Part shown: positions 1 through 64,000 of the stretch, in pieces
How the letters are laid out: every line of letters begins with the position of its first letter
Numbering within the stretch: position 1 is the stretch's first letter
Assembly: GCA_026874595.1 (NCBI GenBank)
Contig: CM049306.1
Span: 10,561,019 to 10,625,018, forward strand
Direction: 5' to 3'
Origin: Sipunculus nudus
Taxonomy: Eukaryota > Annelida > Sipuncula > Golfingiida > Sipunculidae
Length of the DNA stretch: 64,000 nucleotides
Notes under the pieces: generated by a model
What the model saw: only the letters and a program-made list of their open reading frames with translations
What the model was told of the DNA's origin: nothing
The model's database searches: none
Program-made: the position numbers and the translations under genes

Positions 1-170
1 AATACTATCAAAGATCCTATGTCAATTTGATTTTTGGACCAATCCATGTATCCCTTACTGAGATATTAAAGTTAACATCATTTCAGCATTATCGCCTCTG
101 TGACCTTGAAAAATGCATCAAGGTCATCCATATTCAAACTTGGCCTAGCCCTTAATAAGATGCATCTAAA
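1..170 (+). repeat. Left part of a ~325-bp tandem-repeat unit, cut by the DIRS insertion
   Basis: The first bases match the unit starts near 4567 and 4891 (TTGATTTTTGGACCAATCCA, then a GAGATATT motif). A second sub-motif, a 'tgcatcaaggtcatc' stretch followed by 'gataagatgcatc', recurs at about 4400-4460. The unit stops at about 170 where the DIRS terminus begins, and resumes at about 4314. Confidence 0.7.
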
Positions 171-225
171 CCCCCCCATTCCCTCCCTGTGAATGGTGGT
201 TTTGTTAGTAAACTGTTGTGAGCTT

Positions 226-374
226 TTCTGTATTAATGAGAATTTTCTCTGTTAAAGTTTATAAGCCAGAGTAAGCCAACCAAAAATTTTCCCTTATTGG
301 GCCTATTATCGCCCATCCCGCCTCGTTCCCGTGTATCTAGGTCACACTTCCGTTTCCTGTAATCACTTTTTTCG
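226..374 (+). repeat. DIRS inverted terminal repeat, 3' side of the element
   Basis: This is the reverse complement of about 4134-4282 with few mismatches. It shares the run from 'tctgtattaatgagaa' to 'gtaatcacttttttc'. The outer extension, 171-225, is specific to this end. Confidence 0.9.
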
Positions 375-413
375 ATGGCGGAATGAAGTGGACTGGGTGG
401 GAGCGTTGTTTGT

Positions 414-522
414 AATACAGAAAAGCTCACAACAGTTTACTAACAAAACCACCATTCACAGGGAGGGAATGGGGGGTTTTATTACGTAAACATAATTGTG
501 AGCTGTTTCCGTATTAATGAGA
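414..522 (-). repeat. DIRS internal complementary region (ICR)
   Basis: The first part, 414-479, is the reverse complement of the low-coordinate terminus (about 171-237). The second part, about 475-522, is the reverse complement of the high-coordinate terminus (about 4265-4313). The two parts meet at a GTTT shared by both ends. In DIRS elements this region is thought to template joining of the ends into a circle. Its position next to the 3' terminal repeat fits the minus-strand orientation. Confidence 0.9.
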
Positions 523-553
523 ATATAACAGATAAACCTTGGGGAGCGGATAC

Positions 554-981
554 CTACCTGGAACAACAGAAAGAGAAGAACATCATTGCTGTGATGGAGC
601 AGACAAATACCTTGCCGCCGGAACAGACATAGAAGGCGAGGACGGTCTGGAAAACTAGTACCTCACCCGCCGCAATCACAGGGCCCAAGGAATAAAGGCC
701 CGAAGCTTGAAACTGGACATCCTTGAGATAAAAGCGGGTGAAGGTTGAAGGCGACTTCCAATAGCCCTTCTTGACCAGTTGATTTGGGGAAATCCCCAAT
801 AAATGGCCCAACGATGTAGAAAGGGCTCGAATGTCATGAGCCTTGATGTGAAGCTGCTCTAAGGTTGATTGAGAAGCCGATTCATAGGCGGCGACAAAAG
901 TAGCTTTTAGCCACGCACTAACGGTGATAGGGCTAACCCCCCCCCCCCCCCCCCCCACCCCCCCCCCCCCCCACCCCCCCA

Positions 982-1013
<32 letters not shown>

Positions 1014-1600
1014 AAGAATGAGTAGCTTTAAGATAGTAACGTAAAGCACGAACAGGGCAATTGGTAGCCCCGTAACGGTACTGACCGTTAGGGAGGGCCG
1101 AAATGTGCCAAGGTGACGGAGGATCATCCAAATTTTAGTTCTTTTTATAAAAGTAAGGAGGGAAATGTAGGGTGGCCGACGAACTGTTGGCCGCAATTTG
1201 GGTAAATTTCGAATCAGCCACTAGGGCATGGAGCTCAGAGCGGCGACCGGCACATGCAAGAGCAAGGAGGAAAACCATTTTCTGAGACAAATGCAGAAGA
1301 TGTGCCAAATGCAGAGGCTCATAAGGGGGACCGGGGGGTGACGTAAGACAACGTCCAGGCGCCAGGAAGGCGCGACGTAGCGAGAGAAAATCCGTCACCA
1401 ACGGATGATGAAGGACACGATCATGACCTAGTGGAAGGAGCACAGACAGCAGGGTGGCACAAGAGCCACGAAGAGACGGTTAGGATAAATGTTTATCCTG
1501 CAGTGAAAACACGAAAAAATCCAAAATTGCCGCAAGCGACTGATCAAAAGGAGAGATTTCGTGGGCAGACGCCCAACAGGTGAAGAGACGCCACCGGGAG
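554..1600 (-). pseudogene. DIRS tyrosine recombinase, broken
   Basis: This is the element's DNA recombinase, which in related elements inserts the circular cDNA. The catalytic set is visible: Arg in a GRRSEL block at about 1243-1245, the His-x-x-Arg pair in KAHDIRALS at about 827-838, and the nucleophilic Tyr in a TRFYLKDV block at about 728-730. N-terminal core-binding sequence is recognisable upstream to about 1600. The frame changes at about 1135 and about 1430. Between the two catalytic halves, 937-1009 is an almost pure C tract (G on the coding strand) that replaces the linker of the catalytic domain. The gene is therefore not functional as written, unless the tract is an assembly artefact. 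Confidence 0.85.
937..1009 (+). repeat. 73-base poly-C tract inside the DIRS recombinase
   Basis: Seventy-three bases are all C except three A residues. On the coding strand this reads as poly-glycine-like G codons between a segment ending in ATHSL and one starting in ITVSAW. Confidence 0.95.
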
Positions 1601-1639
1601 TCATAAATGCGGTCCGAAGAACGGCAATGGGGAGCTGAG

Positions 1640-2110
1640 GCAAGGAGAGCAGCCGGACTTAAAATGCCCTGATCCTTGAGGTGTCCGAAGAGAGTACGCA
1701 TGCGCACAGAGGGCACAACTGAAATGGACGACGTGTTCAGGCGAATGATGGGAGACCATTGGAGAAGGTTCTGGAGTAAAACGAGAAACTGGGAGCGATG
1801 AGTCAGTAAGAGAGAGCGATCGGCCACATGGACAAGCCAATCATCCAGATAAGGGAGCACAGAAACGCCCTGGGAGCGGCGTTGTAAAAATCCAAGGGGC
1901 CACACTGATCCCTAACGGGAGGGCCCGGAATTGGCCCGGAAACGCGGTTCTGATAGGCGAACCAAAGAAACGGTTGAGACGATGGATGAATTGGGACGTG
2001 AAAATAGGCATCCGTAAGGTCTATTTTGAGCGCCCTATTCATCCGACAGACAATGCCGAGAACCGCATGAATATTGAATACTGAGACGAGCGCCAACCGG
2101 ACCGAACGAG
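1640..2110 (-). pseudogene. DIRS reverse transcriptase fragment
   Basis: This polymerase core would copy the element's RNA. A block reading KIDLTDAYFHVPIHP (about 1975-2025) carries the first catalytic Asp, and YLDDW at about 1836-1856 carries the catalytic Asp pair. The two blocks lie in different frames, so at least one frameshift separates them. The finger domain upstream of KIDLTDAYF is short, and the RNase H domain expected after RT is almost absent: the sequence passes into the recombinase N-terminus within about 250 bases. This is a deletion derivative. The family is assigned from the motif blocks and the neighbouring Gag-like and recombinase regions. Confidence 0.85.
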
Positions 2111-4013
2111 TCATTTCTTGGTCAAACCTCGTCTCGAGGAATGACCATAAAAAGGCTGGGAACGGCTGGTACGGCCGGAAGGACGGGTAGACTGAGCTGT
2201 GGCGCGACGAGTCGCAGCTGAGCCGCACAAGAAGGGCGAGACCGCGGGATGCAGAAGGACAGCCATGGAGCAAGAGAGGCTGAGCGGAGGCGGGCCTGTC
2301 GATTGGAACGCTCCAATGCGCGGTCAAAAAGGGGCCGCAGATGGCCGCCAAACAGAAGGGACCCGGTAAAGGGCTGAGAGTAAAACTCAGTCAATTCCGC
2401 TTGGGTGAGTTCCGGTTTCAAGTGACGTAAAGAATGAATACAGGCCAAACGGCGCAGTAAAATACAATTTTCAACAAGACGCCAAACAACCTGTTGCAGC
2501 TCAGCACAAGCATGGGCAGAAGCTTGCCAGATATCATTCAGCGTGGTCGGGTCGGGAGAGACGGCGAGTAGGCTAGTAACATCCTGCAAGTCGTTCACCA
2601 TCCCGGCCGCCTGACGGCCGAGCCCCTCCAAATCCAACGGTTGACGGTCTAAGATCGGGGCAGTGGAAGAAAATAAGGTTTTACCGTCCGCGAACGGCTG
2701 TGCGAGGCCGGACTCAAGACCCATCGGTGCTGAAGGAATAGCCAGATGATCCAGAAAAGGGATCAAACGACCAAGACAGGTAGCTCGGTACCCTCTGGAA
2801 TTCCAAAGGGTACTGGGGGACCACGAAACAGATCAACCGTGTGATCGGTGAATTCCATACACACGGCTGGTGTGGAGGAAGGCGATTGAGGGGCGGCCGG
2901 ATTCAAATAGGAACCGGCTGCTGACGCCTTGGAAGGACGAGGTTGTAAACGACGGAACTTCGGACCTTCAGGTTGCGCCTCCTGAGTGGAGGTAGCAACG
3001 AGGAAGCAGCACAGATGTGCGCGCAGGCCAAGCTTGGTGTTGCAGCCCGATCTCCAACCACTGGTAGTTTTCCAGGGCGGGATTGGCAGCGTGAGATGAC
3101 GGGGACGACTGAGAACCCTGGGAAGGGGGATCCAGGGAAACCCGTGGAGCTGGAACGACCGGAGACGGAAAAAAAATAAGCCAAGGGTCAGCTAGCAGCA
3201 GGAACCACCAGAGAAGTCACCGGAACCGGGGCCGCAGACGGCACAGCAGACGGAGACTGAAAGAAAGAGCCAGCCGGCCGGGGTACGCCGAACGGTCAAC
3301 TGTAGCAGCCGGAGTCACCGGAAGCGAGGGCGGCTAAAAAGAATGGGATGCAGGAGGGCCTGAAATATGTACCCCCGCACCAGTAAGGCCCGGGCGATCC
3401 AGCGGGACAGCCCCGGTGGGCTCGGGGGATAAGGAAGGAAGCCGGCGAGGGGCTGGGGGTGAGGACAACGGATGCGGGGAAAGCACCGGGGGAACAGGGG
3501 AGGCCACCGGACTAACGGACTCAGGTCTAGACAGATTGTCTAGATCCGACATCAGTGAAGAGCAAAACCGTGAGAGTTTATGCAAGATGGAATAAGCGGA
3601 TGGGGGTTCTGAACGGGGAGCCGCGTGAACCGGGGAAGACTTCCTCTTACGTGTAAGGGAGAGTACTGATTTTGCTGTAAAAACGACCGGGGAGGTAACA
3701 GCACAGGTGGTAATGGATGGGGAACGTAACACGGCTGTGTTGCGTTCACCCATGGTAGGCTCCCCCCCCCCCCCCCGGAGGGAACCACGGGACCAGATAA
3801 TGGGAGCGTGGACGGGGAAACCCCAACTACCAGGGAATTGGACCAATCATGAAACAAGGCCCATTTGTCAGAGGACCAAGTCTGACAATAGAAGCATGGA
3901 TCTGCCAGACCCTGGCAGGAGTCATTGTGAGAACGGCAGGGGAAACAAGTGGGGTGAGAATCCCAAGCAGGGATTAATGAACCACAAGTAGCACAATAAG
4001 AGGGGTTCTCCAT
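2111..4013 (-). pseudogene. DIRS Gag-like ORF1, frameshifted
   Basis: It starts at ATG 4013 in a strong context (CCGCCATGG). The N-terminus has a Cys/His cluster: CATC near residue 8, then DSHPTC, HNDSC and a CFYC pair. This resembles the Cys/His module of DIRS ORF1 proteins, a likely nucleic-acid-binding element. A Ser/Pro-rich linker with at least one frame change follows at about 3330-3850, beside a 15-base C tract (3762-3776). The distal half (about 2122-2766) contains a helical segment rich in Leu and Arg, including ACAELQQVVWRLVENCILLRR. The coding capacity is spread over several frames, so the copy is degraded. Confidence 0.7.
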
Positions 4014-4133
4014 GGCGGGAAGGGAAAAAGAAACACAACTTACAGTTCAGTTGGCAAACCCGACTGTACAAACCAAAACAGTGGACGAATTGTGCAGAGC
4101 ATGATTACATGTCCATCATGGCGGATGCCAGAA

Positions 4134-4282
4134 GAAAAAAGTGATTACAGGAAACGGAAGTGTGACCTAGATACACGGGAAGGAGGCGGGATGGGCGATA
4201 ATAGGCCCAATAAGGGAGAATTTTTGGTTGGCTTACTCTGGCATATAAACTTTAACAGAGAAAATTCTCATTAATACAGAAA
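4134..4282 (+). repeat. DIRS inverted terminal repeat, 5' side of the element
   Basis: This is the inverse partner of 226-374. The outer extension, 4283-4313, is AT-rich and is the part matched by the second half of the internal complementary region. Confidence 0.9.
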
Positions 4283-4313
4283 CAGCTCACAATTATGTTT
4301 ACGTAATAAAACT

Positions 4314-5520
4314 GTAGGTTTCGTGACTATACTACGAATTCTTTTTGAGTTATTGCCCTAATATCATTTTAGCATAATTGCTGCTGTGACCTTGAAAACA
4401 TGCATCAAGGTCATCTATGTCCGAACTTGACCTAGCTGTTGATAAGATGCATCAAACCTGTGGGTTTGGTGACTGACATCAAATTCTAACAAAGTTTTTG
4501 CGTTAACATCATTTCAACAAGAAAACGACACAAGGTGGCGCCACCTGTCTGCTGCAAAAGACAACACTATCCAAGATCTTCGGTCAAGTTGATTTTTGGA
4601 CCAATCCACGCATCCCTTATCGAGATATTAATGATTTTGTGTGATTTTCACCATTTATGGCAATATTCAAGGTCAAGTCCAATCTCACAGGAAAGGTCAT
4701 GACCCCAATTTATATAAACATCATCCCACAACCCATGTCTATGTATATGCATAATATGAAAGAAATCTGTCCATTAGTTTTTGACTTATAATGCTCACAG
4801 TACTGTTAAGCGGCAACGATGGGGGTATTAAACAGCACGAAAACAAGTAAAAGAATAACAAGGGGCACCACAAGTTTCTGGTACATGATAATACTATCCA
4901 AGATCTTCGGTCAAGTTGATTTTTGGACCAATCCATGCATCCCTTATTGAGATATTAATGATTTTGTGTGATTTTCACCATATATGGCAATATTCAAGGT
5001 TAAGGCCACTCTCATAGGATAGGTCATGAACCCAATTTAAATAAACATCATCCCACAACCCATGTCTATGTATATGCATAATATGAAAGAAATCTGTCCA
5101 TTAGTTTTTGACTTATAATGCTCACAGTACTGTTAAGTGGCAATTTTGGGGATATTAAAAAGGCACTAAAACAAGTAAGAATAACAGGTGGCCCCACAAG
5201 TTTCTGGAACATGACAACCCTACCCATGATCTTTGATCAACTTGATTTTGGGATCAATCCATGCAAGATTTCTTGAGATATTTAAGAATTTGTGTGATTT
5301 TCCCCAAAATTGGACCTATTTAAGGGCACGGACACTCTCCTAGTAAAGGTCATGACCTCATTTTTAAAAAGGCATGGTCCTCTCACCCATACCTATACAT
5401 ATACCAAGTTTGGTAAAGATCCATGAAATATTTTTCGAGTTATCTCGCCAACAAGATTTATATGCGGCGGCGGAACCGGTATAAAAACTTAGTATCCCCC
5501 ACTTTGTCTGGGGATACGAT
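4314..5520 (+). repeat. Tandem array of ~325-bp non-coding units ending in a hairpin
   Basis: Unit starts at about 4567, 4891 and 5218 share the 'ccaagatctt...ttgatttttggaccaatcca' block, a GAGATATTAATG-like motif and a CCCATGTCTATGTATATGCA block. One GGTGGCGCCACC palindrome lies at 4534-4545. The array ends in a GC-rich stretch and a perfect 8-bp hairpin, GTATCCCC/GGGGATAC (5492-5517). No coding potential is seen. Confidence 0.8.
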
Positions 5521-6385
5521 AATAGGTCTGAGACTTTAAATTACTTCTCTTCTTCAGAGTGACTTTTTAAAACAATATTAAAAAACAACATTAAAAAGGC
5601 TAAACAACTGCAGTTCACCCATGTTAAGTTAAACTCCACAATAATTGGTGCCATATAATGTACTGTCATATATTCACAGATTTACATCTATTCTTACAAC
5701 TGAGATAGATGCACATTTATTGCATAAATGACTTAAGATATACAGTGAAATCAGCTGTCCATAATTTTATGAGGGTTCCCCTGACATATAAAATGCTTTA
5801 AAAGCGATCTTGCCCCAGTATGTTCCTCTGAATGTGGGTTAGCCATGACAGCCTAAGAGGAGAATCCTCCATTGGATCAAAGTCATTCAGGCATCCTCCT
5901 CAACTGGACTCTAGTTTCCCCTTAAATTGTTGACAATGGGCTGCAAATGTCACCCTGTAGCCTGCCTTGAATATATGTAAACTTTTGGTGGGTAAGAAAG
6001 ATGCTATAAAGATGATACATCCTAATGAGAAATTGACCACCAGCCATTAGAGTAACATAGCATACAGTGGCTGCTGACAACAGTGAAACCTGAACCTGGA
6101 GAAACTTGCCTATTGGATATCAAGCTTAAATACTGTTAATATATTGATAAACCTTATGAACTTATTTATCCTGATTAAAATAAATGTTGATTTAATTAAA
6201 TTTACAAGGTGATTCTTAGTTTGATCCAGTTTAATCCTGTATAATCAAGATAAAACTGGACTAAACCAGATAAAAACCAGTTTTTTTTCCACTGTCCTAG
6301 ATTAAACAAGTTTTATCTGGATAAAAGCCAACCCTGACAGACTATTGTATATCATATTACACACCAGAGGTAGACATATCTATCT
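5521..6385. other. Intergenic or intronic, no gene seen
   Basis: AT-rich sequence without a convincing ORF. At about 6200-6330 there are short self-complementary stretches built on GATAAAACTGG/CCAGATAAAA, which recur weakly at about 9500-9540. Confidence 0.5.
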
Positions 6386-6393
6386 ATAAACAC

Positions 6394-8050
6394 TAGATGT
6401 GTCGGAACGACATGAATGCCCCCACCTGGGGCAAATTAGAGTTCAGGAAGTGTTGTATGGTCATAAGTAGGTCAACAAGGGCAAAATGCAAACTCGATCT
6501 GTAAAGGGTCATTATCAAGCAACACAACAAAAATCAGGCCAGTATCTGCAGGCATTGTGAAAAAAGTCCATATATGTGCATTTTTCATGAAAATATCTGT
6601 CTTTCATGAAATTTTCTATGTTCAGGATCTGTCATATGGTGAAAAATAGGTTAACTGGGACGAAACGCGAACTCGATCTGTAAGTGGTCATTATGCGCCC
6701 ACAGACCTAACATTAGGCCAGTATCTGTAAGCATTGTATTGCAAAACTAGAATATTAGCAAAAATTGATAATCATTTATAAATTTAAATTGGAGAGGTAT
6801 ATACCATGTTTCATAACAATCCACCAAATGCTTCCAGAGAAATAAGCTCCTAAGTTTTTTTCTATACTAAGCTCTGTGACCTTGGAAAGTAGGTCAAGAT
6901 CACCCATCTTTAACTTGACCAAGATTTTGTAAATATAATGCAATAGCACTGAGGAAATGAAGTTCCTGTGTTGAATACCTTTGGAGATATCCTGCACAAA
7001 AGGCCAAAATTGAAAAAATCTGATAAAATTTCATTAAAAAATCAGAAATTGCAGGTGGCACCACCAAAATTGTGCAGCACATACAGACCATCAGTCCCAA
7101 TGATCATAGTAAGTTTTGTGAAAATCCACACAATGGTTCCTGAGATATAAACTTCTGAGTGTTTTTCTATAATCAGCTCTAAAATGTAGAAAAATGGGTC
7201 AAGGTCACCCATCTTCGAACTTGACCAAGATTTTATTGATATACATCTTCACTGATGAAATAAAATTCCAACGGTGAATCCTTTTAAAGATATCCCGCTC
7301 ACAAGGTAAAAGTTAACAGACGCGGAACGGACGGACGGACGGACAGACACCGGACAGACAGATGGACAGACGGACAGCCTGGGTGACGACAACAGCCCAT
7401 CAGCCTATGAGCTGAGTGCTAAAAACGGCTGTACATGTGTATTTGTCATGAAAATTTCTATTTTTCATGAATTTTTCTAAGTTTAGGAGCCGTAAAACGG
7501 TCAAAAGTAGGTCAACCGGGACGAAACGCGAACTCGATCTGAAACTGGTCATTATCTGCCTACACACCAAAAATCAGGCCAATATCTGCAGGCATTGCCA
7601 AAAAAAGTCTGTACATGTGTATTTGTCATGAAAATTTCTATTTTTCATGAAATTTTCTAAGTTTAGGAGCCGTAAAACGGTCAAAAGTAGGTCAACTGGG
7701 ACGAAACGCGAACTCGATCTGTAACTGGTCATTATCTGCCTACACACCAAAAATCAGGCCAATATCTGCAGGCATTGCCAAAAAAAGTCTGTACATGTGT
7801 ATTTGTCATGAAAATTTCTATTTTTCATGAAACTTTCTAAGTTTAGGAGCCGTAAAACGGTCAAAAGTAGGTCAACCGGGACAAAACGCGAACTCGATCT
7901 GTAACTGGTCATTATCTGCCCACACACCAAAAATCAGGCCAATATCTGCAGGCATTGCCAAAAAGTCTGTACAACTGTTTGATTTCTGAATGACGGAATG
8001 ACAGCCATGGGTAAAACTATATGCCCCGGCCACTTTGTGGCGGGGGCATA
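6394..8050 (+). mobile_element. Hairpin-bounded non-coding repeat element, copy 1 (1657 bp)
   Basis: It is flanked exactly by ATAAACAC at 6386-6393 and 8051-8058, a likely 8-bp target-site duplication. The 5' end has two consecutive hairpins: GTGTCG-GAA-CGACAT at 6399-6413, then TGCCCC...GGGGCA at 6417-6433. The 3' end has a long hairpin from TATGCCCC to GGGGGCATA at 8020-8050. The interior contains two diverged and three well-conserved units of about 180 bp (unit starts about 7428, 7608 and 7788) around a central segment with a GGTGGCACCACC motif and a GACGGACGG stretch. It contains no ORF of note. It is a near duplicate of 18285-20124 in the same orientation. The transposon class is unknown; the ends do not match the usual hAT terminal pattern. 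Confidence 0.8.
7428..7975 (+). repeat. Three 180-bp tandem units
   Basis: Exact spacing is 180 bases (7428, 7608, 7788). Each unit carries 'tgtacatgtgtatttgtcat', a CGGGACGAAACGCGAACTCG-like block and 'aatatctgcaggcattg'. Unit-to-unit identity is very high. Confidence 0.92.
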
Positions 8051-8059
8051 ATAAACACA

Positions 8060-9204
8060 TAATAATCAATATCCTGACAGGATATATCATGAGGAAGTCA
8101 CCAGTAAATAAACACAGATAAGCAGAGGATTAATACCACTCTGTAACATATTCAACCCTTGACCTAAAATGTATGAAGGTCACCAGGTCACAAGAAGTAA
8201 TGTCAAAGACTAATTAAATCGATTCCAGATAAAAAATCCTCATTTCATTGCATGTATATATATGTCATATTGTAGAAACTTTTAACTATATTCTTATCTT
8301 TTTATATTATTTATACAGGCAACAACTATATATTCATTTATAGTGTACTTATCAGAATGTTAAAATTATCCCACCAGTCATAAATTTATTACATTAGTAT
8401 TAAGACTGCAGTAAGCTATTGGTAGGTGGGATACCATTTGGATTTTTGTCCAATCAATGGCAGAATGTGAAGTGTCAGAACTTTATTGAATAAGACAAAT
8501 CATTTAGTAACTCCCTCCCTATAATTCCTCCTCCTAAATGAACAGGAATTTTTTTAGGCATTTCTCCTTCCCAAAATCCTGGACCCCCCTGTACATATAT
8601 TATAACATCAGATTTGTTATATACATATTGTATGACACACAATCACCCATCTTATCCTTTTTTCCTGTATGAACCAGCAATTATGAAACAAACTTAACCA
8701 GCTTTGGTTAAAAGTATTTTGTTCAGGTATATTTATATTTGCTTGTTATGTGTAAGAGAAATTCTGTTTGCTTTATATGTACCAGTTGAGTGCTTTACAA
8801 AACTTGTAATAATATTAAAATAACAATAGTAATATAAATCATTCAATATTTTCAAACCTTTTTTGGTTGTGCCCATCTGTTTATTTTTATGGGTTTTAAT
8901 TTTGTATTAAACTTACTTGAGGAAAACTGGTTTTGGAATTAAATTTTTAATGCAAGCATGTCACCAGACTACCACGTGACATTTTGGCAATAAACACATA
9001 TGATGCAGGTGGTTTAAAGTGACGCATCCAGTGCCTGAGGAACATATTATTATTTTTTTGGGCCTAATATTGATACAGATTTTTATTAGTATAATTACAA
9101 AAGTAAAAAACCATCACTTGTCTAGAATATTTATTCATCAACCTCATTTAGCTGTTTATACAATTAAAATAAATAAAACAGAAGCTTCCTGTGTTGATAC
9201 TTAC
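8060..9204. other. Likely intron 3 of the SLC49A3-like gene, no further exon seen
   Basis: AT-rich sequence between exon 3 and the hairpin-bounded element. I found no continuation of the transporter's reading frame in this interval or further left in the window. Confidence 0.5.
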
Positions 9205-9421
9205 CCATGGAGGCAATCATATTAGCTGTGGCCCTCTGGTTTTGGTGAAACCACAGTCCTGCTAATTTTGTAGGTGCAAACATGAAGAAAGGCTGGGCAC
9301 AGGCAGCTATGGTCTGGCCAGCAAGAGCTAGAGGATACTTGTTCTGGGGAGTGATCATGTCGAACCCTGACATCATACGAAGAACACTCCCAACTAAGTT
9401 CACCCACGAGGCCATGACAAT
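9205..9421 (-). CDS. SLC49A3: SLC49A3 (MFSD7)-like transporter, exon 3
   Basis: This exon encodes 72 codons plus one base of a major facilitator superfamily protein of the SLC49 family, an integral membrane transporter. The acceptor is ...TTCCTCAG at 9422-9423 and the donor is GTAAGT at 9199-9204. The translation contains VNLVGSVLRMM (TM segment 3 region), LALAGQTIAACAQPF, then APTKLAGLWF and NQRATAN. The last two are the signature region of SLC49A3 after TM4, close to the vertebrate pattern PAKLAALWF...QRATAN. It enters in phase 0 from exon 2 and leaves in phase 1, so at least one more exon must follow at lower coordinates. None was recognised within the next 9 kb. The substrate of SLC49A3 is not known to me, so only the family is called. 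Confidence 0.88.
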
Positions 9422-9880
9422 CTGAGGAAAAATATACACTTTGTAAATATCATAATTAGGAAAAAATTAATGTCACAAACATACCAGTTATGAACAGAAT
9501 ATAGGACTGGTTTTAACTTGATTTAACTGGATAAAACTAAAATTTACTTGATGCACTTAAATATGTGTTCATATTTGTGCTTCAGGGAATATTGGTATAC
9601 TTTGAAGTGTGGTTCAGCACTACATACGTGAAATACTTTTACACTTACAGAAACAACATAAAACAATTCATTACAGGAAAATGTAAATTTGGAAATCAGT
9701 GGCACCATTTTCATGTAATTTTTTGGTAATCTCATCTGACCAATAGTGAGAATTGATGGTAATAACATTTAAATTATATTCTCAAATCCTTTAGAGTTTA
9801 GACTTGCATATTAATTGTGCATGCAATGCCATGCATACAATTCCTTTGCTAAAAACCCTTGTTCTGTATTTTGAACTTAC

Positions 9881-10051
9881 CCCAAGTCTCAGGCCCATAC
9901 TGTCTAGTAGCCATGTTGCAAGAATCCCCACAGGGACAGTTGCTATTGGATACACGAGAGAAAATAAGTTGACTTTGAAGCCACTGTCAGTTCCATTCAG
10001 GTGGTAGTAACTTGCTGCGTAGTCAGCTATTGGAGCAAAGGACAGCCATAA
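9881..10051 (-). CDS. SLC49A3: SLC49A3 (MFSD7)-like transporter, exon 2
   Basis: 171 bases, exactly 57 codons, phase 0 at both ends. The acceptor is TTTTTTACAG at 10052-10053 and the donor is GTAAGT at 9875-9880. It encodes LWLSFAPIADYAASYY, then an extracellular or lumenal linker with a candidate N-glycosylation site (NGT), then VNLFSLVYPIATVPVGIL and WLLDSMGLRLG. This covers the end of TM1, TM2 and the cytoplasmic loop. The opening LWLSFAP and the loop ILDSxGLR are characteristic of SLC49A3 rather than of FLVCR1/2 or DIRC2 relatives. It joins without a gap to exon 1 (…LLGLSNNM) and exon 3 (IVMASWVN…). Confidence 0.9.
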
Positions 10052-10123
10052 CTGTAAAAAAGAAACACTGGAATTAAAGCTAACAAGTACAAAGCCTTTT
10101 ACAATTAAAATTGTCATCAACAT

Positions 10124-11840
10124 AGTATAGGCTTTAGTGCTGGTTATTAAATCAGTAATAATCTTATGGGAAAAGGTTAAGTAATATATTTTTTTCAGCA
10201 GATCAACAATATTACAATTCTTATGAAAATTGAAAAAGGCTACAAAAAATAATGCTATAGTCTACAAAGTGATGAAAGCTAGAATTTAATTTAGTTTATC
10301 TTTTGAAAAAAAAACCAATGAGACAAACTCTTTTTGCACAGGGCTGATGTACACCTGTCTACCTATAATAAAACTCTCCTGACTGGCCATTCCATTGGTA
10401 TCTAATTTTTCTGCAAAACTTATTATATAACAGAGAAATGTTGAAATAAAATTTGAGTCTTCAATTATTTATAGTTTATAATCCCTGTTTATTCTAACAG
10501 ATAATGAAACACACAATTTATATCATAGGTGAAAATTAATTGTTGCACTCTTTGAAGGTAACAAACTTATAAAATGCCAAGTGAACAATGGACAATGATG
10601 CTCAGCTGACAAGCAAGAACTATGCAATTTCATTCACACCTTTTTGTAACAAATCTGAAGAATCTTTTTGAGTTTTGGATGGGTGGTAGAAGTATAATGT
10701 CTGGTTAAAGGAGAGTCGCTTGATGGTCTGAGACAACAAGTAGTCTAAGGACAAGAGGCATTCAGGAATAAAGCGATTAGAGACTGCATCTAAAAGAAAC
10801 TTGATATACAGACGAAGCCGTTTAACTGCAAGAGGCTTTTGTCAAGCAAATTTGTTGCAATTAACTGATGTTGCATTTAGGCGAAGTTCACCGTCTACCA
10901 TGTGTTAGGGGAAGCCGAATGATCGATTGGACCGCCAAATATCTAATTAATTTAGCGTTTGTTTTGTAACACTATTCGTATTGTGATAAAGAATAAAAAC
11001 ACCAATATTAGATAACTTTCATTAAAAAAAAAATATTTACAAGAGAACACATTAAAAGCCAAGCCATAGATAGTTATTAAAGATCACATATATTAACAAA
11101 GGTAATATACTTCATATACAAAAAAAAATATACAAAATATGCAAAATGTGAGATGTAATTTACATCATATTAATAGTGTTCTATCTGGCACTAAGACTTG
11201 TCTGACTGTTCCAAATAATATGCGTGACATATTTTAACCTACCATTGTTAACCCACATCAAAGAGATGTGTGCTGTGACTGTATCGAACTGCATCACCGA
11301 GCACAGGGTAATTAAGGTCCTTTGTACACATGTGCACCAGCAGGTATCACAGCGGCTACTTTTGAAGTTCCGGTCTATGATCATTAATTGGATAACACAA
11401 ACACAACTCACAGAATCATTGAAGTACTTGCATTTAACGTGAGTTTTTTAACCTTTCTGCCCATGTTTTCCCCTTGTGTTAATCGGAAGTTGCCATTATG
11501 AGGCTTCCGATTATGCGGCGCGTTTTTAATGATAACATATAGGAAATGGTTTTGGTTTTCAGAATCTCTTGCAAATAAGCGGCATTTTCTGTTAACCAAC
11601 TTGCAAATAAGTGGCGTCGTCTGTACTTCTTTATAGTGAGGATTCACAGGCATAGAAATCAAGGCAAAATAAAAGTACAAGGTCTGATTAGAACACCTAG
11701 TTCACCGAAACATTTTCATGGCAGGGGAACTATTAGCCAAATGAACTATGTTCTTTAAATGCTAAATCAAAGAGTAGAAAACACCCTGAAACTTTTGTCT
11801 CACATACAATGCTCCATATAAAAAGTTTCAAAACTAGAAT
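10124..11840. other. Intron 1 sequence, no gene seen
   Basis: AT-rich intronic sequence of the transporter gene. Short ORFs here overlap each other on both strands and show no family motif. Confidence 0.6.
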
Positions 11841-11929
11841 ATGGGTAGTCCACAAGCGACTACGTGTATCTGCCTAAATCAGAGAGGAACGGGTGAAGTG
11901 AGGCATGGATTGAGTGGCAAGGGGAAATA

Positions 11930-12700
11930 GAGTGAGGTGTGTTGCTTATTAGCATGGATGTCTGCAGCCAAAATGTGTATGTAGGTTGCACAACCTACCA
12001 TAAAATCCAGAAAGCTGTCCAAGTTGTATAAACATGCAAAATTTTAGGCAGATAAGTCAAACCACTACTGAGATATGAGTGATTTTAGCCCATGGCAGAC
12101 AAACAGATGGACCCTGTGGAAAAATGGTGGCAGGTTGCACCTACAATTTTGTGTATGATTAAGAGCTATGTGAAATCTATACACATGCAAAATTTCAGGG
12201 GAATATGTCCAACAAGTCCTGAGATATAAGCCTGAATGTCTGCAATGTTAACATAAATAAAGGTGGCCCCACTTGCCAAAAAAATAGAGGAAGCTATCCA
12301 AGATGTATAAACACACAAAATTTTAGGCAGATAAGTCAGACCACTGAGATATGAGTGATTTTAGCCCACGGCAGACAAAAAGACAGACGCTATGCAAAAA
12401 TGGTTGCAGGTGGCCCCTCCAGTTTTCTTTATGATAAAGAGCTATGTGAGATCTATACACAGGCAAAATTTTGGCCCAATTGGTCAAACGGTTCCCGAGA
12501 TATGAGCTTGGATGTCTGCAGCGTAAACTGTAGGTGGCGCCACCTGTCATAAAATCAAGAAAGCTGTCTAGAATGTATTAACCTGCAAAATTTTAGGCAG
12601 ATATGTCAAACCACTGCCGAGATATGAGTGATTTTATCCCATGGCAGACAAACAGACGGATGCTGTGCAAACAAGGGACCCATGGGTCAGGGGCGCTCAG
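11930..12700 (+). repeat. Short array of the GGTGGCGCCACC/GAGATAT repeat family
   Basis: About five half-units. Each has a palindrome or its decayed form (perfect copy at 12533-12544), then 'aaagctgtcc..gatgtata', a 'tgcaaaattttagg' block and a GAGATATGAGTG motif. It reads in the same direction as the large array at 56.3-59.3 kb. It lies within the SLC49A3-like intron 1. Confidence 0.8.
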
Positions 12701-14520
12701 CTGATCATGATTGTACTATAAATGTTTCTCCACTGTGATACTATATCGAGTTGATAAAGCTTATGAATATCATGGACATGTTGGGCTATTATAAAGGAAT
12801 GTAATGTAATATGTGAGTAAATGATAAATGAAATTACCTGACTGATGGATTAATAGAGTAAAATATAGTGGTTTATTTTTTATTTATTTAGGAGGGGTTG
12901 AAAATTGTGATATATTTGAGCAAATATGAATGCAATGACAGCAGTAATAAGCAGTAGTAGAGTGATGATGATAAGGCTTTTTGTTGAAGGATCTAAAGTG
13001 TATGGTAGTCTGCAAGCTTTCAATTTGACAGATATGATGTTATGATTAACTATGCTGATGAAGTGATTTATGAATTTGTGACTGTATGACACAATATCTC
13101 TTTAGTCTTGACAAGGTACATAATTGTGATGCCCACTATGTCTACATATTACACAATATTGACATAATTTCTGGCATGTACATAGGTACCTATGGACGTA
13201 TAGTTATACAAAATATTAAAGTATGAATATATCTGATTCTTGCTTACTGAGGCTGACTTTGGGATGGGGTTCGGAGAAGGGAAAAGTGAGGGCAGCATGA
13301 AGGTGGATGCAGAAATATTCTATTGTAATGTTTTTCATTTATATAAGAATATGAAAAGCTAAGAGGAAAAGGGCCTTCCTACTTCGTTTTAGTAAAGTTC
13401 TAAATATATGATTGCAAACTTATACTCTGACAAGACTGTCATGAAGAAAAACAGTAAAATTTTGAGATACTGTGATGCATATGAAAATTTACAGATGGAC
13501 AGGCAAGTGGACAGAATGGACTAATACCTTTATTTCACTTCTAAGGGAATAATGCATTTAAGTTTATATATAATCCTATTTTTTTTTAAGCATATCCATT
13601 TTTTCCATTAAGAAGTTTTTATCTGAATCATTTTTTTATTTACAGGTTTTATAAATTTTTAATAAAAAAACCTGAAAATATAAGTTAAAATATTAGAATT
13701 GTTGCAAAAGTTGCAATCATTATATATACAGAGTAAAAAACTGAAACTATAAGTTAAAATATTAGAATTGTTGCAAAAGTTGCAATCATCATATATCCAG
13801 AGTGTAGTTCATATTGGGTCATATTATGCATACACATATATTTTATTATTTTTAAATCATAAATGTTTAAACTGAATTTAAAAGAAAATAATGCCACAAC
13901 ATGGCATCTACAAGAATATTCCTTGAATCACTATTAAAAAGTTTTGCACATTGGAGTTTTCAGTACATGCTTAATTTTATTCACCAAAATAAAATAAAAG
14001 TAAATTTGATAAAATAAAACATCTTTTCAAATTAAGTATACACACTGTTAGTTGAATGAGGGACAAACAATATCATTGTGCTAATTACTATCCCAGTTTT
14101 AATGTATTACTGGAATTAATAGTCAATTTCACACCTGGTGAAGTTTTTACTCTTCTGAAGAAGGAATTACTTATCTGATGAACATCCACACTTTCATAAC
14201 AATACACCACTTTGTGGACACAATTAAATGTACACTTTAATCACTGTAACCCTGGTGGTACAATACAAAATCTAAAATGTAGCATAGCCTTGAATAAGAA
14301 TGAATCAAACACAGATAATAATAACATTCATCTAGTTTATGCACCATCGGGGGGGGGGGGGGGGGGAAGCCTGCTGGTAGTGGCCAGGCTGACCCAAGAA
14401 AAGCTGCCTGGGGTGGGTTACATAATGCAAGTGAAGGCTGTACTACTAGGTGGGCTAGATGTAAACAACACTTGACATGGTGTATGAAAAACATGAATAA
14501 AAGCTATTCTTTCCAATCAA
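12700..14520. other. Intron 1 sequence, no gene seen
   Basis: AT-rich. It contains a 69-bp direct repeat (13681 and 13750) and an 18-base G tract at 14349-14366. ORFs crossing the G tract are artefacts of the homopolymer. Confidence 0.6.
13681..13802 (+). repeat. Two-copy 69-bp direct repeat
   Basis: The string TAAGTTAAAATATTAGAATT and about 30 following bases recur 69 bases later with few changes. Confidence 0.85.
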
Positions 14521-15848
14521 TTTCTTTGAAATTTCAGATTTTAAAAGATTAAATCCTTATGTATATATGCTGTGAAAATTAAATCAACAGTGCCAAAGTT
14601 GGACAAAATTAAAGGTATTGATTTTTTATTTATGCTAATAAGTTGAAAAATTTGCAAAATTCAGATCTAATTTTGGGTAAACAATTGAATCTTGATTAAA
14701 TAAAGTTATATTCCTGAAAAAAGGTCTCTAGGTTCAGCAATTCTCATGTTAGGTGAGTAAATATATTTCCTGATTTTTTTAAAAATTGCATTATGTTTTG
14801 ACCCATAACTTCAAAATAATACCCAATACTGACCTAATTTATGGTATGTTCATAGAAAATGTATGAAAGAATGTGAATACTAAATACGATAAAAAACAGA
14901 TCAGTGGTTTTGATATTAGGCAGCCTTGAAGTGTAACAATGGCTTTTTTATGGAAAACAGAGTTTTTTTCCTTAATATCTCGAAGGAACGAAGTCCTAAT
15001 GACCCAATTTTCGGTATGGTAGGAGATTTTGGGGACATCTAAAATTATGCCAACAGCCTGGGGAGCATAGAGATGTGCACTGAATGACCTACAGTCATCA
15101 AAGTGGACTGCTTGACAATGTAAGGGAATACAACAAGAGCCTCCAAAAAATTCAATAACTAGCCTAATTTTGCAGCTTTTATTTTCAAATTTAAGATTTT
15201 AACAGATTAAATCCTTATGTGTACATGCTGTGAAAATTAAATCCACAGTACTTACAGGAAAAAAACGTGCCGTGGCCAAAGTTGGGCAAAATTGAAGGTA
15301 CAAATTTTATATTTTTGCCAATATTTAAAAAAATTTAACAGATTTTGATCTAATGTTTGGTATACAATTAAATTTTGATTAATTAAAGTTGTATTACTGG
15401 AAAAAAGTCCCTACCTTTAACACTTTTTGTCCTAAGTGACCAAATATCTTCCTGATTTTTTACAAAGTCCATTATGTTTGGGCCCATAACTTTTTTAAAT
15501 TATATAATACTGACTTAATATCTAGCATGTACATAGGAACTATATAGAGGAATATTTATGGTAAATATGAAGAAAACCAGATGAGTGGTTTTGAAATTAG
15601 GCAGTCCTGAAGTGTGAAAATAGATTTCTAATAAAAAATTGAGGTTTTCCCTTAATATCTCGAAGGAACGAAGTCCTATTGACCCAATTTTCGGCATGGT
15701 AGGAGATTTTGGGGATATCTAACTGTATGCCGAATTTCAGATTCGTAGGTCCAACGGTGTTGAAACGTGCCAGTCTTACGGACGGCAAGACAGACGGACG
15801 GACAATGGACCATGACTATAGCTCAGATGACTTATAGTCAGCTGAGCT
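14520..15848 (+). repeat. Tandem pair of ~670-bp non-coding units ending in a hairpin
   Basis: Two units begin near 14530 and 15190. They share 'gattaaatccttatgt', a CTCGAAGGAACGAAGTCCTA block at 14976 and 15658, and GACCCAATTTTCGG at 15001 and 15681 (spacing 680). The second unit runs into a CAGACGGACGGAC stretch and a 29-base near-perfect palindrome at 15820-15848 (AGCTCAG...CTGAGCT). Relatives in the opposite orientation lie at about 38300-38760 and 51340-52720. Confidence 0.82.
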
Positions 15849-15849
15849 A

Positions 15850-17160
15850 AAAATGGTTGCAGATGGCACCACCAGTTTTGCGTATGATAAAGAGCTATGT
15901 CAGATCTATGAATATGTAAATTTTCAAGAGGATATGTCAAACCAGTCTGGAGATATAAGCATGGATGTCTGCAGCATGAACGTGAATGTAGTTGGCCCAT
16001 CTGTCATAAAATCAAGAAAGCTATCCAGGATGTATACTCATGCCGAATTTCATGTGAATTAGTCAAACCACTGCAGAGATATTAGTGATTTTAAGTAATA
16101 TTTGGTTATCTAAATCTCAGAAGAATTTCTAAGATATTACCTTAAATCTACCTTTATTAATAGAACTAGAATACGGGTAGTGAAAAGCGACTACATGTAT
16201 CCGCCAAAATCAGAGTAGGACAGGTGAAGTGAGGCATGGATTGAGTGGCAAGGGGAAATAGAGTTACATGTGTTACATACCAGAATGGATGTCTGCCATG
16301 TAAATATGATTGTCGGTGGCGCCACCTGTTATTTGAATTTCTATCCAAGATAGGTGGAAAAGTCAAACCACTGCAGAGATATGAGTGAATTTATCCCACA
16401 GCAGACAAACAGATGGAAGTTGTGCAAAAATGGCTGCAGGTGGTGCCACCATTTTTGTGTATGTTATAAAGCTATCCAAGGGCTACATTTGTGTAAAATT
16501 TTTTCCTTATTGGTCATACGAGTCCCGAGATATAAGCATTGATGTCTGCAGTGTAAAAGTGAATGAAGCTGGCACCACCTGTCATAAAATCAAGAAAGCT
16601 ATCCAGGATGTATACGCATGCTGAATTACAGGTAATATGGTCAAACCACTGCAGAGATAGGAGTGATTTCAACCCAAGGGAGACAAACAGATGGATGCTG
16701 TGCAAAAATGGCTGCAGATGGTGCCACCATTTTTCTGTATGTTATAAAGCTATCCAAGGGTTACATTAGTGTAAAATTTTTTTCCTGATTGGTCAAATGA
16801 GTCCGGATATATAAGCATGGATGTCTACAGCATGAACATGAATGTAGGTGGCGCCACCTGTCATAAAATCAAGAAAGCTATGCAGAATGTATACGAGTGC
16901 CAAATTTCAGGTGAATTAGTCTAATCACTGCAGAGATATGAGTGATTTTAACCCAAGGCAGATGAACAGAAGGACACAGTGCTAACATGGTTGCAGGTCA
17001 ATGCCAATTGGTTAGGCACCAGTTCACATGTGACCTGAAAATTGGTGTAAGTTTCGGAAAAATCAGTCCAGTAGTCTAAGAGGAGTTCTCCAGAAACGAA
17101 CGCGGCAGAACCTGATCAAAAACATAGTATCTGCAAAACTTCTTTTTGGCGGATACAATA
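15850..17160 (+). repeat. Diverged array of the GGTGGCGCCACC family with a terminal hairpin
   Basis: Perfect palindromes lie at 16315-16326 and 16847-16858, with decayed ones between. Each is followed by 'atcaagaaagctatcc' and a GAGATATGAGTG-type motif. The array ends in a GTATCTGC...GCGGATAC hairpin at 17127-17156, the same type as at 59243-59272. Confidence 0.82.
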
Positions 17161-18130
17161 ATCATGTCTTCAGTAATAACAGATCTAGAGCTGTAAGCCC
17201 AATGAGTTAAGTACTAATCTGAAGCCTAGAAATAAATGTATGTTTAAATCTTCTGTTCATAAGCCTGGTTATCAATTATCACAATGATTCAATAATCAGC
17301 AAATCAAGTTTCACTGGAATATCTTCACCAGCAATGGAATATTGTGCCTATCAAAAACAGTTTAAACTATCTTCTTTATGAACTGTGGCCTGTGAACTTG
17401 ACCCTTTACCTTTTGACCCCAAAATCATTAGGGAAATTTCTCTCCTACAATACACACTAAATATGAATACAATAGGGTTACGGGTTGGCTGACTTACAAG
17501 AAGTCGAACAAAAACTGTAACCTGAGTTGGTTTGGGACCTAGGTATACTCATTTTGTTCGTTAGGTGCTAATTACCAGACCAGTATTTAAGGTATGAAAA
17601 ACTTCTTAACTGCTGTGTCTGGGTATTGTCACAGTTCACCAGGGTAAAAAGTTAAACTGAATTTGGAGGAGGTGGGGATGGGGTAGTGACTCACTGGCCA
17701 TAGAGCCTGTCAGCATTTGGTCTAAATATATATAGAAAACTCATACCCCATACAGGGTGTCATATAAGAGTTGACACTCCACAGACAGAAAATCATACCT
17801 CTAATGTCAGTGTGATCACTCATGGGTGTCTGATAATTTCTGTCCTTATATTAAAGGTATAAGCAAAGGTTATAGTATAGCTATATTTCATATTTTTAAT
17901 CAGAATGAGATCAACAGGTCTTCAACATCTGACCTGTCTGATGGCTTCATTGACTTGATGGGGACTCCACAACTCTTATCCTCGCAGCCTTAGAGAGGGT
18001 GTTCATATATAATCAGTAGTACTGAGCTTGTGCTGACTGAGCTATATAACAGTCCAGGCATACAAAAAGCATTAAGAATTCTGCGAGGCCAAACTCACCA
18101 AAGGAGCTGGGTTATTACCAGGGTTGGGGT
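17160..18130. other. Intron 1 sequence, no gene seen
   Basis: No ORF, splice-flanked exon or clear repeat identified. Confidence 0.5.
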
Positions 18131-18284
18131 CAAAATACATATTTGTATTTGTATTTAAATACAGTCAAAGTATGTATTAATATTTGTATTTGTGATGTGC
18201 AAAATGATAATATTTCTAATTGTATTTGTATTTGATCTAATATTTGATGTATTTGATCAAATACTGTACAAATACATATGTAAC

Positions 18285-20124
18285 TAGATGTGTCGGAACG
18301 ACACGAATGCCCCCGCCTGGGGCAAATTAGAAACATTTGTTAAATTTTGTAAAATTTTTTAAGTTCAGGAAGTGTTGTTTGGTCAAAAGTAGGTCAACAA
18401 GGGCAAAATGCAAACTCAATCTGTAAAGGGTCATTATCAAGCAACACACCAAAAAATCAGGCCAGTATCTGCAGGCATTGTGAAAAAAAGTCCATATATG
18501 TGCATTTTTCATGAAAATTTCTGTCTTTCATGAAATTTTCTATGTTCAGGATCTGTCATATGGTGAAAAATAGGTTAACTGGGACGAAATGCGAACTCAA
18601 TCTGTAAGTGGTCATTATGCTCCCACAGTCCAAACATTAGGCCAGTATCTGTAAGCATTGCATTGCGAAACAAGAATATTAGCAAAAGTTGATAATCATT
18701 TATAAATTTAAATTGGAGAGGTATATACCATGTTTCATAACAATCCACCAAATGCTTCCTGAGAAATAAGCTCCTAAGTTTTTTTCTATACTAAGCTCTG
18801 TGACCTTGAAAGTAGGTCAAGATCACCCATCTTTGAACTTGACCAAGATTTTGTAAATATAATGCAATAGCACTGAGGAAATGAAGTTCCTGTGTTGAAT
18901 ACCTTTGGAGATATCCTGCACAAAAGGCCAAAATTGAGAAAATCTGATAAAATTTCATTAAAAAATCAGAAATTGCAGGTGGCGCCACCAAAATTGAGCA
19001 GCACATACAGACCATCAGTCCCAATGATCATAGTAAGTTTTGTGAAAATCCACACAATGGTTCCTGAGATATAAACTTCTGAGTGTTTTTCTATAATCAG
19101 CTCTAAAATGTAGAAAAATGAACTTGACCGAGATTTTATTGATATACATCTTCACTGATGAAATAAAATTCCAACGGTGAATCCTTTTAGAGATATCCCG
19201 CTCACAAGGTAAAAGTTAACAGACACAGAATGGACGGATGGACGGACAGACACCGGACCGACAGATGGACAGACGGACAGCTTGGGTGACGACAATAGCC
19301 CATCAGCCTATGAGCTGAGGGATAAAAACGGCTGTACATGTGTATTTGTCATGAAAATTTCTATTTTTCATGAATTTTTCTAAGTTTAGGAGCTGTAAAA
19401 CGGTCAAAAGTAGGTCAACCGGGACGAAACGCGAACTCGATCTGTAACTGGTCATTATCTGCCCACACACTAAAAATCAGGCCAATATCTGCAGGCATTG
19501 CGAAAAAAAGTCTGTACATGTGTATTTGTCATGAAAATTTCTATTTTTCATGAAATTTTCTAAGTTTAGGAGCCGTAAAACAGTCAAAAGTAGGTCAACC
19601 GGGACGAAACGCGAACTCGATCTGTAACTGGTCATTATCTGCCCACACATCAAAAATCAGGCCAATATCTGCAGGCATTGCGAAAAAAAGTCTGTACATG
19701 TGTATTTGTCATGAAAATTTCTATTTTTCATGAATTTTCTAAGTTTAGGAGCCGTAAAACGGTCAAGAGTAGGTCAACCGGGACGAAACGCAACTCGATC
19801 TGTAACTGGTTATTATCTGGCCACACACTAAAAAATCAGGCCAATATCTGCAGGCATTGCGAAAAAAAGTCTGACATGTGTATTTGTCATGAAAATTTCT
19901 ATTTTTCATGAAATTTTCTAAGTTTAGGAGCCGTAAAATGGTCAAAAGTAGGTCAACCGGGACGAAACGCGAACTCGATCTGTAACTGGTCATTATCTGC
20001 CCACACACCAAAAATCAGGCCAATATCTGCAGGCATTGTGAAAAAAGTCCGTACAACTGTTTGATTTCTGAATGACGGACATGGGTAAAACTATATGCCC
20101 CGGCCACTTTGTGGCGGGGGCATA
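18285..20124 (+). mobile_element. Hairpin-bounded non-coding repeat element, copy 2 (1840 bp)
   Basis: A direct copy of 6394-8050. It has the same 5' double hairpin (GTGTCG-GAA-CGACAC at 18290-18304, then TGCCCC...GGGGCA) and the same 3' hairpin ending GGGGGCATA at 20124. It is about 183 bases longer, close to one extra 180-bp unit (four well-conserved units instead of three). The central segment carries a perfect GGTGGCGCCACC at 18978-18989 where copy 1 has GGTGGCACCACC. It appears to sit within a TATTTGTATTTG-rich repeat (18130-18284 and about 20590-20700). No clear target duplication is seen. Confidence 0.82.
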
Positions 20125-22200
20125 AAAATAAATATTTATATCTGCCAAAATTTTGAAAATTTAACTACTACCTAACTTTAGGACAACCCAAAAGGCAGCA
20201 TCAGGTCAAGTGATTCACTTCTTCCTGATGTTTGCAATTACAAATGTGACTGGATAACCAACTGCTTAGTCACTGTGCTCATGGTCCATAAATGCTCATG
20301 GCCTCTGCCTCACCAGGTTGTACAGTGGCAAAGGTCAGAACTGGGAAAGTGTTCCGTCCTGAGCTCTGCTGTCTTTCAGACAACTGGTCTGAGGAACTTG
20401 TGTTCCTGCGTTGCAACAGGGAATTTATAAAGACTTTCTGGAATAAAGATGTCTTTCAGACAGTAGGTTTTGAGGAATTTATGTTAGAGGACTGTGTTGG
20501 AATATTTTTTTTTTAACTTTGTAGAATATAGGACCCTGATCTCTAAAAGTACACAAGTTGTATCAGCATGAGTAGACATGAATATTTATGGTGCTCGAAA
20601 TAAATAAATATTCTGTATAAACTACATTTGTGTATTTATATTTGATGTTCTGTATTTGTATTTGAATTTGCTTAACTGACCTGTATTTGTACAGAGAAAC
20701 TCCTACTTGCAGAAAACTCACTAATGTGGATACTAAATCTCAGTCCCTTCAATTTTGCCTCTATATTATGTTTAAAGTAAACTCAGTAAAGTAGACAACT
20801 AACTATCCCGGACAACAGACACAACTTTCCCGTCCTGCCAGCATATCTAGTACATAATATGACCCTTTAAAGCGGACAGACATCACGAGTTCTATTTTTG
20901 TTCATATATTTGCCAGGAGATGGCGCTTTATTCATTTTCTACATCAATGTGATGATTTTTATTTTTGAAACTAAAACAACATGATACTCTGTTTAAATTG
21001 TGTTTTCTTGCAACCGATGCATTTAAATAAGCACTATACTAGCACTTTTAGCTGCTTTTAGCTGGCTAAAACTGTCAAAGAGGTTATATCTAGGCCAGAA
21101 TCAGATCAGCTCACTACTGCTCCTGATAAACAAACTATGCTTTATCACCTGCGTTTTCATAGGCACCCAAATGCTATTGAAATTATGTAACTGGGATCCT
21201 ACTCGCATTACCCTCCAAACTTTGTTCCTCATTCATCAACATATTATGATATTAAGACTATATTATAGTAGCCATGCTCCCATTTCAATATGGATACTGG
21301 CCCAGCGAGTACCGCCCTAGAGCCATGTTGTAACATTTTGCTTAAATACAGGGTGCCTGGCCAGATTTTAATCCATCTTTGGACCTATTGTCCAATGTTT
21401 GATAAGTTCAAGAGATGGACTACTTGGCCAGTGTGCTATCAGTTTCCTCAGAGCCCTTTCTTATATTAATATAAAATATTCCAGGTAGGGCAATTCCTTT
21501 CAAGGGAGTGGGAAATATGAAAGAATAAAATCATCTGTGTGCAGGACATTTTCTGATCATAATTTAATATTTTATCATTATAATAATATTAATAATGAAC
21601 TTGAATAACTGCAGATGAATTTACAATATTTCACTCCATAAACTTAGTAGTTTAAATACAAAATTATGTATAGATGTGTAAAAATTCATGCAAAGGCTTT
21701 TTTTTAGGGATTATAGAGTAGGTGCCTATGGATGAATTGATGTGAATGGAATAGACTTAATGCCTAGGAGGGTCATAAATTTGATGGGGATAGAATTAAA
21801 ATGAGTGGTGATAAACTGATGTAAACCCTAAACTCATTATTTCTGCAATAAGCATTTTGTATATATTATCCTTGGGAGAACACCCGGTTCGGCAGAACTA
21901 TAGAAACCGTGCTTCAGCCTGCCGCCGGTACAACGGGTGTTGCATAATAAATTGTTTCCTGGAAAAGGCCGATACATATCATTTTCCTCAGAATTCCCGT
22001 ATTTAATTTTGCTCATAGCTGGAGTTTTTTTTTATATTAGAGGAGGAGGGGTCCGGGGAACCGTCTGAACAGGGTGTGGAGGCAGAGCCCCCACCTAAAG
22101 CTTAATTTTCCTGTTAAAATAGTAAATGGTTTCCCATTTTCGTGACAGATGCCTCTTCAATCGCAGATATAAATGAAAACTTGCTCCTGCTGGTATCTCG
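20125..22200. other. Intron 1 sequence, no gene seen
   Basis: Contains TATTTGTATTTG-like repeat remnants at 20590-20700. No convincing exon was found. Confidence 0.5.
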
Positions 22201-22204
22201 TCTT

Positions 22205-22275
22205 CACAGCGCACTTAGTAGCGTGTAGGGCTCCTAGTCTAGAGATCGTAGGTTCGATTCCCGATTCAGGCGACT
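22205..22275 (+). repeat. tRNA-like segment, possible tRNA-derived SINE head
   Basis: GGTTCGATTCC at 22251-22261 is a canonical pol III B box. It follows about 35 bases after a weak A-box-like TTAGTAGCGTG. The acceptor and anticodon stems do not pair well, so a functional tRNA is unlikely. It lies about 180 bases downstream of SLC49A3-like exon 1, within intron 1. Confidence 0.4.
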
Positions 22276-22530
22276 TCTGATGCTTAGTAGTTGTTTATGT
22301 TAGAAGAGCTGACTGTAGGGACATCTACAGGGGAAAAGTAGGAGTTAAAACAGGGAATGAGAGGAGACAATTTTATTTATATGTTCCTCAAAAGAAGCGA
22401 AGCCCGCGTTCTATAGTGGCTCCCCCGGTTCTTACCAATTCTATAATCGTACATTTCTTTTTATAAATGCATTATCAATAAAATGGAGCAACACGGTAAC
22501 GAAAGCTTCCCCCTTCCACACATGACATAC

Positions 22531-22695
22531 CATGTTATTTGATAGTCCCAACAGAGCCACCACGGCCAAAATATACCACCGTCGTTTGTAAACAACATAG
22601 CCGGAGTGGGGTTCGTTACTGTTTTCTTGGCTGACGTAATCCGATGTTATACTGTTCAACAGTCTCTCTTCTTCTTCGGGTACTGATGACATCAT
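22531..22695 (-). CDS. SLC49A3: SLC49A3 (MFSD7)-like transporter, exon 1 with start codon
   Basis: Fifty-five codons from ATG at 22693-22695 (a second ATG follows at once) to the donor GTATGT at 22525-22530. The acidic cytoplasmic N-terminus (PEEEERLL, a possible dileucine-type sorting signal) is followed by VVYKRRWYILAVVALLGLSN. This is the start of TM1 and aligns with the YRRW-(V/I)-x-L-L pattern of SLC49 proteins. The exon joins in phase 0 to LWLSFAP of exon 2, 12.5 kb away. Intron 1 is swollen by repeats, including a 1.84-kb hairpin element and two palindrome arrays. The first ATG is chosen because the frame is open and the context is acceptable (AAAATGA); the second ATG would remove only one residue. 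Confidence 0.85.
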
Positions 22696-22699
22696 TTTG

Positions 22700-23219
22700 A
22701 TGAAATCCGAGGCCGATCGTGTCAGCTAACCATCAATTATCACTTTAATTAACTACAACTTGCTTCTCGTCAGTCTGCTATAAATGTTCCGTCATTGCTC
22801 ATGTGATATGCTCTCTCGGGTGTCGGAGGTAAATAACACTAGTATTAGACAGAGACTAACACGATGTAGAGTGACCTTTATTTATTTATTTTTTTTCTTT
22901 AGCCCGAATAAATCGGACTCTAAGATAAAAACCCAATATGTGGCAGGGCCTAATAATATTGAGTCCGATTAAAGCGGACTAGTTATTGACATGCAAATTA
23001 TATTTAGTTATAATAAGACTATCTATAGGGATGAAAGAATAAAAGTATAACATAATACTTCCACTTTCAGCCAACAAAAGTTTTTATCTCTTGTGTATCT
23101 AATTTCTTATTCTTCTTCTACTTATTCTTGTTTTTACTATTATTACTATTATATGTAGAATAATAGGGCCGTATGCTGACAGGAATCCTTATGGGGCACT
23201 AACTGGCGGGACCTATATC

Positions 23220-23285
<66 letters not shown>

Positions 23286-25980
23286 GGGGTTAATTCAGCT
23301 GATCACTTATGTCAAGAAAATAGACCTAAATATGAATTATTTCACGTTTAAGGTGGTAGATGTTATTAGATCATAGGCCTATATGTTATATATGAAGTAT
23401 ACTTCTTCTTCTATGTTATATATATATAGAAGGAGGAGGTCGCCTGCCATGCATGACCACTATATGCCACACGTTGCAAGTGATTTACAGCTACATTCTT
23501 TTTGTCATATCATGTCAAGAATACCACTTTGGTATGCATATTGAATTGATATGATTAATTTAAATTTAAATAAATACTTTTGAAATATAGAACTATGAGA
23601 AGTGCATATAAAATAATATCAGATTCTGAAAATAAATTGCACTAGGCGCTAAAAAATGACATTGAAAAATCTGTTTCTGTCTCCGAGTATATCTAACTAT
23701 GAAAGAAAGATATTTTGTGCACAGTTTTTTACACTTCTCTCTCAATGTTCCAATCATTTTACTATTTGTCTGGAATTCCCGGGGGTACAATGCCCCCCCC
23801 CCCCCCCCCCCAGCGTATACGGCCCTGCATGTATATTGTCATTATAGAGGGGAAAATATCCATTTAATGGGCAATATTGTTTATTACTAAAGGTAAAGTT
23901 AAAAAAAATTACTAAAGGTCATAGGACATATAATATAGGTAAATGTGACCTAATATAGAGATTGTAAAAATGGTATTTTCGTGAACCTGCATATATCCGC
24001 AGATTGAACTTCTTGATTTGTGACATGCCAAGCTAAGGGCGGATTAATAAAATTGTGTATGTCATTTCCAACAGGAGACCAAATTAAGGACTTTTAAGAT
24101 TTTGCTTGACGGTTGATAAATAAAAAAAAAAATAAACTGAATTTAAAATACACCTTGAGCACTTAACTTAGCGTGCTGTCACCTGAGCTTAAAATGTCTC
24201 TAAAATCTGGCGTTAATACCTACACCATATCTATTAAATTACGTAGGCCTATTGTAACGACATATAATAATATAAATTATACGGGAAAAATCACATTACT
24301 TATATGTGACATTGCTGAAATTAAAAGCTCCAGCTAGGACGCCCCCATGCTATAGATTTTTAATTTCCATTCATACTCATACTTATTTCAATACTTATTA
24401 AAGGAAGTTCGCCCTAGGGCAAACAAAATAATTTCATTTATTTTGGTAGAAATTAAAATAGGTCACCAGAATATAAACATTAAATTGTTGTGACCTGTGT
24501 GAGATAGTGCTTTGGTTTGCAGATAGATGGCACCTCCAGGTGCCAGGTATTCATCAGATGTTGGTGAGTTACTAATCAAAGTATTACAGAGAACTATTCT
24601 GAACTTTTGCAGCCATGCCTTAACGATGGTATTTGTGGGTCACGGGACGAGCGTTACAGTGTAATTGTAACTTATCTCAGCAGCATCTGCTGATTGTAAG
24701 TCATCTAAGCTATAGGAATGACTCCTTGTCAGTCGTCTGTCCGTCTAGCCGTCCGTTAAAAGGGCGCAAATCGTGACCGTAAGGAGGTACCGCGTCAAAT
24801 GAATACAGGTCTCTAAATAGGGCCTCCAATGAAATTTAAAATTTTGACCTAATTCTCTCAGTTATAATTCAAAACCTTTTTGATTCTTCAGATTTGGCAA
24901 GCTGCCAAACACCAAGTCAGTTACAGCGTGTAAACATAGGTGACTGCACCGTGCAGATTTGGTAAAAGAAATCTGATTGGCTCAGCGTGTAAACAAACTC
25001 GTGCTCGTGCGGTACCGCAAGAGAGGATAAATGCAAACAGTGGGGGATGACTGACCTCAGGTCACACCAGCAAGCTGGTATATAGACTGTCTTGAAAAGT
25101 GATGATCGCATCATTTGTATTCCAACGGGGTTGGAAAAGTCTTTCCTACGAAGTACTTTCGACCACAGTGCAAAACAGCTCGAAGAACATCTGATTGTGC
25201 TGGTGATATTTGCAATGTGATTGGTTAAATATTACGCAGGGGGAATTCTACAGAGACAGCACCGCCTGATGGCCAAACCTGACGGGCAACCTCGGTTTCT
25301 TGCGAATAGTTGAGTATAATGTAACCGCTGTTTATTGAGCGTAAAACAGGACATGCTGATCGGTCTTAGATATCCGGAAAAGATGTCACTGTGTGGTGAA
25401 ACTAAGTTCGTGCATGTTTCAAAAGTTAAAACTCCCCGTCGTCACTAGTCATGCGAAAAGCTAGATTCATTCTAAGGAAAAACAAAGCAGAATGTCATGA
25501 AGCTTGATTTTGACCAATTTTATTTGCTACGGAAGACATATATGGTTCCATAAACATGTGTGTATTGTTTATAATCTACATAATATACCAGCAACCTCTG
25601 CATGCCGCCATTTCAAATTTGTATACAATCTCGAGCAGTCGTGGTTATATTAAACTTGTTAACCTATATTTTGAGCTTCATATTATCTTAATTCAAGAGA
25701 GATTACAAACCATATATCTGTCCCCTGTTTCAAAACTAATATGGATTAGCAGCTAGACTATATTTGCCAATTAGATGTAAAATAAAAAGAGTAATTCAAT
25801 TAGTAGCTTTTGTACCATTTTTGTACCATTTTTTCAAACTTAAATATTAATCAGAACTATAAAATTGCCGAATATTCATATAGGCCAAAACTTCAGGTAT
25901 TTCCTCGATGTAAACATGAAATATCTATGGGATCCCTTGGCCTGAGATTACCAGGTGACCGCCAGATGACCCAGGACAAA
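22700..25980. other. Upstream region of the SLC49A3-like gene, no further gene seen
   Basis: The promoter and 5' UTR of the transporter should begin here; no TATA box is obvious. There is a 19-base C tract at 23793-23811. A short relative of the GTCCGTC-type repeat end lies at about 24700-24800 (reverse orientation), and GGCACCTCCAGGTGCC, a 16-base imperfect palindrome, at about 24530. No supported coding sequence. Confidence 0.5.
23225..23282. repeat. (TA)n microsatellite
   Basis: Pure alternating TA, about 29 copies. Confidence 0.97.
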
Positions 25981-25981
25981 C

Positions 25982-26647
25982 GTGTCACATGATTCAACTG
26001 ATGAACATGAGACTGTTCCGCATTCTCTGTCACTGAGGATCACACAGATTACCGGATTTGCGGTACACCTATACCATAAAAGTGGTTTCTTATTTTGGCT
26101 CTACACATGTATGTACATCACCAAAGAGGAGATTTCTATACAATGCTCGATTGAAGATTTGAGAACAGCAGCCATAGTTGGAGATGGTATAGAAATATGT
26201 GCCTTTAAAGGCGCTGGATTAGTGTGGGGAAGCTTCTACCTGCTGCTTGCCTGTTACTTTGTACTGTCTTTAAGTTATGCTTTGACCCCTCAAACTTATC
26301 TTAATCATATATCTGACCTTTTTAAACTAAAGGTAATCCTTTTGAGCATTTATAAAAATAGGCCAGAAAACGTTGATATTATCGCACAAAGCCTGCCTGT
26401 CTTGTTTATATCAAATTGTTTTATAATATGTGGGGGTCCGCCACAATATTCAAAACAAATTCAACAAGGACATCTGGTGGCAAGTCAGATAAGCCAGAGC
26501 TTTGCAAATGGCGTTTTGCAACAAGTGACCTCTCTACCTCCGCATATACGCAACCTACCACCTAAGGTTACATGTTTTTCCTGTTTGTCAACATTGCTGT
26601 GTTTACAAAACATGTTCTTGATAAACAAGTTCATGCATCCTTCATGA
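25982..26647 (+). CDS. Uncharacterised 221-codon open frame, doubtful
   Basis: This is the longest open frame outside the recognised genes and elements. The translation has two hydrophobic stretches (around GFLFWLYTCMYI and YLLLACYFVLSL) and a Gln/Ser-rich section, with no motif I recognise. It starts TTG or in-frame ATG with no clear context. No splice sites, promoter or neighbouring domain support it. It could be a lineage-specific gene, a fragment of an unrecognised element or a chance frame. No function is proposed. Confidence 0.2.
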   Translation: MSHDSTDEHETVPHSLSLRITQITGFAVHLYHKSGFLFWLYTCMYITKEEISIQCSIEDLRTAAIVGDGIEICAFKGAGLVWGSFYLLLACYFVLSLSYALTPQTYLNHISDLFKLKVILLSIYKNRPENVDIIAQSLPVLFISNCFIICGGPPQYSKQIQQGHLVASQISQSFANGVLQQVTSLPPHIRNLPPKVTCFSCLSTLLCLQNMFLINKFMHPS

Positions 26648-26649
26648 AG

Positions 26650-27547
26650 GTGTTTTAAGAACATTTTACGACCAAAATTATCCTTAGATAATTAATATAT
26701 ACACAAAGGAAGCCAGGAATCACATACATTCGTTTTCAAAAGGTTGGTGAATGGGCACATACAGGCATGTATGATCCTCAGTAATCTATCGGGTATTTAC
26801 TAGTGGAAAAATATTTTTGTAATATTTATTCATCATACACGATTAAAATTGACTATGGCAAGAGTTTTCAGTCAGCTTGTTCTAGTCAACAAAATCGTCT
26901 GTTATTTCAAAAGAGCATCTTTACACTCTTTGCATTTTTTGTTTGTTACTGATGTTCAGCTGTTAGAAAAATTTTTTAGGATAACTGTGAGGGATAGTCA
27001 TGCCATCTGGATTAACTAATTGAGATGTCACAGTCTAAGAACCGTTAACACGTGATCTTCATGACTCATTGGTTCCTTTAAAATTAAAAAAATACAGATG
27101 AGTGGTATATATAAAGTACATGTATTTTTTATGCAATTTGCATGTATTATTATTGATGCTTTTGATTTTAAAATAAATTATGTATTTTTTTTTAATTTTG
27201 AGTCTTCACTGTATCATGATTCCTACAGTGTATGCACCATCACTTGCACATCGGTGAGCTGCAGCACCACGACTGGTCTGTCTGGCGTTTGTTGTCCATC
27301 TCTTAATAATAACAGCTTATTAATGGCTGGATAGATACTTTAATTTTTTTACATATGTGTAATATGTGCCAAGTGCACCACATACAGAAAGTGACTCACA
27401 GAACAGTCTCAAGGTGAGAGTCTATCTGCGGAGAGAGTATGCTGGCCGATAGACTGTATATTCAGAAAAAAAGATCAAGGAACGCTCTGGTGATGACCCC
27501 GCCCCTCATCCGGAAACTGTTTCTTTTTATTATTTATTATTATTTAA

Positions 27548-27594
<47 letters not shown>

Positions 27595-27854
27595 TATTAT
27601 TTTATTTTTTATTTTATTTTAAAATTATCAGAACTCTAACAAACTAGCATTCACACCATATCACGAAATACATCAGTTTACATATGAACTGATCTTAGGC
27701 AGGGCCTGTAGTGATAAAGTCGAGCTGTCATGAATAATGTAACTGAACCTAATATCAACAGATCACGTAGTCGTGACGAGGATAATTTTTGTTATGGAGA
27801 ACACTAGGCAGCGTGAAATGTCTAGGGGGATGAATAAAGAAGTCAGTGGTTTTT
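26650..27854. other. Intergenic, no gene seen
   Basis: AT-rich. It holds a (TTA)n microsatellite at about 27528-27601 and the low-coordinate flank of the LTR element. Confidence 0.5.
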
Positions 27855-28636
27855 TGTTAACAAATAATCATAATTTATTCGTAAAACAACCCTAACATTA
27901 CAATACACTAAATCAATACAATTATACAGTATAACAGTACAACAGTAAATCAATACAAGTGTACAAATCAATAAAGTGTACAGTACCTTGATACCACCAC
28001 TGTAACAGCGACAACAGTTCCTTTATAACGTACAACCCATATGAACAGTTCACACAAATCTTCCCAGAGAATAACAGTCCAGTTCATTCACAAAATCAAT
28101 CCGTTGTAATCCAAAAGTGAAGTTCTTGTTATAATCCCGAAAGCAAACTGAAGACTATATAAGATCCGTCACAAATTTAGAAGAAAATGTATAACTGCCG
28201 CACTTATCGGAAAAGGTCCACAACTGACTTACACTCTTTTGTGTCCGCTGGAAAATATATCTCTTCTCCCTCGGATCTAAAACACAGCCCCCTATTTATA
28301 ACTTCTCACCTCAAGCCGAGAACTTTCCATTTCCCGAACAATCCAAAGAACCTAACATGATACACAGTACAAACGTTACAGGCAACATCTAGAACAACAT
28401 CGCTGTGTTTCTACATATCAGGGTTCACACGTGGGCCGGCCCGGCTCGGCAAGGCGAGAAAGCCCAAGACTAGCATGACCGCTGTGTTTACACGTGGGAC
28501 GCACCTGGCCGGTTAGAACAAGGAACGCTGTAGCATAGCAACGCCCAGGGCTTGAGCCAAATACGAATCAGAATACCAACAGCGCACAATAAAAGAGACA
28601 TGTCAACAGCTCACAATAAATCCGACATCTGTAACA
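27855..28636 (-). repeat. 3' LTR of the Gmr1-like element (782 bp)
   Basis: On the minus strand it begins TGTTACAG right after a polypurine tract and ends TTGTTAACA, giving a TGTTA...TAACA inverted terminus. It contains a TATA-box-like TTATAAATA at about 28294-28302 and an AATAAA signal about 20 bases before the end, as expected for LTR promoter and polyadenylation functions. Confidence 0.82.
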
Positions 28637-28649
28637 CTCCCCCTCCTGT
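28637..28649 (-). other. Polypurine tract of the LTR element
   Basis: ACAGGAGGGGGAG on the minus strand abuts the LTR start TGTTAC, the usual plus-strand primer site in LTR retrotransposons. Confidence 0.8.
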
Positions 28650-28654
28650 AAGAA

Positions 28655-28691
28655 AAAGAAAGTTTTCTCGGAAAACGAGAAAACTTTCTTT
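28655..28691 (-). other. Perfect 16-bp hairpin just upstream of the polypurine tract
   Basis: The two arms of 16 bases pair perfectly around a GAAAA loop (28671-28675 on the plus strand). It lies between the RNase H stop and the polypurine tract, in the element's 3' untranslated region. Confidence 0.9.
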
Positions 28692-28774
28692 TAGCGATCA
28701 CAATCACTAAATCTTTACAATATCTCAAGAGCATCTTATTTACAATATTACATAAACATCTCGTTTACAGCATT

Positions 28775-29350
28775 TCATAAACATCTCGGTAAGCAATCAG
28801 CAAGTACATTGTCTTTCCCTTTAATGTGTCTGATTTCAAGGTTGTAATCCTGTAAAAACAAGCTCCATCTTAACAATCTTTGATTTTTACACTTCAACTT
28901 GTTCATGAACGTGAGGGGATTGTGATCACTGAAGACAATGATAGGCTTGATTGATGAAGTAACATAAACTTCAAAATGTTGCAATGCCCAAATCAAAGCC
29001 AAACATTCTTTTTCAATAGTGGAGTAGTTTTTCTGGTTTGCATTAAACTTTCTTGAAAAATAAGAAATTGGATGATCTATGTCTTCACTGCCTTCTTGTA
29101 ACTACACAGCACCAGCAGCAGTATCACTAGCATCTACAGCTAACTTAAAAGGTACAGAAGAGTCTGTAAAAAAAAAATTCTTAAATGCATTTTCACACGG
29201 AACATTCCATACAAACTTTTTCTTCTTTAACAAATTTGTCAAAGGTTCAGCTACAGCAGAAAACTTTGGACAAAACTTCCTGTAATATCCAACCATACCA
29301 AGAAAACGCATTATTTGCTTTTTGTTTTCTGGTCTAGGAAATGCAGAAAT
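28775..29350 (-). pseudogene. RNase H domain and RT connection, Gmr1-like element
   Basis: The RT connection block MRFLGMVGYYRKF is followed by AVDASDTAAGAV (first RNase H Asp). After an in-frame TAG at 29102-29104 come an RKFN...YSTIEKE block and VFSDHNPLTF (about 28900-28930), then RWSLFLQDYNLEIRHIKG and DNVLADCLPR. The residues expected of the gypsy-type RNase H are present. The stop codon and the frameshift that separates this block from RT at about 29362 break the polyprotein. Confidence 0.9.
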
Positions 29351-29355
29351 AGCAC

Positions 29356-30150
29356 TTATTTAGCATCAACAGGTTTTACTTGACTCTGTCCTACAATATG
29401 ACCCAAAAATGTAACTTGTGCATGACTAACCTCAGATTTTACTAAGTTGATGGTCAGACGTGCTTCGCTGAGTCTTTCGAAGAGGTCGCGAAGAATTTGC
29501 AGATGTCTCTCCCAGGTGTCGCTGTACACGATAAGGTCATCAATATATGCGTCGCAGCCCTGAATGTCCTTGACAACCATATGGATGAGGCGCTGGAACG
29601 TGGCATGCGAATACTTCATGCCAAACGGTATAAATTTATACTGGTACAGTCCTTGCGGCGTCACAAATGCGGACACTACTTTCGCTCGTTCTGTCAGTGG
29701 AATTTGCCAGAATCCTTTAAGCAAGTCAAACTTGGAGACACATCTGGAGCTACCGACTCTATCAATACAATCATCGATCCTCGGAATCGGGAACGTGTCA
29801 GTCTTGGTGACAGAGTTCAGTTTTCCATAATCTGTGCACATACGGTAACTTCCATCAGGTTTTGGCACAAGAATACACGGTGAACTCCAGTTACTGTTAC
29901 AAGGTTCAATAAAATCATTGTCCATCAAATACTGAATCTCATCCTGTAGATACTTTTGCTTTTCTGGATCCAGTCTATAAGGATGCTGCTTGACTGCGCT
30001 GGCCTCGCCAACATCAACGTCATGGCACAATATGTTAGTTCTTGTTGGAATGTCATTAAACAAATGTTCATAATTCCGCAGCAGGTTCTTGAGGTCTTGT
30101 TGTTGTTGTGCGGTAAGTTGTGACAGTTTGGCATCCAGGTTGTTAAGCAC
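29356..30150 (-). pseudogene. Reverse transcriptase, Gmr1-like element
   Basis: An open frame of about 264 codons. RT blocks in order: HPYRLDPEKQKYLQDEI, NWSSPCILVPKPDGSYRMC, KFDLLKGFWQIPL (first catalytic Asp), FVTPQGLYQYKFIPFGM, then AYIDDLIVYSDTWERH with the catalytic Asp pair at 29536-29547, and LGHIVGQSQVKP. The AYIDD form is that of gypsy-group RTs. A region of several dozen codons connects it directly to the integrase C-terminal module upstream. The frame is lost by a one-base change at about 29362. Confidence 0.93.
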
Positions 30151-30297
30151 GCCTGAGTTTTTCAGTGGTACTGTTCCACACTGAATGTCTACATCACACT
30201 TACAATCAGTATCTACTTTAACTGGGTCAGGGTCAGTTTTTACACAATTAACAGCAGTTACATCATGTACAACATCTGATGTGCTATTTTTGTCATA

Positions 30298-30680
30298 TTA
30301 TGGTATCAACATGTTAACGTGGCATTGTTGTTTCTTCTTACGCCTTTCTGGTGTAAACAGTATGTAATTTAAATCACTGACTTTCTTGTCAAAAATGTAA
30401 GGACCAAAATACCTAGCTTGCAGAGGTCTGCCAGGGATGGGAAGTAAGACAAGGACCTTTTCACCAGGCTCAAACGTCCTACTTACAGTGTGCTTGTCAT
30501 ACTTTGTTTTTATTTTACTTTGTGCAGATTTTAGATTAGACTTTACAATTTCACAAGCATAATGTAGTTTAGTGCGAAAGTCTGATACATACTGCAACAA
30601 ACTAAGAGAATAAGGATTTTCACACAAGAGTTTTTCTTTAAGCAGTTTTAATGGACCGCGAACTGAGTGTCCAAAAACCT
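30298..30680 (-). pseudogene. Integrase C-terminal (GPY/F-type) module
   Basis: The translation contains SDFRTKLHYACEIVKS, then FEPGEKVLVLLPIPGRPLQARYFGPYIF, a GPY/F-type module found after the catalytic core of gypsy-type integrases and thought to act in DNA binding and multimerisation. It sits out of frame with the core because of a one-base insertion at about 30680. It stays open into the RT linker. Confidence 0.88.
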
Positions 30681-31433
30681 AGTTCAAAGTGACTGAAACC
30701 CAAGGACTCTTGAAAGGATTCTCTGACAGCAAACAGCAATAGGTGTATTCCTTCATCCCAGTCTTTCTGTGTGTCATCACAATAGGTCCTGTTCATTTTT
30801 TTTAATGTCTGGTGAAAACGCTCGAGGGAGCCCTGACTTTCAGGATGGTATAGCGAAGAGCTGTACGGTTTTATACCTAGCTCAAGCATTACTTGCTGGA
30901 ATAAGCCAGACATAAAATTAGACCCCTGGTCAGACTGGACGGATTTTGGAAATCCAAAAGTTGTAAAAAACTTGGTCAGAGCTTTCACAACACTTTTGGC
31001 ATTAATTTTGCGAAATGGTATTGCCTCAGGGAACCTGGTAGATGCGCACATAATTGTCAGCAAATATTCATGTCCAGATTTTGTTTTGGGCAGTGGTCCA
31101 ACACAGTCAACAATAATCCTACAAATTAGTTCCTCGAAAGCAGGAATAGGCCTAAGTGGGGCTTTAGGAGGATTCTGATTGGGCTTGCCTACCATCTGGC
31201 ATGTATGGCATGATTTACAATATCGTACAACATCTGTCCTGAGGTTAGGCCAATAGAAATGTGTGCTAACTTTTTGATCAGTTTTATTTATACCTAAATG
31301 TCCAGACAAAGGAGCCCCATGTGCCATGCTTAGAATTTCATTGCGATAGCTTTTAGGCATTACTATTTGATGTTTGATGGCCCACTCATCATCAGCGCAT
31401 ACATCAGGTGGTCGCCATTTACGCATAAGCACT
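30681..31433 (-). pseudogene. Integrase zinc-binding and catalytic core, Gmr1-like element
   Basis: The HHCC zinc module is visible (HGAPLSGHLG ... YCKSCHTCQ), followed by the D-D-E core: IIVDCVGPLPKTKSG, VQSDQGSNFMSG and YHPESQGSLERFHQ. An in-frame TGA at about 31433 separates it from the upstream protease-linker frame, and a frameshift at about 30680 ends the frame early. It lies upstream of RT, the reverse of the gypsy order. Confidence 0.93.
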
Positions 31434-32530
31434 CACATTTTAGCATAGAAACAAACTGGGTTCAGTGACAGTTCATCTTTAGAAACTGCCCTGCGAAACA
31501 AACATGAAATATTAGGGTCCTTATGCTGTTCTGCGATAAGTTCTGACCTTGAAAATGCTGCATCCTGTTCAGGCGAGTCGTTAAACGAGTCACTAGTGAC
31601 TCCCAGAGTGTTATTATCTGGACCATTTTCCTCATGTGTGTTTTTATTGGCCATAGATCTAGTTACAGCACATGAAGGATACAAACCAGGAATTTCCTGA
31701 CTTTCAGGATCAGTGTCCTGATCAAGTGATGGCTTTTCTGTCACTATTGGTACAGGCTGTACTTTGCCACCTGCAACATCATTGCCTAGTAGCAACTAAA
31801 TTCCCTTAAAGGGTAAAGTAGTTCTTATGCCCACAGTAATATTCCCAGAAATCAAATCTGACTTTTAATGGATACTGTGAAGCGAAACTGAAGTGTGCTA
31901 TTCTGAAAACACACCATTAACAAGTGCATGTACACCGGTAAAGGACCTATTAGAAAATGGCAAAGTGTTTGCTAACATGAGAGTCTGGCCTGAACCAGTG
32001 TCCCTCAAAATTCTAGTAGGGGTAGAATCTGAAAAATCACTTGAAAGTGATACAAAACCATCATGTATGAATAGCTCAAATAACTCCATTTCAGAGTCAG
32101 GAGAGGAATCTACTACCTCAGTTTCATCAAAGAAAGAACTGACACTGACAGTGTCAGTTTTTAACTCTTTTTCAGAGTCATTAAAGGAATCTACATCCTT
32201 TTTTACCATCAAACTCCTCATGGGAGTCAACAGAGGAATTTTCCTCAGCAGAAACAAACTTCTGTTTGTCATAAGAGGACCTGGCCTCATTTGAAATACT
32301 CTCGCAAGAGTCATAAAAGGATACTCCTCGCAGGAGTCTTGAAATGACCTAGGCTTTTTAAATTCCTCGTAGGAATCATCTGAGGTTTTTACCCCGCAAG
32401 CTACGGATTCTTCTATGGAGTCAGACGGCACAGTGGCCTCCGTAGCATCAAACACTTTATTAGAGTTAATAAAGGAGTTGTACCCCTTATTTACATGAAA
32501 AGAGCCTAGCTCTTGTACTATGCTATGCAT
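31434..32530 (-). pseudogene. Aspartic protease and acidic linker, Gmr1-like element
   Basis: The active-site motif ILRDTGSGQTLML lies at about 31979-32015 (D-T-G at 31994-32002), followed by LPFSN and, after an in-frame TAG at about 31798, LLLGNDVAGGKV, the protease C-terminal hallmark of this group. The upstream half is Ser/Glu/Asp-rich and probably belongs to the Gag-protease spacer. Two open stretches, 31898-32530 and 31433-31795, are separated by that stop and adjacent changes. Confidence 0.85.
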
Positions 32531-32901
32531 AGATTTTGAAAAAAAAAACAGAAGGTTTACCCTTTGGTTTAAAGTTTCCAGTATTTAACTCGATTTTTTT
32601 TTCTTTCTCATGGTCTTCCCTTTCTAACTGTTTTAATGCTAGCTCATGTTGCGTTTCTAACTTTTTTAATTCCAACTGCATAGCAAGGCTTTCATTTTTT
32701 ATGTTTCCACTTCACTCTCTTCAATTAAACCTTTGCTAAGATGATCTTGCATGATTTTAGCAATGATACTAGGCTTTCTCAAAGCTTTTTTCCCACCTAG
32801 CCCTAAGTGTTGTCCCAAACGCAACAACTGTTCCTTTGTCAGCTGTTCAAGTTGATCAGGGCGGGATCTTCAACAAATGTCTCCGGTTTGAAATCTGCCA
32901 T
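32531..32901 (-). pseudogene. Gag N-terminus, Gmr1-like element
   Basis: ATG at 32899-32901 begins MADFKPETFVEDP. After a frame change at about 32860 the sequence continues in another frame as an amphipathic segment (LEQLTKEQLLRLGQHLGLGG) and then a charged coiled-coil-like stretch of Glu, Lys and Leu. A second break lies at about 32705. No zinc knuckle was seen. Assigned by position and the overall charged, helical character. Confidence 0.7.
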
Positions 32902-33693
32902 ATTAAGAAGTCCGGCGTACCAACCGCTTCGCTAGAAAAGCAAGCTTCACTAGCGAGACAGTTCGGTCCGCTTTTATGTCACCCAGTAACAATAACAACA
33001 TAATCTCATTAACAATCTTCCTCCGGCAAATGGTATCGTTTCTAAACGAAAGCTTCACTGATGCCTCTGGAGATAGCTCCTAAATACATTTAGCCACGCC
33101 TGTTTTTAGACCTGGTTTCCCATTATCAGTCACAACCACAACACATAATTAAGCATTGTTGTTCTGGGGGGATGTTCTGTTACTATAATTCTCGTCCTGA
33201 GAGACAGTTCACTAGGAAGATGACATTATTTCCTCATCGAGCATGATAACGAAAGTGACATATGTTTACACAAGAGAGCTCCATAGCCTGATGTTATGGC
33301 CTGAACAGGTCTTCAGTGAAGTGAACACTGCACCATGATATCTGAACATGATTTCAACAATAATTTTGTACGTACTTTGGAACCCCTTTTACCTAAACAA
33401 CCAGGATATACATAAAAAGCCATATTTAGTAAAACCTATATGGCATTGGTCAATTAAATACCCGGTCTTGATGAAACCTTGTACCACCAGATTTTAAGAT
33501 ATATATTTTTTTATCTATATGAAACCTCCTTGGTTCCATTGACCAATTTAAATAGTATTTTTGAAAATGTCTACATAGATGTCAGTCGAATTATTTTTTT
33601 AACACATGCTTCTTAAATGTTTCACAAAATATAATCACTACCTTTTAATAAATCTTTCTGCCTTACTCTCTGATGCTTAATTGGTCACCAAAC

Positions 33694-33742
<49 letters not shown>

Positions 33743-36700
33743 AAGGCTCTATAAATCCTATGTATGCAGAACTTTATAATTGTTATGTCAAAAAGGGGAC
33801 AGGCAATCGTTCATTCATTAATTATTCTGATTAAGTGCTACATATGTATGTATAGATAGAGTGATAAAGTGCAGACCTTTAAGTTTAAAAGTTGACATAA
33901 AAACACGACAAACTGAGCAAAATATTGTTATATCAATATGCCTCTTATTAATCCATATAACAATAATTAAAATAAGTAAATGTTAAAGTAAGCATATAAT
34001 ACAGTCCGAAGGTTATAATATCATTCTTTATTTTTATATATCTTTGTTAGATCTATTAGGCTGGTTTCAAGGGTTTAATATGGTGTCTGAACAAAATCTT
34101 ACAATTAATAACTTTTTAAAGATGTAAGCACATAAGCCTCAAATAATAATTTAACAAATTTATCTTAAAAAGTACACATCTAAGGAAACCAATGAGAGTG
34201 TGCACTCGAATCTGAATAACTTTATGTAGGCTGACCCTGTAAAAGGTTATGAATGCGAGCGCCTGTGAATTTTCTGTCATTCACTGGTCGGGGCAGCAAT
34301 TAGTGACATGTTTCATCTGATATTCCGTTTGCTCCCATGTTACAGGGCCAAGCAGACAATGTTTTTATTCACTTAACCCATAGGGGAAAAGCTTATTAAA
34401 GAGTATACTATAAAATAAAAATTTAATAAGGTACATTCCATTGGTATTTAAATGCTTAAAATCATTATTTATTTTACAATTAAAATTTGATGTTAGAACA
34501 AATAAAATCAGTAATTTCTCATTTTAAATGAATTTTATCAACACATTAAAAGCGAGCACCAACATCCAATAGCCTCCACCTGTGAAATTAGTAGTGATAC
34601 AAAAAATTACAAATACAAAAAAAATGTATAACTCTAAGGCTCAAATGATTTCGTATAATCTGATACTAAGTGCAGGTGCAGAATTTGTTGTTTAAGGGCC
34701 AAGGTCAGTACTCTTTAGATTTCAATCGTTATGGGTACTTTTGTGTGGTTAAAATCAATCATGTAAACTTTTAATGAAAACTCTTAAGTGGTAAATATTA
34801 CTAAATACAAACCAGACATAGGAGTTCAACTCTGAATAATATATATTCAATTAACGTACCTAGTTCTCTCTGAGATACAGTTTAAATATTTTTCCGTTTT
34901 ACCCAGAAAATAAAGTCCCTAATTAACACCTGTTGCAACTGAAAGAGGTATTTGTAAAGTCGGCAAATGGCTATATTGAGAAATCTATCACATGTCCAGT
35001 AACACATGTATGCACATTGAGATAATACAAGTCACAAGTTCAGGCATATTTGTCGAGCCTACATACTGGTATCAGATGATGTAACACACAACGGCCACAA
35101 GCCCTTGTGACTCCCAAACACTCATAATCGCCATCCTTTCTATTAGTGGTCCACAATTCACCCTCTAAAATCCTGTATATATAACGTCGGATATCTACCA
35201 AACACCTGGCCTTATGTCATGTCTCTGTTGCCTGTAAGCATTCAGCTGTCAAAATGATTATCAGGTGCAGTAGCTTTGTGTACCTGTCGAGTGTCAGGAA
35301 AGACGCAGGTTAGGCAGGTTTGCTGAATGTCAAGTGTGTTGAAGGGGGCATTTACGAAACAGGAAACATATTGTAATATTATGGGATGCCATTTACCACC
35401 TTTCACACAGTTTAATAACAATTCAACATATGAACAATTAAAATTAACAGCTCATTCCTATTTCTAGTAGTACACATGTTAAATTACTGGATTTAAAGAT
35501 TTAATCTAAGCAATTTAATCAATTAAAACAGATATTCTAATTTAGGAATGATACCCAATATGTTATTATTAGCTTGTTTTTAGCTGGTTTAATCTCTCCC
35601 ATTACAGGTTTGAATAAATAGAGTGATCCTATATTCATAATTCGACCAACTGTTCTGTTGGTCTCTCTGCAAACTGATACAGTAATCTATTGGTACAGCT
35701 TACGGTTTATGGGTACTTACTTTCTTCCTATTAGAATAAGATGACTTAGATGCATAACCCAATATAACATTTCATTATGAAAAAAATTTATAAACTTTTG
35801 AGTTTAATTATTATCCATGCAAGCTTGCATCCGTTTAGGTACATATAAACCCTGGTAATGTATTGTTATAACTTGCCGGATTCTCCAGGCAACCTGTATA
35901 TGGTAATTGTTACATTATCAAGATCAGCATAGCATGTCAAGTTATTCAGACCTGTTCGCTCTAAAGAGTAGTCATTAAAAGAAAAGGAAAAGAAAATCAC
36001 ATTGAATTTTTGTTATTATTGATATATATTGTGATACTTTTGTGTGGAATAGATACTGCTGTTTTGTTTATTTCTTGCAGGGGAAAGATATGTTCTGCCT
36101 CCTGCACACACCAGTATGGTCAGCACAGCTACAACATGGGGGATAGATGATGTTGCCCAGCAGCAGTGCTCCTAACATATATATTTAAATAATCATAACA
36201 ATAAAATAAATCTCTACCGAGGGACTTGCCACTTTTTGCAAAGTCATAATGAAAAGACATTATAAATGCTACAAGCTCAGTGATTTATGAGTAAGACTGT
36301 CTTATATTTTGCGCCATGCAGCCAATTTGGACATTATACAAATATTATGCACACCTTACAAGCTCAAGGAATTTCCTGGAATCACTGTCCCCAGGTTTTT
36401 TTTTACTTTGAAGCTGTAATGTGCGTCTGTTCAAAATTGCTTTTGTCAGTATACGGCAAAGATGTCTTCTTCATTTAAAACAATGAAAAACTTCGTTTTC
36501 TTTTTCAAATAAGGGGGGGGGGGGGGAGAGTGTAAGACACCAGGCCTACTACCCCTCAGCTATCAGTATTTGGACTGACCTGTTAATATTTACTATAGCA
36601 AAGTAGGCTGGCCTACAGCCGGGAACGTTCAGGCCTTCTCACTCCTCTGCTTGTCCTTGAATGATGTAGACGTGGGCCAGTGGTCCACGTCTGGTCATCA

Positions 36701-36985
36701 CTAGATTTAGTCATTTAGACGTATTAAGGGGGTAAAGGATAATCGACATAAGGCGAAGTTCAGTAGCCTGCCGCGACCCTTCTAGTTCCCTGTTTATGAC
36801 GTTTAACTATCAGACTGGCAGTATTATGTCAAGGACAGTTCTTTCGGCCATGTGGTAATTTTTAACTCAAATTTCTGTGTTTTTTTTATATTATCCTGGG
36901 GGAAAATCCTACACATTGATAAATCAGTTTTGGTGAAAATTACTCAAATCTGAAGAATTTTTGCATGTTTATTGTACATGTTTAT
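32902..36985. other. Long non-coding interval, no gene seen
   Basis: The flank of the LTR element should hold the 5' LTR and primer site at about 32990-33800, but no copy of 27855-28636 is recognisable. The rest is AT-rich with a (TA)n tract at about 33697-33739 and a 14-base G tract at 36513-36526. An exon-like stretch after a TTCTTGCAG at 36080 is not supported by any partner. Confidence 0.5.
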
Positions 36986-36989
36986 TCGT

Positions 36990-38060
36990 CTTAGATAGCT
37001 TATAGTTAACTAGACAGGTGGCGCCACCTACCTTCCGTTTTCGAAGAGTACAAAGATGCCCTTTTCTCAAGAGTGGTTTGTCGCATCGGCCTGATATTTT
37101 GCATGTTTTTTTTCATCTTGAGTTGCCTTCTCGTGTGCAAGACTGCTGTAGCCACCTAATTTCATTTCCGCATTGCGTCCATTGATAGATCTGATTTGGT
37201 GAATATCGCACACATCTGGAAAGTTTTTTGCATGTTTATTTTACAAGTTTTTCTGTCTTGGGTAGCTTTTCCGTAAACTCGACAAGTGGCGCCTTCTATC
37301 ATATATTTTTTATTTTGCAGAATACATGGATTGCCTTTTCTCATGAGTAGTTATGGGTATCGGTCTGATAATTTGCATATTCATCCATCTTTTTGTTTGC
37401 AAGACTGCCTACAATCGCCTATTTGTAAAATACACGAATTCATTAATTTTGGAGGGATATAATGTATCGGCCTGAAATAATGCATGTCGATAGTTCTTTG
37501 ATTGCTTAATTTTGTAGACAAGACTGGTGGCTCCGTCCACATATTAAAGAATACACTCAGGCATTCATCTAAAGAAGGGTTTCATGTATCAGCCTGAACA
37601 TTTGCATGTACATAGATCTTGGAATGATTGATCTTATATACATCACTGATAGAGCCACCTACAATAAATTGCATCTGGCGGCCATCTTTGTTTGGTAAAA
37701 TCACACATATCCCAGGAGTTGTTCAATTCAAAGGCCTAAAATTTTGCATGTCTATACATCTCGGAAAGCTTTTATATATATAAGACAGGTAGCACATTCT
37801 ACAATCATGTATATTGTGATATACATTTATGCATTTATCTCATGAGTGGTTCAATGTATCGGCCTGACGCTTTGTATGTTCCTAGATCTAGGATGGCATG
37901 ATCCTGTATATATGACTGATGGTGCCACCTAAGAAGCCATTAAGTTTCGTCCATCCTGTGCATCTTTGGATACTTTGGCACCTCTGATGCCACGAATGCG
38001 GAAGGCTGTCATTTCAGGAAAGATTTATGCCTCGGTGCTTCGGCGGATACCTGTAATCGC
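36990..38060 (-). repeat. Reverse-oriented, strongly diverged GGTGGCGCCACC-family array
   Basis: There is one perfect palindrome, at 37017-37028. About seven further units carry 'ggtgccacct', 'gagccacct' and similar decayed forms, at spacings of about 120-250 bases. Read on the minus strand, each is followed by a TATATACA-rich block, 'aagctttcc' or 'gatcta', and a 'tgcaaaattttaggccgata' block, the same grammar as the 56-59 kb array. It precedes a (TA)n tract at 38085-38129. Confidence 0.7.
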
Positions 38061-38082
38061 TTGTCGACTGCCCACATTCTTG

Positions 38083-38131
<49 letters not shown>

Positions 38132-38299
38132 TGATTAGTAGCAACATTGGGTTGTGCATGCATGGTAATTAACAATCTGTTCATACCTGCGTCACGTGAT
38201 GTTACTTTTTCCCCGTGGGTTTCATATAAGTGATTATTTCACATTCGCGGATATCGCGAAATTTATACCCTCACGAATAAAAAGGTAACCACTGTAGTC

Positions 38300-38830
38300 A
38301 TGTTCCTTTGTAAGTCTTCCGTCCGGCCATCAGTCCGACCGACCGGACGTCCGTTAACAGGGCACGTTTTGAAACCATTTGACTTATGAATCCGAAATTT
38401 GGCATCGTTTAGATGTCCCAAAATCTCCTACAATGCCAAATCTTATTCTGTAGGTCTTTGTCCCACCCCCCGGGATACTAAGGAAAACCTCATTTTCCCA
38501 TTAAAACCCATTGTTACACTTCAAAACTGCCTATTATCAAAATCACTGCTCTGTTTTTAAAAATATTCAAAATACTTATTTCTCTATAAATTTCCTATGT
38601 CCATATCAGAAATTAGGTCAGTATTATGGAATTTCTTGAAGTTATGGGCCCAAACATAATATACTTTTTAAAAAATCAGAAAAATGTTCGCTCACTTAAC
38701 ATTAGAATTGTTGATGTTATATAGAGACTTTTTAGCTCAGCTGACTGTAAGTCAACTTAGCTTTCGTGATCAGTCGGCGTCCATCTTCCGTCCGACTGTC
38801 TGTTAGACTGGCACATTTTGACACCATTGG
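38300..38830 (-). repeat. Reverse-oriented relative of the ~670-bp unit, with hairpin
   Basis: It carries the reverse complement of the 'gattttggggacatcta', TTCGTAGGTCCAA and GGGCCCATAACTT blocks seen at 14.5-15.8 kb. A 29-base stem-loop AGCTCAG...CTTAGCT lies at 38734-38762, where a second unit begins with a GTCCGTC-type stretch. Confidence 0.75.
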
Positions 38831-39860
38831 ACCTAGAAACCTGTAACTGATTATCCAGGGAGGTCCATAAAACTCTCCTTGGCATGTAACCTGAAATTAA
38901 GTCACTGTGATCTATATTTTTATGCTATGGGGCTCGTAAGTACCTCCCAGAATAATTGAAAAAAATGACACAAAACCCCTAGTCATCTTGACAATTAATG
39001 CATGTATTACTCTGAATCTTGGCTTGAATGTTGACCATGACTAAGGTAGTCAGTTCCCGAAAATTGGTGGTACCACTTCCATTTTTTCTAATTTTTACGA
39101 TTTTCCCCCTGTTTTTGAGACCCTCAAATGAGCAATTGAGTCGGTTTCTTTACTGCGGTTTGATCTAGTGTCCTTAAACCTGGTGTGAAGATGTAGGTTT
39201 CATGGTCATTTTTTTGGACAAGCTGCATCAGCCCTCAATTTCGTGTATTTTCAGAGTTTTTAAAACATGTTTATCACACTTTGAAACATGACAACGTGAA
39301 ACGGGGTTTGAAAGAGGAAAATGTGCCAAAAGTTGGGAAAACTGGTGCTTCAAACTATTTCCAGTTTCAAGATGAAAAGGTGGTTTTTCTTTTGAAACGT
39401 GTCGCAAGAACGTGTTTTGTGGTTCGCCGATTTTTTTAATCATGTGTTTGGGACACGTCTTTCAGGTTGAGACATGTAAGCAGCACGAAATGTAATAAAC
39501 GCGAAACATGTTAAAAACGTGTCTCAATCCTATCACTGAAACATGTTTCAAGTTATCATATGTACCGTCCTAAGTTGAAACGTTAAATTGTGAATTTGAA
39601 ACATGTTTTATTTTAAAGGCCATATGTACCTGACACGTGTGCCAAAAGTTGGGACAAAATGCCATGTTCATTTGAAACATCAAACATGTTTTCACTTTTT
39701 ACAGTGTACCTTAGGTCCGGACTTCTGCTCTTGGTATATGATACCTTAACTTGTGCGCATCTGAAATGCACTGAGTGAGCTTTGACTCCTGGTTTCATAT
39801 CTCAGGGTATATCTTAATGAAATGTTAAGCTTGTTTCTCGAGAAATTTTTCCCCGTCCGC
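38831..39860. other. Non-coding, no gene seen
   Basis: It contains several AACATGTTT and GAAACATGTTT palindromic words between about 39260 and 39690, without a clear tandem period. Confidence 0.5.
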
Positions 39861-40125
39861 ATATAATTACACGGGATCTAAGTTGGACCGATATTCGAAA
39901 TTCGATATTCGCATGCGAATATTCTTCTCTTGTCACATGCCTGGCCTCTACAGGCTCCACAAACATAACCCCGGCCAGCCAGCTTTTGTCCTGTGTTGAA
40001 CCCTCTGCATGTATCCTTACAACTATGCGGTCGGCAGGTATTTCGGCTGGACAGCGGGGACTCACTTCTGATATTCTCTTGAAAATTAAAACGCTGTTTA
40101 GAGCAATAATCGCATGGGCGCTCAA
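39814..40125 (-). CDS. 103-codon frame in an inverted-repeat arm, doubtful
   Basis: The open frame reads through the repeated arm (…KRISEVSPRCPAEIPADRIVVRIH…). The opposite arm at about 41283-41480 encodes a recognisably related but interrupted version. It may be the remnant of a transposon-encoded or captured exon. No family was recognised. Confidence 0.2.
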   Translation of the reverse strand: MSAHAIIALNSVLIFKRISEVSPRCPAEIPADRIVVRIHAEGSTQDKSWLAGVMFVEPVEARHVTREEYSHANIEFRISVQLRSRVIICGRGKISRETSLTFH

Positions 40126-40810
40126 CTAGTTAAACAACCAGTTTAACCTGTGATATCTGTCTTATCTCTCATGATACATCCATAAAATAGCAACTCAGTG
40201 ACTTGTTTTCAAGCTTTAATGGCGGATCGCTGGATACCAACAACACATGCCGGATTAGGCATACCACTTCCGGCCGTAACAGACTAGATATTACCGTATT
40301 ATAGTAATAACAACAAATAATATTAAACAACATTCGATATTAGCATGCGAATATCACAAAACTCATATTAATGAGTGACATTCGATTTTCGCATTTTAAT
40401 GTCGCTTCTCTACGTGACATTAGTATTCGAATATACAAGGTCATGGCTCATCATTGCCTATTGGTCAGGTTGTTTAACTAGCCGAATGCTGATTGGTTTA
40501 CCCGAATTTCGCATGCGAAAATCGAATGTCACTAATTTATATGACTTTTGTTTTATTGGCATGGAAATATCGAATGTCGCTGGTATCGGTGATATTCGAT
40601 CTTCGCATGCGTTTGTCGCTTGCCTGTGTGATATATATGCGTGCAAATATCTAAAGTCACTTACCATCGTTGCCCTTAAATTAAGGCCTATGTATGAATT
40701 ATGTTTTTGATCAGGTGTCGAACTGGCCGAGCGCCGATAGTTTTCCCGAAGTATGCTGGTGAATGTCGCTTGTCTGTGTAATATTGGCGGTCGAAGAACT
40801 ATAAGGTCAT

Positions 40811-40881
<71 letters not shown>

Positions 40882-41740
40882 CTGCCCATTGGTCAGTTTG
40901 TCCACCTAGCCGAGCAACAATAGTTTTGCCCAAACGTCACATGTGAAAATCGAATGTCACTACTTTATATGATTTTTGTGATATTCCTCGTCTTTGATAT
41001 AAGCTATATTCGATATTCGTGGACAGAAGGCATTTTATACATATACACATAGATCCAGTAAAACGAGACAAGTCGGACAGCTGTATAGCCAGACAAGGCG
41101 TAACGCTTGTCTGTGTGATATTGGCGTACAAATATCTAAGGTCATGCATGGAGCATCATTGCCGTAATATGTATGAACTATGCCTCCGGGTTGTCGAGCA
41201 ACCCGAGCGCCGATAGTTTTTGTATTTTATTGATATGCGAAATTAAAATGTCGCTAATTATTTTGTTATCTGCACAGCAAATTATTGCTCTAAACAGCAT
41301 TTTATTTTTCAAGAGAATATCATAAGTGAGTCCACGCAGTCAAGCCGAAAAACCTGCCGACCAGCTTAGTTGTAAGTATACATGCACAGGGTTCAACATA
41401 GAAACAAAAGCTTGTTTGCCGGGGTTATGTTTGTGCAATGCGAGGTGCCTGTGGAGGACAGGCACGGGACAAGGGAAGATGTCAACAGTGAATCTGAGGC
41501 CCCCTCGTCAAAACGTTTTGAGTTTTGCTCCCGAACTGCGTGCGATAATCGAATATCGAATGTCTCTAATTAATATGATTTTTTGGTGATATTCGCGTGC
41601 GAATATTGAATATCCCTAATTTGAGTGATGTTCGATTTTCACATGCGAATATCGAACGTCCCTGATTTGAGTGATATTCGATATTTGCATGATGTGTGTG
41701 ATATTCGATATTCGCATGCCGAATATCCTGAGTTATTAAG
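39860..41740 (+). repeat. Palindrome-rich repeat (CGCATGCG family) between inverted arms
   Basis: At least nine copies or variants of GATATTCGCATGCGAATATC are present (GCATGC cores at 39911, 40343, 40511, 40605 and 41713, with variants between). Repeated modules of about 220-290 bases contain 'ggtcaggttg...tagccgag' and 'gatagttttcccgaa'. Two arms, about 39935-40110 (minus) and 41283-41480 (plus), are inverted copies of each other with short open frames. A (TA)n tract lies at 40815-40879. The class is unknown. Confidence 0.75.
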
Positions 41741-43391
41741 TTATATTATTACGCCATAAGGAATTTAAGGGATCACGTGCCAAAAAAATCGTCGATTCCA
41801 AGGGTCATCAGAAACGGAGACATGTTGAATTTTAAGGTTGAACGTTGAACCATTAATGGCTGACCTCAGTTTTATATATGGCTTATTATAATTCACACAT
41901 CAATGATAACAGAAATATAACAGAATATTTGCAAACTCATGCCAAAGCCAGTTATATCCTGAATGGCCTTGCTATGAGGGATCGAGGACATTCAAAACCT
42001 TAAATTTTACAACTCCACAAATCTAGACTTACAAGTACACGTTAAAATATACCTTGTTAAATCTGGAAAAATGACTATCAAAGCCGTTGCAAAACTTTAA
42101 TTTTCTGCTCAACACATGATTCAAGTCTTTGAAAATATTTTAATGATAAATATATAATAAAAAGAATTCATGTACGATTATATATACATGTATATGTACA
42201 TGATAAAAATCTGTATGTAAAGAACATCCCATGTGAGTGAGTCAATCCTAAGATCCTCGTTAGATTGAGCCTTAAAATTAGATTGCTTCTGTTGCACAGG
42301 TACAGGGTGGGACCAGTTTGTTTTGAACACATTTTGTCTTATATGCGATACCTCTAAACCATTTCCAAACATAAAAAAATAATGGACACGGTTTAAATCC
42401 TGAAATTGATGTCAAACCGAGTCAGACTTCAAGAAAATTAAGAGAATAAGAGTCGGAAGTCATGCACCAAAGAAGAGGAGGGCCCTTTTCAGCCCCCCCC
42501 CCCCCCTCCCCATGGCATCCAACATCGCATGTTATACTGAGGTTAGACTTATAAAATTATAGTCAAACAAAAACCTGAAAATAGCAGTCAAGTTTCATTA
42601 CTCTACACTTTTGTCTGCAACTATTTATACATCTATCCCGGGAACGCCATGAATATGTCGTAAGCTAACTGAGATACTGGAGATAAAGAAGTATGCGTCA
42701 CAAACTAATGATTATACATTGATCCGTAGCATCAATTTATCTTCAAAGATGGATGGGGGAGGGGATGACCTGCAGGCATGGGAGGGTAATATATAACATA
42801 TACTTAACTCAGAAATGAAACGAAATATTATTTTAATTTCATTTCATATATATCAATATGATTCTTTGAACAGCAGTGTGTGTGTGTGTGTGAAGGGGGC
42901 TGATGGGGGGTGGTGATCACATTGACCATCCTCTTTGCTAAAAAATTGGGGGGGGGGAATATTCGCACATACCCCTGTATTGATGACCCTGAAATTAAAT
43001 GTTATAATTCACTCTTTTTCACCCATATCCAATTTCCATGAGTGCTCTGGAGAACATAAATTTCTCTGGAGAATTAAAGTGTTACAAGAATATTGAAATT
43101 CTAGGCCGACTCTTTACAAATTCTAAATTTTCTTTGATATCCGTCTCGTCTGTCCCATATAAACATACAATATAACATGTACGCACGTATCCGCCAAATG
43201 CCTGTAACAGGTATTCCTGCAACCTACCAAATTACCCCACCGGTAAAATTATTACGCCCCTGCGGGAGAGATCAGTATTACAACTACTACTACTTGTTTT
43301 AGTAAAGCTTCAAAACAAGATTCACACATATACACGTTTGAGAAATAACGACTTAGAAAGATAAATGCATTTTTAAAAGAAACCTTTGAAG
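41741..43391. other. Non-coding flank downstream of the GPCR
   Basis: It contains a 14-base C tract at 42493-42506, a (GT)n run at about 42877 and, at about 42830-42990, one of two inverted diverged copies of a short repeat (the partner is at about 46800-46990). No polyadenylation signal was confidently found for the GPCR. Confidence 0.5.
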
Positions 43392-44258
43392 TCATGTTGA
43401 CAGATTATCTTTGCGTTCTTCCTGTGGTCCAAGTTCAATAGCGGGATGGCTACCGGAAATAGAATCTGCGCCTGTAGTGCGTTTCCGGTGGCATGGAATA
43501 AGGTTAAGAAAAGCCTGGCGGTACTTCTGATTAAGATATCCGTATATTATAGGATTAATAACAACTGTGGTGTTGAGAACTGTTACGGAGGCAGTGAAGA
43601 TAGTCGAGGTGACCCCGAAGTCCATCTCTAAACATATATACACAACCATAAACGGTAACCAAAGGAGAACGAAGAATAACACTGTCACGCTGAACAGACG
43701 CGCCATCCGACGACGTTTCTTGGCTCTATTGCCATTGATGACTGTATTTGTTGATGAAGAAACAAAACACCACAATGATGTGTAGCCAATAATCGTGACA
43801 AATAACGGGACAACAAAACACAAACCGAAAAGACAAACCATCAGAGCAATTTGATAAGACACTCTTAAATCTAAGTAGCAATAATACACTTGGTTTTTGT
43901 TTGAAAGCTTCAAATGTATCGCATACATGAGTGTCATTGCTGCTGGTATAATCCATATCGCAGCCAAAGTTGCCGCCATGTTTTTTAAATTTCCACGGTT
44001 CCTAGTGCACTTGCGCACTGCTATATTCCGTTTGACGCTGATGAACATAATAGAAGATGCAATGACGCTCCCTGACAAAATCTGTATGTATATTGTTGCT
44101 TTACACATGAATTCTCCTAGAATCCAATTTACAGTCAAACGCGTGGTAGCAATGGGAGGAATGCTCAGCAACATCAGCAATGACGCCACAGCCAGGTTTA
44201 TAATCAACACGTCCGTTTGGTCAAGGGACTTCCGGTTTCTCCGTATAAACCTGAGAAC
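43392..44258 (-). CDS. Class A (rhodopsin-like) GPCR, exon for TM2 to C-terminus
   Basis: 867 bases: 288 codons and a stop. The acceptor is TTTTTCAG at 44259-44260, phase 0 from the TM1 exon. Class A landmarks: LAVAS in TM2, Cys 3.25 (EFMCK), TM3 ending ISVKRNIAV, Trp 4.50 (AAIWIIP), an extracellular loop 2 Cys (VYYCYLD), Pro 5.50 and Tyr 5.58 (FVVPLFVTIIGY), a basic loop 3 (AKKRRRMARL), TM6 LLWLPF, TM7 NPIIYGYLNQKYR, and a Cys after helix 8 (LIPC). Two conserved positions are changed: Asp 2.50 is Ser, and the D-R-Y triad is Lys-Arg-Asn. It is a plasma-membrane receptor by family. The ligand class cannot be assigned; the general look is of peptide-type receptors. Strong hydrophobic segments and an intact frame argue against a pseudogene. 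Confidence 0.9.
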   Translation of the reverse strand, partial: VLRFIRRNRKSLDQTDVLIINLAVASLLMLLSIPPIATTRLTVNWILGEFMCKATIYIQILSGSVIASSIMFISVKRNIAVRKCTRNRGNLKNMAATLAAIWIIPAAMTLMYAIHLKLSNKNQVYYCYLDLRVSYQIALMVCLFGLCFVVPLFVTIIGYTSLWCFVSSSTNTVINGNRAKKRRRMARLFSVTVLFFVLLWLPFMVVYICLEMDFGVTSTIFTASVTVLNTTVVINPIIYGYLNQKYRQAFLNLIPCHRKRTTGADSISGSHPAIELGPQEERKDNLST

Positions 44259-44260
44259 CT

Positions 44261-45404
44261 GAAAAACAAATAGAGATTTTCACATTTTATTGTCTCCGCC
44301 ACACGTTTACGTGTGTGTTTGTGTGGGTATATGTTTTCACAACAACATTGAAGTAACCATGTAAGAAATCTAATGAAATTTTCAAGGCATTTCATGAATG
44401 TGACGTCATGATTTTGGTGTGGATCAGCCACTTTATCCGGATTCAGGAATATCATCAAGCTATATTCACAAATATACATTCACTTATGCCTGGGATAAAC
44501 CACTTAAACCTGGGAAAGGGACTGAATAAATAAATGCAATGCAGATTTAATTGCTTAAATTCTTTGCATTTTAAATTATTTTCCTTTTTTTCTATCACAA
44601 GGCATTATTGAAATGAAAGTGTAATCATGGGGCGACAAGAACCTGAATTATAGGAGTGTAATATTGGTATTTAATTTGTGAACCTCCGGGACTAAATAGA
44701 GATGAAATGTAAGATATCCCAACTACACCTCCGTCACCATTGGAATGACCCACAAGCACCCCTCAACACAGGTGCGCATCCAATCAGAAGTTTTTCCGGT
44801 TCTCCTACCCCAAGGCTGAGTTTAGTAAAATAACTTCAGGGGCGGATACAGGATAGAGGAAAAGGCTCGCCCAAGAAGACTAATGACAAAAGGTGAGAAA
44901 AAGTCACCATGTCGGGAAAAGGGGTGGAAGGGGTGCCGCACAGATTTGTCTGAAACCCTTACAAAAGGTTGCATTGGATGAATAAGAGGGGTCTATTTTG
45001 CTTTTTAGTGTTCCTCACGTGGGGGCGGTCGCTGTCCAATCTTTTATGAATATATATTTAGTAACCTTGGATATCCTAGAAGAAATACCTCCACCTCATA
45101 AAATAGCATTTAGGCAAGCCATATAGATAGGTTAGTTATATATGGTATGTAAAGGGTCCAAACAGTAGAAGGCTTAAAGTAAGATATTTTTAAGTTCCCC
45201 CACAATACTTTATACAGTTAACTTTCACGTTTACCTAAGGGCTAGCAGTATATAATATCCCTCGACTTAATAATTACAATGACTATTTTCCCATAGTGAT
45301 ATAAAGGGGCGTAGCCAAGATTTACGGAAAGGGGGTGCCGGGGGAGGGGGGGGGGGGGGCTCGGGCAGGGCTAGGGCTACAGCATATCCGCTGGTCAAGG
45401 AGTG

Positions 45405-45435
<31 letters not shown>

Positions 45436-45736
45436 CTGTGTGGCATCAGCCTACATCGATATCCCTGTACCATTTTTAGACCTAAAACAAGATGAAATGC
45501 TTGTTACCTGCATATGAAAGTGTACAGCAATGAAACTTGACTTCAACATGAAGGATATTTCCATATTTCATTTCAAATACTTTCATACTTTCTCAGCAGA
45601 TATTTCTGTCTGGAAAGTTTTTCCTCACTATACCATGCAAGGTTGGATGTACATTGTTGGATGTACATGTAAGGAGATGATGACACGGACAAATATCCAC
45701 CTGTAGAGGGTCCTTGACCCGACTCTATAGTCTTCT

Positions 45737-45786
<50 letters not shown>

Positions 45787-45979
45787 ATATATATATATAC
45801 ATAACTGATTCTCCTAAAAAAATTCAAATGCATCTAACCGCACGTTAAAAGGAATATTAATAAGAAATACATCCGAATAAGCGGATAATCGTTAAGTCCT
45901 GAATGTAATTCCCACGGTCGTATAATAGAGAACACAATATAATTACTGTTATTTACTGAAAAAAAGGACATGGCCTTAC
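44261..45979 (-). other. Intron between the GPCR TM1 and TM2 exons
   Basis: A 1.7-kb intron bounded by GTAAGG at 45974-45979 and ...TTTTTCAG at 44259-44260. It holds a 14-base G tract (45346-45359), a (CA/TA) run at about 45411-45437 and a (CT)n tract at 45746-45782. No other exon was seen. Confidence 0.8.
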
Positions 45980-46047
45980 CATGATGTTTCCTACCATCCC
46001 GGTAGAAAATATGATGACAAAAACTACAGTCTCCAGTACCACACCAC
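45980..46047 (-). CDS. Class A GPCR, TM1 exon
   Basis: A 68-base exon too short for most ORF finders: two bases of a split codon, then 22 codons reading GVVLETVVFVIIFSTGMVGN plus Ile-Met. The Gly-Asn pair is the TM1 signature (Asn 1.50). The acceptor is TATATGTTGCAG at 46048-46049 and the donor is GTAAGG. Joined in phase 0, the next exon continues as VLRFIRRNRK, the normal basic first cytoplasmic loop. The exon(s) encoding the extracellular N-terminus and start codon must lie at higher coordinates and were not found. Confidence 0.85.
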
Positions 46048-48300
46048 CTGCAACATATATGAGAAATAGAAATGCTAGAATTTCCTTGTGGAAGCTGCAT
46101 GCAGGGATTCAAGTTTATCCACCAGCGCCAGTAGTGTAAATTTATCTCTAAGGTTGCGGGTGATTCACAGGCGATAGACGGACAACTTTTTTTTAAATAA
46201 TCTTGTTAAGTTTTGCTTTCTTGAAACATAAAGCCAATTTTTTCCCAAATTCATACGTCAGTCGAATCAGTTATTCTCCTGAACAGTTTTCATTCGCAAA
46301 TGCTATTGTAAAAATTAATCCACACTTATCTATTTCAGTACTAGTTTAATATTAATATTTTTTGGATTATGGTTTATTCTAAGAATACAACAAATCTGTA
46401 GCCAAGGTAACACCATTAAGGGCTTCCATGCACCAACACTATCATAAACATTAGAATGTTGCTAAATTGTCTGCAGGGGAACTTTGATTACTTTGCCGGC
46501 ATAGGAATTAATGCTCCAATTGAAAGTGGGCATTAACATACATTTGCATATATAATTTTATGTATTATATAGGCTAAACTGCCTGCTGGGAAAATTTACC
46601 GGAATGCCCTACGAATTTTTGCCCTAATTTCAGTCTAATAATATACCTAATTAATAATTTTCCTATTAATATTTTTATAATATTAAGACACTGAGATGAT
46701 AAACTGCCAACTTGCTGGCAAACAAAATTAGATATTTGGTTAGTCTGTATGTAAAATTAATGTGTAGCTTATTATTTTGTGATAATATCTGGATACTTTA
46801 GATCTCATACAGGGGTGTCAATACAAGGGGGGGGGGGGGCATGTATCCCCCCCCACACACACATACACTTTTTGGCTAGGGGGATGGTCAATGTAATCAT
46901 TTCCCTGCTATTCAGAGAATAATATTTATATTTTGGAAATGAAATATATTAATAATAAGAATTACACACTTTGGTTCCATTTTTGACTTTACTATGTAAA
47001 ACATATAAAACTGGTTTAGAATTAACCTATATATACTTATATACCGTAAACATTTTCTCTTATTTTTTAAACCGTATACTTATAATAAATTTATACTTGT
47101 AATATATGTGAAATGTGTCATACAGACAATAAAAGATATACACACATGCACATCTAGGCCCTAATACTTATAAAAGGAATTCGCTCTACCTTTGTCCTCC
47201 ATGTTCTCTGGAACTACATTGCGTATGACACTGTACCATACCTCATTCTAAAGGTTATTGTCCCCGCAGTGACATAGGCAAATTGAGAATAAATGATTTT
47301 TAATGTACAAATAATTTTGAGTGATTTTTTCCGTTTTTACTGGCTTGCAAGGAGGTTAGACCGAGCACAGCAGAACTACCTTCGGCAATGACCGGAATGC
47401 GTTCATCGTGTTCACTCAACCTCAATCATAAGATTAATTAAGGACTGTTGTTCATATGAATAACGTTTGCTTTCAGTGAGGGATTTAGGCCTGCCTGGCC
47501 TTACGTTTGACTCAGGCTTTGACCCACGTGCGTGGTCAGTAAAAGGGGAATACACATGTTTCCCGCTTTATGAAATGGAGGGTACAACCCAGGAGGATTA
47601 ATGACAAAATCTAATTCAAGGTCCCCATTCCAGGAACAGGGGTGGGGTGGGGTGGGGTGGGGTGGTGGCGGTGTTTCAGGCCTCAAAATTTGTCTGATAA
47701 AAAGAAAAGGTTGCGGCTGCTGAAAATGAGAAACGGACCCTCTGCATGAGTCCCATTGGGTCCGTTTCTGTTACTTACGAGGTATGCATAGTTCTGTTTC
47801 TTTCTTCAGGAACAGTTTCCTTGCAACGTACATTTAATTAATCTTTCATGTGTTCCTCACATCAACCTAATCTTTATACGCCCAACGATAAAATCTAGTC
47901 AAATATCATTGAAAACCTGAATGCTCCCTCGTCTCATTCCGCTTGGCAATGTAAACATCATCACTGACCAGGTCTTCAAGGTAAACAAACCGGGGTATAC
48001 ATTTCTTGCCAAGAGCAAAGCGCCACAAAATAAATGTAATAAATATTTATAGGCTACATATCAGTTTGAACCACAAAACATATATTTTCTGTTAACTATT
48101 AGAATAAAAAATGAGCCAACATTCCACATCTCAGTTAATATATCTCCCTAGACCCAGTTGTGTTTACAACAGAGCCACAACTTGGTCTAAATATCTCCCC
48201 AACCCCGGTAAAAAGCCCGGTATATACAAAAGCCCGGTATACCAGGTTTATCAGCTAGTATTGGATATAATGTATCACCCCTGCAGGCCCCAAAACAAGT
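46048..48300. other. Upstream of the GPCR TM1 exon, no further exon recognised
   Basis: It contains a 13-base G tract (46827-46839) with the inverted partner of the 42.8-kb repeat, and (GGGGT)n at about 47639-47666. The missing GPCR N-terminal exon may be here but is too short to recognise. Confidence 0.5.
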
Positions 48301-48313
48301 GTAATTCGTTGGC

Positions 48314-48317
<4 letters not shown>

Positions 48318-48402
<85 letters not shown>
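48318..48402. repeat. Compound microsatellite (CT)n(AT)n
   Basis: CT repeats at 48318-48351 followed directly by AT repeats at 48352-48402. Confidence 0.97.
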
Positions 48403-48404
<2 letters not shown>

Positions 48405-48534
48405 TTTAATGTGCTTGCGTCACCAATAAAAAACTCACTCATCTAAATATGACAGAAGCAAACAAAAGATTATATTACCTTTATTATCTAAGAAAGCTTA
48501 ATATTGACAAAATCACAATAACCATGTTTTATAA

Positions 48535-49110
48535 TTCAGTAATTTCCAGTGTCCTTACTTATTCACTGGAGTCTGGTTTACAAATATATCTGATAAGTTA
48601 AAGAAACAGTTGAATAATACCAGGAAGAGAAGTAGTGAAATAACTGGTACTTCTCTTGCCACACACCAGGAAATCTGTGAAACCAAAACAATGGCCTTCA
48701 TAACTAAGGTCATGAATGACACAACACATCCCCTATATTCAGAGTTCCGTTTTTTACTTTCAGGTAAACGCCTAGATACAATATTCTGCAGAACAACTCG
48801 TTTTAAAAAAATCTCTCGTACCACACAGTATTAAACTTTTTAACTCACAACCCTCTTAGAAATTTAATGTTTTGAATTATGTGTTTTACCTGCAGAATGA
48901 TCTGTTTTATCATTTTTACATGCTTAATTTTACATGCATAGTCAATATGTTATGTGAGATTTTTATGTATTTTTATGTATTATTTTTATGTATTTATCTA
49001 TCTATTTACTTATTTATTTTTTATGTAATGAATTGCAAGTCAACGACAAATTCCTGGAACTGAAGGCTAATAAATGTTATCTTATCTTATCTTATCTTAT
49101 CTTATCTTAC
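48535..49110 (+). mobile_element. 3' end of a LINE (non-LTR retrotransposon), truncated
   Basis: An open frame ending at 48834 encodes the C-terminal tail of a LINE reverse-transcriptase ORF. A basic KLKKQLNNTRKRSSEITG segment is followed by DTTHPLYSEFRFLLSGKR and TTRFKKISR, the usual pattern after the RT domain (…HPLYSEF..LPSGRR..). About 240 bases of untranslated sequence follow, then a (TTATC)n tail of about six copies at 49077-49109, a simple-repeat 3' end typical of CR1/L2-like or related LINEs. The 5' part is missing, as with usual 5' truncation. The clade is not determined. Confidence 0.8.
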
Positions 49111-49803
49111 CGTAGAATGTGAATACAGGCGTGTATGATTGGTCGATCAAGCAGTAGGTGCAGTAGGGCTTCAACCAAATCCCTACGTGTATTCTCAATG
49201 CATCATCTGAGTACTACCGACAATAATTTCCTTAGGCCTATTTTTCCATAGCCATAATAATCCATATATTAATCAAAATCATTAAAGACAATATAATCAC
49301 TCAAACTGGTTACTGTTGAAACCTTTTAAATTTTGAACAATCACAGTTCTTTAAAAAAACCTGACTACCAGGTGTTATAGCGGTGTGGATGTCGAAGGTC
49401 ATGTATGCTTGTTTTTAGGCTCCTGTCATATATATATTCCCGGTTCTGCGTTATAGCCTCATGCAGCGAATTCCAGTGTCTCCCTGCTACGGTCCACCAT
49501 GGTTTTGACCGCAAAACCGGGATGAACTCTGTACTGACGGTCCTTCTATAAGTTTTTATTAGGGTCCTTCTACATATAAGGTCTATTTATACGGTTCCAG
49601 TAGAGTGTGAGCAGTTTAAATAATTAATTAGATTTTTATAATCTTGTAAAGGAAAACCAGGAATGTAGTCCAAAAGCCCCTAAGGATCAGCCTGAGGCAG
49701 AGAATCAGTGAGGTGTCCCAGCTCTACCCACACATACATAGCAAGAGGAGGAAGCTTCTCAGCGCCTAAATGCAGGACAAGAGAAAAAATTCCTAAATTT
49801 TAA
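49111..49803. other. Non-coding, no gene seen
   Basis: No coding or repeat feature recognised. Confidence 0.5.
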
Positions 49804-50301
49804 AGGGGCCTTTACACAGAAAAGCGACCTTTCTGCCTTCCGTGTGCGACCACAAAATTGACCAGGTCGTCGTAGGAGGCTCAAAGAAGGCAGAATGGTA
49901 GCCTAGGTCGTTCAAAGGTGGTACACAGGAGTTTCAGGTATCGCCATGGACGCCATGGTCGCCGTGAGTTTTTGAACCTGTTCAAAACCATCGCACAAAG
50001 GTCGCCGAGATGATAGGTTGCTCAAAGGTGGCTCAAAGGAGGCTGAGGGGAGGCACAAGCATTGCCGTAATTGTAGAATGGAGGCACAGTGGTCGCTCTT
50101 GTGGCACAGGGGAAGCAGAGGGAAGGCAGGCAAGAAAATGCCCTTATGCTGTGTTTTGGGAGGTTCAAGGGAGGCACAAGTATCGCTGAAACGGTTATGG
50201 AGCAATTACACAGAAACTGGATGTTCTGGGGTTAGACGACCGTTTAGCACACTGGTCATTATTTGGTTGCTCAAAGGTGGCAGGCCTATGTAAAGGGGCC
50301 T
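49804..50301. mobile_element. MITE, PIF/Harbinger-like (498 bp)
   Basis: The 16-base ends are inverted: AGGGGCCTTTACACAG at the left, and the reverse complement of the right end reads AGGCCCCTTTACATAG. TAA flanks both sides (49801-49803 and 50302-50304), matching the 3-bp TWA duplications of Harbinger elements. The interior is rich in GGAGGC/CAAAGGTGG words and has no transposase. The short open frames inside are not genes. Confidence 0.72.
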
Positions 50302-50309
50302 TAAGGCAA

Positions 50310-51330
50310 TGTTAGAACTGCACAAACTTGTAACCAAGCGCGATCCTCGTCAGCATGAATTGAGGCTTACAGGACCCTATTTAAAAATCAATCTGACGTC
50401 AAGGGACCAGGATGTTAAGAGATGGAAGGTTTTTTTTTTTAATATTTCAAGTTTGAACCATAACCATTTGATCTAGAGTTTGCATATGTTGCATAATATA
50501 ATATATGAATTTCATAAATGAATTCAGAAATGTAAATACATCAATATATATATATAAAGTTATAACTGAAATATAACAGGATGTTATCAAACTAGCACCA
50601 GAGCCAATTATATGGTGCATAGCCATAATATGAATGAGCGATGAAATTCAGTTATTACTCATGGACGTGAAGGAGTTTCCATTCTGTGATAGGAAGAAAA
50701 TTTTAAATTTTTGAACGGCACACATCCAGAATTACAGTTTTACAAAATTACATTTTCCGTTTACAACTCCACAAATAGAGGTTAACTGTGCGTTGAAATA
50801 TACTCTGGAAAAAAGAGACAAAGGTGAAAAGTAGTTTCCTGTCATCATTAACAAGGTCAGCGGATAATACTGGTAAATGAAGAACTGAAGAGAAGGATGC
50901 TGGGGCTGGCATTTACATAATTTGATATACATTTTTTTTTCGATATTTTCCATCATCAGACTTGGTCTTACCGTAGCAGACCCTCATGATATCATACTAA
51001 AATCCCCCTGAACCTTAGTGAAACGTCGCAAAACGTAACTACTCGTAGTTCACCGTGGTGTTACCTTAGTAAGCCCTTGTGGGGGCCGAGGCCTAGCCGT
51101 ACTTAATTTAGTCTATCGGAGTAAAACCGTGGCCAAACCGTACCTAGAACCTATAGAGCCGTTCAAGAACCGTGAAAACCCGGAGTGCTGCCCTGGTGAA
51201 CTGTTCCTGAACCGTACATGAACGGTTCTTTTGAAAGTGTCACGGCTCGCTCAAGGCAAACCATAGGGGCTCGTTAAGCAGTGGTGGATCTAGAAGGGGG
51301 TCAAGGGGTTCCTAACCCACCCCCACCCCC
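50310..51330. other. Non-coding, no gene seen
   Basis: At 51010-51250 there is a GC-richer stretch with many AACCGT/ACGGTT words, possibly the end of an unrecognised transposon. No coding support. Confidence 0.45.
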
Positions 51331-51334
51331 TTTG

Positions 51335-52730
51335 GAGCCGAAGCTGACTATAAGTCGTCTGAGCTATAGTCATGGTCCTTTGTCCGTCGTCCGTCCTGCA
51401 GTAAACAGGGCACGTTTTGAAACCGTTGGACCTACGAATCCAAAATTTTGCATACAGTTAGATGTCCCGAAAATCTTCTTCCATCCCGGAAACTGGGTCA
51501 CTTGGACTTCGATCCTTTGAGATATTAAGGAAAAACCTTAATTGTCCCCCCCCCCTCCAAAAAAAAAACAAAAAAAAAAAAAACACTGCGACACTTCAAG
51601 GCTGACTAATATAAATAACACTGATCTGATATTGATCATATTTCATATACATATTTCTCTATATGGTTGAATTTAACAAGGTTGTCCAAAAAGTGTGACA
51701 TGGGACAAAATGAAAATTTTTTTAAAAAGTTGATATGTTCAACCTCTGCATAAGGTCTATTAAAAAAATAATGTCCAAGGTTATGGGCCAGAACATTATG
51801 CACTTTGTAAAAAAAGTCAGGAAACATATATACTCACTTAACATGAGAATGGCTGTAGCAAGAGACATTTTTTCCAGAGATATAACTTTATTTAATCAAG
51901 ATTCAATTGTATAATGAAAATTAGATGAAACTGTATTCCAAATAACACCATGCAGTCACCTATGGTATTTTTCATTTCAAATTTAATAATAATGAATAAT
52001 AAAGTTATATTATTCAATATATATCTATATAAAAGAAATTATGTCAGTATTGTGTAATTTTTTTAAGTTATGGGCCGGAACATTATGAACTTTGTAACAA
52101 ATCAGGAAATATATTTACTCACTTAAAATGAGAATTGCTGACGCTAGAGACATTTTTTTTTCAGAGATATAACTTTACTTAATCAATATTCAATTATATA
52201 ATGAAAATTAGATGAAACTGTATTCCAAACAACACCATGAAGTCACCTATGGTATTTTTCATTTCAAATTTAATAATAATGAATAATAAAATTAAATTAT
52301 TCAATACTAATCATAACGGATCATATGAAGGAAATTAATGATAGACAAATATGCAGTTGATAATATTAATCTAAATTTCCACGTCTTTTCAAAGTGTTTT
52401 AGCTTGTTAATTATAGTTATTGAAAAATTAAAAAAATATATATACATACAAAAAATTATATCAGTATTGTGTAATTTTTTTAAGTTATGGGCCGGAACAG
52501 TATGCACTTTGTAAAAAATCAGGAAATATATTTACTCCCTTAACATGAGAATTGCTGAAGCTAAAGAGACTTTTTTCAGGATTATAAGTTTATTTAATCA
52601 AGATTCAATTGTATAATGAAAATAGATGAAAATGTATTCCAAATAACACTATGCAGTCACCCATGGTGTTTTTGATTTAAAATTTAATAATAAAAAAAAT
52701 AAATTTTATTATTAATTTCTAATCATTATT
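51335..52730 (-). repeat. Reverse-oriented ~670-bp-family unit plus AT-rich partial tandem copies
   Basis: It begins with a hairpin (AGCTGACT...GTCTGAGCT, 51343-51365) and a GTCCGTCGTCCGTCC stretch, then reverse complements of the 15.0-15.8 kb blocks. 'ttatgggcc(a/g)gaaca' with its surroundings recurs at about 51778, 52068 and 52485, each followed by 'actcacttaa..atgagaatt' and a 'gaaactgtattccaaa' block. Confidence 0.75.
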
Positions 52731-55700
52731 GAAGGAAATTAATGATAGACAAAGATGCAGTTGATAAAATTAATCTAAATTTCCAGGTCTTTTCAAATTG
52801 TTTTAGCTTGTAAAAGGGACATAATCAGGAGCAATATTATTCCTATTCTTTCACACTATCAGTTTAGTTTTGCTTTATACAAAAGTTCTCCAGCAAAACC
52901 ATTCGAGCACACAGTCTTATTTCCTCGCATATGACTGTTTAACATCTCGTTATATCCCTGCGTGTTGGTAAACGCAGTCTGTTTACCATAACAAGGCCAC
53001 GTGACCGGAGGTCCGATTTAGAGGGGCAACACGCGGTGTTTCAACCAGCGGAAACATGTATCACATTTTTTTGGGCCAAGTCAGTCAGGGCATCTCCTGT
53101 TTTGCACGTGTTGTGGCCCGACGCATTGGGTTTATGTTTACACCTGCGATCGCGCCCAGTTCACTGTTTTAACACTTGTTTACAGGAGTAAGCAAACGGT
53201 TTCAAGGCAATATATTGGCAGGTACAGATTTATTTAAAGGGGAAGAAGATATTTTTAGTGTTAACTCAATAGGCTGTATAGGTGATTGGGCCCCTTTAAT
53301 AAAATTAAACTTGCCTATCTTTAGTTTGCCTCATGTATGATTTACAGGGTGTTCTTATCCTCAGGTTATTTTTACACATATAATCGTAATTTAGCTGAGA
53401 CTACTTTTAATTTTTTTCTGATACTTTTTTTTTAAATATTTGAATATGATAAAAAATCAGATCTAACACAAATTCTCATTATGTTATTTTGTAATCTTAA
53501 TAAATGTCATAAGATTCTTACTGTTTATAGATGTGAAAATAGTCCAAAGTGAATATATTAGTTTAATTTTTAATATAAATTAAAGCCATTAAACCAGGTA
53601 CTTATGATCATTATTTAAATTTGTGAATATTGTATATTCTGGATTCTCAACATCTTTGTTTGGCTGAAACTGAATAAATACCAGACATGGTGCGAGTGCT
53701 TTGCAAATGTATTTGAATACGAATATGAATATGTACTCCAAAATTCATGCATAAGAACATAAATACAGGTAAAATGAAAGTATCTGAATACGAATGCAAA
53801 TACTTTTAAAATGTATTCATAAATGCATTCATGAATATATTCTATAATTTTACTTCAATAATCATTTGTTTCAGTTATATTATTATAAAAAAAAATCATA
53901 TGATTCTGTCATTATTTTTAATTTAAATTATATTTGGCACAATATTTATTAAATTTTAATAAATAGTTATTAAATTAATAAACTCATATTATATATGCTG
54001 GTGCTTCTCTTCGGTAGGGATACCCTGTAATTATTTAATAACAGTTAAATCATTTGTAAAAAGCATAATTAACATGACTGATAATACACATTATTTAAAT
54101 ACTTTTACTGCAATGTAGATAAAGTAATGTGGCCATATGAAGTCTAATTATGATTGGCTACGATTAACTACGAAGTCCAACCGTAGTGCCACCGGCACGC
54201 CAAAACCCGGAATGTGTGACTATGGCCTATAGATGAGCGTCATGATCCATTGGTCACATTTTTACTTCTTTTAACCCTTCCCTGTTTACATTTATAATAG
54301 GTTTCCTACAAATTCTGACACTGTTTTAATTAACAGTAAAAGCAATACCTTTTAACTTTTATCTTGACCAAGTTTTCTACAGCTATTACAGATAGAGTTG
54401 GCCCTTAGGTTATTGGGAACATTAAAGTTCTATGTGACACGCTTAATCAGAAATAACCTAGCCATATGAGGGAGTTCAAGGCGCCAAATTCGAGTATATA
54501 GTAAAAACCTGTATATAGTCAGGGGGCCAAAGCAAGTAATTTTGAAAAAAAAATTGCTCGGGCTGATAAAAAAATTTCACTTTATTTTTCGTAGAGGTAG
54601 ACATCTTGGGAATAAGAAAACCAATGTTGGCAATCAGGACACTCTTGCACAACATTGCAAGGAGCATTTCTTGTACCAGCTGTATACATTTTTGTGCGAT
54701 TAGCCCAATGTGGCTCTCTCAGTCCCCTAATGGACTAAAACAGTAAGTTATATCTTTAAATGTAGATATTTATATGCACAAACATAATAAGACACACAAA
54801 GTTGATTTAAAAAAAAGACTTCATTCATATATGTGAAAAATTATGGCTTACAAGAACCAAAATACAACTAAACTATTTTAACTAATACAATCTCACATAA
54901 ATGAACACAGTTTCTGTAAGCTTTTACACAAAAACCTTGTTAAAGCATTAAAACTTTATATGATTATTCCTCTTTCTTTAAGTAACAGGCATAAGTTGTT
55001 AAGGTGTAAGACAGATATGTAGCAATGTCTTTTGTACCCCTACCCCCTTATGTATGAAAATGATCGCTAAAACAGGAAACAGCAGACAACATGGAACTTT
55101 ACTTAAAAATATACTCATATGAAAACTGTTACATTTTTAAGCATAAAAATAACTAATCAACAAATTAAAATCACTCTACCAAGGTCAGTCTCTCCTTCTA
55201 GGATGATTTAAATACAACCATATCTGAACGGAGATGTGCTAAAACCATCCAATGAATGAGTTTAAAGTGTCTCTTACATGACTTCACCTGATCTAATAAA
55301 GTAAGAGCTATTATGTTTTAAGAATATTCTTTATGCACCCCTTCCCCTTATTTAGAAGGTAGCCAACAAAACAGGAAATCAGTATTGACACCATACAAAA
55401 TTGAAGCCCTACATATGTCTTCAAGCAAAAATAAAGCCAGAAAATCACAATGTTGCAGTATGTACCATTTTACATTAAAATGAGTTCAGGTAGAAAAGTT
55501 AACGTATTCAGCCATAACAATGTTCATCTCCATTGCCATTTATAAATTGCTGTTGTCAATGAAACATATGTTGTTCAGAAAGGACACTTATCATGTTTAA
55601 TCATCAGTAGATTAGTCACCAGAATAATTCTTCCACACGCACCCTTTTTCCCCCAACAGTGCTGTAGGGGACCTTTGAAAAGGACCATATTTAAGGAGAT

Positions 55701-56290
55701 AGTGGAGCCAAAATATATACAAAGGATAATTGGTATGAAAATGTTAGTATGGGTCCCTAGTTTAAGGATCTGCCTGATGCCAGTGCCAAAAAGTGAGGGC
55801 GTGTTTTGGTAAATCGCATCTGTAGATTGACATGTTTGGGTACAGGAAGAGACATCCGAATGTCTCTAACTTTACTTAATATTCAACGTATTTATTTCAA
55901 TTTACCCTCTGTGTATATCCAAATAAATTCTCTCGAAAAGAATGAAGAGACTGACTGAATTATTATGTACATTTATTTCGTTGGGTAATTGATGGGGGAG
56001 CTAATTGGTTAATAACGTACACCGATTTTTGCTGTGTTTCAAGACTCATCTTATTTTTGATTCAGGAGCCATTCAAAAATAAAGTAATCTTGGGATATCT
56101 TTTAACTTGGAGACAACGTACAATTCCATTGATAAGTTCTAGATAATATTTTACTGCAGCACATCGCCTCCGGTTCAATAAACAAGGCCTACAGGGTTAT
56201 GCGAACCTGTGCAACAAGATTACACCAGGTATAATGCTTCAATGCTGGACCATTACTTTTCAAGAACATGTGTAACATGTATATGAACAA
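52730..56290. other. Long non-coding interval, no gene seen
   Basis: Mostly AT-rich. A GC-richer island lies at about 52920-53220. No ORF with family support, and no tandem repeats of note. Confidence 0.5.
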
Positions 56291-56299
56291 TACAAGTGC

Positions 56300-59280
56300 T
56301 AAACACTAAACAGACGCTGTGCAAAAATGGTGGCAGGTGGCACCACCAATTTTGTGTATGATTAATAGTTATGTGAGATCTATACACATGCAACATTTCA
56401 GGGGGATATGTCAAACCAATCCTGAGATATAAGCCTGAATGCAGCCTATACATAAATGTAGGTGGCGCCACCTGCCACAAAATCCAGAAAGCTATCCAAG
56501 ATGTATAAACCTGCAAAATTTTAGGCAGATATGTCAAACCACTGCCGAGATATGGGATACATCGTGTATATAGGTGGCGCCACCTGTCATCAAACAAGAA
56601 AGCTGTCCATGATGTATACACATGCAAAATTTCAGGTGGATAAGTGCAACCAATGCAGATATATGAGTGTTTTTATCCCACGGCAAACAAACAGACTGAT
56701 GCTGTGCAAAAATGATTGCAGGTGGCGCCACCAGTTTTGCGTATGATCAAGAGCTATGTGAGATCTGTAAACATGCAAAATATTTGCAAATCAGTCAAAT
56801 GGTTCCTGCGATATGAGCTTGGATGTCTACAGCGTAAATTTGAATATAGGTGGCGCCACCTGTCATTAAACAAGAAAGCTGTCAAGGATGTATAAGCCTG
56901 CAAAATTTCAGGTGGATAAGTCAAACCCATCTGAGATATAAGTGATTTTATCCCAAGGCAGATGAACAGATGGAGGCTGTGCAAAAATGGTTGCAGGTGG
57001 CGCCACCAGATTTGCGTATGATAAAGCGCTATGGGAGATCTATACACATGCAAAATTTTGGCCCAACTGGTCAAACGATTCCCGAGATATGAGCTTGGAT
57101 GTCTGCAGCTTAGACGTGAATGTAGGTGGCGCCACCTGTCATAAAATCAAGAAAGCTGTCCATGATGTATACACATGCAAAATTTCAGGTGGATAAGTAC
57201 AACCAATGCAGAGATATGAGTGTTTTTATCCCAAGGCAGATGAACAGACGGACGCTGTGCAAAAATGGTGGAAGGTGGCACCACCGATTTTGTGTTTGGT
57301 TAATAGCTATGTGAGATCTATACACATGCAAAATTTCAGGGAGATATGTCAAACCAGTACTGAGATATAAGCCTGAATGTCTGCAGCCTATACATAAATG
57401 AAGGTGGCGCCACCTGCCACAAAATCCAGAAAGCTATCCAAGATGTATAAACCTGCAAAATTTTAGGCAGATATGTCAAACCACTGCCGAGATATGAGTG
57501 ATTTTATCCCACGGCAAACAAACAAACGGATGCTGTGCAAAAATTATTGCTGGTGGCGCCACCAGTTTTGCGTATGATCAAGAGCTATGTGGGATCTGTA
57601 AACATGCAAACTTTTTGCCAAATCAGTCAAATGGTTCCTGAGATATGAGCTTGGATGTCTGCAGCCTAAATTTGAATATAGGTGGCGCCACCTGTCATAA
57701 AACAAGAAAGCTGTCAAGGATGTATAAGCCTGCAAAATTTCAGGTGGAAAAGTCAAACCCAGCTGAGATATGAGTGATTTTATCCCAAGGCAGATGAACA
57801 GATGGACGCTGTGCAAAAATGGTTGCAGGTGGAACCACAAGTTTTGCTTATGATAAAGAGCTATGGTAGATCTATACACATACAAAAATTTTGGCCCAAC
57901 TGGTCAAACGGTTCCCGAGATATGAGCTTGGATGTCTGCAGCTTAGACGTGAATGTAGGTGGCGCCACCTGTCATAAATCAAGAAAGCTGTCCAGGATGT
58001 ATACACATGCAAGTTTCAGGTGGATAAGTGCAACTAATGCAGAGATATGAGTGTTTTTATCCCAAGGCAGATAAAAAGATTGACGCTGTGCAAAAATGGT
58101 GGCAGGTGGCACCACCAATTTTGTGTATGATTAAGAGATATGTGAGATCTATACACATGCAAAATTTCAGGGGGATACGTCAAACCAGTAATGAGATATA
58201 AGCCTGAATGTCTGCAGCATGTACATAAATGTAGGTGGCGCCACCTGCCAAAAAAAAATCCAAAAAAGCTATTCAAGATGTATAAACCTGCAAAATTTTA
58301 GGCAGATATGTCAAACCACTGCCGAGATATGAGTGATTTTATCCCACCGCAAACAAACAGATGGACGCTGTGCAAAACTGTTTGCAGGTGGCGCCACCGC
58401 TTTTGCTATGATAAGAGCTATGTCAGATCTATAAACATGCAAAATTTTTGCCCAATCGGTCAAAAGGTTCCTGAGATATAAGCCTGGATGTCTGCAGCGT
58501 AAATTTGAATGTAGGTGGCGCCACCTGTCATAAAATCATGAAAGCTGTCAAGGATGTATAAACCTGCAAAATATCAGGTGGATAAGTGCAACAAATGCAG
58601 ATATATGAGTGTTTTTATCCCAAGGCAGATGAACAGACGGACGCTGTGCAAAAATGGTTGCAGGTGGCACCACAAGTTTTGCGTTTAATAAAGAGCTATG
58701 GTAGATCTATAAACATGCAAAATTATGGCCCAACTGGTCAAACGGTTCCCGAGATATGAGCTTGGATGTCTGCAGCTTAAACGTGAATGTAGGTGGCGCC
58801 ACCTGTCATAAAATCAAGAAAGCTGTCCAGGATGTATACACATGCAAAATTTCAGATTTATAAGTCCAACCAATGCAGAGATATGAGTGTTTTTATCCCA
58901 AGGCAGATGAACAGATTGACGCTGTGCAAAAATGGTTGCAGGTGGCGCCACCATTTTTAGTGTATGTTATAAAGCTTTCCAAGGGCTACATTTGTGCAAA
59001 ATCTTTAGCCTTTTCGGTCAAAGGGTTTCCGAGATATGTGGGTTTATGTGTGGAAACAGACGCTCAAATGGACGCTGGGCAGGGAGGAAAGGTCAGAGGT
59101 CAACCAAAAATGAGGGCGCAGCAGTTCACATGTTACCGATCATAATTCCGAATTTTAAAAAATTCTGCCCAGTGGTTATGGAGGAGTTTTCCGGAAACCT
59201 ATGCGGTGATGGCGGCAGCGTCGGCGTTCGACTGAAAACATAGTATCAGCAAAACTCTGTTTTGGCGGATACAATGATTG
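56300..59280 (+). repeat. Higher-order tandem array, ~277-bp dimers carrying GGTGGCGCCACC
   Basis: Perfect palindromes start at 56461, 56573, 56721, 56849, 56996, 57125, 57403, 57552, 57681, 57958, 58234, 58387, 58514, 58792 and 58941. Spacings alternate at about 148 and 128, or sum to about 277 where one copy has decayed. Half A continues TGTCATAAAATCAAGAAAGC and ends in a 'cagacggacgctgtgcaaaaatgg'-type block. Half B continues AGTTTTGCGTATGATAAAGA and ends in 'gtctgcagcg'. Both halves carry 'acatgcaaaattt' and GAGATAT. There are about 10-11 dimers. The array ends in a GTATCAGC...GCGGATAC hairpin at 59243-59272. All reading frames are broken, so it is non-coding. Confidence 0.93.
59243..59272 (+). 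other. Terminal hairpin of the 277-bp array
   Basis: GTATC...GATAC outer stem with an inner CAAAAC/GTTTTG stem, one mismatch and one bulge. A homologous hairpin ends the 15.9-17.1 kb array. Confidence 0.8.
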
Positions 59281-59620
59281 TAGCTGGCACCACCAGTCTT
59301 ATATACAACGAAGAGATATATAAATATGCCCAATGTCAGACTGATATGTCAAACCTCTCCTGTGAAATAAGCAGGGACATACACTATAAAAAAAATTATT
59401 GTAGGTGGCGCCACCAGTCTTGTACACTATAAAGCTACCCGATATGTATAAACATGCCCAATTTTAGGCTAATGTATCAAATTCCTCTGTAGAAATAAGC
59501 AGGCGCATACACTGCAAAATTCAATGTAGGTGGCACCACCTGTCTTGTAAATAAGAATACCATCAAAGACCCATAGACAGGTCAAAATATCAGTCCAATA
59601 CATCAAACTTTCCCAGAGTT
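59280..59620 (+). repeat. Diverged three-unit tail of the palindrome family
   Basis: Units begin at about 59284 (GGCACCACC), 59404 (perfect palindrome, 59404-59415) and 59528 (GGTGGCACCACC), about 122 bases apart. Each continues AGTCTTGTA or TGTCTTGTA and an ACATGCCCAAT block. Confidence 0.82.
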
Positions 59621-59639
59621 TGATGCACTTGGCTGACAA

Positions 59640-60080
59640 GGCTTAGGTGAGTAAGGCAGTTGCCCCCGAGTGACCTGTGACAAATTGCTGCCCCAAGCTA
59701 CTGCACAGAGTGAACTCTTGACCTGCACCTGGCTAGACTGAGTGAACTTTTGACCTGTACCTGGCTGCACTGAGTGAACTCTTGACCTATTGCATAATCT
59801 GACACAGTTGGTAGTCTGCCAAAGCTATAAATAGATTCAGGCTGAACTTTGGTACCAAATATGATGCAGTGAGCAGTCTTCTAAAGCTATAAATAGAATG
59901 CAGCTACTGCACTGAGTGAACTCTTGACCTCTACCTGGCTGCACTTCTTCAAATCCTGGCACTGTGCCAAAACTATTTATAGAGGTGACATCGTCTTGGC
60001 TAATGGCCAACATCAAGGCACTGGCAATCTGCCAATGGTAAACCAAGTGCTGCCAGCTGTACACAAAACTGGTCCCTACT
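59640..60080 (+). repeat. Imperfect ~50-bp direct repeats
   Basis: 'gagtgaactcttgacct' and 'acctggctgcact' recur at about 59709, 59749, 59775 and 59907. The 'aaagctataaatag' block occurs twice. Confidence 0.7.
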
Positions 60081-60639
60081 TGAAATAACTTTTAAATTTA
60101 TTTTCCCAAAACAAAATGCTTTTCAGCTGACTTTTTATAAAAAATATATCAGGAATATATGTAAAATTATTACGGATGCATACTGAATGCAAAATTAAAA
60201 TACAGATATATCTCATTGATGGCATATTCTTGAATGAAGTTGAGTAGGGATACCAATAATTTATAATCAACGTACAGTTGTCTTTATATAGCCACAGAGG
60301 GCTGAATATCCATGATTGTAACATTGCCTGGTATGATGAATAAATTAAATCAAAAATCAAAATTTTTTAAAAGCTTTTAAAAAAACTTTCTTTTCAATAT
60401 TAACCAAATATAACCTGAAATCTAAATGTCTAGTGGCATGATGTAATAGATGCTGATAAACTGGTGCCAGGCTAGATGTAACAGCATCACACAGCTAACA
60501 TATGTGATAAAATGACTCAATTCAATCTCCATAATTCAGTCAAATATAATTCTTGTGGAACCATTAATGACAATTATTATAAGAATTATTATAGGGATTA
60601 TTCTTGTAAAATATTTAACAAACTGGCTTCAGTGGCATC

Positions 60640-61560
60640 AGTCGAAAAACGTTTCGCAGGTTTATAACTCATATAGGAAGATACAGCAAACTGGCTAAGT
60701 TCAGCTTCCGGTAACTCAGCCAAAAAGCACTGAACCAAAACCATTTGAACAAACTTGAATTATCAACATCTGAGGATAATTAATGTGTGAGATTTAAGAA
60801 TTTGGCCAAGTGGTTTTTGAGAAGAAGATCTTTGTAGCCACTGAGCTAAAATGGGCTGTTATGGCATATGACTAAATTCAGCTTCCAATAACTTAGCCAA
60901 AAGTCACTGAAAAGAGACCATTTGAACAAAATTCAGAAAGCACTACCCTAGGATCATTTCTGTGCGATATGAAACATTTTGACCAAATTGTTTCAGAGAA
61001 GAAGTTTTTTTTTGTAGCCCTCATTGTGATACAGGCACTGATGACCCCGTACAAAAAAGGCCGATGCAGGTGGCGCCACCAATACCTCAATTTCAGATAT
61101 GACCTATGTTACCAACATTGGCATAAATTTGGTGATGATAGCTCCAGCTCTTTCTGAGATTTAAATTTTAATATGCTTTTTTACACATTTAACAAAGTTC
61201 AACCTCTTGTAACTCGGCCAAAAATCTCCAAACTGGAACCATTCGAACAAACTTGAAAAAGATTGTTCCAGGGATCATTTCTGTGAAATATTGGACAATT
61301 TGGCTGGACAGTTTCGGAGAAGAAGATTTTTAAAGCTTTTTTAGCTTTTTCCCTATAAAATCTAAGAAAATGCAGTTAGAAAAAATATATACAAAATACG
61401 ATATAGTTTTTTGGATGACTGATTATTTGCAAAAAAGTTGGTAATGCTAGCTCTTGCCGTTTTTGAGATAGCTATCGTTAACGTACAGACGACGCACGAC
61501 ACACGACGCGCGACGGACGACGCCGCACCATCGCATAAGCTCACAGGTTCGCTAAAAACT
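60640..61560 (+). repeat. Repeat units with GAACCATTTGAACAAA, ending in a CGACGACGG stretch
   Basis: Units at about 60741, 60918 and 61239 share 'ccatttgaacaaa', a GGATCATTTCTGTG block and GAGAAGAAG. A GGTGGCGCCACC unit is embedded at 61069-61080, followed about 80 bases on by 'tctgagattt'. The end is a GACGACGCACGACACACGAC-like stretch and a weak stem ending GCTAAAAA, as in the other families. Confidence 0.75.
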
Positions 61561-62268
61561 AGTTGTAGAAAATGTAACAGAAATTTAGATACTTTAACTA
61601 GAGGGCACTCATTAGAATGCAAACCTCTTCCAATGCAAAACAACCCACTGGATCTGTAATGCGCTTTTTTAAACCAATATTCAATTATTTTATTTTAATA
61701 TTTCTTTGCCGGCACTCCACAAAGTCTCGTGAAAATCAGTTCAGTCTGTTTTATGCATGGTCCGGATGATGAAGATACTAAGTAAAGGAACCGAAGCCGA
61801 GCGCTAACCTGGTGCGTGTTTTTTAGTGATATACATCCCAGATAAACCTGCTTGAAAATAATTGGCTTCGAGGGTTAACTGACATTTACATTTGATTAAT
61901 ATCAAAAGTGTGATCTGTAGAGTGTGAACAGATAAGCAAACAGACTGAAAAAGATACAAACATACATACAAAATTCTAGCAAGCAATAATCATACAGAGC
62001 TGAAAACATAACCTCCTCGGTCGCAGGAGCGAGTCACATGAATACAGAAGAGTGGTATCATATATCAGTGTATGCATAATACGTATAAAAAATTATTGGC
62101 AGGGCACAAATCATATCTACCAGATCAAAAATATTCTGGTCAAACATTCAATCATATGTTAATTGATTCTTCTTGAAAGAACACAGGCCACAGGAATTTA
62201 TATTCTATGGGTATAAGGTATAGAAACATGATATGAAACACGTTAGAAGTAACGCCTTTCTTTGTGCC
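61561..62268. other. Non-coding, no gene seen
   Basis: No coding or repeat feature recognised. Confidence 0.5.
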
Positions 62269-62435
62269 CACAGGCACTCGTTTCCAGCACGAAAATGGCC
62301 TAGAAGCCGTAAACACATCGAGTATGGGCGATATACCCATTATAAAAGAACTTTTATTATAAAATGGGTATATCGCCCATACTCGATGTGTTTACGGTTT
62401 CTAGGCCATTTTAGTGCTGGAAACGAGTACCTGTG
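62269..62435. mobile_element. Fold-back element, near-perfect ~73-bp inverted repeat
   Basis: The left arm, 62269-62341, runs from CACAGGCACTCGTTTCCAGC to GGGCGATATACCCATT. The right arm repeats it in reverse, ending at 62435, with very few mismatches. A loop of about 20 bases (ATAAAAGAACTTTTATTATA) separates the arms. It has the form of a fold-back MITE or a recent inverted duplication. Confidence 0.88.
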
Positions 62436-62439
62436 TTTG

Positions 62440-62810
62440 TGCCCAGGGTTGTTTAATAAATACTTCGCACTGCTTTCTATATAAGAAATAATGGGCCGCA
62501 TTTAAACAAGTGTTCCCGTCATGAAATGTTATAAAGAATTTTGCAGCCCTGCTTTCAGAATAATATTACATCATCATATTTATCGGTAGTACAAAATCAT
62601 TCAGAGCTGATGATCAAATCAAATAATCCTTGGTCTTGGATAGATTCATCTTTGGCAGCAGGTCTGTGGCTTACCTGGACTTTTGTTTCATTTTTATTGC
62701 GGTTTGGAAACACACACTCAATAAAAAACAACAAATAACATTTTTTTTGCCAGGCAAAAAGCTGGTTTGGATTGAGTGATAAATATAATATCTCATCAAC
62801 ACCTTTATTC
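62440..62810. other. Non-coding, no gene seen
   Basis: Two overlapping short frames on opposite strands, neither with support. Confidence 0.5.
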
Positions 62811-63563
62811 ACATCTTTTACACCGTGCAAAAATAAATGTCAGTCGGGTCATATCTTTAACAATGTCCTGAACTCTTAAGAGCATCTCTGTAATTTTTCG
62901 AAATATTTTTTCAGTTTCCTTTAACAGAATTCTTCCGTTCTGCACGTCATCGTTATTTTTTGTCCCTCTCTCACAGTTTACTTGCAGCTTCTTTCAGCTT
63001 CACATCTTTTACACCGTGCAAAAATAAATGTCAGTCGGGTCATATCTTTAACAATGTCCTGAACTCTTAAGAGCATCTCTGTAATTTTTCGAAATATTTT
63101 TTCAGTTTCCTTTAACAGAATTCTTCCGTTCTGCACGTCATCGTTATTTTTTGTCCCTCTCTCACAGTTTACTTTCAGCTTCTTTCAGCTTCACATCTTT
63201 TACACCGTGCGAAAATAAATGTCAGTCGGGTCATATCTTTAACAATGTCCTGAACTCTTAAGAGCATCTCTGTAATTTTTCGAAATATTTTTTCAGTTTC
63301 CTTTAACAGAATTCTTCCGTTCTGCACGTCATCGTTATTTTTTGTCCCTCTCTCACAGTTTACTTGCAGCTTCTTTCAGCTTCACATCTTTTACACCGTG
63401 CGAAAATAAATGTCAGTCGGGTCATATCTTTAACAATGTCCTGAACTCTTAAGAGCATCTCTGTAATTTTTCGAAATATTTTTTAAGTTTCCTTTAACAG
63501 AATTCTTCCGTTCTGTACGTCATCATCATTTTTTGTCCCTCTCTCACAGTTTACTTTCAGCTT
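62811..63563 (+). repeat. Four-copy 191-bp tandem repeat
   Basis: Unit starts (ACATCTTTTACACCGTGC) at 62811, 63002, 63193 and 63384, all exactly 191 bases apart. The units differ at only a handful of positions. No coding sequence. Confidence 0.96.
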
Positions 63564-64000
63564 TTCAATATTTTGAAAAAAAAATGAAGTTGGAATAAAA
63601 TCAAGGCAACCCTCTCATTACAATATTTACCAAGAGTACATGTGTTGCCTGAGACTGTCGAGAGTATCAAAACCACTTTGTCTGCATCTGTGCTTTCTGT
63701 ATCTGTGCTTCTGTAAAGGTTATCTTGAATATAACCAGCAAATGCGCTGGCGTGCTAAAAATTACAATCGGATAAAAAAATTTTCTTATTTCAAGCAAAA
63801 TTGAAGAAAACATGAAGATTTCAGTAAGAATAGACATGCATTTGATAGAAAATCCCATGGCTATTGCATAATGATCTAAAATTAATCAAAAGCTGAAACA
63901 AATGTACGTACATAGGATATTTTTTTAGAATTTTGGAAAATTTGAGGGGAAGGGGGTATGTTATAGGGCACACAATCGCTAACATATAAGCATTGTCGAA
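63564..64000. other. Non-coding, no gene seen
   Basis: AT-rich, no feature recognised. Confidence 0.5.

Follow-up and report, generated by a model that had tools for sequence, protein, structure and literature searches.

A 12-bp palindrome opening the central tandem repeats of HINE-like Helentrons in Sipunculus nudus

Palindrome-carrying repeats in the window and in the genome

The window, i.e., the whole stretch of 64,000 nucleotides analyzed here (Sipunculus nudus, contig CM049306.1, positions 10,561,019 to 10,625,018), contained arrays and elements marked by GGTGGCGCCACC, a 12-letter mirror-symmetric word that opens the repeat units within several families of rolling-circle elements (referred to as the palindrome). 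The parts carrying it were as follows.

4312..5524, plus strand: F3 array (unit about 326 bp) with a HINE-like right end; perfect palindrome at 4534-4545, two further sites (4860, 5187) being decayed
6393..8052, minus strand: E4a, HINE-like, both ends; 180-bp tandem repeats and, at 7054, a palindrome with one mismatch (F2)
11834..12676, minus strand: E2, F1 array with a HINE-like left end, right end not found; perfect palindrome at 12533-12544
15841..16093, minus strand: fragment of an F1 array; decayed palindrome at 15862
16166..17157, minus strand: E1, HINE-like, both ends; perfect palindromes at 16315-16326 and 16847-16858
18284..20126, minus strand: E4b, HINE-like, both ends; perfect palindrome at 18978-18989 (F2)
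36914..38081, plus strand: E6, diverged F1-like units with an E1-like left end near 38039-38081; perfect palindrome at 37017-37028 (F8), orientation opposite to that of E1
56313..59278, minus strand: main F1 array, made up of A and B units, with 15 perfect palindromes (first at 56461, last at 58941); HINE-like right end at 59216-59278, left end not found
59283..59635, plus strand: F5 units; perfect palindrome at 59404-59415
60692..61475, plus strand: F4 repeats; perfect palindrome at 61069-61080, element ends not identified

The sites in the window were divided into families F1 (12533, 16315, 16847, and both unit types, A and B, of the main array), F2 (7054 and 18978), F3 (4534), F4 (61069), F5 (59404), and F8 (37017); F6 and F9 (a 336-bp tandem) were found outside the window. 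Other features were also noted in the window. An insert within the F3 array (480-4312) had several minus-strand open reading frames and inverted pieces at its edges, and looked DIRS-like by eye; no Pfam family was found for the three open reading frames tried. A retroelement pol in pieces, with reverse transcriptase and integrase domains, lay at 29356-32584 (minus strand), an open frame of a rhodopsin-type 7tm receptor at 43392-44279 (minus strand), and a palindrome-free 191-bp tandem array, whose four copies were 98% alike, at 62808-63563.

The 23 perfect copies counted in a preliminary description of this DNA were all recovered at the positions given there, while 100 dinucleotide shuffles yielded none, and places with up to two mismatches numbered 39 against 0.52 expected. 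In the 1.43-Gb genome, about 17 contigs of which are probably chromosome-sized judging by their lengths and positions, the count proposed in that description gave 111,729 perfect palindromes (one per ~13 kb) and 14 copies of the reversed word; Markov models built on 200 kb of its sequence predicted 10-21, in agreement with the earlier view that the word is very unlikely by chance. Among 20 regions of 10 kb placed at round coordinates, all 31 copies fell within 6 regions, and the palindromes are thus clustered. Of the 12-mers occurring at least four times in the window (536 words, the shifted ones being counted on either strand), the palindrome and the words offset from it by one base had the largest numbers of contexts that do not align with one another (8, 7, and 5). 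The genome-wide count allowing one mismatch was 218,178, perfect copies included. A reading of this total as low divergence was rejected after a local control: the one-mismatch/perfect ratio of 0.59 was an ordinary value for the 147 F1 windows compared (10th percentile, 0.39; median, 1.0), and the count was therefore not used as evidence.

Palindrome carriers with visible ends are HINE-like Helentrons

E4a and E4b were 93-94% alike, and their similarity ended at the same points, with differing flanks. Read on the minus strand, both started with ATGCCCCCGCC and a complementary inverted repeat (IR), and ended with a subterminal inverted repeat (subTIR), a hairpin, and CTAG. The same plan of ends was found in E1 with TGTATCCGCCAAAA. 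The subTIRs were 14 bp long in E1 (TGTATCCGCCAAAA) and 11 bp in E4b (ATGCCCCCGCC; one mismatch in E4a), HINEs having subTIRs of at least 11 bp. For the ends of E1, E2, E3, and E4, the predicted folds showed an IR next to the 5' subTIR and, toward the 3' end, a hairpin; the fold of the E6 3' end was ambiguous. Central tandem repeats were present, and T directly followed CTAG in the copies examined. In the available text of two studies (PMC4067079, PMC7492417), subTIRs, the IR, and the end hairpin are features of HINEs, non-autonomous Helentrons.

Outside the window, the left end adjoined the F1 array at all nine loci (L005, L010, L011, L022, L023, L028, L031, L042, and L045), four of which (L010, L022, L028, and L031) possessed both ends, and the F3 right end adjoined the palindrome in 5 of the 7 F3 loci examined. 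No known end was found alongside the F4, F6, and F9 sites and the F2 locus L041, most of which were covered by 1.2 kb only. The ends that could be seen, in carriers of F1, F2, and F3, are those of non-autonomous Helentrons (HINEs).

The genome gave at least 143 matches to Helitron_like_N, and the one Helentron-type protein copy examined contained Helitron_like_N, OTU, PIF1, and endonuclease domains, the same set as that described for Helentrons. The 16 kb surrounding one autonomous Helentron contained neither the three subTIR words nor the palindrome, even when one mismatch was allowed. Furthermore, of the four E4 elements (E4a, E4b, and those of L013 and L023), two had both ends and no match to the palindrome within three mismatches; therefore, mobility does not seem to require it. 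The element in L013 (3584-9985) was a 6.4-kb E4-type element without the palindrome, its inside consisting mostly, among the matches listed, of a long array of 180-bp units.

A spaced module and the retention of the palindrome

In the preliminary description, eight copies outside the main array were regarded as hard to align, and this held for three of them. Those at 12533, 16315, and 16847 showed 72-84% identity to the main array, and distant yet detectable relatives lay at 59404 and, on the minus strand, in the element around 37017; the 37017 unit alone, with the palindrome masked, was not detected (E 0.16), and other units of the same element were detected by F1-unit profiles even when masked. 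On the other hand, 4534, 18978 (which has a one-mismatch sister site at 7054), and 61069 went undetected once the palindrome was masked. F1-unit profiles matched F2, F3, and F4 weakly (best E values of 4.5e-5, 4.2e-5, and 0.0098, respectively), and gave E values of 0.38 or worse, or no match, after masking. In one comparison, each family was represented by one or two chosen sequences. When 14 representatives, each selected for carrying the palindrome, were aligned, the A preceding it was invariant, and beyond that A only single columns were invariant or nearly so, chiefly those of AAATTT and GAGATAT boxes. Several families thus had little in common beyond the palindrome, this A, and the two boxes, and a full-length alignment as one young family, the outcome that was to speak against special retention, was not obtained.

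The order of the module was common to the families: A and the palindrome, a spacer, AAATTT, and GAGATAT at a nearly fixed distance. A GAGATAT-like motif had been placed 75-100 bases on in every context; it was real and more tightly positioned, at 85-91 bases from the start of the palindrome, and did not extend to 16315 (where GAGATAT lies at 62), 37017, or 59404. With up to one mismatch, GAGATAT occupied this position in 69 of 86 sites, including four sites of the L026 satellite that are probably one-mismatch chance matches, and in 31 of 40 arrays, compared with 3.2% of random places. The 86 sites came from the window, from the 20 regions placed at round coordinates, and from the surroundings of listed matches, and are not one random sample; the overlapping loci L003, L006, and L007, along with L008 in whole or in part, were excluded from the counts of F1 retention, spacing, CTCF, element ends, and mismatch variants. 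Exact GAGATAT was present in the position in 23 arrays, the corresponding values for other 7-base windows away from the box being a mean of 0.2 and a maximum of 1. Genome-wide, the exact pair at an offset of 87-92 had 29,662 matches on one strand and 30,277 on the other (59,939), and the reversed pattern had none. Since these are strand-wise matches, the exact box accompanies at most 54% of the perfect sites; a hand estimate from base composition gave ~0.1% by chance. In collections of non-eukaryote contigs, the palindrome plus GAGATAT was matched three times (genome_contigs) and once (viral_contigs), and these matches were read as chance because their contexts were, by eye, coding and unrelated.

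The nearly fixed spacing, together with the diverged filling, suggested a single ancestral module. It points to common descent of this module, so that the palindrome is inherited as well as kept, its source being an old module rather than one young family.

Whether the palindrome stays while the rest diverges, as had been proposed, depended on the type of unit. Among 109 F1 units, located via the part right of the palindrome and not via the palindrome itself, it was perfect in 45 and had one difference in 26; in those less than 70% identical elsewhere, 5 of 25 were intact, against 0.09 expected. In B units, the palindrome ranked 3rd of 138 windows for conservation overall, and 1st of 138 12-base windows in the diverged B units (less than 70% identical elsewhere), with 5 of 16 intact. 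In A units, its rank was average overall (70 of 118), below average in young arrays (108 of 118), and 17 of 118 in diverged units, none of the nine palindromes being intact. Across families, 10 units of F2, F3, F4, and F9 with a recognizable first half (the window row 2-71, a slice artefact at the window edge, being dropped) had 0, 0, 0, 0, 0, 1, 2, 3, 4, and 4 mismatches, and in four more matches neither the first half nor the palindrome was present. Counting against special retention, GAGATATGAGTG was kept about equally well as the palindrome in B units. Taken together, the results supported, without proving, the retention of the palindrome in at least one unit type (B) and across families, while in A units retention failed. 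If one site were kept per F1 dimer (278 bp), this would resemble the single site in each unit of F3 (about 326 bp) or of F9 (336 bp).

Decay was largely at CpG: 21 of 47 single-mismatch copies were altered at the two center positions, and CpG o/e in a genome sample was 0.55. Regarding selection for a hairpin, no fully palindromic variant was found among the examined sites with up to three mismatches, and non-CpG pairs of changes comprised 23 mirrored (6 of them complementary) and 103 non-mirrored pairs.

Interpretation and comparison with known systems

The reading we prefer, with a rough probability of 0.5, is that the palindrome is an old element box in HINE-like central repeats that is kept by constraint, perhaps as a putative site for a host protein. 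It would be the first box of a module in the central tandem repeats of several HINE-like families. Helentron Rep/helicase-endonuclease proteins would spread the elements, and tandem amplification would multiply the module; growth and shrinkage of central repeats in tandem are discussed for oysters in the available part of PMC8268682. Retention in B units would imply that something constrains the palindrome in source copies, and a candidate sequence-specific host DNA-binding protein recognizing a two-fold site may do so, such binding possibly favoring expression, amplification, or the chromatin state of the element. This binding step, taken alone, is put forward tentatively, as less likely than not. 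More speculative still, and in our view rather improbable, is the broader proposal that HINE-type Helentrons spread more than 100,000 copies of a putative 12-bp two-fold host-protein site, each with a defined spacing to a second box, thereby building a genome-wide, possibly architectural set in which selection would keep approximately one site per 280-340 bp repeat. Any protein that binds the palindrome would meet one all over the genome, ~13 kb apart. As the box is precise and countable across Helentron repeat families, the question of why satellites keep short conserved motifs becomes directly testable.

The most serious alternative, possible and yet less likely than constraint, is plain inheritance: an old palindrome, a few amplified source copies, and homogenization may mimic retention with no selection. 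The A units, which showed no special retention, the ordinary one-mismatch ratio, and the common descent evident from the fixed spacing are all consistent with this; however, it does not readily account for the first rank of the palindrome in diverged B units, or for its survival in families in which the spacer can no longer be aligned.

That the elements have spread a CTCF site or half-site is quite unlikely. The AGGTGGCGCC core of the palindrome resembles the CTCF core, and with a CTCF matrix (maximum, 31.2 bits), the context of 4534 scored 18.4 bits and the L026 satellite 25.1 bits. However, the 86 contexts had a median of 7.8 bits and a lowest value of 4.2 bits with this matrix, the upstream half of the motif was missing in most of them, and the full motif above background was reached only in the L026 satellite and nearly at 4534. 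This satellite, moreover, was read as lacking the GAGATAT module and is probably of separate origin. It forms about 25 units of 339 bp in L026 (1-8834 of G000:C12:5000001-5010000); exact palindromes occurred in only seven units, and the unit contained, in addition to the near-complete CTCF-like word, a YY1-like word. In favor of CTCF, CTCF-like motifs at TAD borders of a squid are described in the available text of PMC9023564.

The role as a recombination element suggested earlier, a hinge at which arrays start, end, or exchange units, is equally improbable. For a satellite of a clam, 13 of the 16 junctions are placed at a 12-bp palindrome (PMC5139131, available text); here, the array edge at 16998 was inside an A palindrome and two more edges were 5-9 bases before one. 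Most edges nevertheless lay away from palindromes: among 20 mapped F1 stretches, 9 began at unit phase 256-257 and 4 ended at 274, while the palindromes occupy 15-26 and 164-175; edges within one family may be inherited and are then not independent. A cis signal (hairpin or Rep site) needed for rolling-circle transposition, related to the transposition end also suggested earlier, fits the symmetry of the word and its location in HINE-like elements and is very improbable, since the element ends lie elsewhere, two E4 elements and the surroundings of the autonomous copy lack the palindrome as described above, its own hairpin is weak (-1.3 kcal/mol), and fully palindromic variants were absent.

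A constrained box in HINE-like repeats may be compared with systems in the literature, in whose figures of HINEs or satellites the palindrome box may already stand. A text search with shorter forms of the word gave no bivalve repeat paper among the matches listed, letters in figures and supplements not being searchable, and the exact word was matched in a chitinase paper. As far as the available text of PMC5139131 describes them, BIV160/Cg170, DTC84 pearl, and phBglII400 of bivalves are similarly old satellites with conserved motifs and conserved palindromes within repeats; that of phBglII400 is also 12 bp long, a likeness of description and not of letters. They differ from the present arrays, most edges of which are not at the palindrome. 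HINE/DINE-1 elements (PMC4067079, available text) share subTIRs, the IR, the 3' hairpin, central repeats, and Helentron partners in the genome, whereas their terminal hairpins are not the internal palindrome found here. Cg_HINE of Crassostrea gigas (PMC7492417), likened here by description rather than by letters, differs in that the available text does not mention a palindrome within the repeats. It resembles the present elements in its left and right modules with subTIRs, IR, and 3' palindrome, and in its central satellite-like tandem repeats, in which conserved segments are common to otherwise dissimilar monomers.
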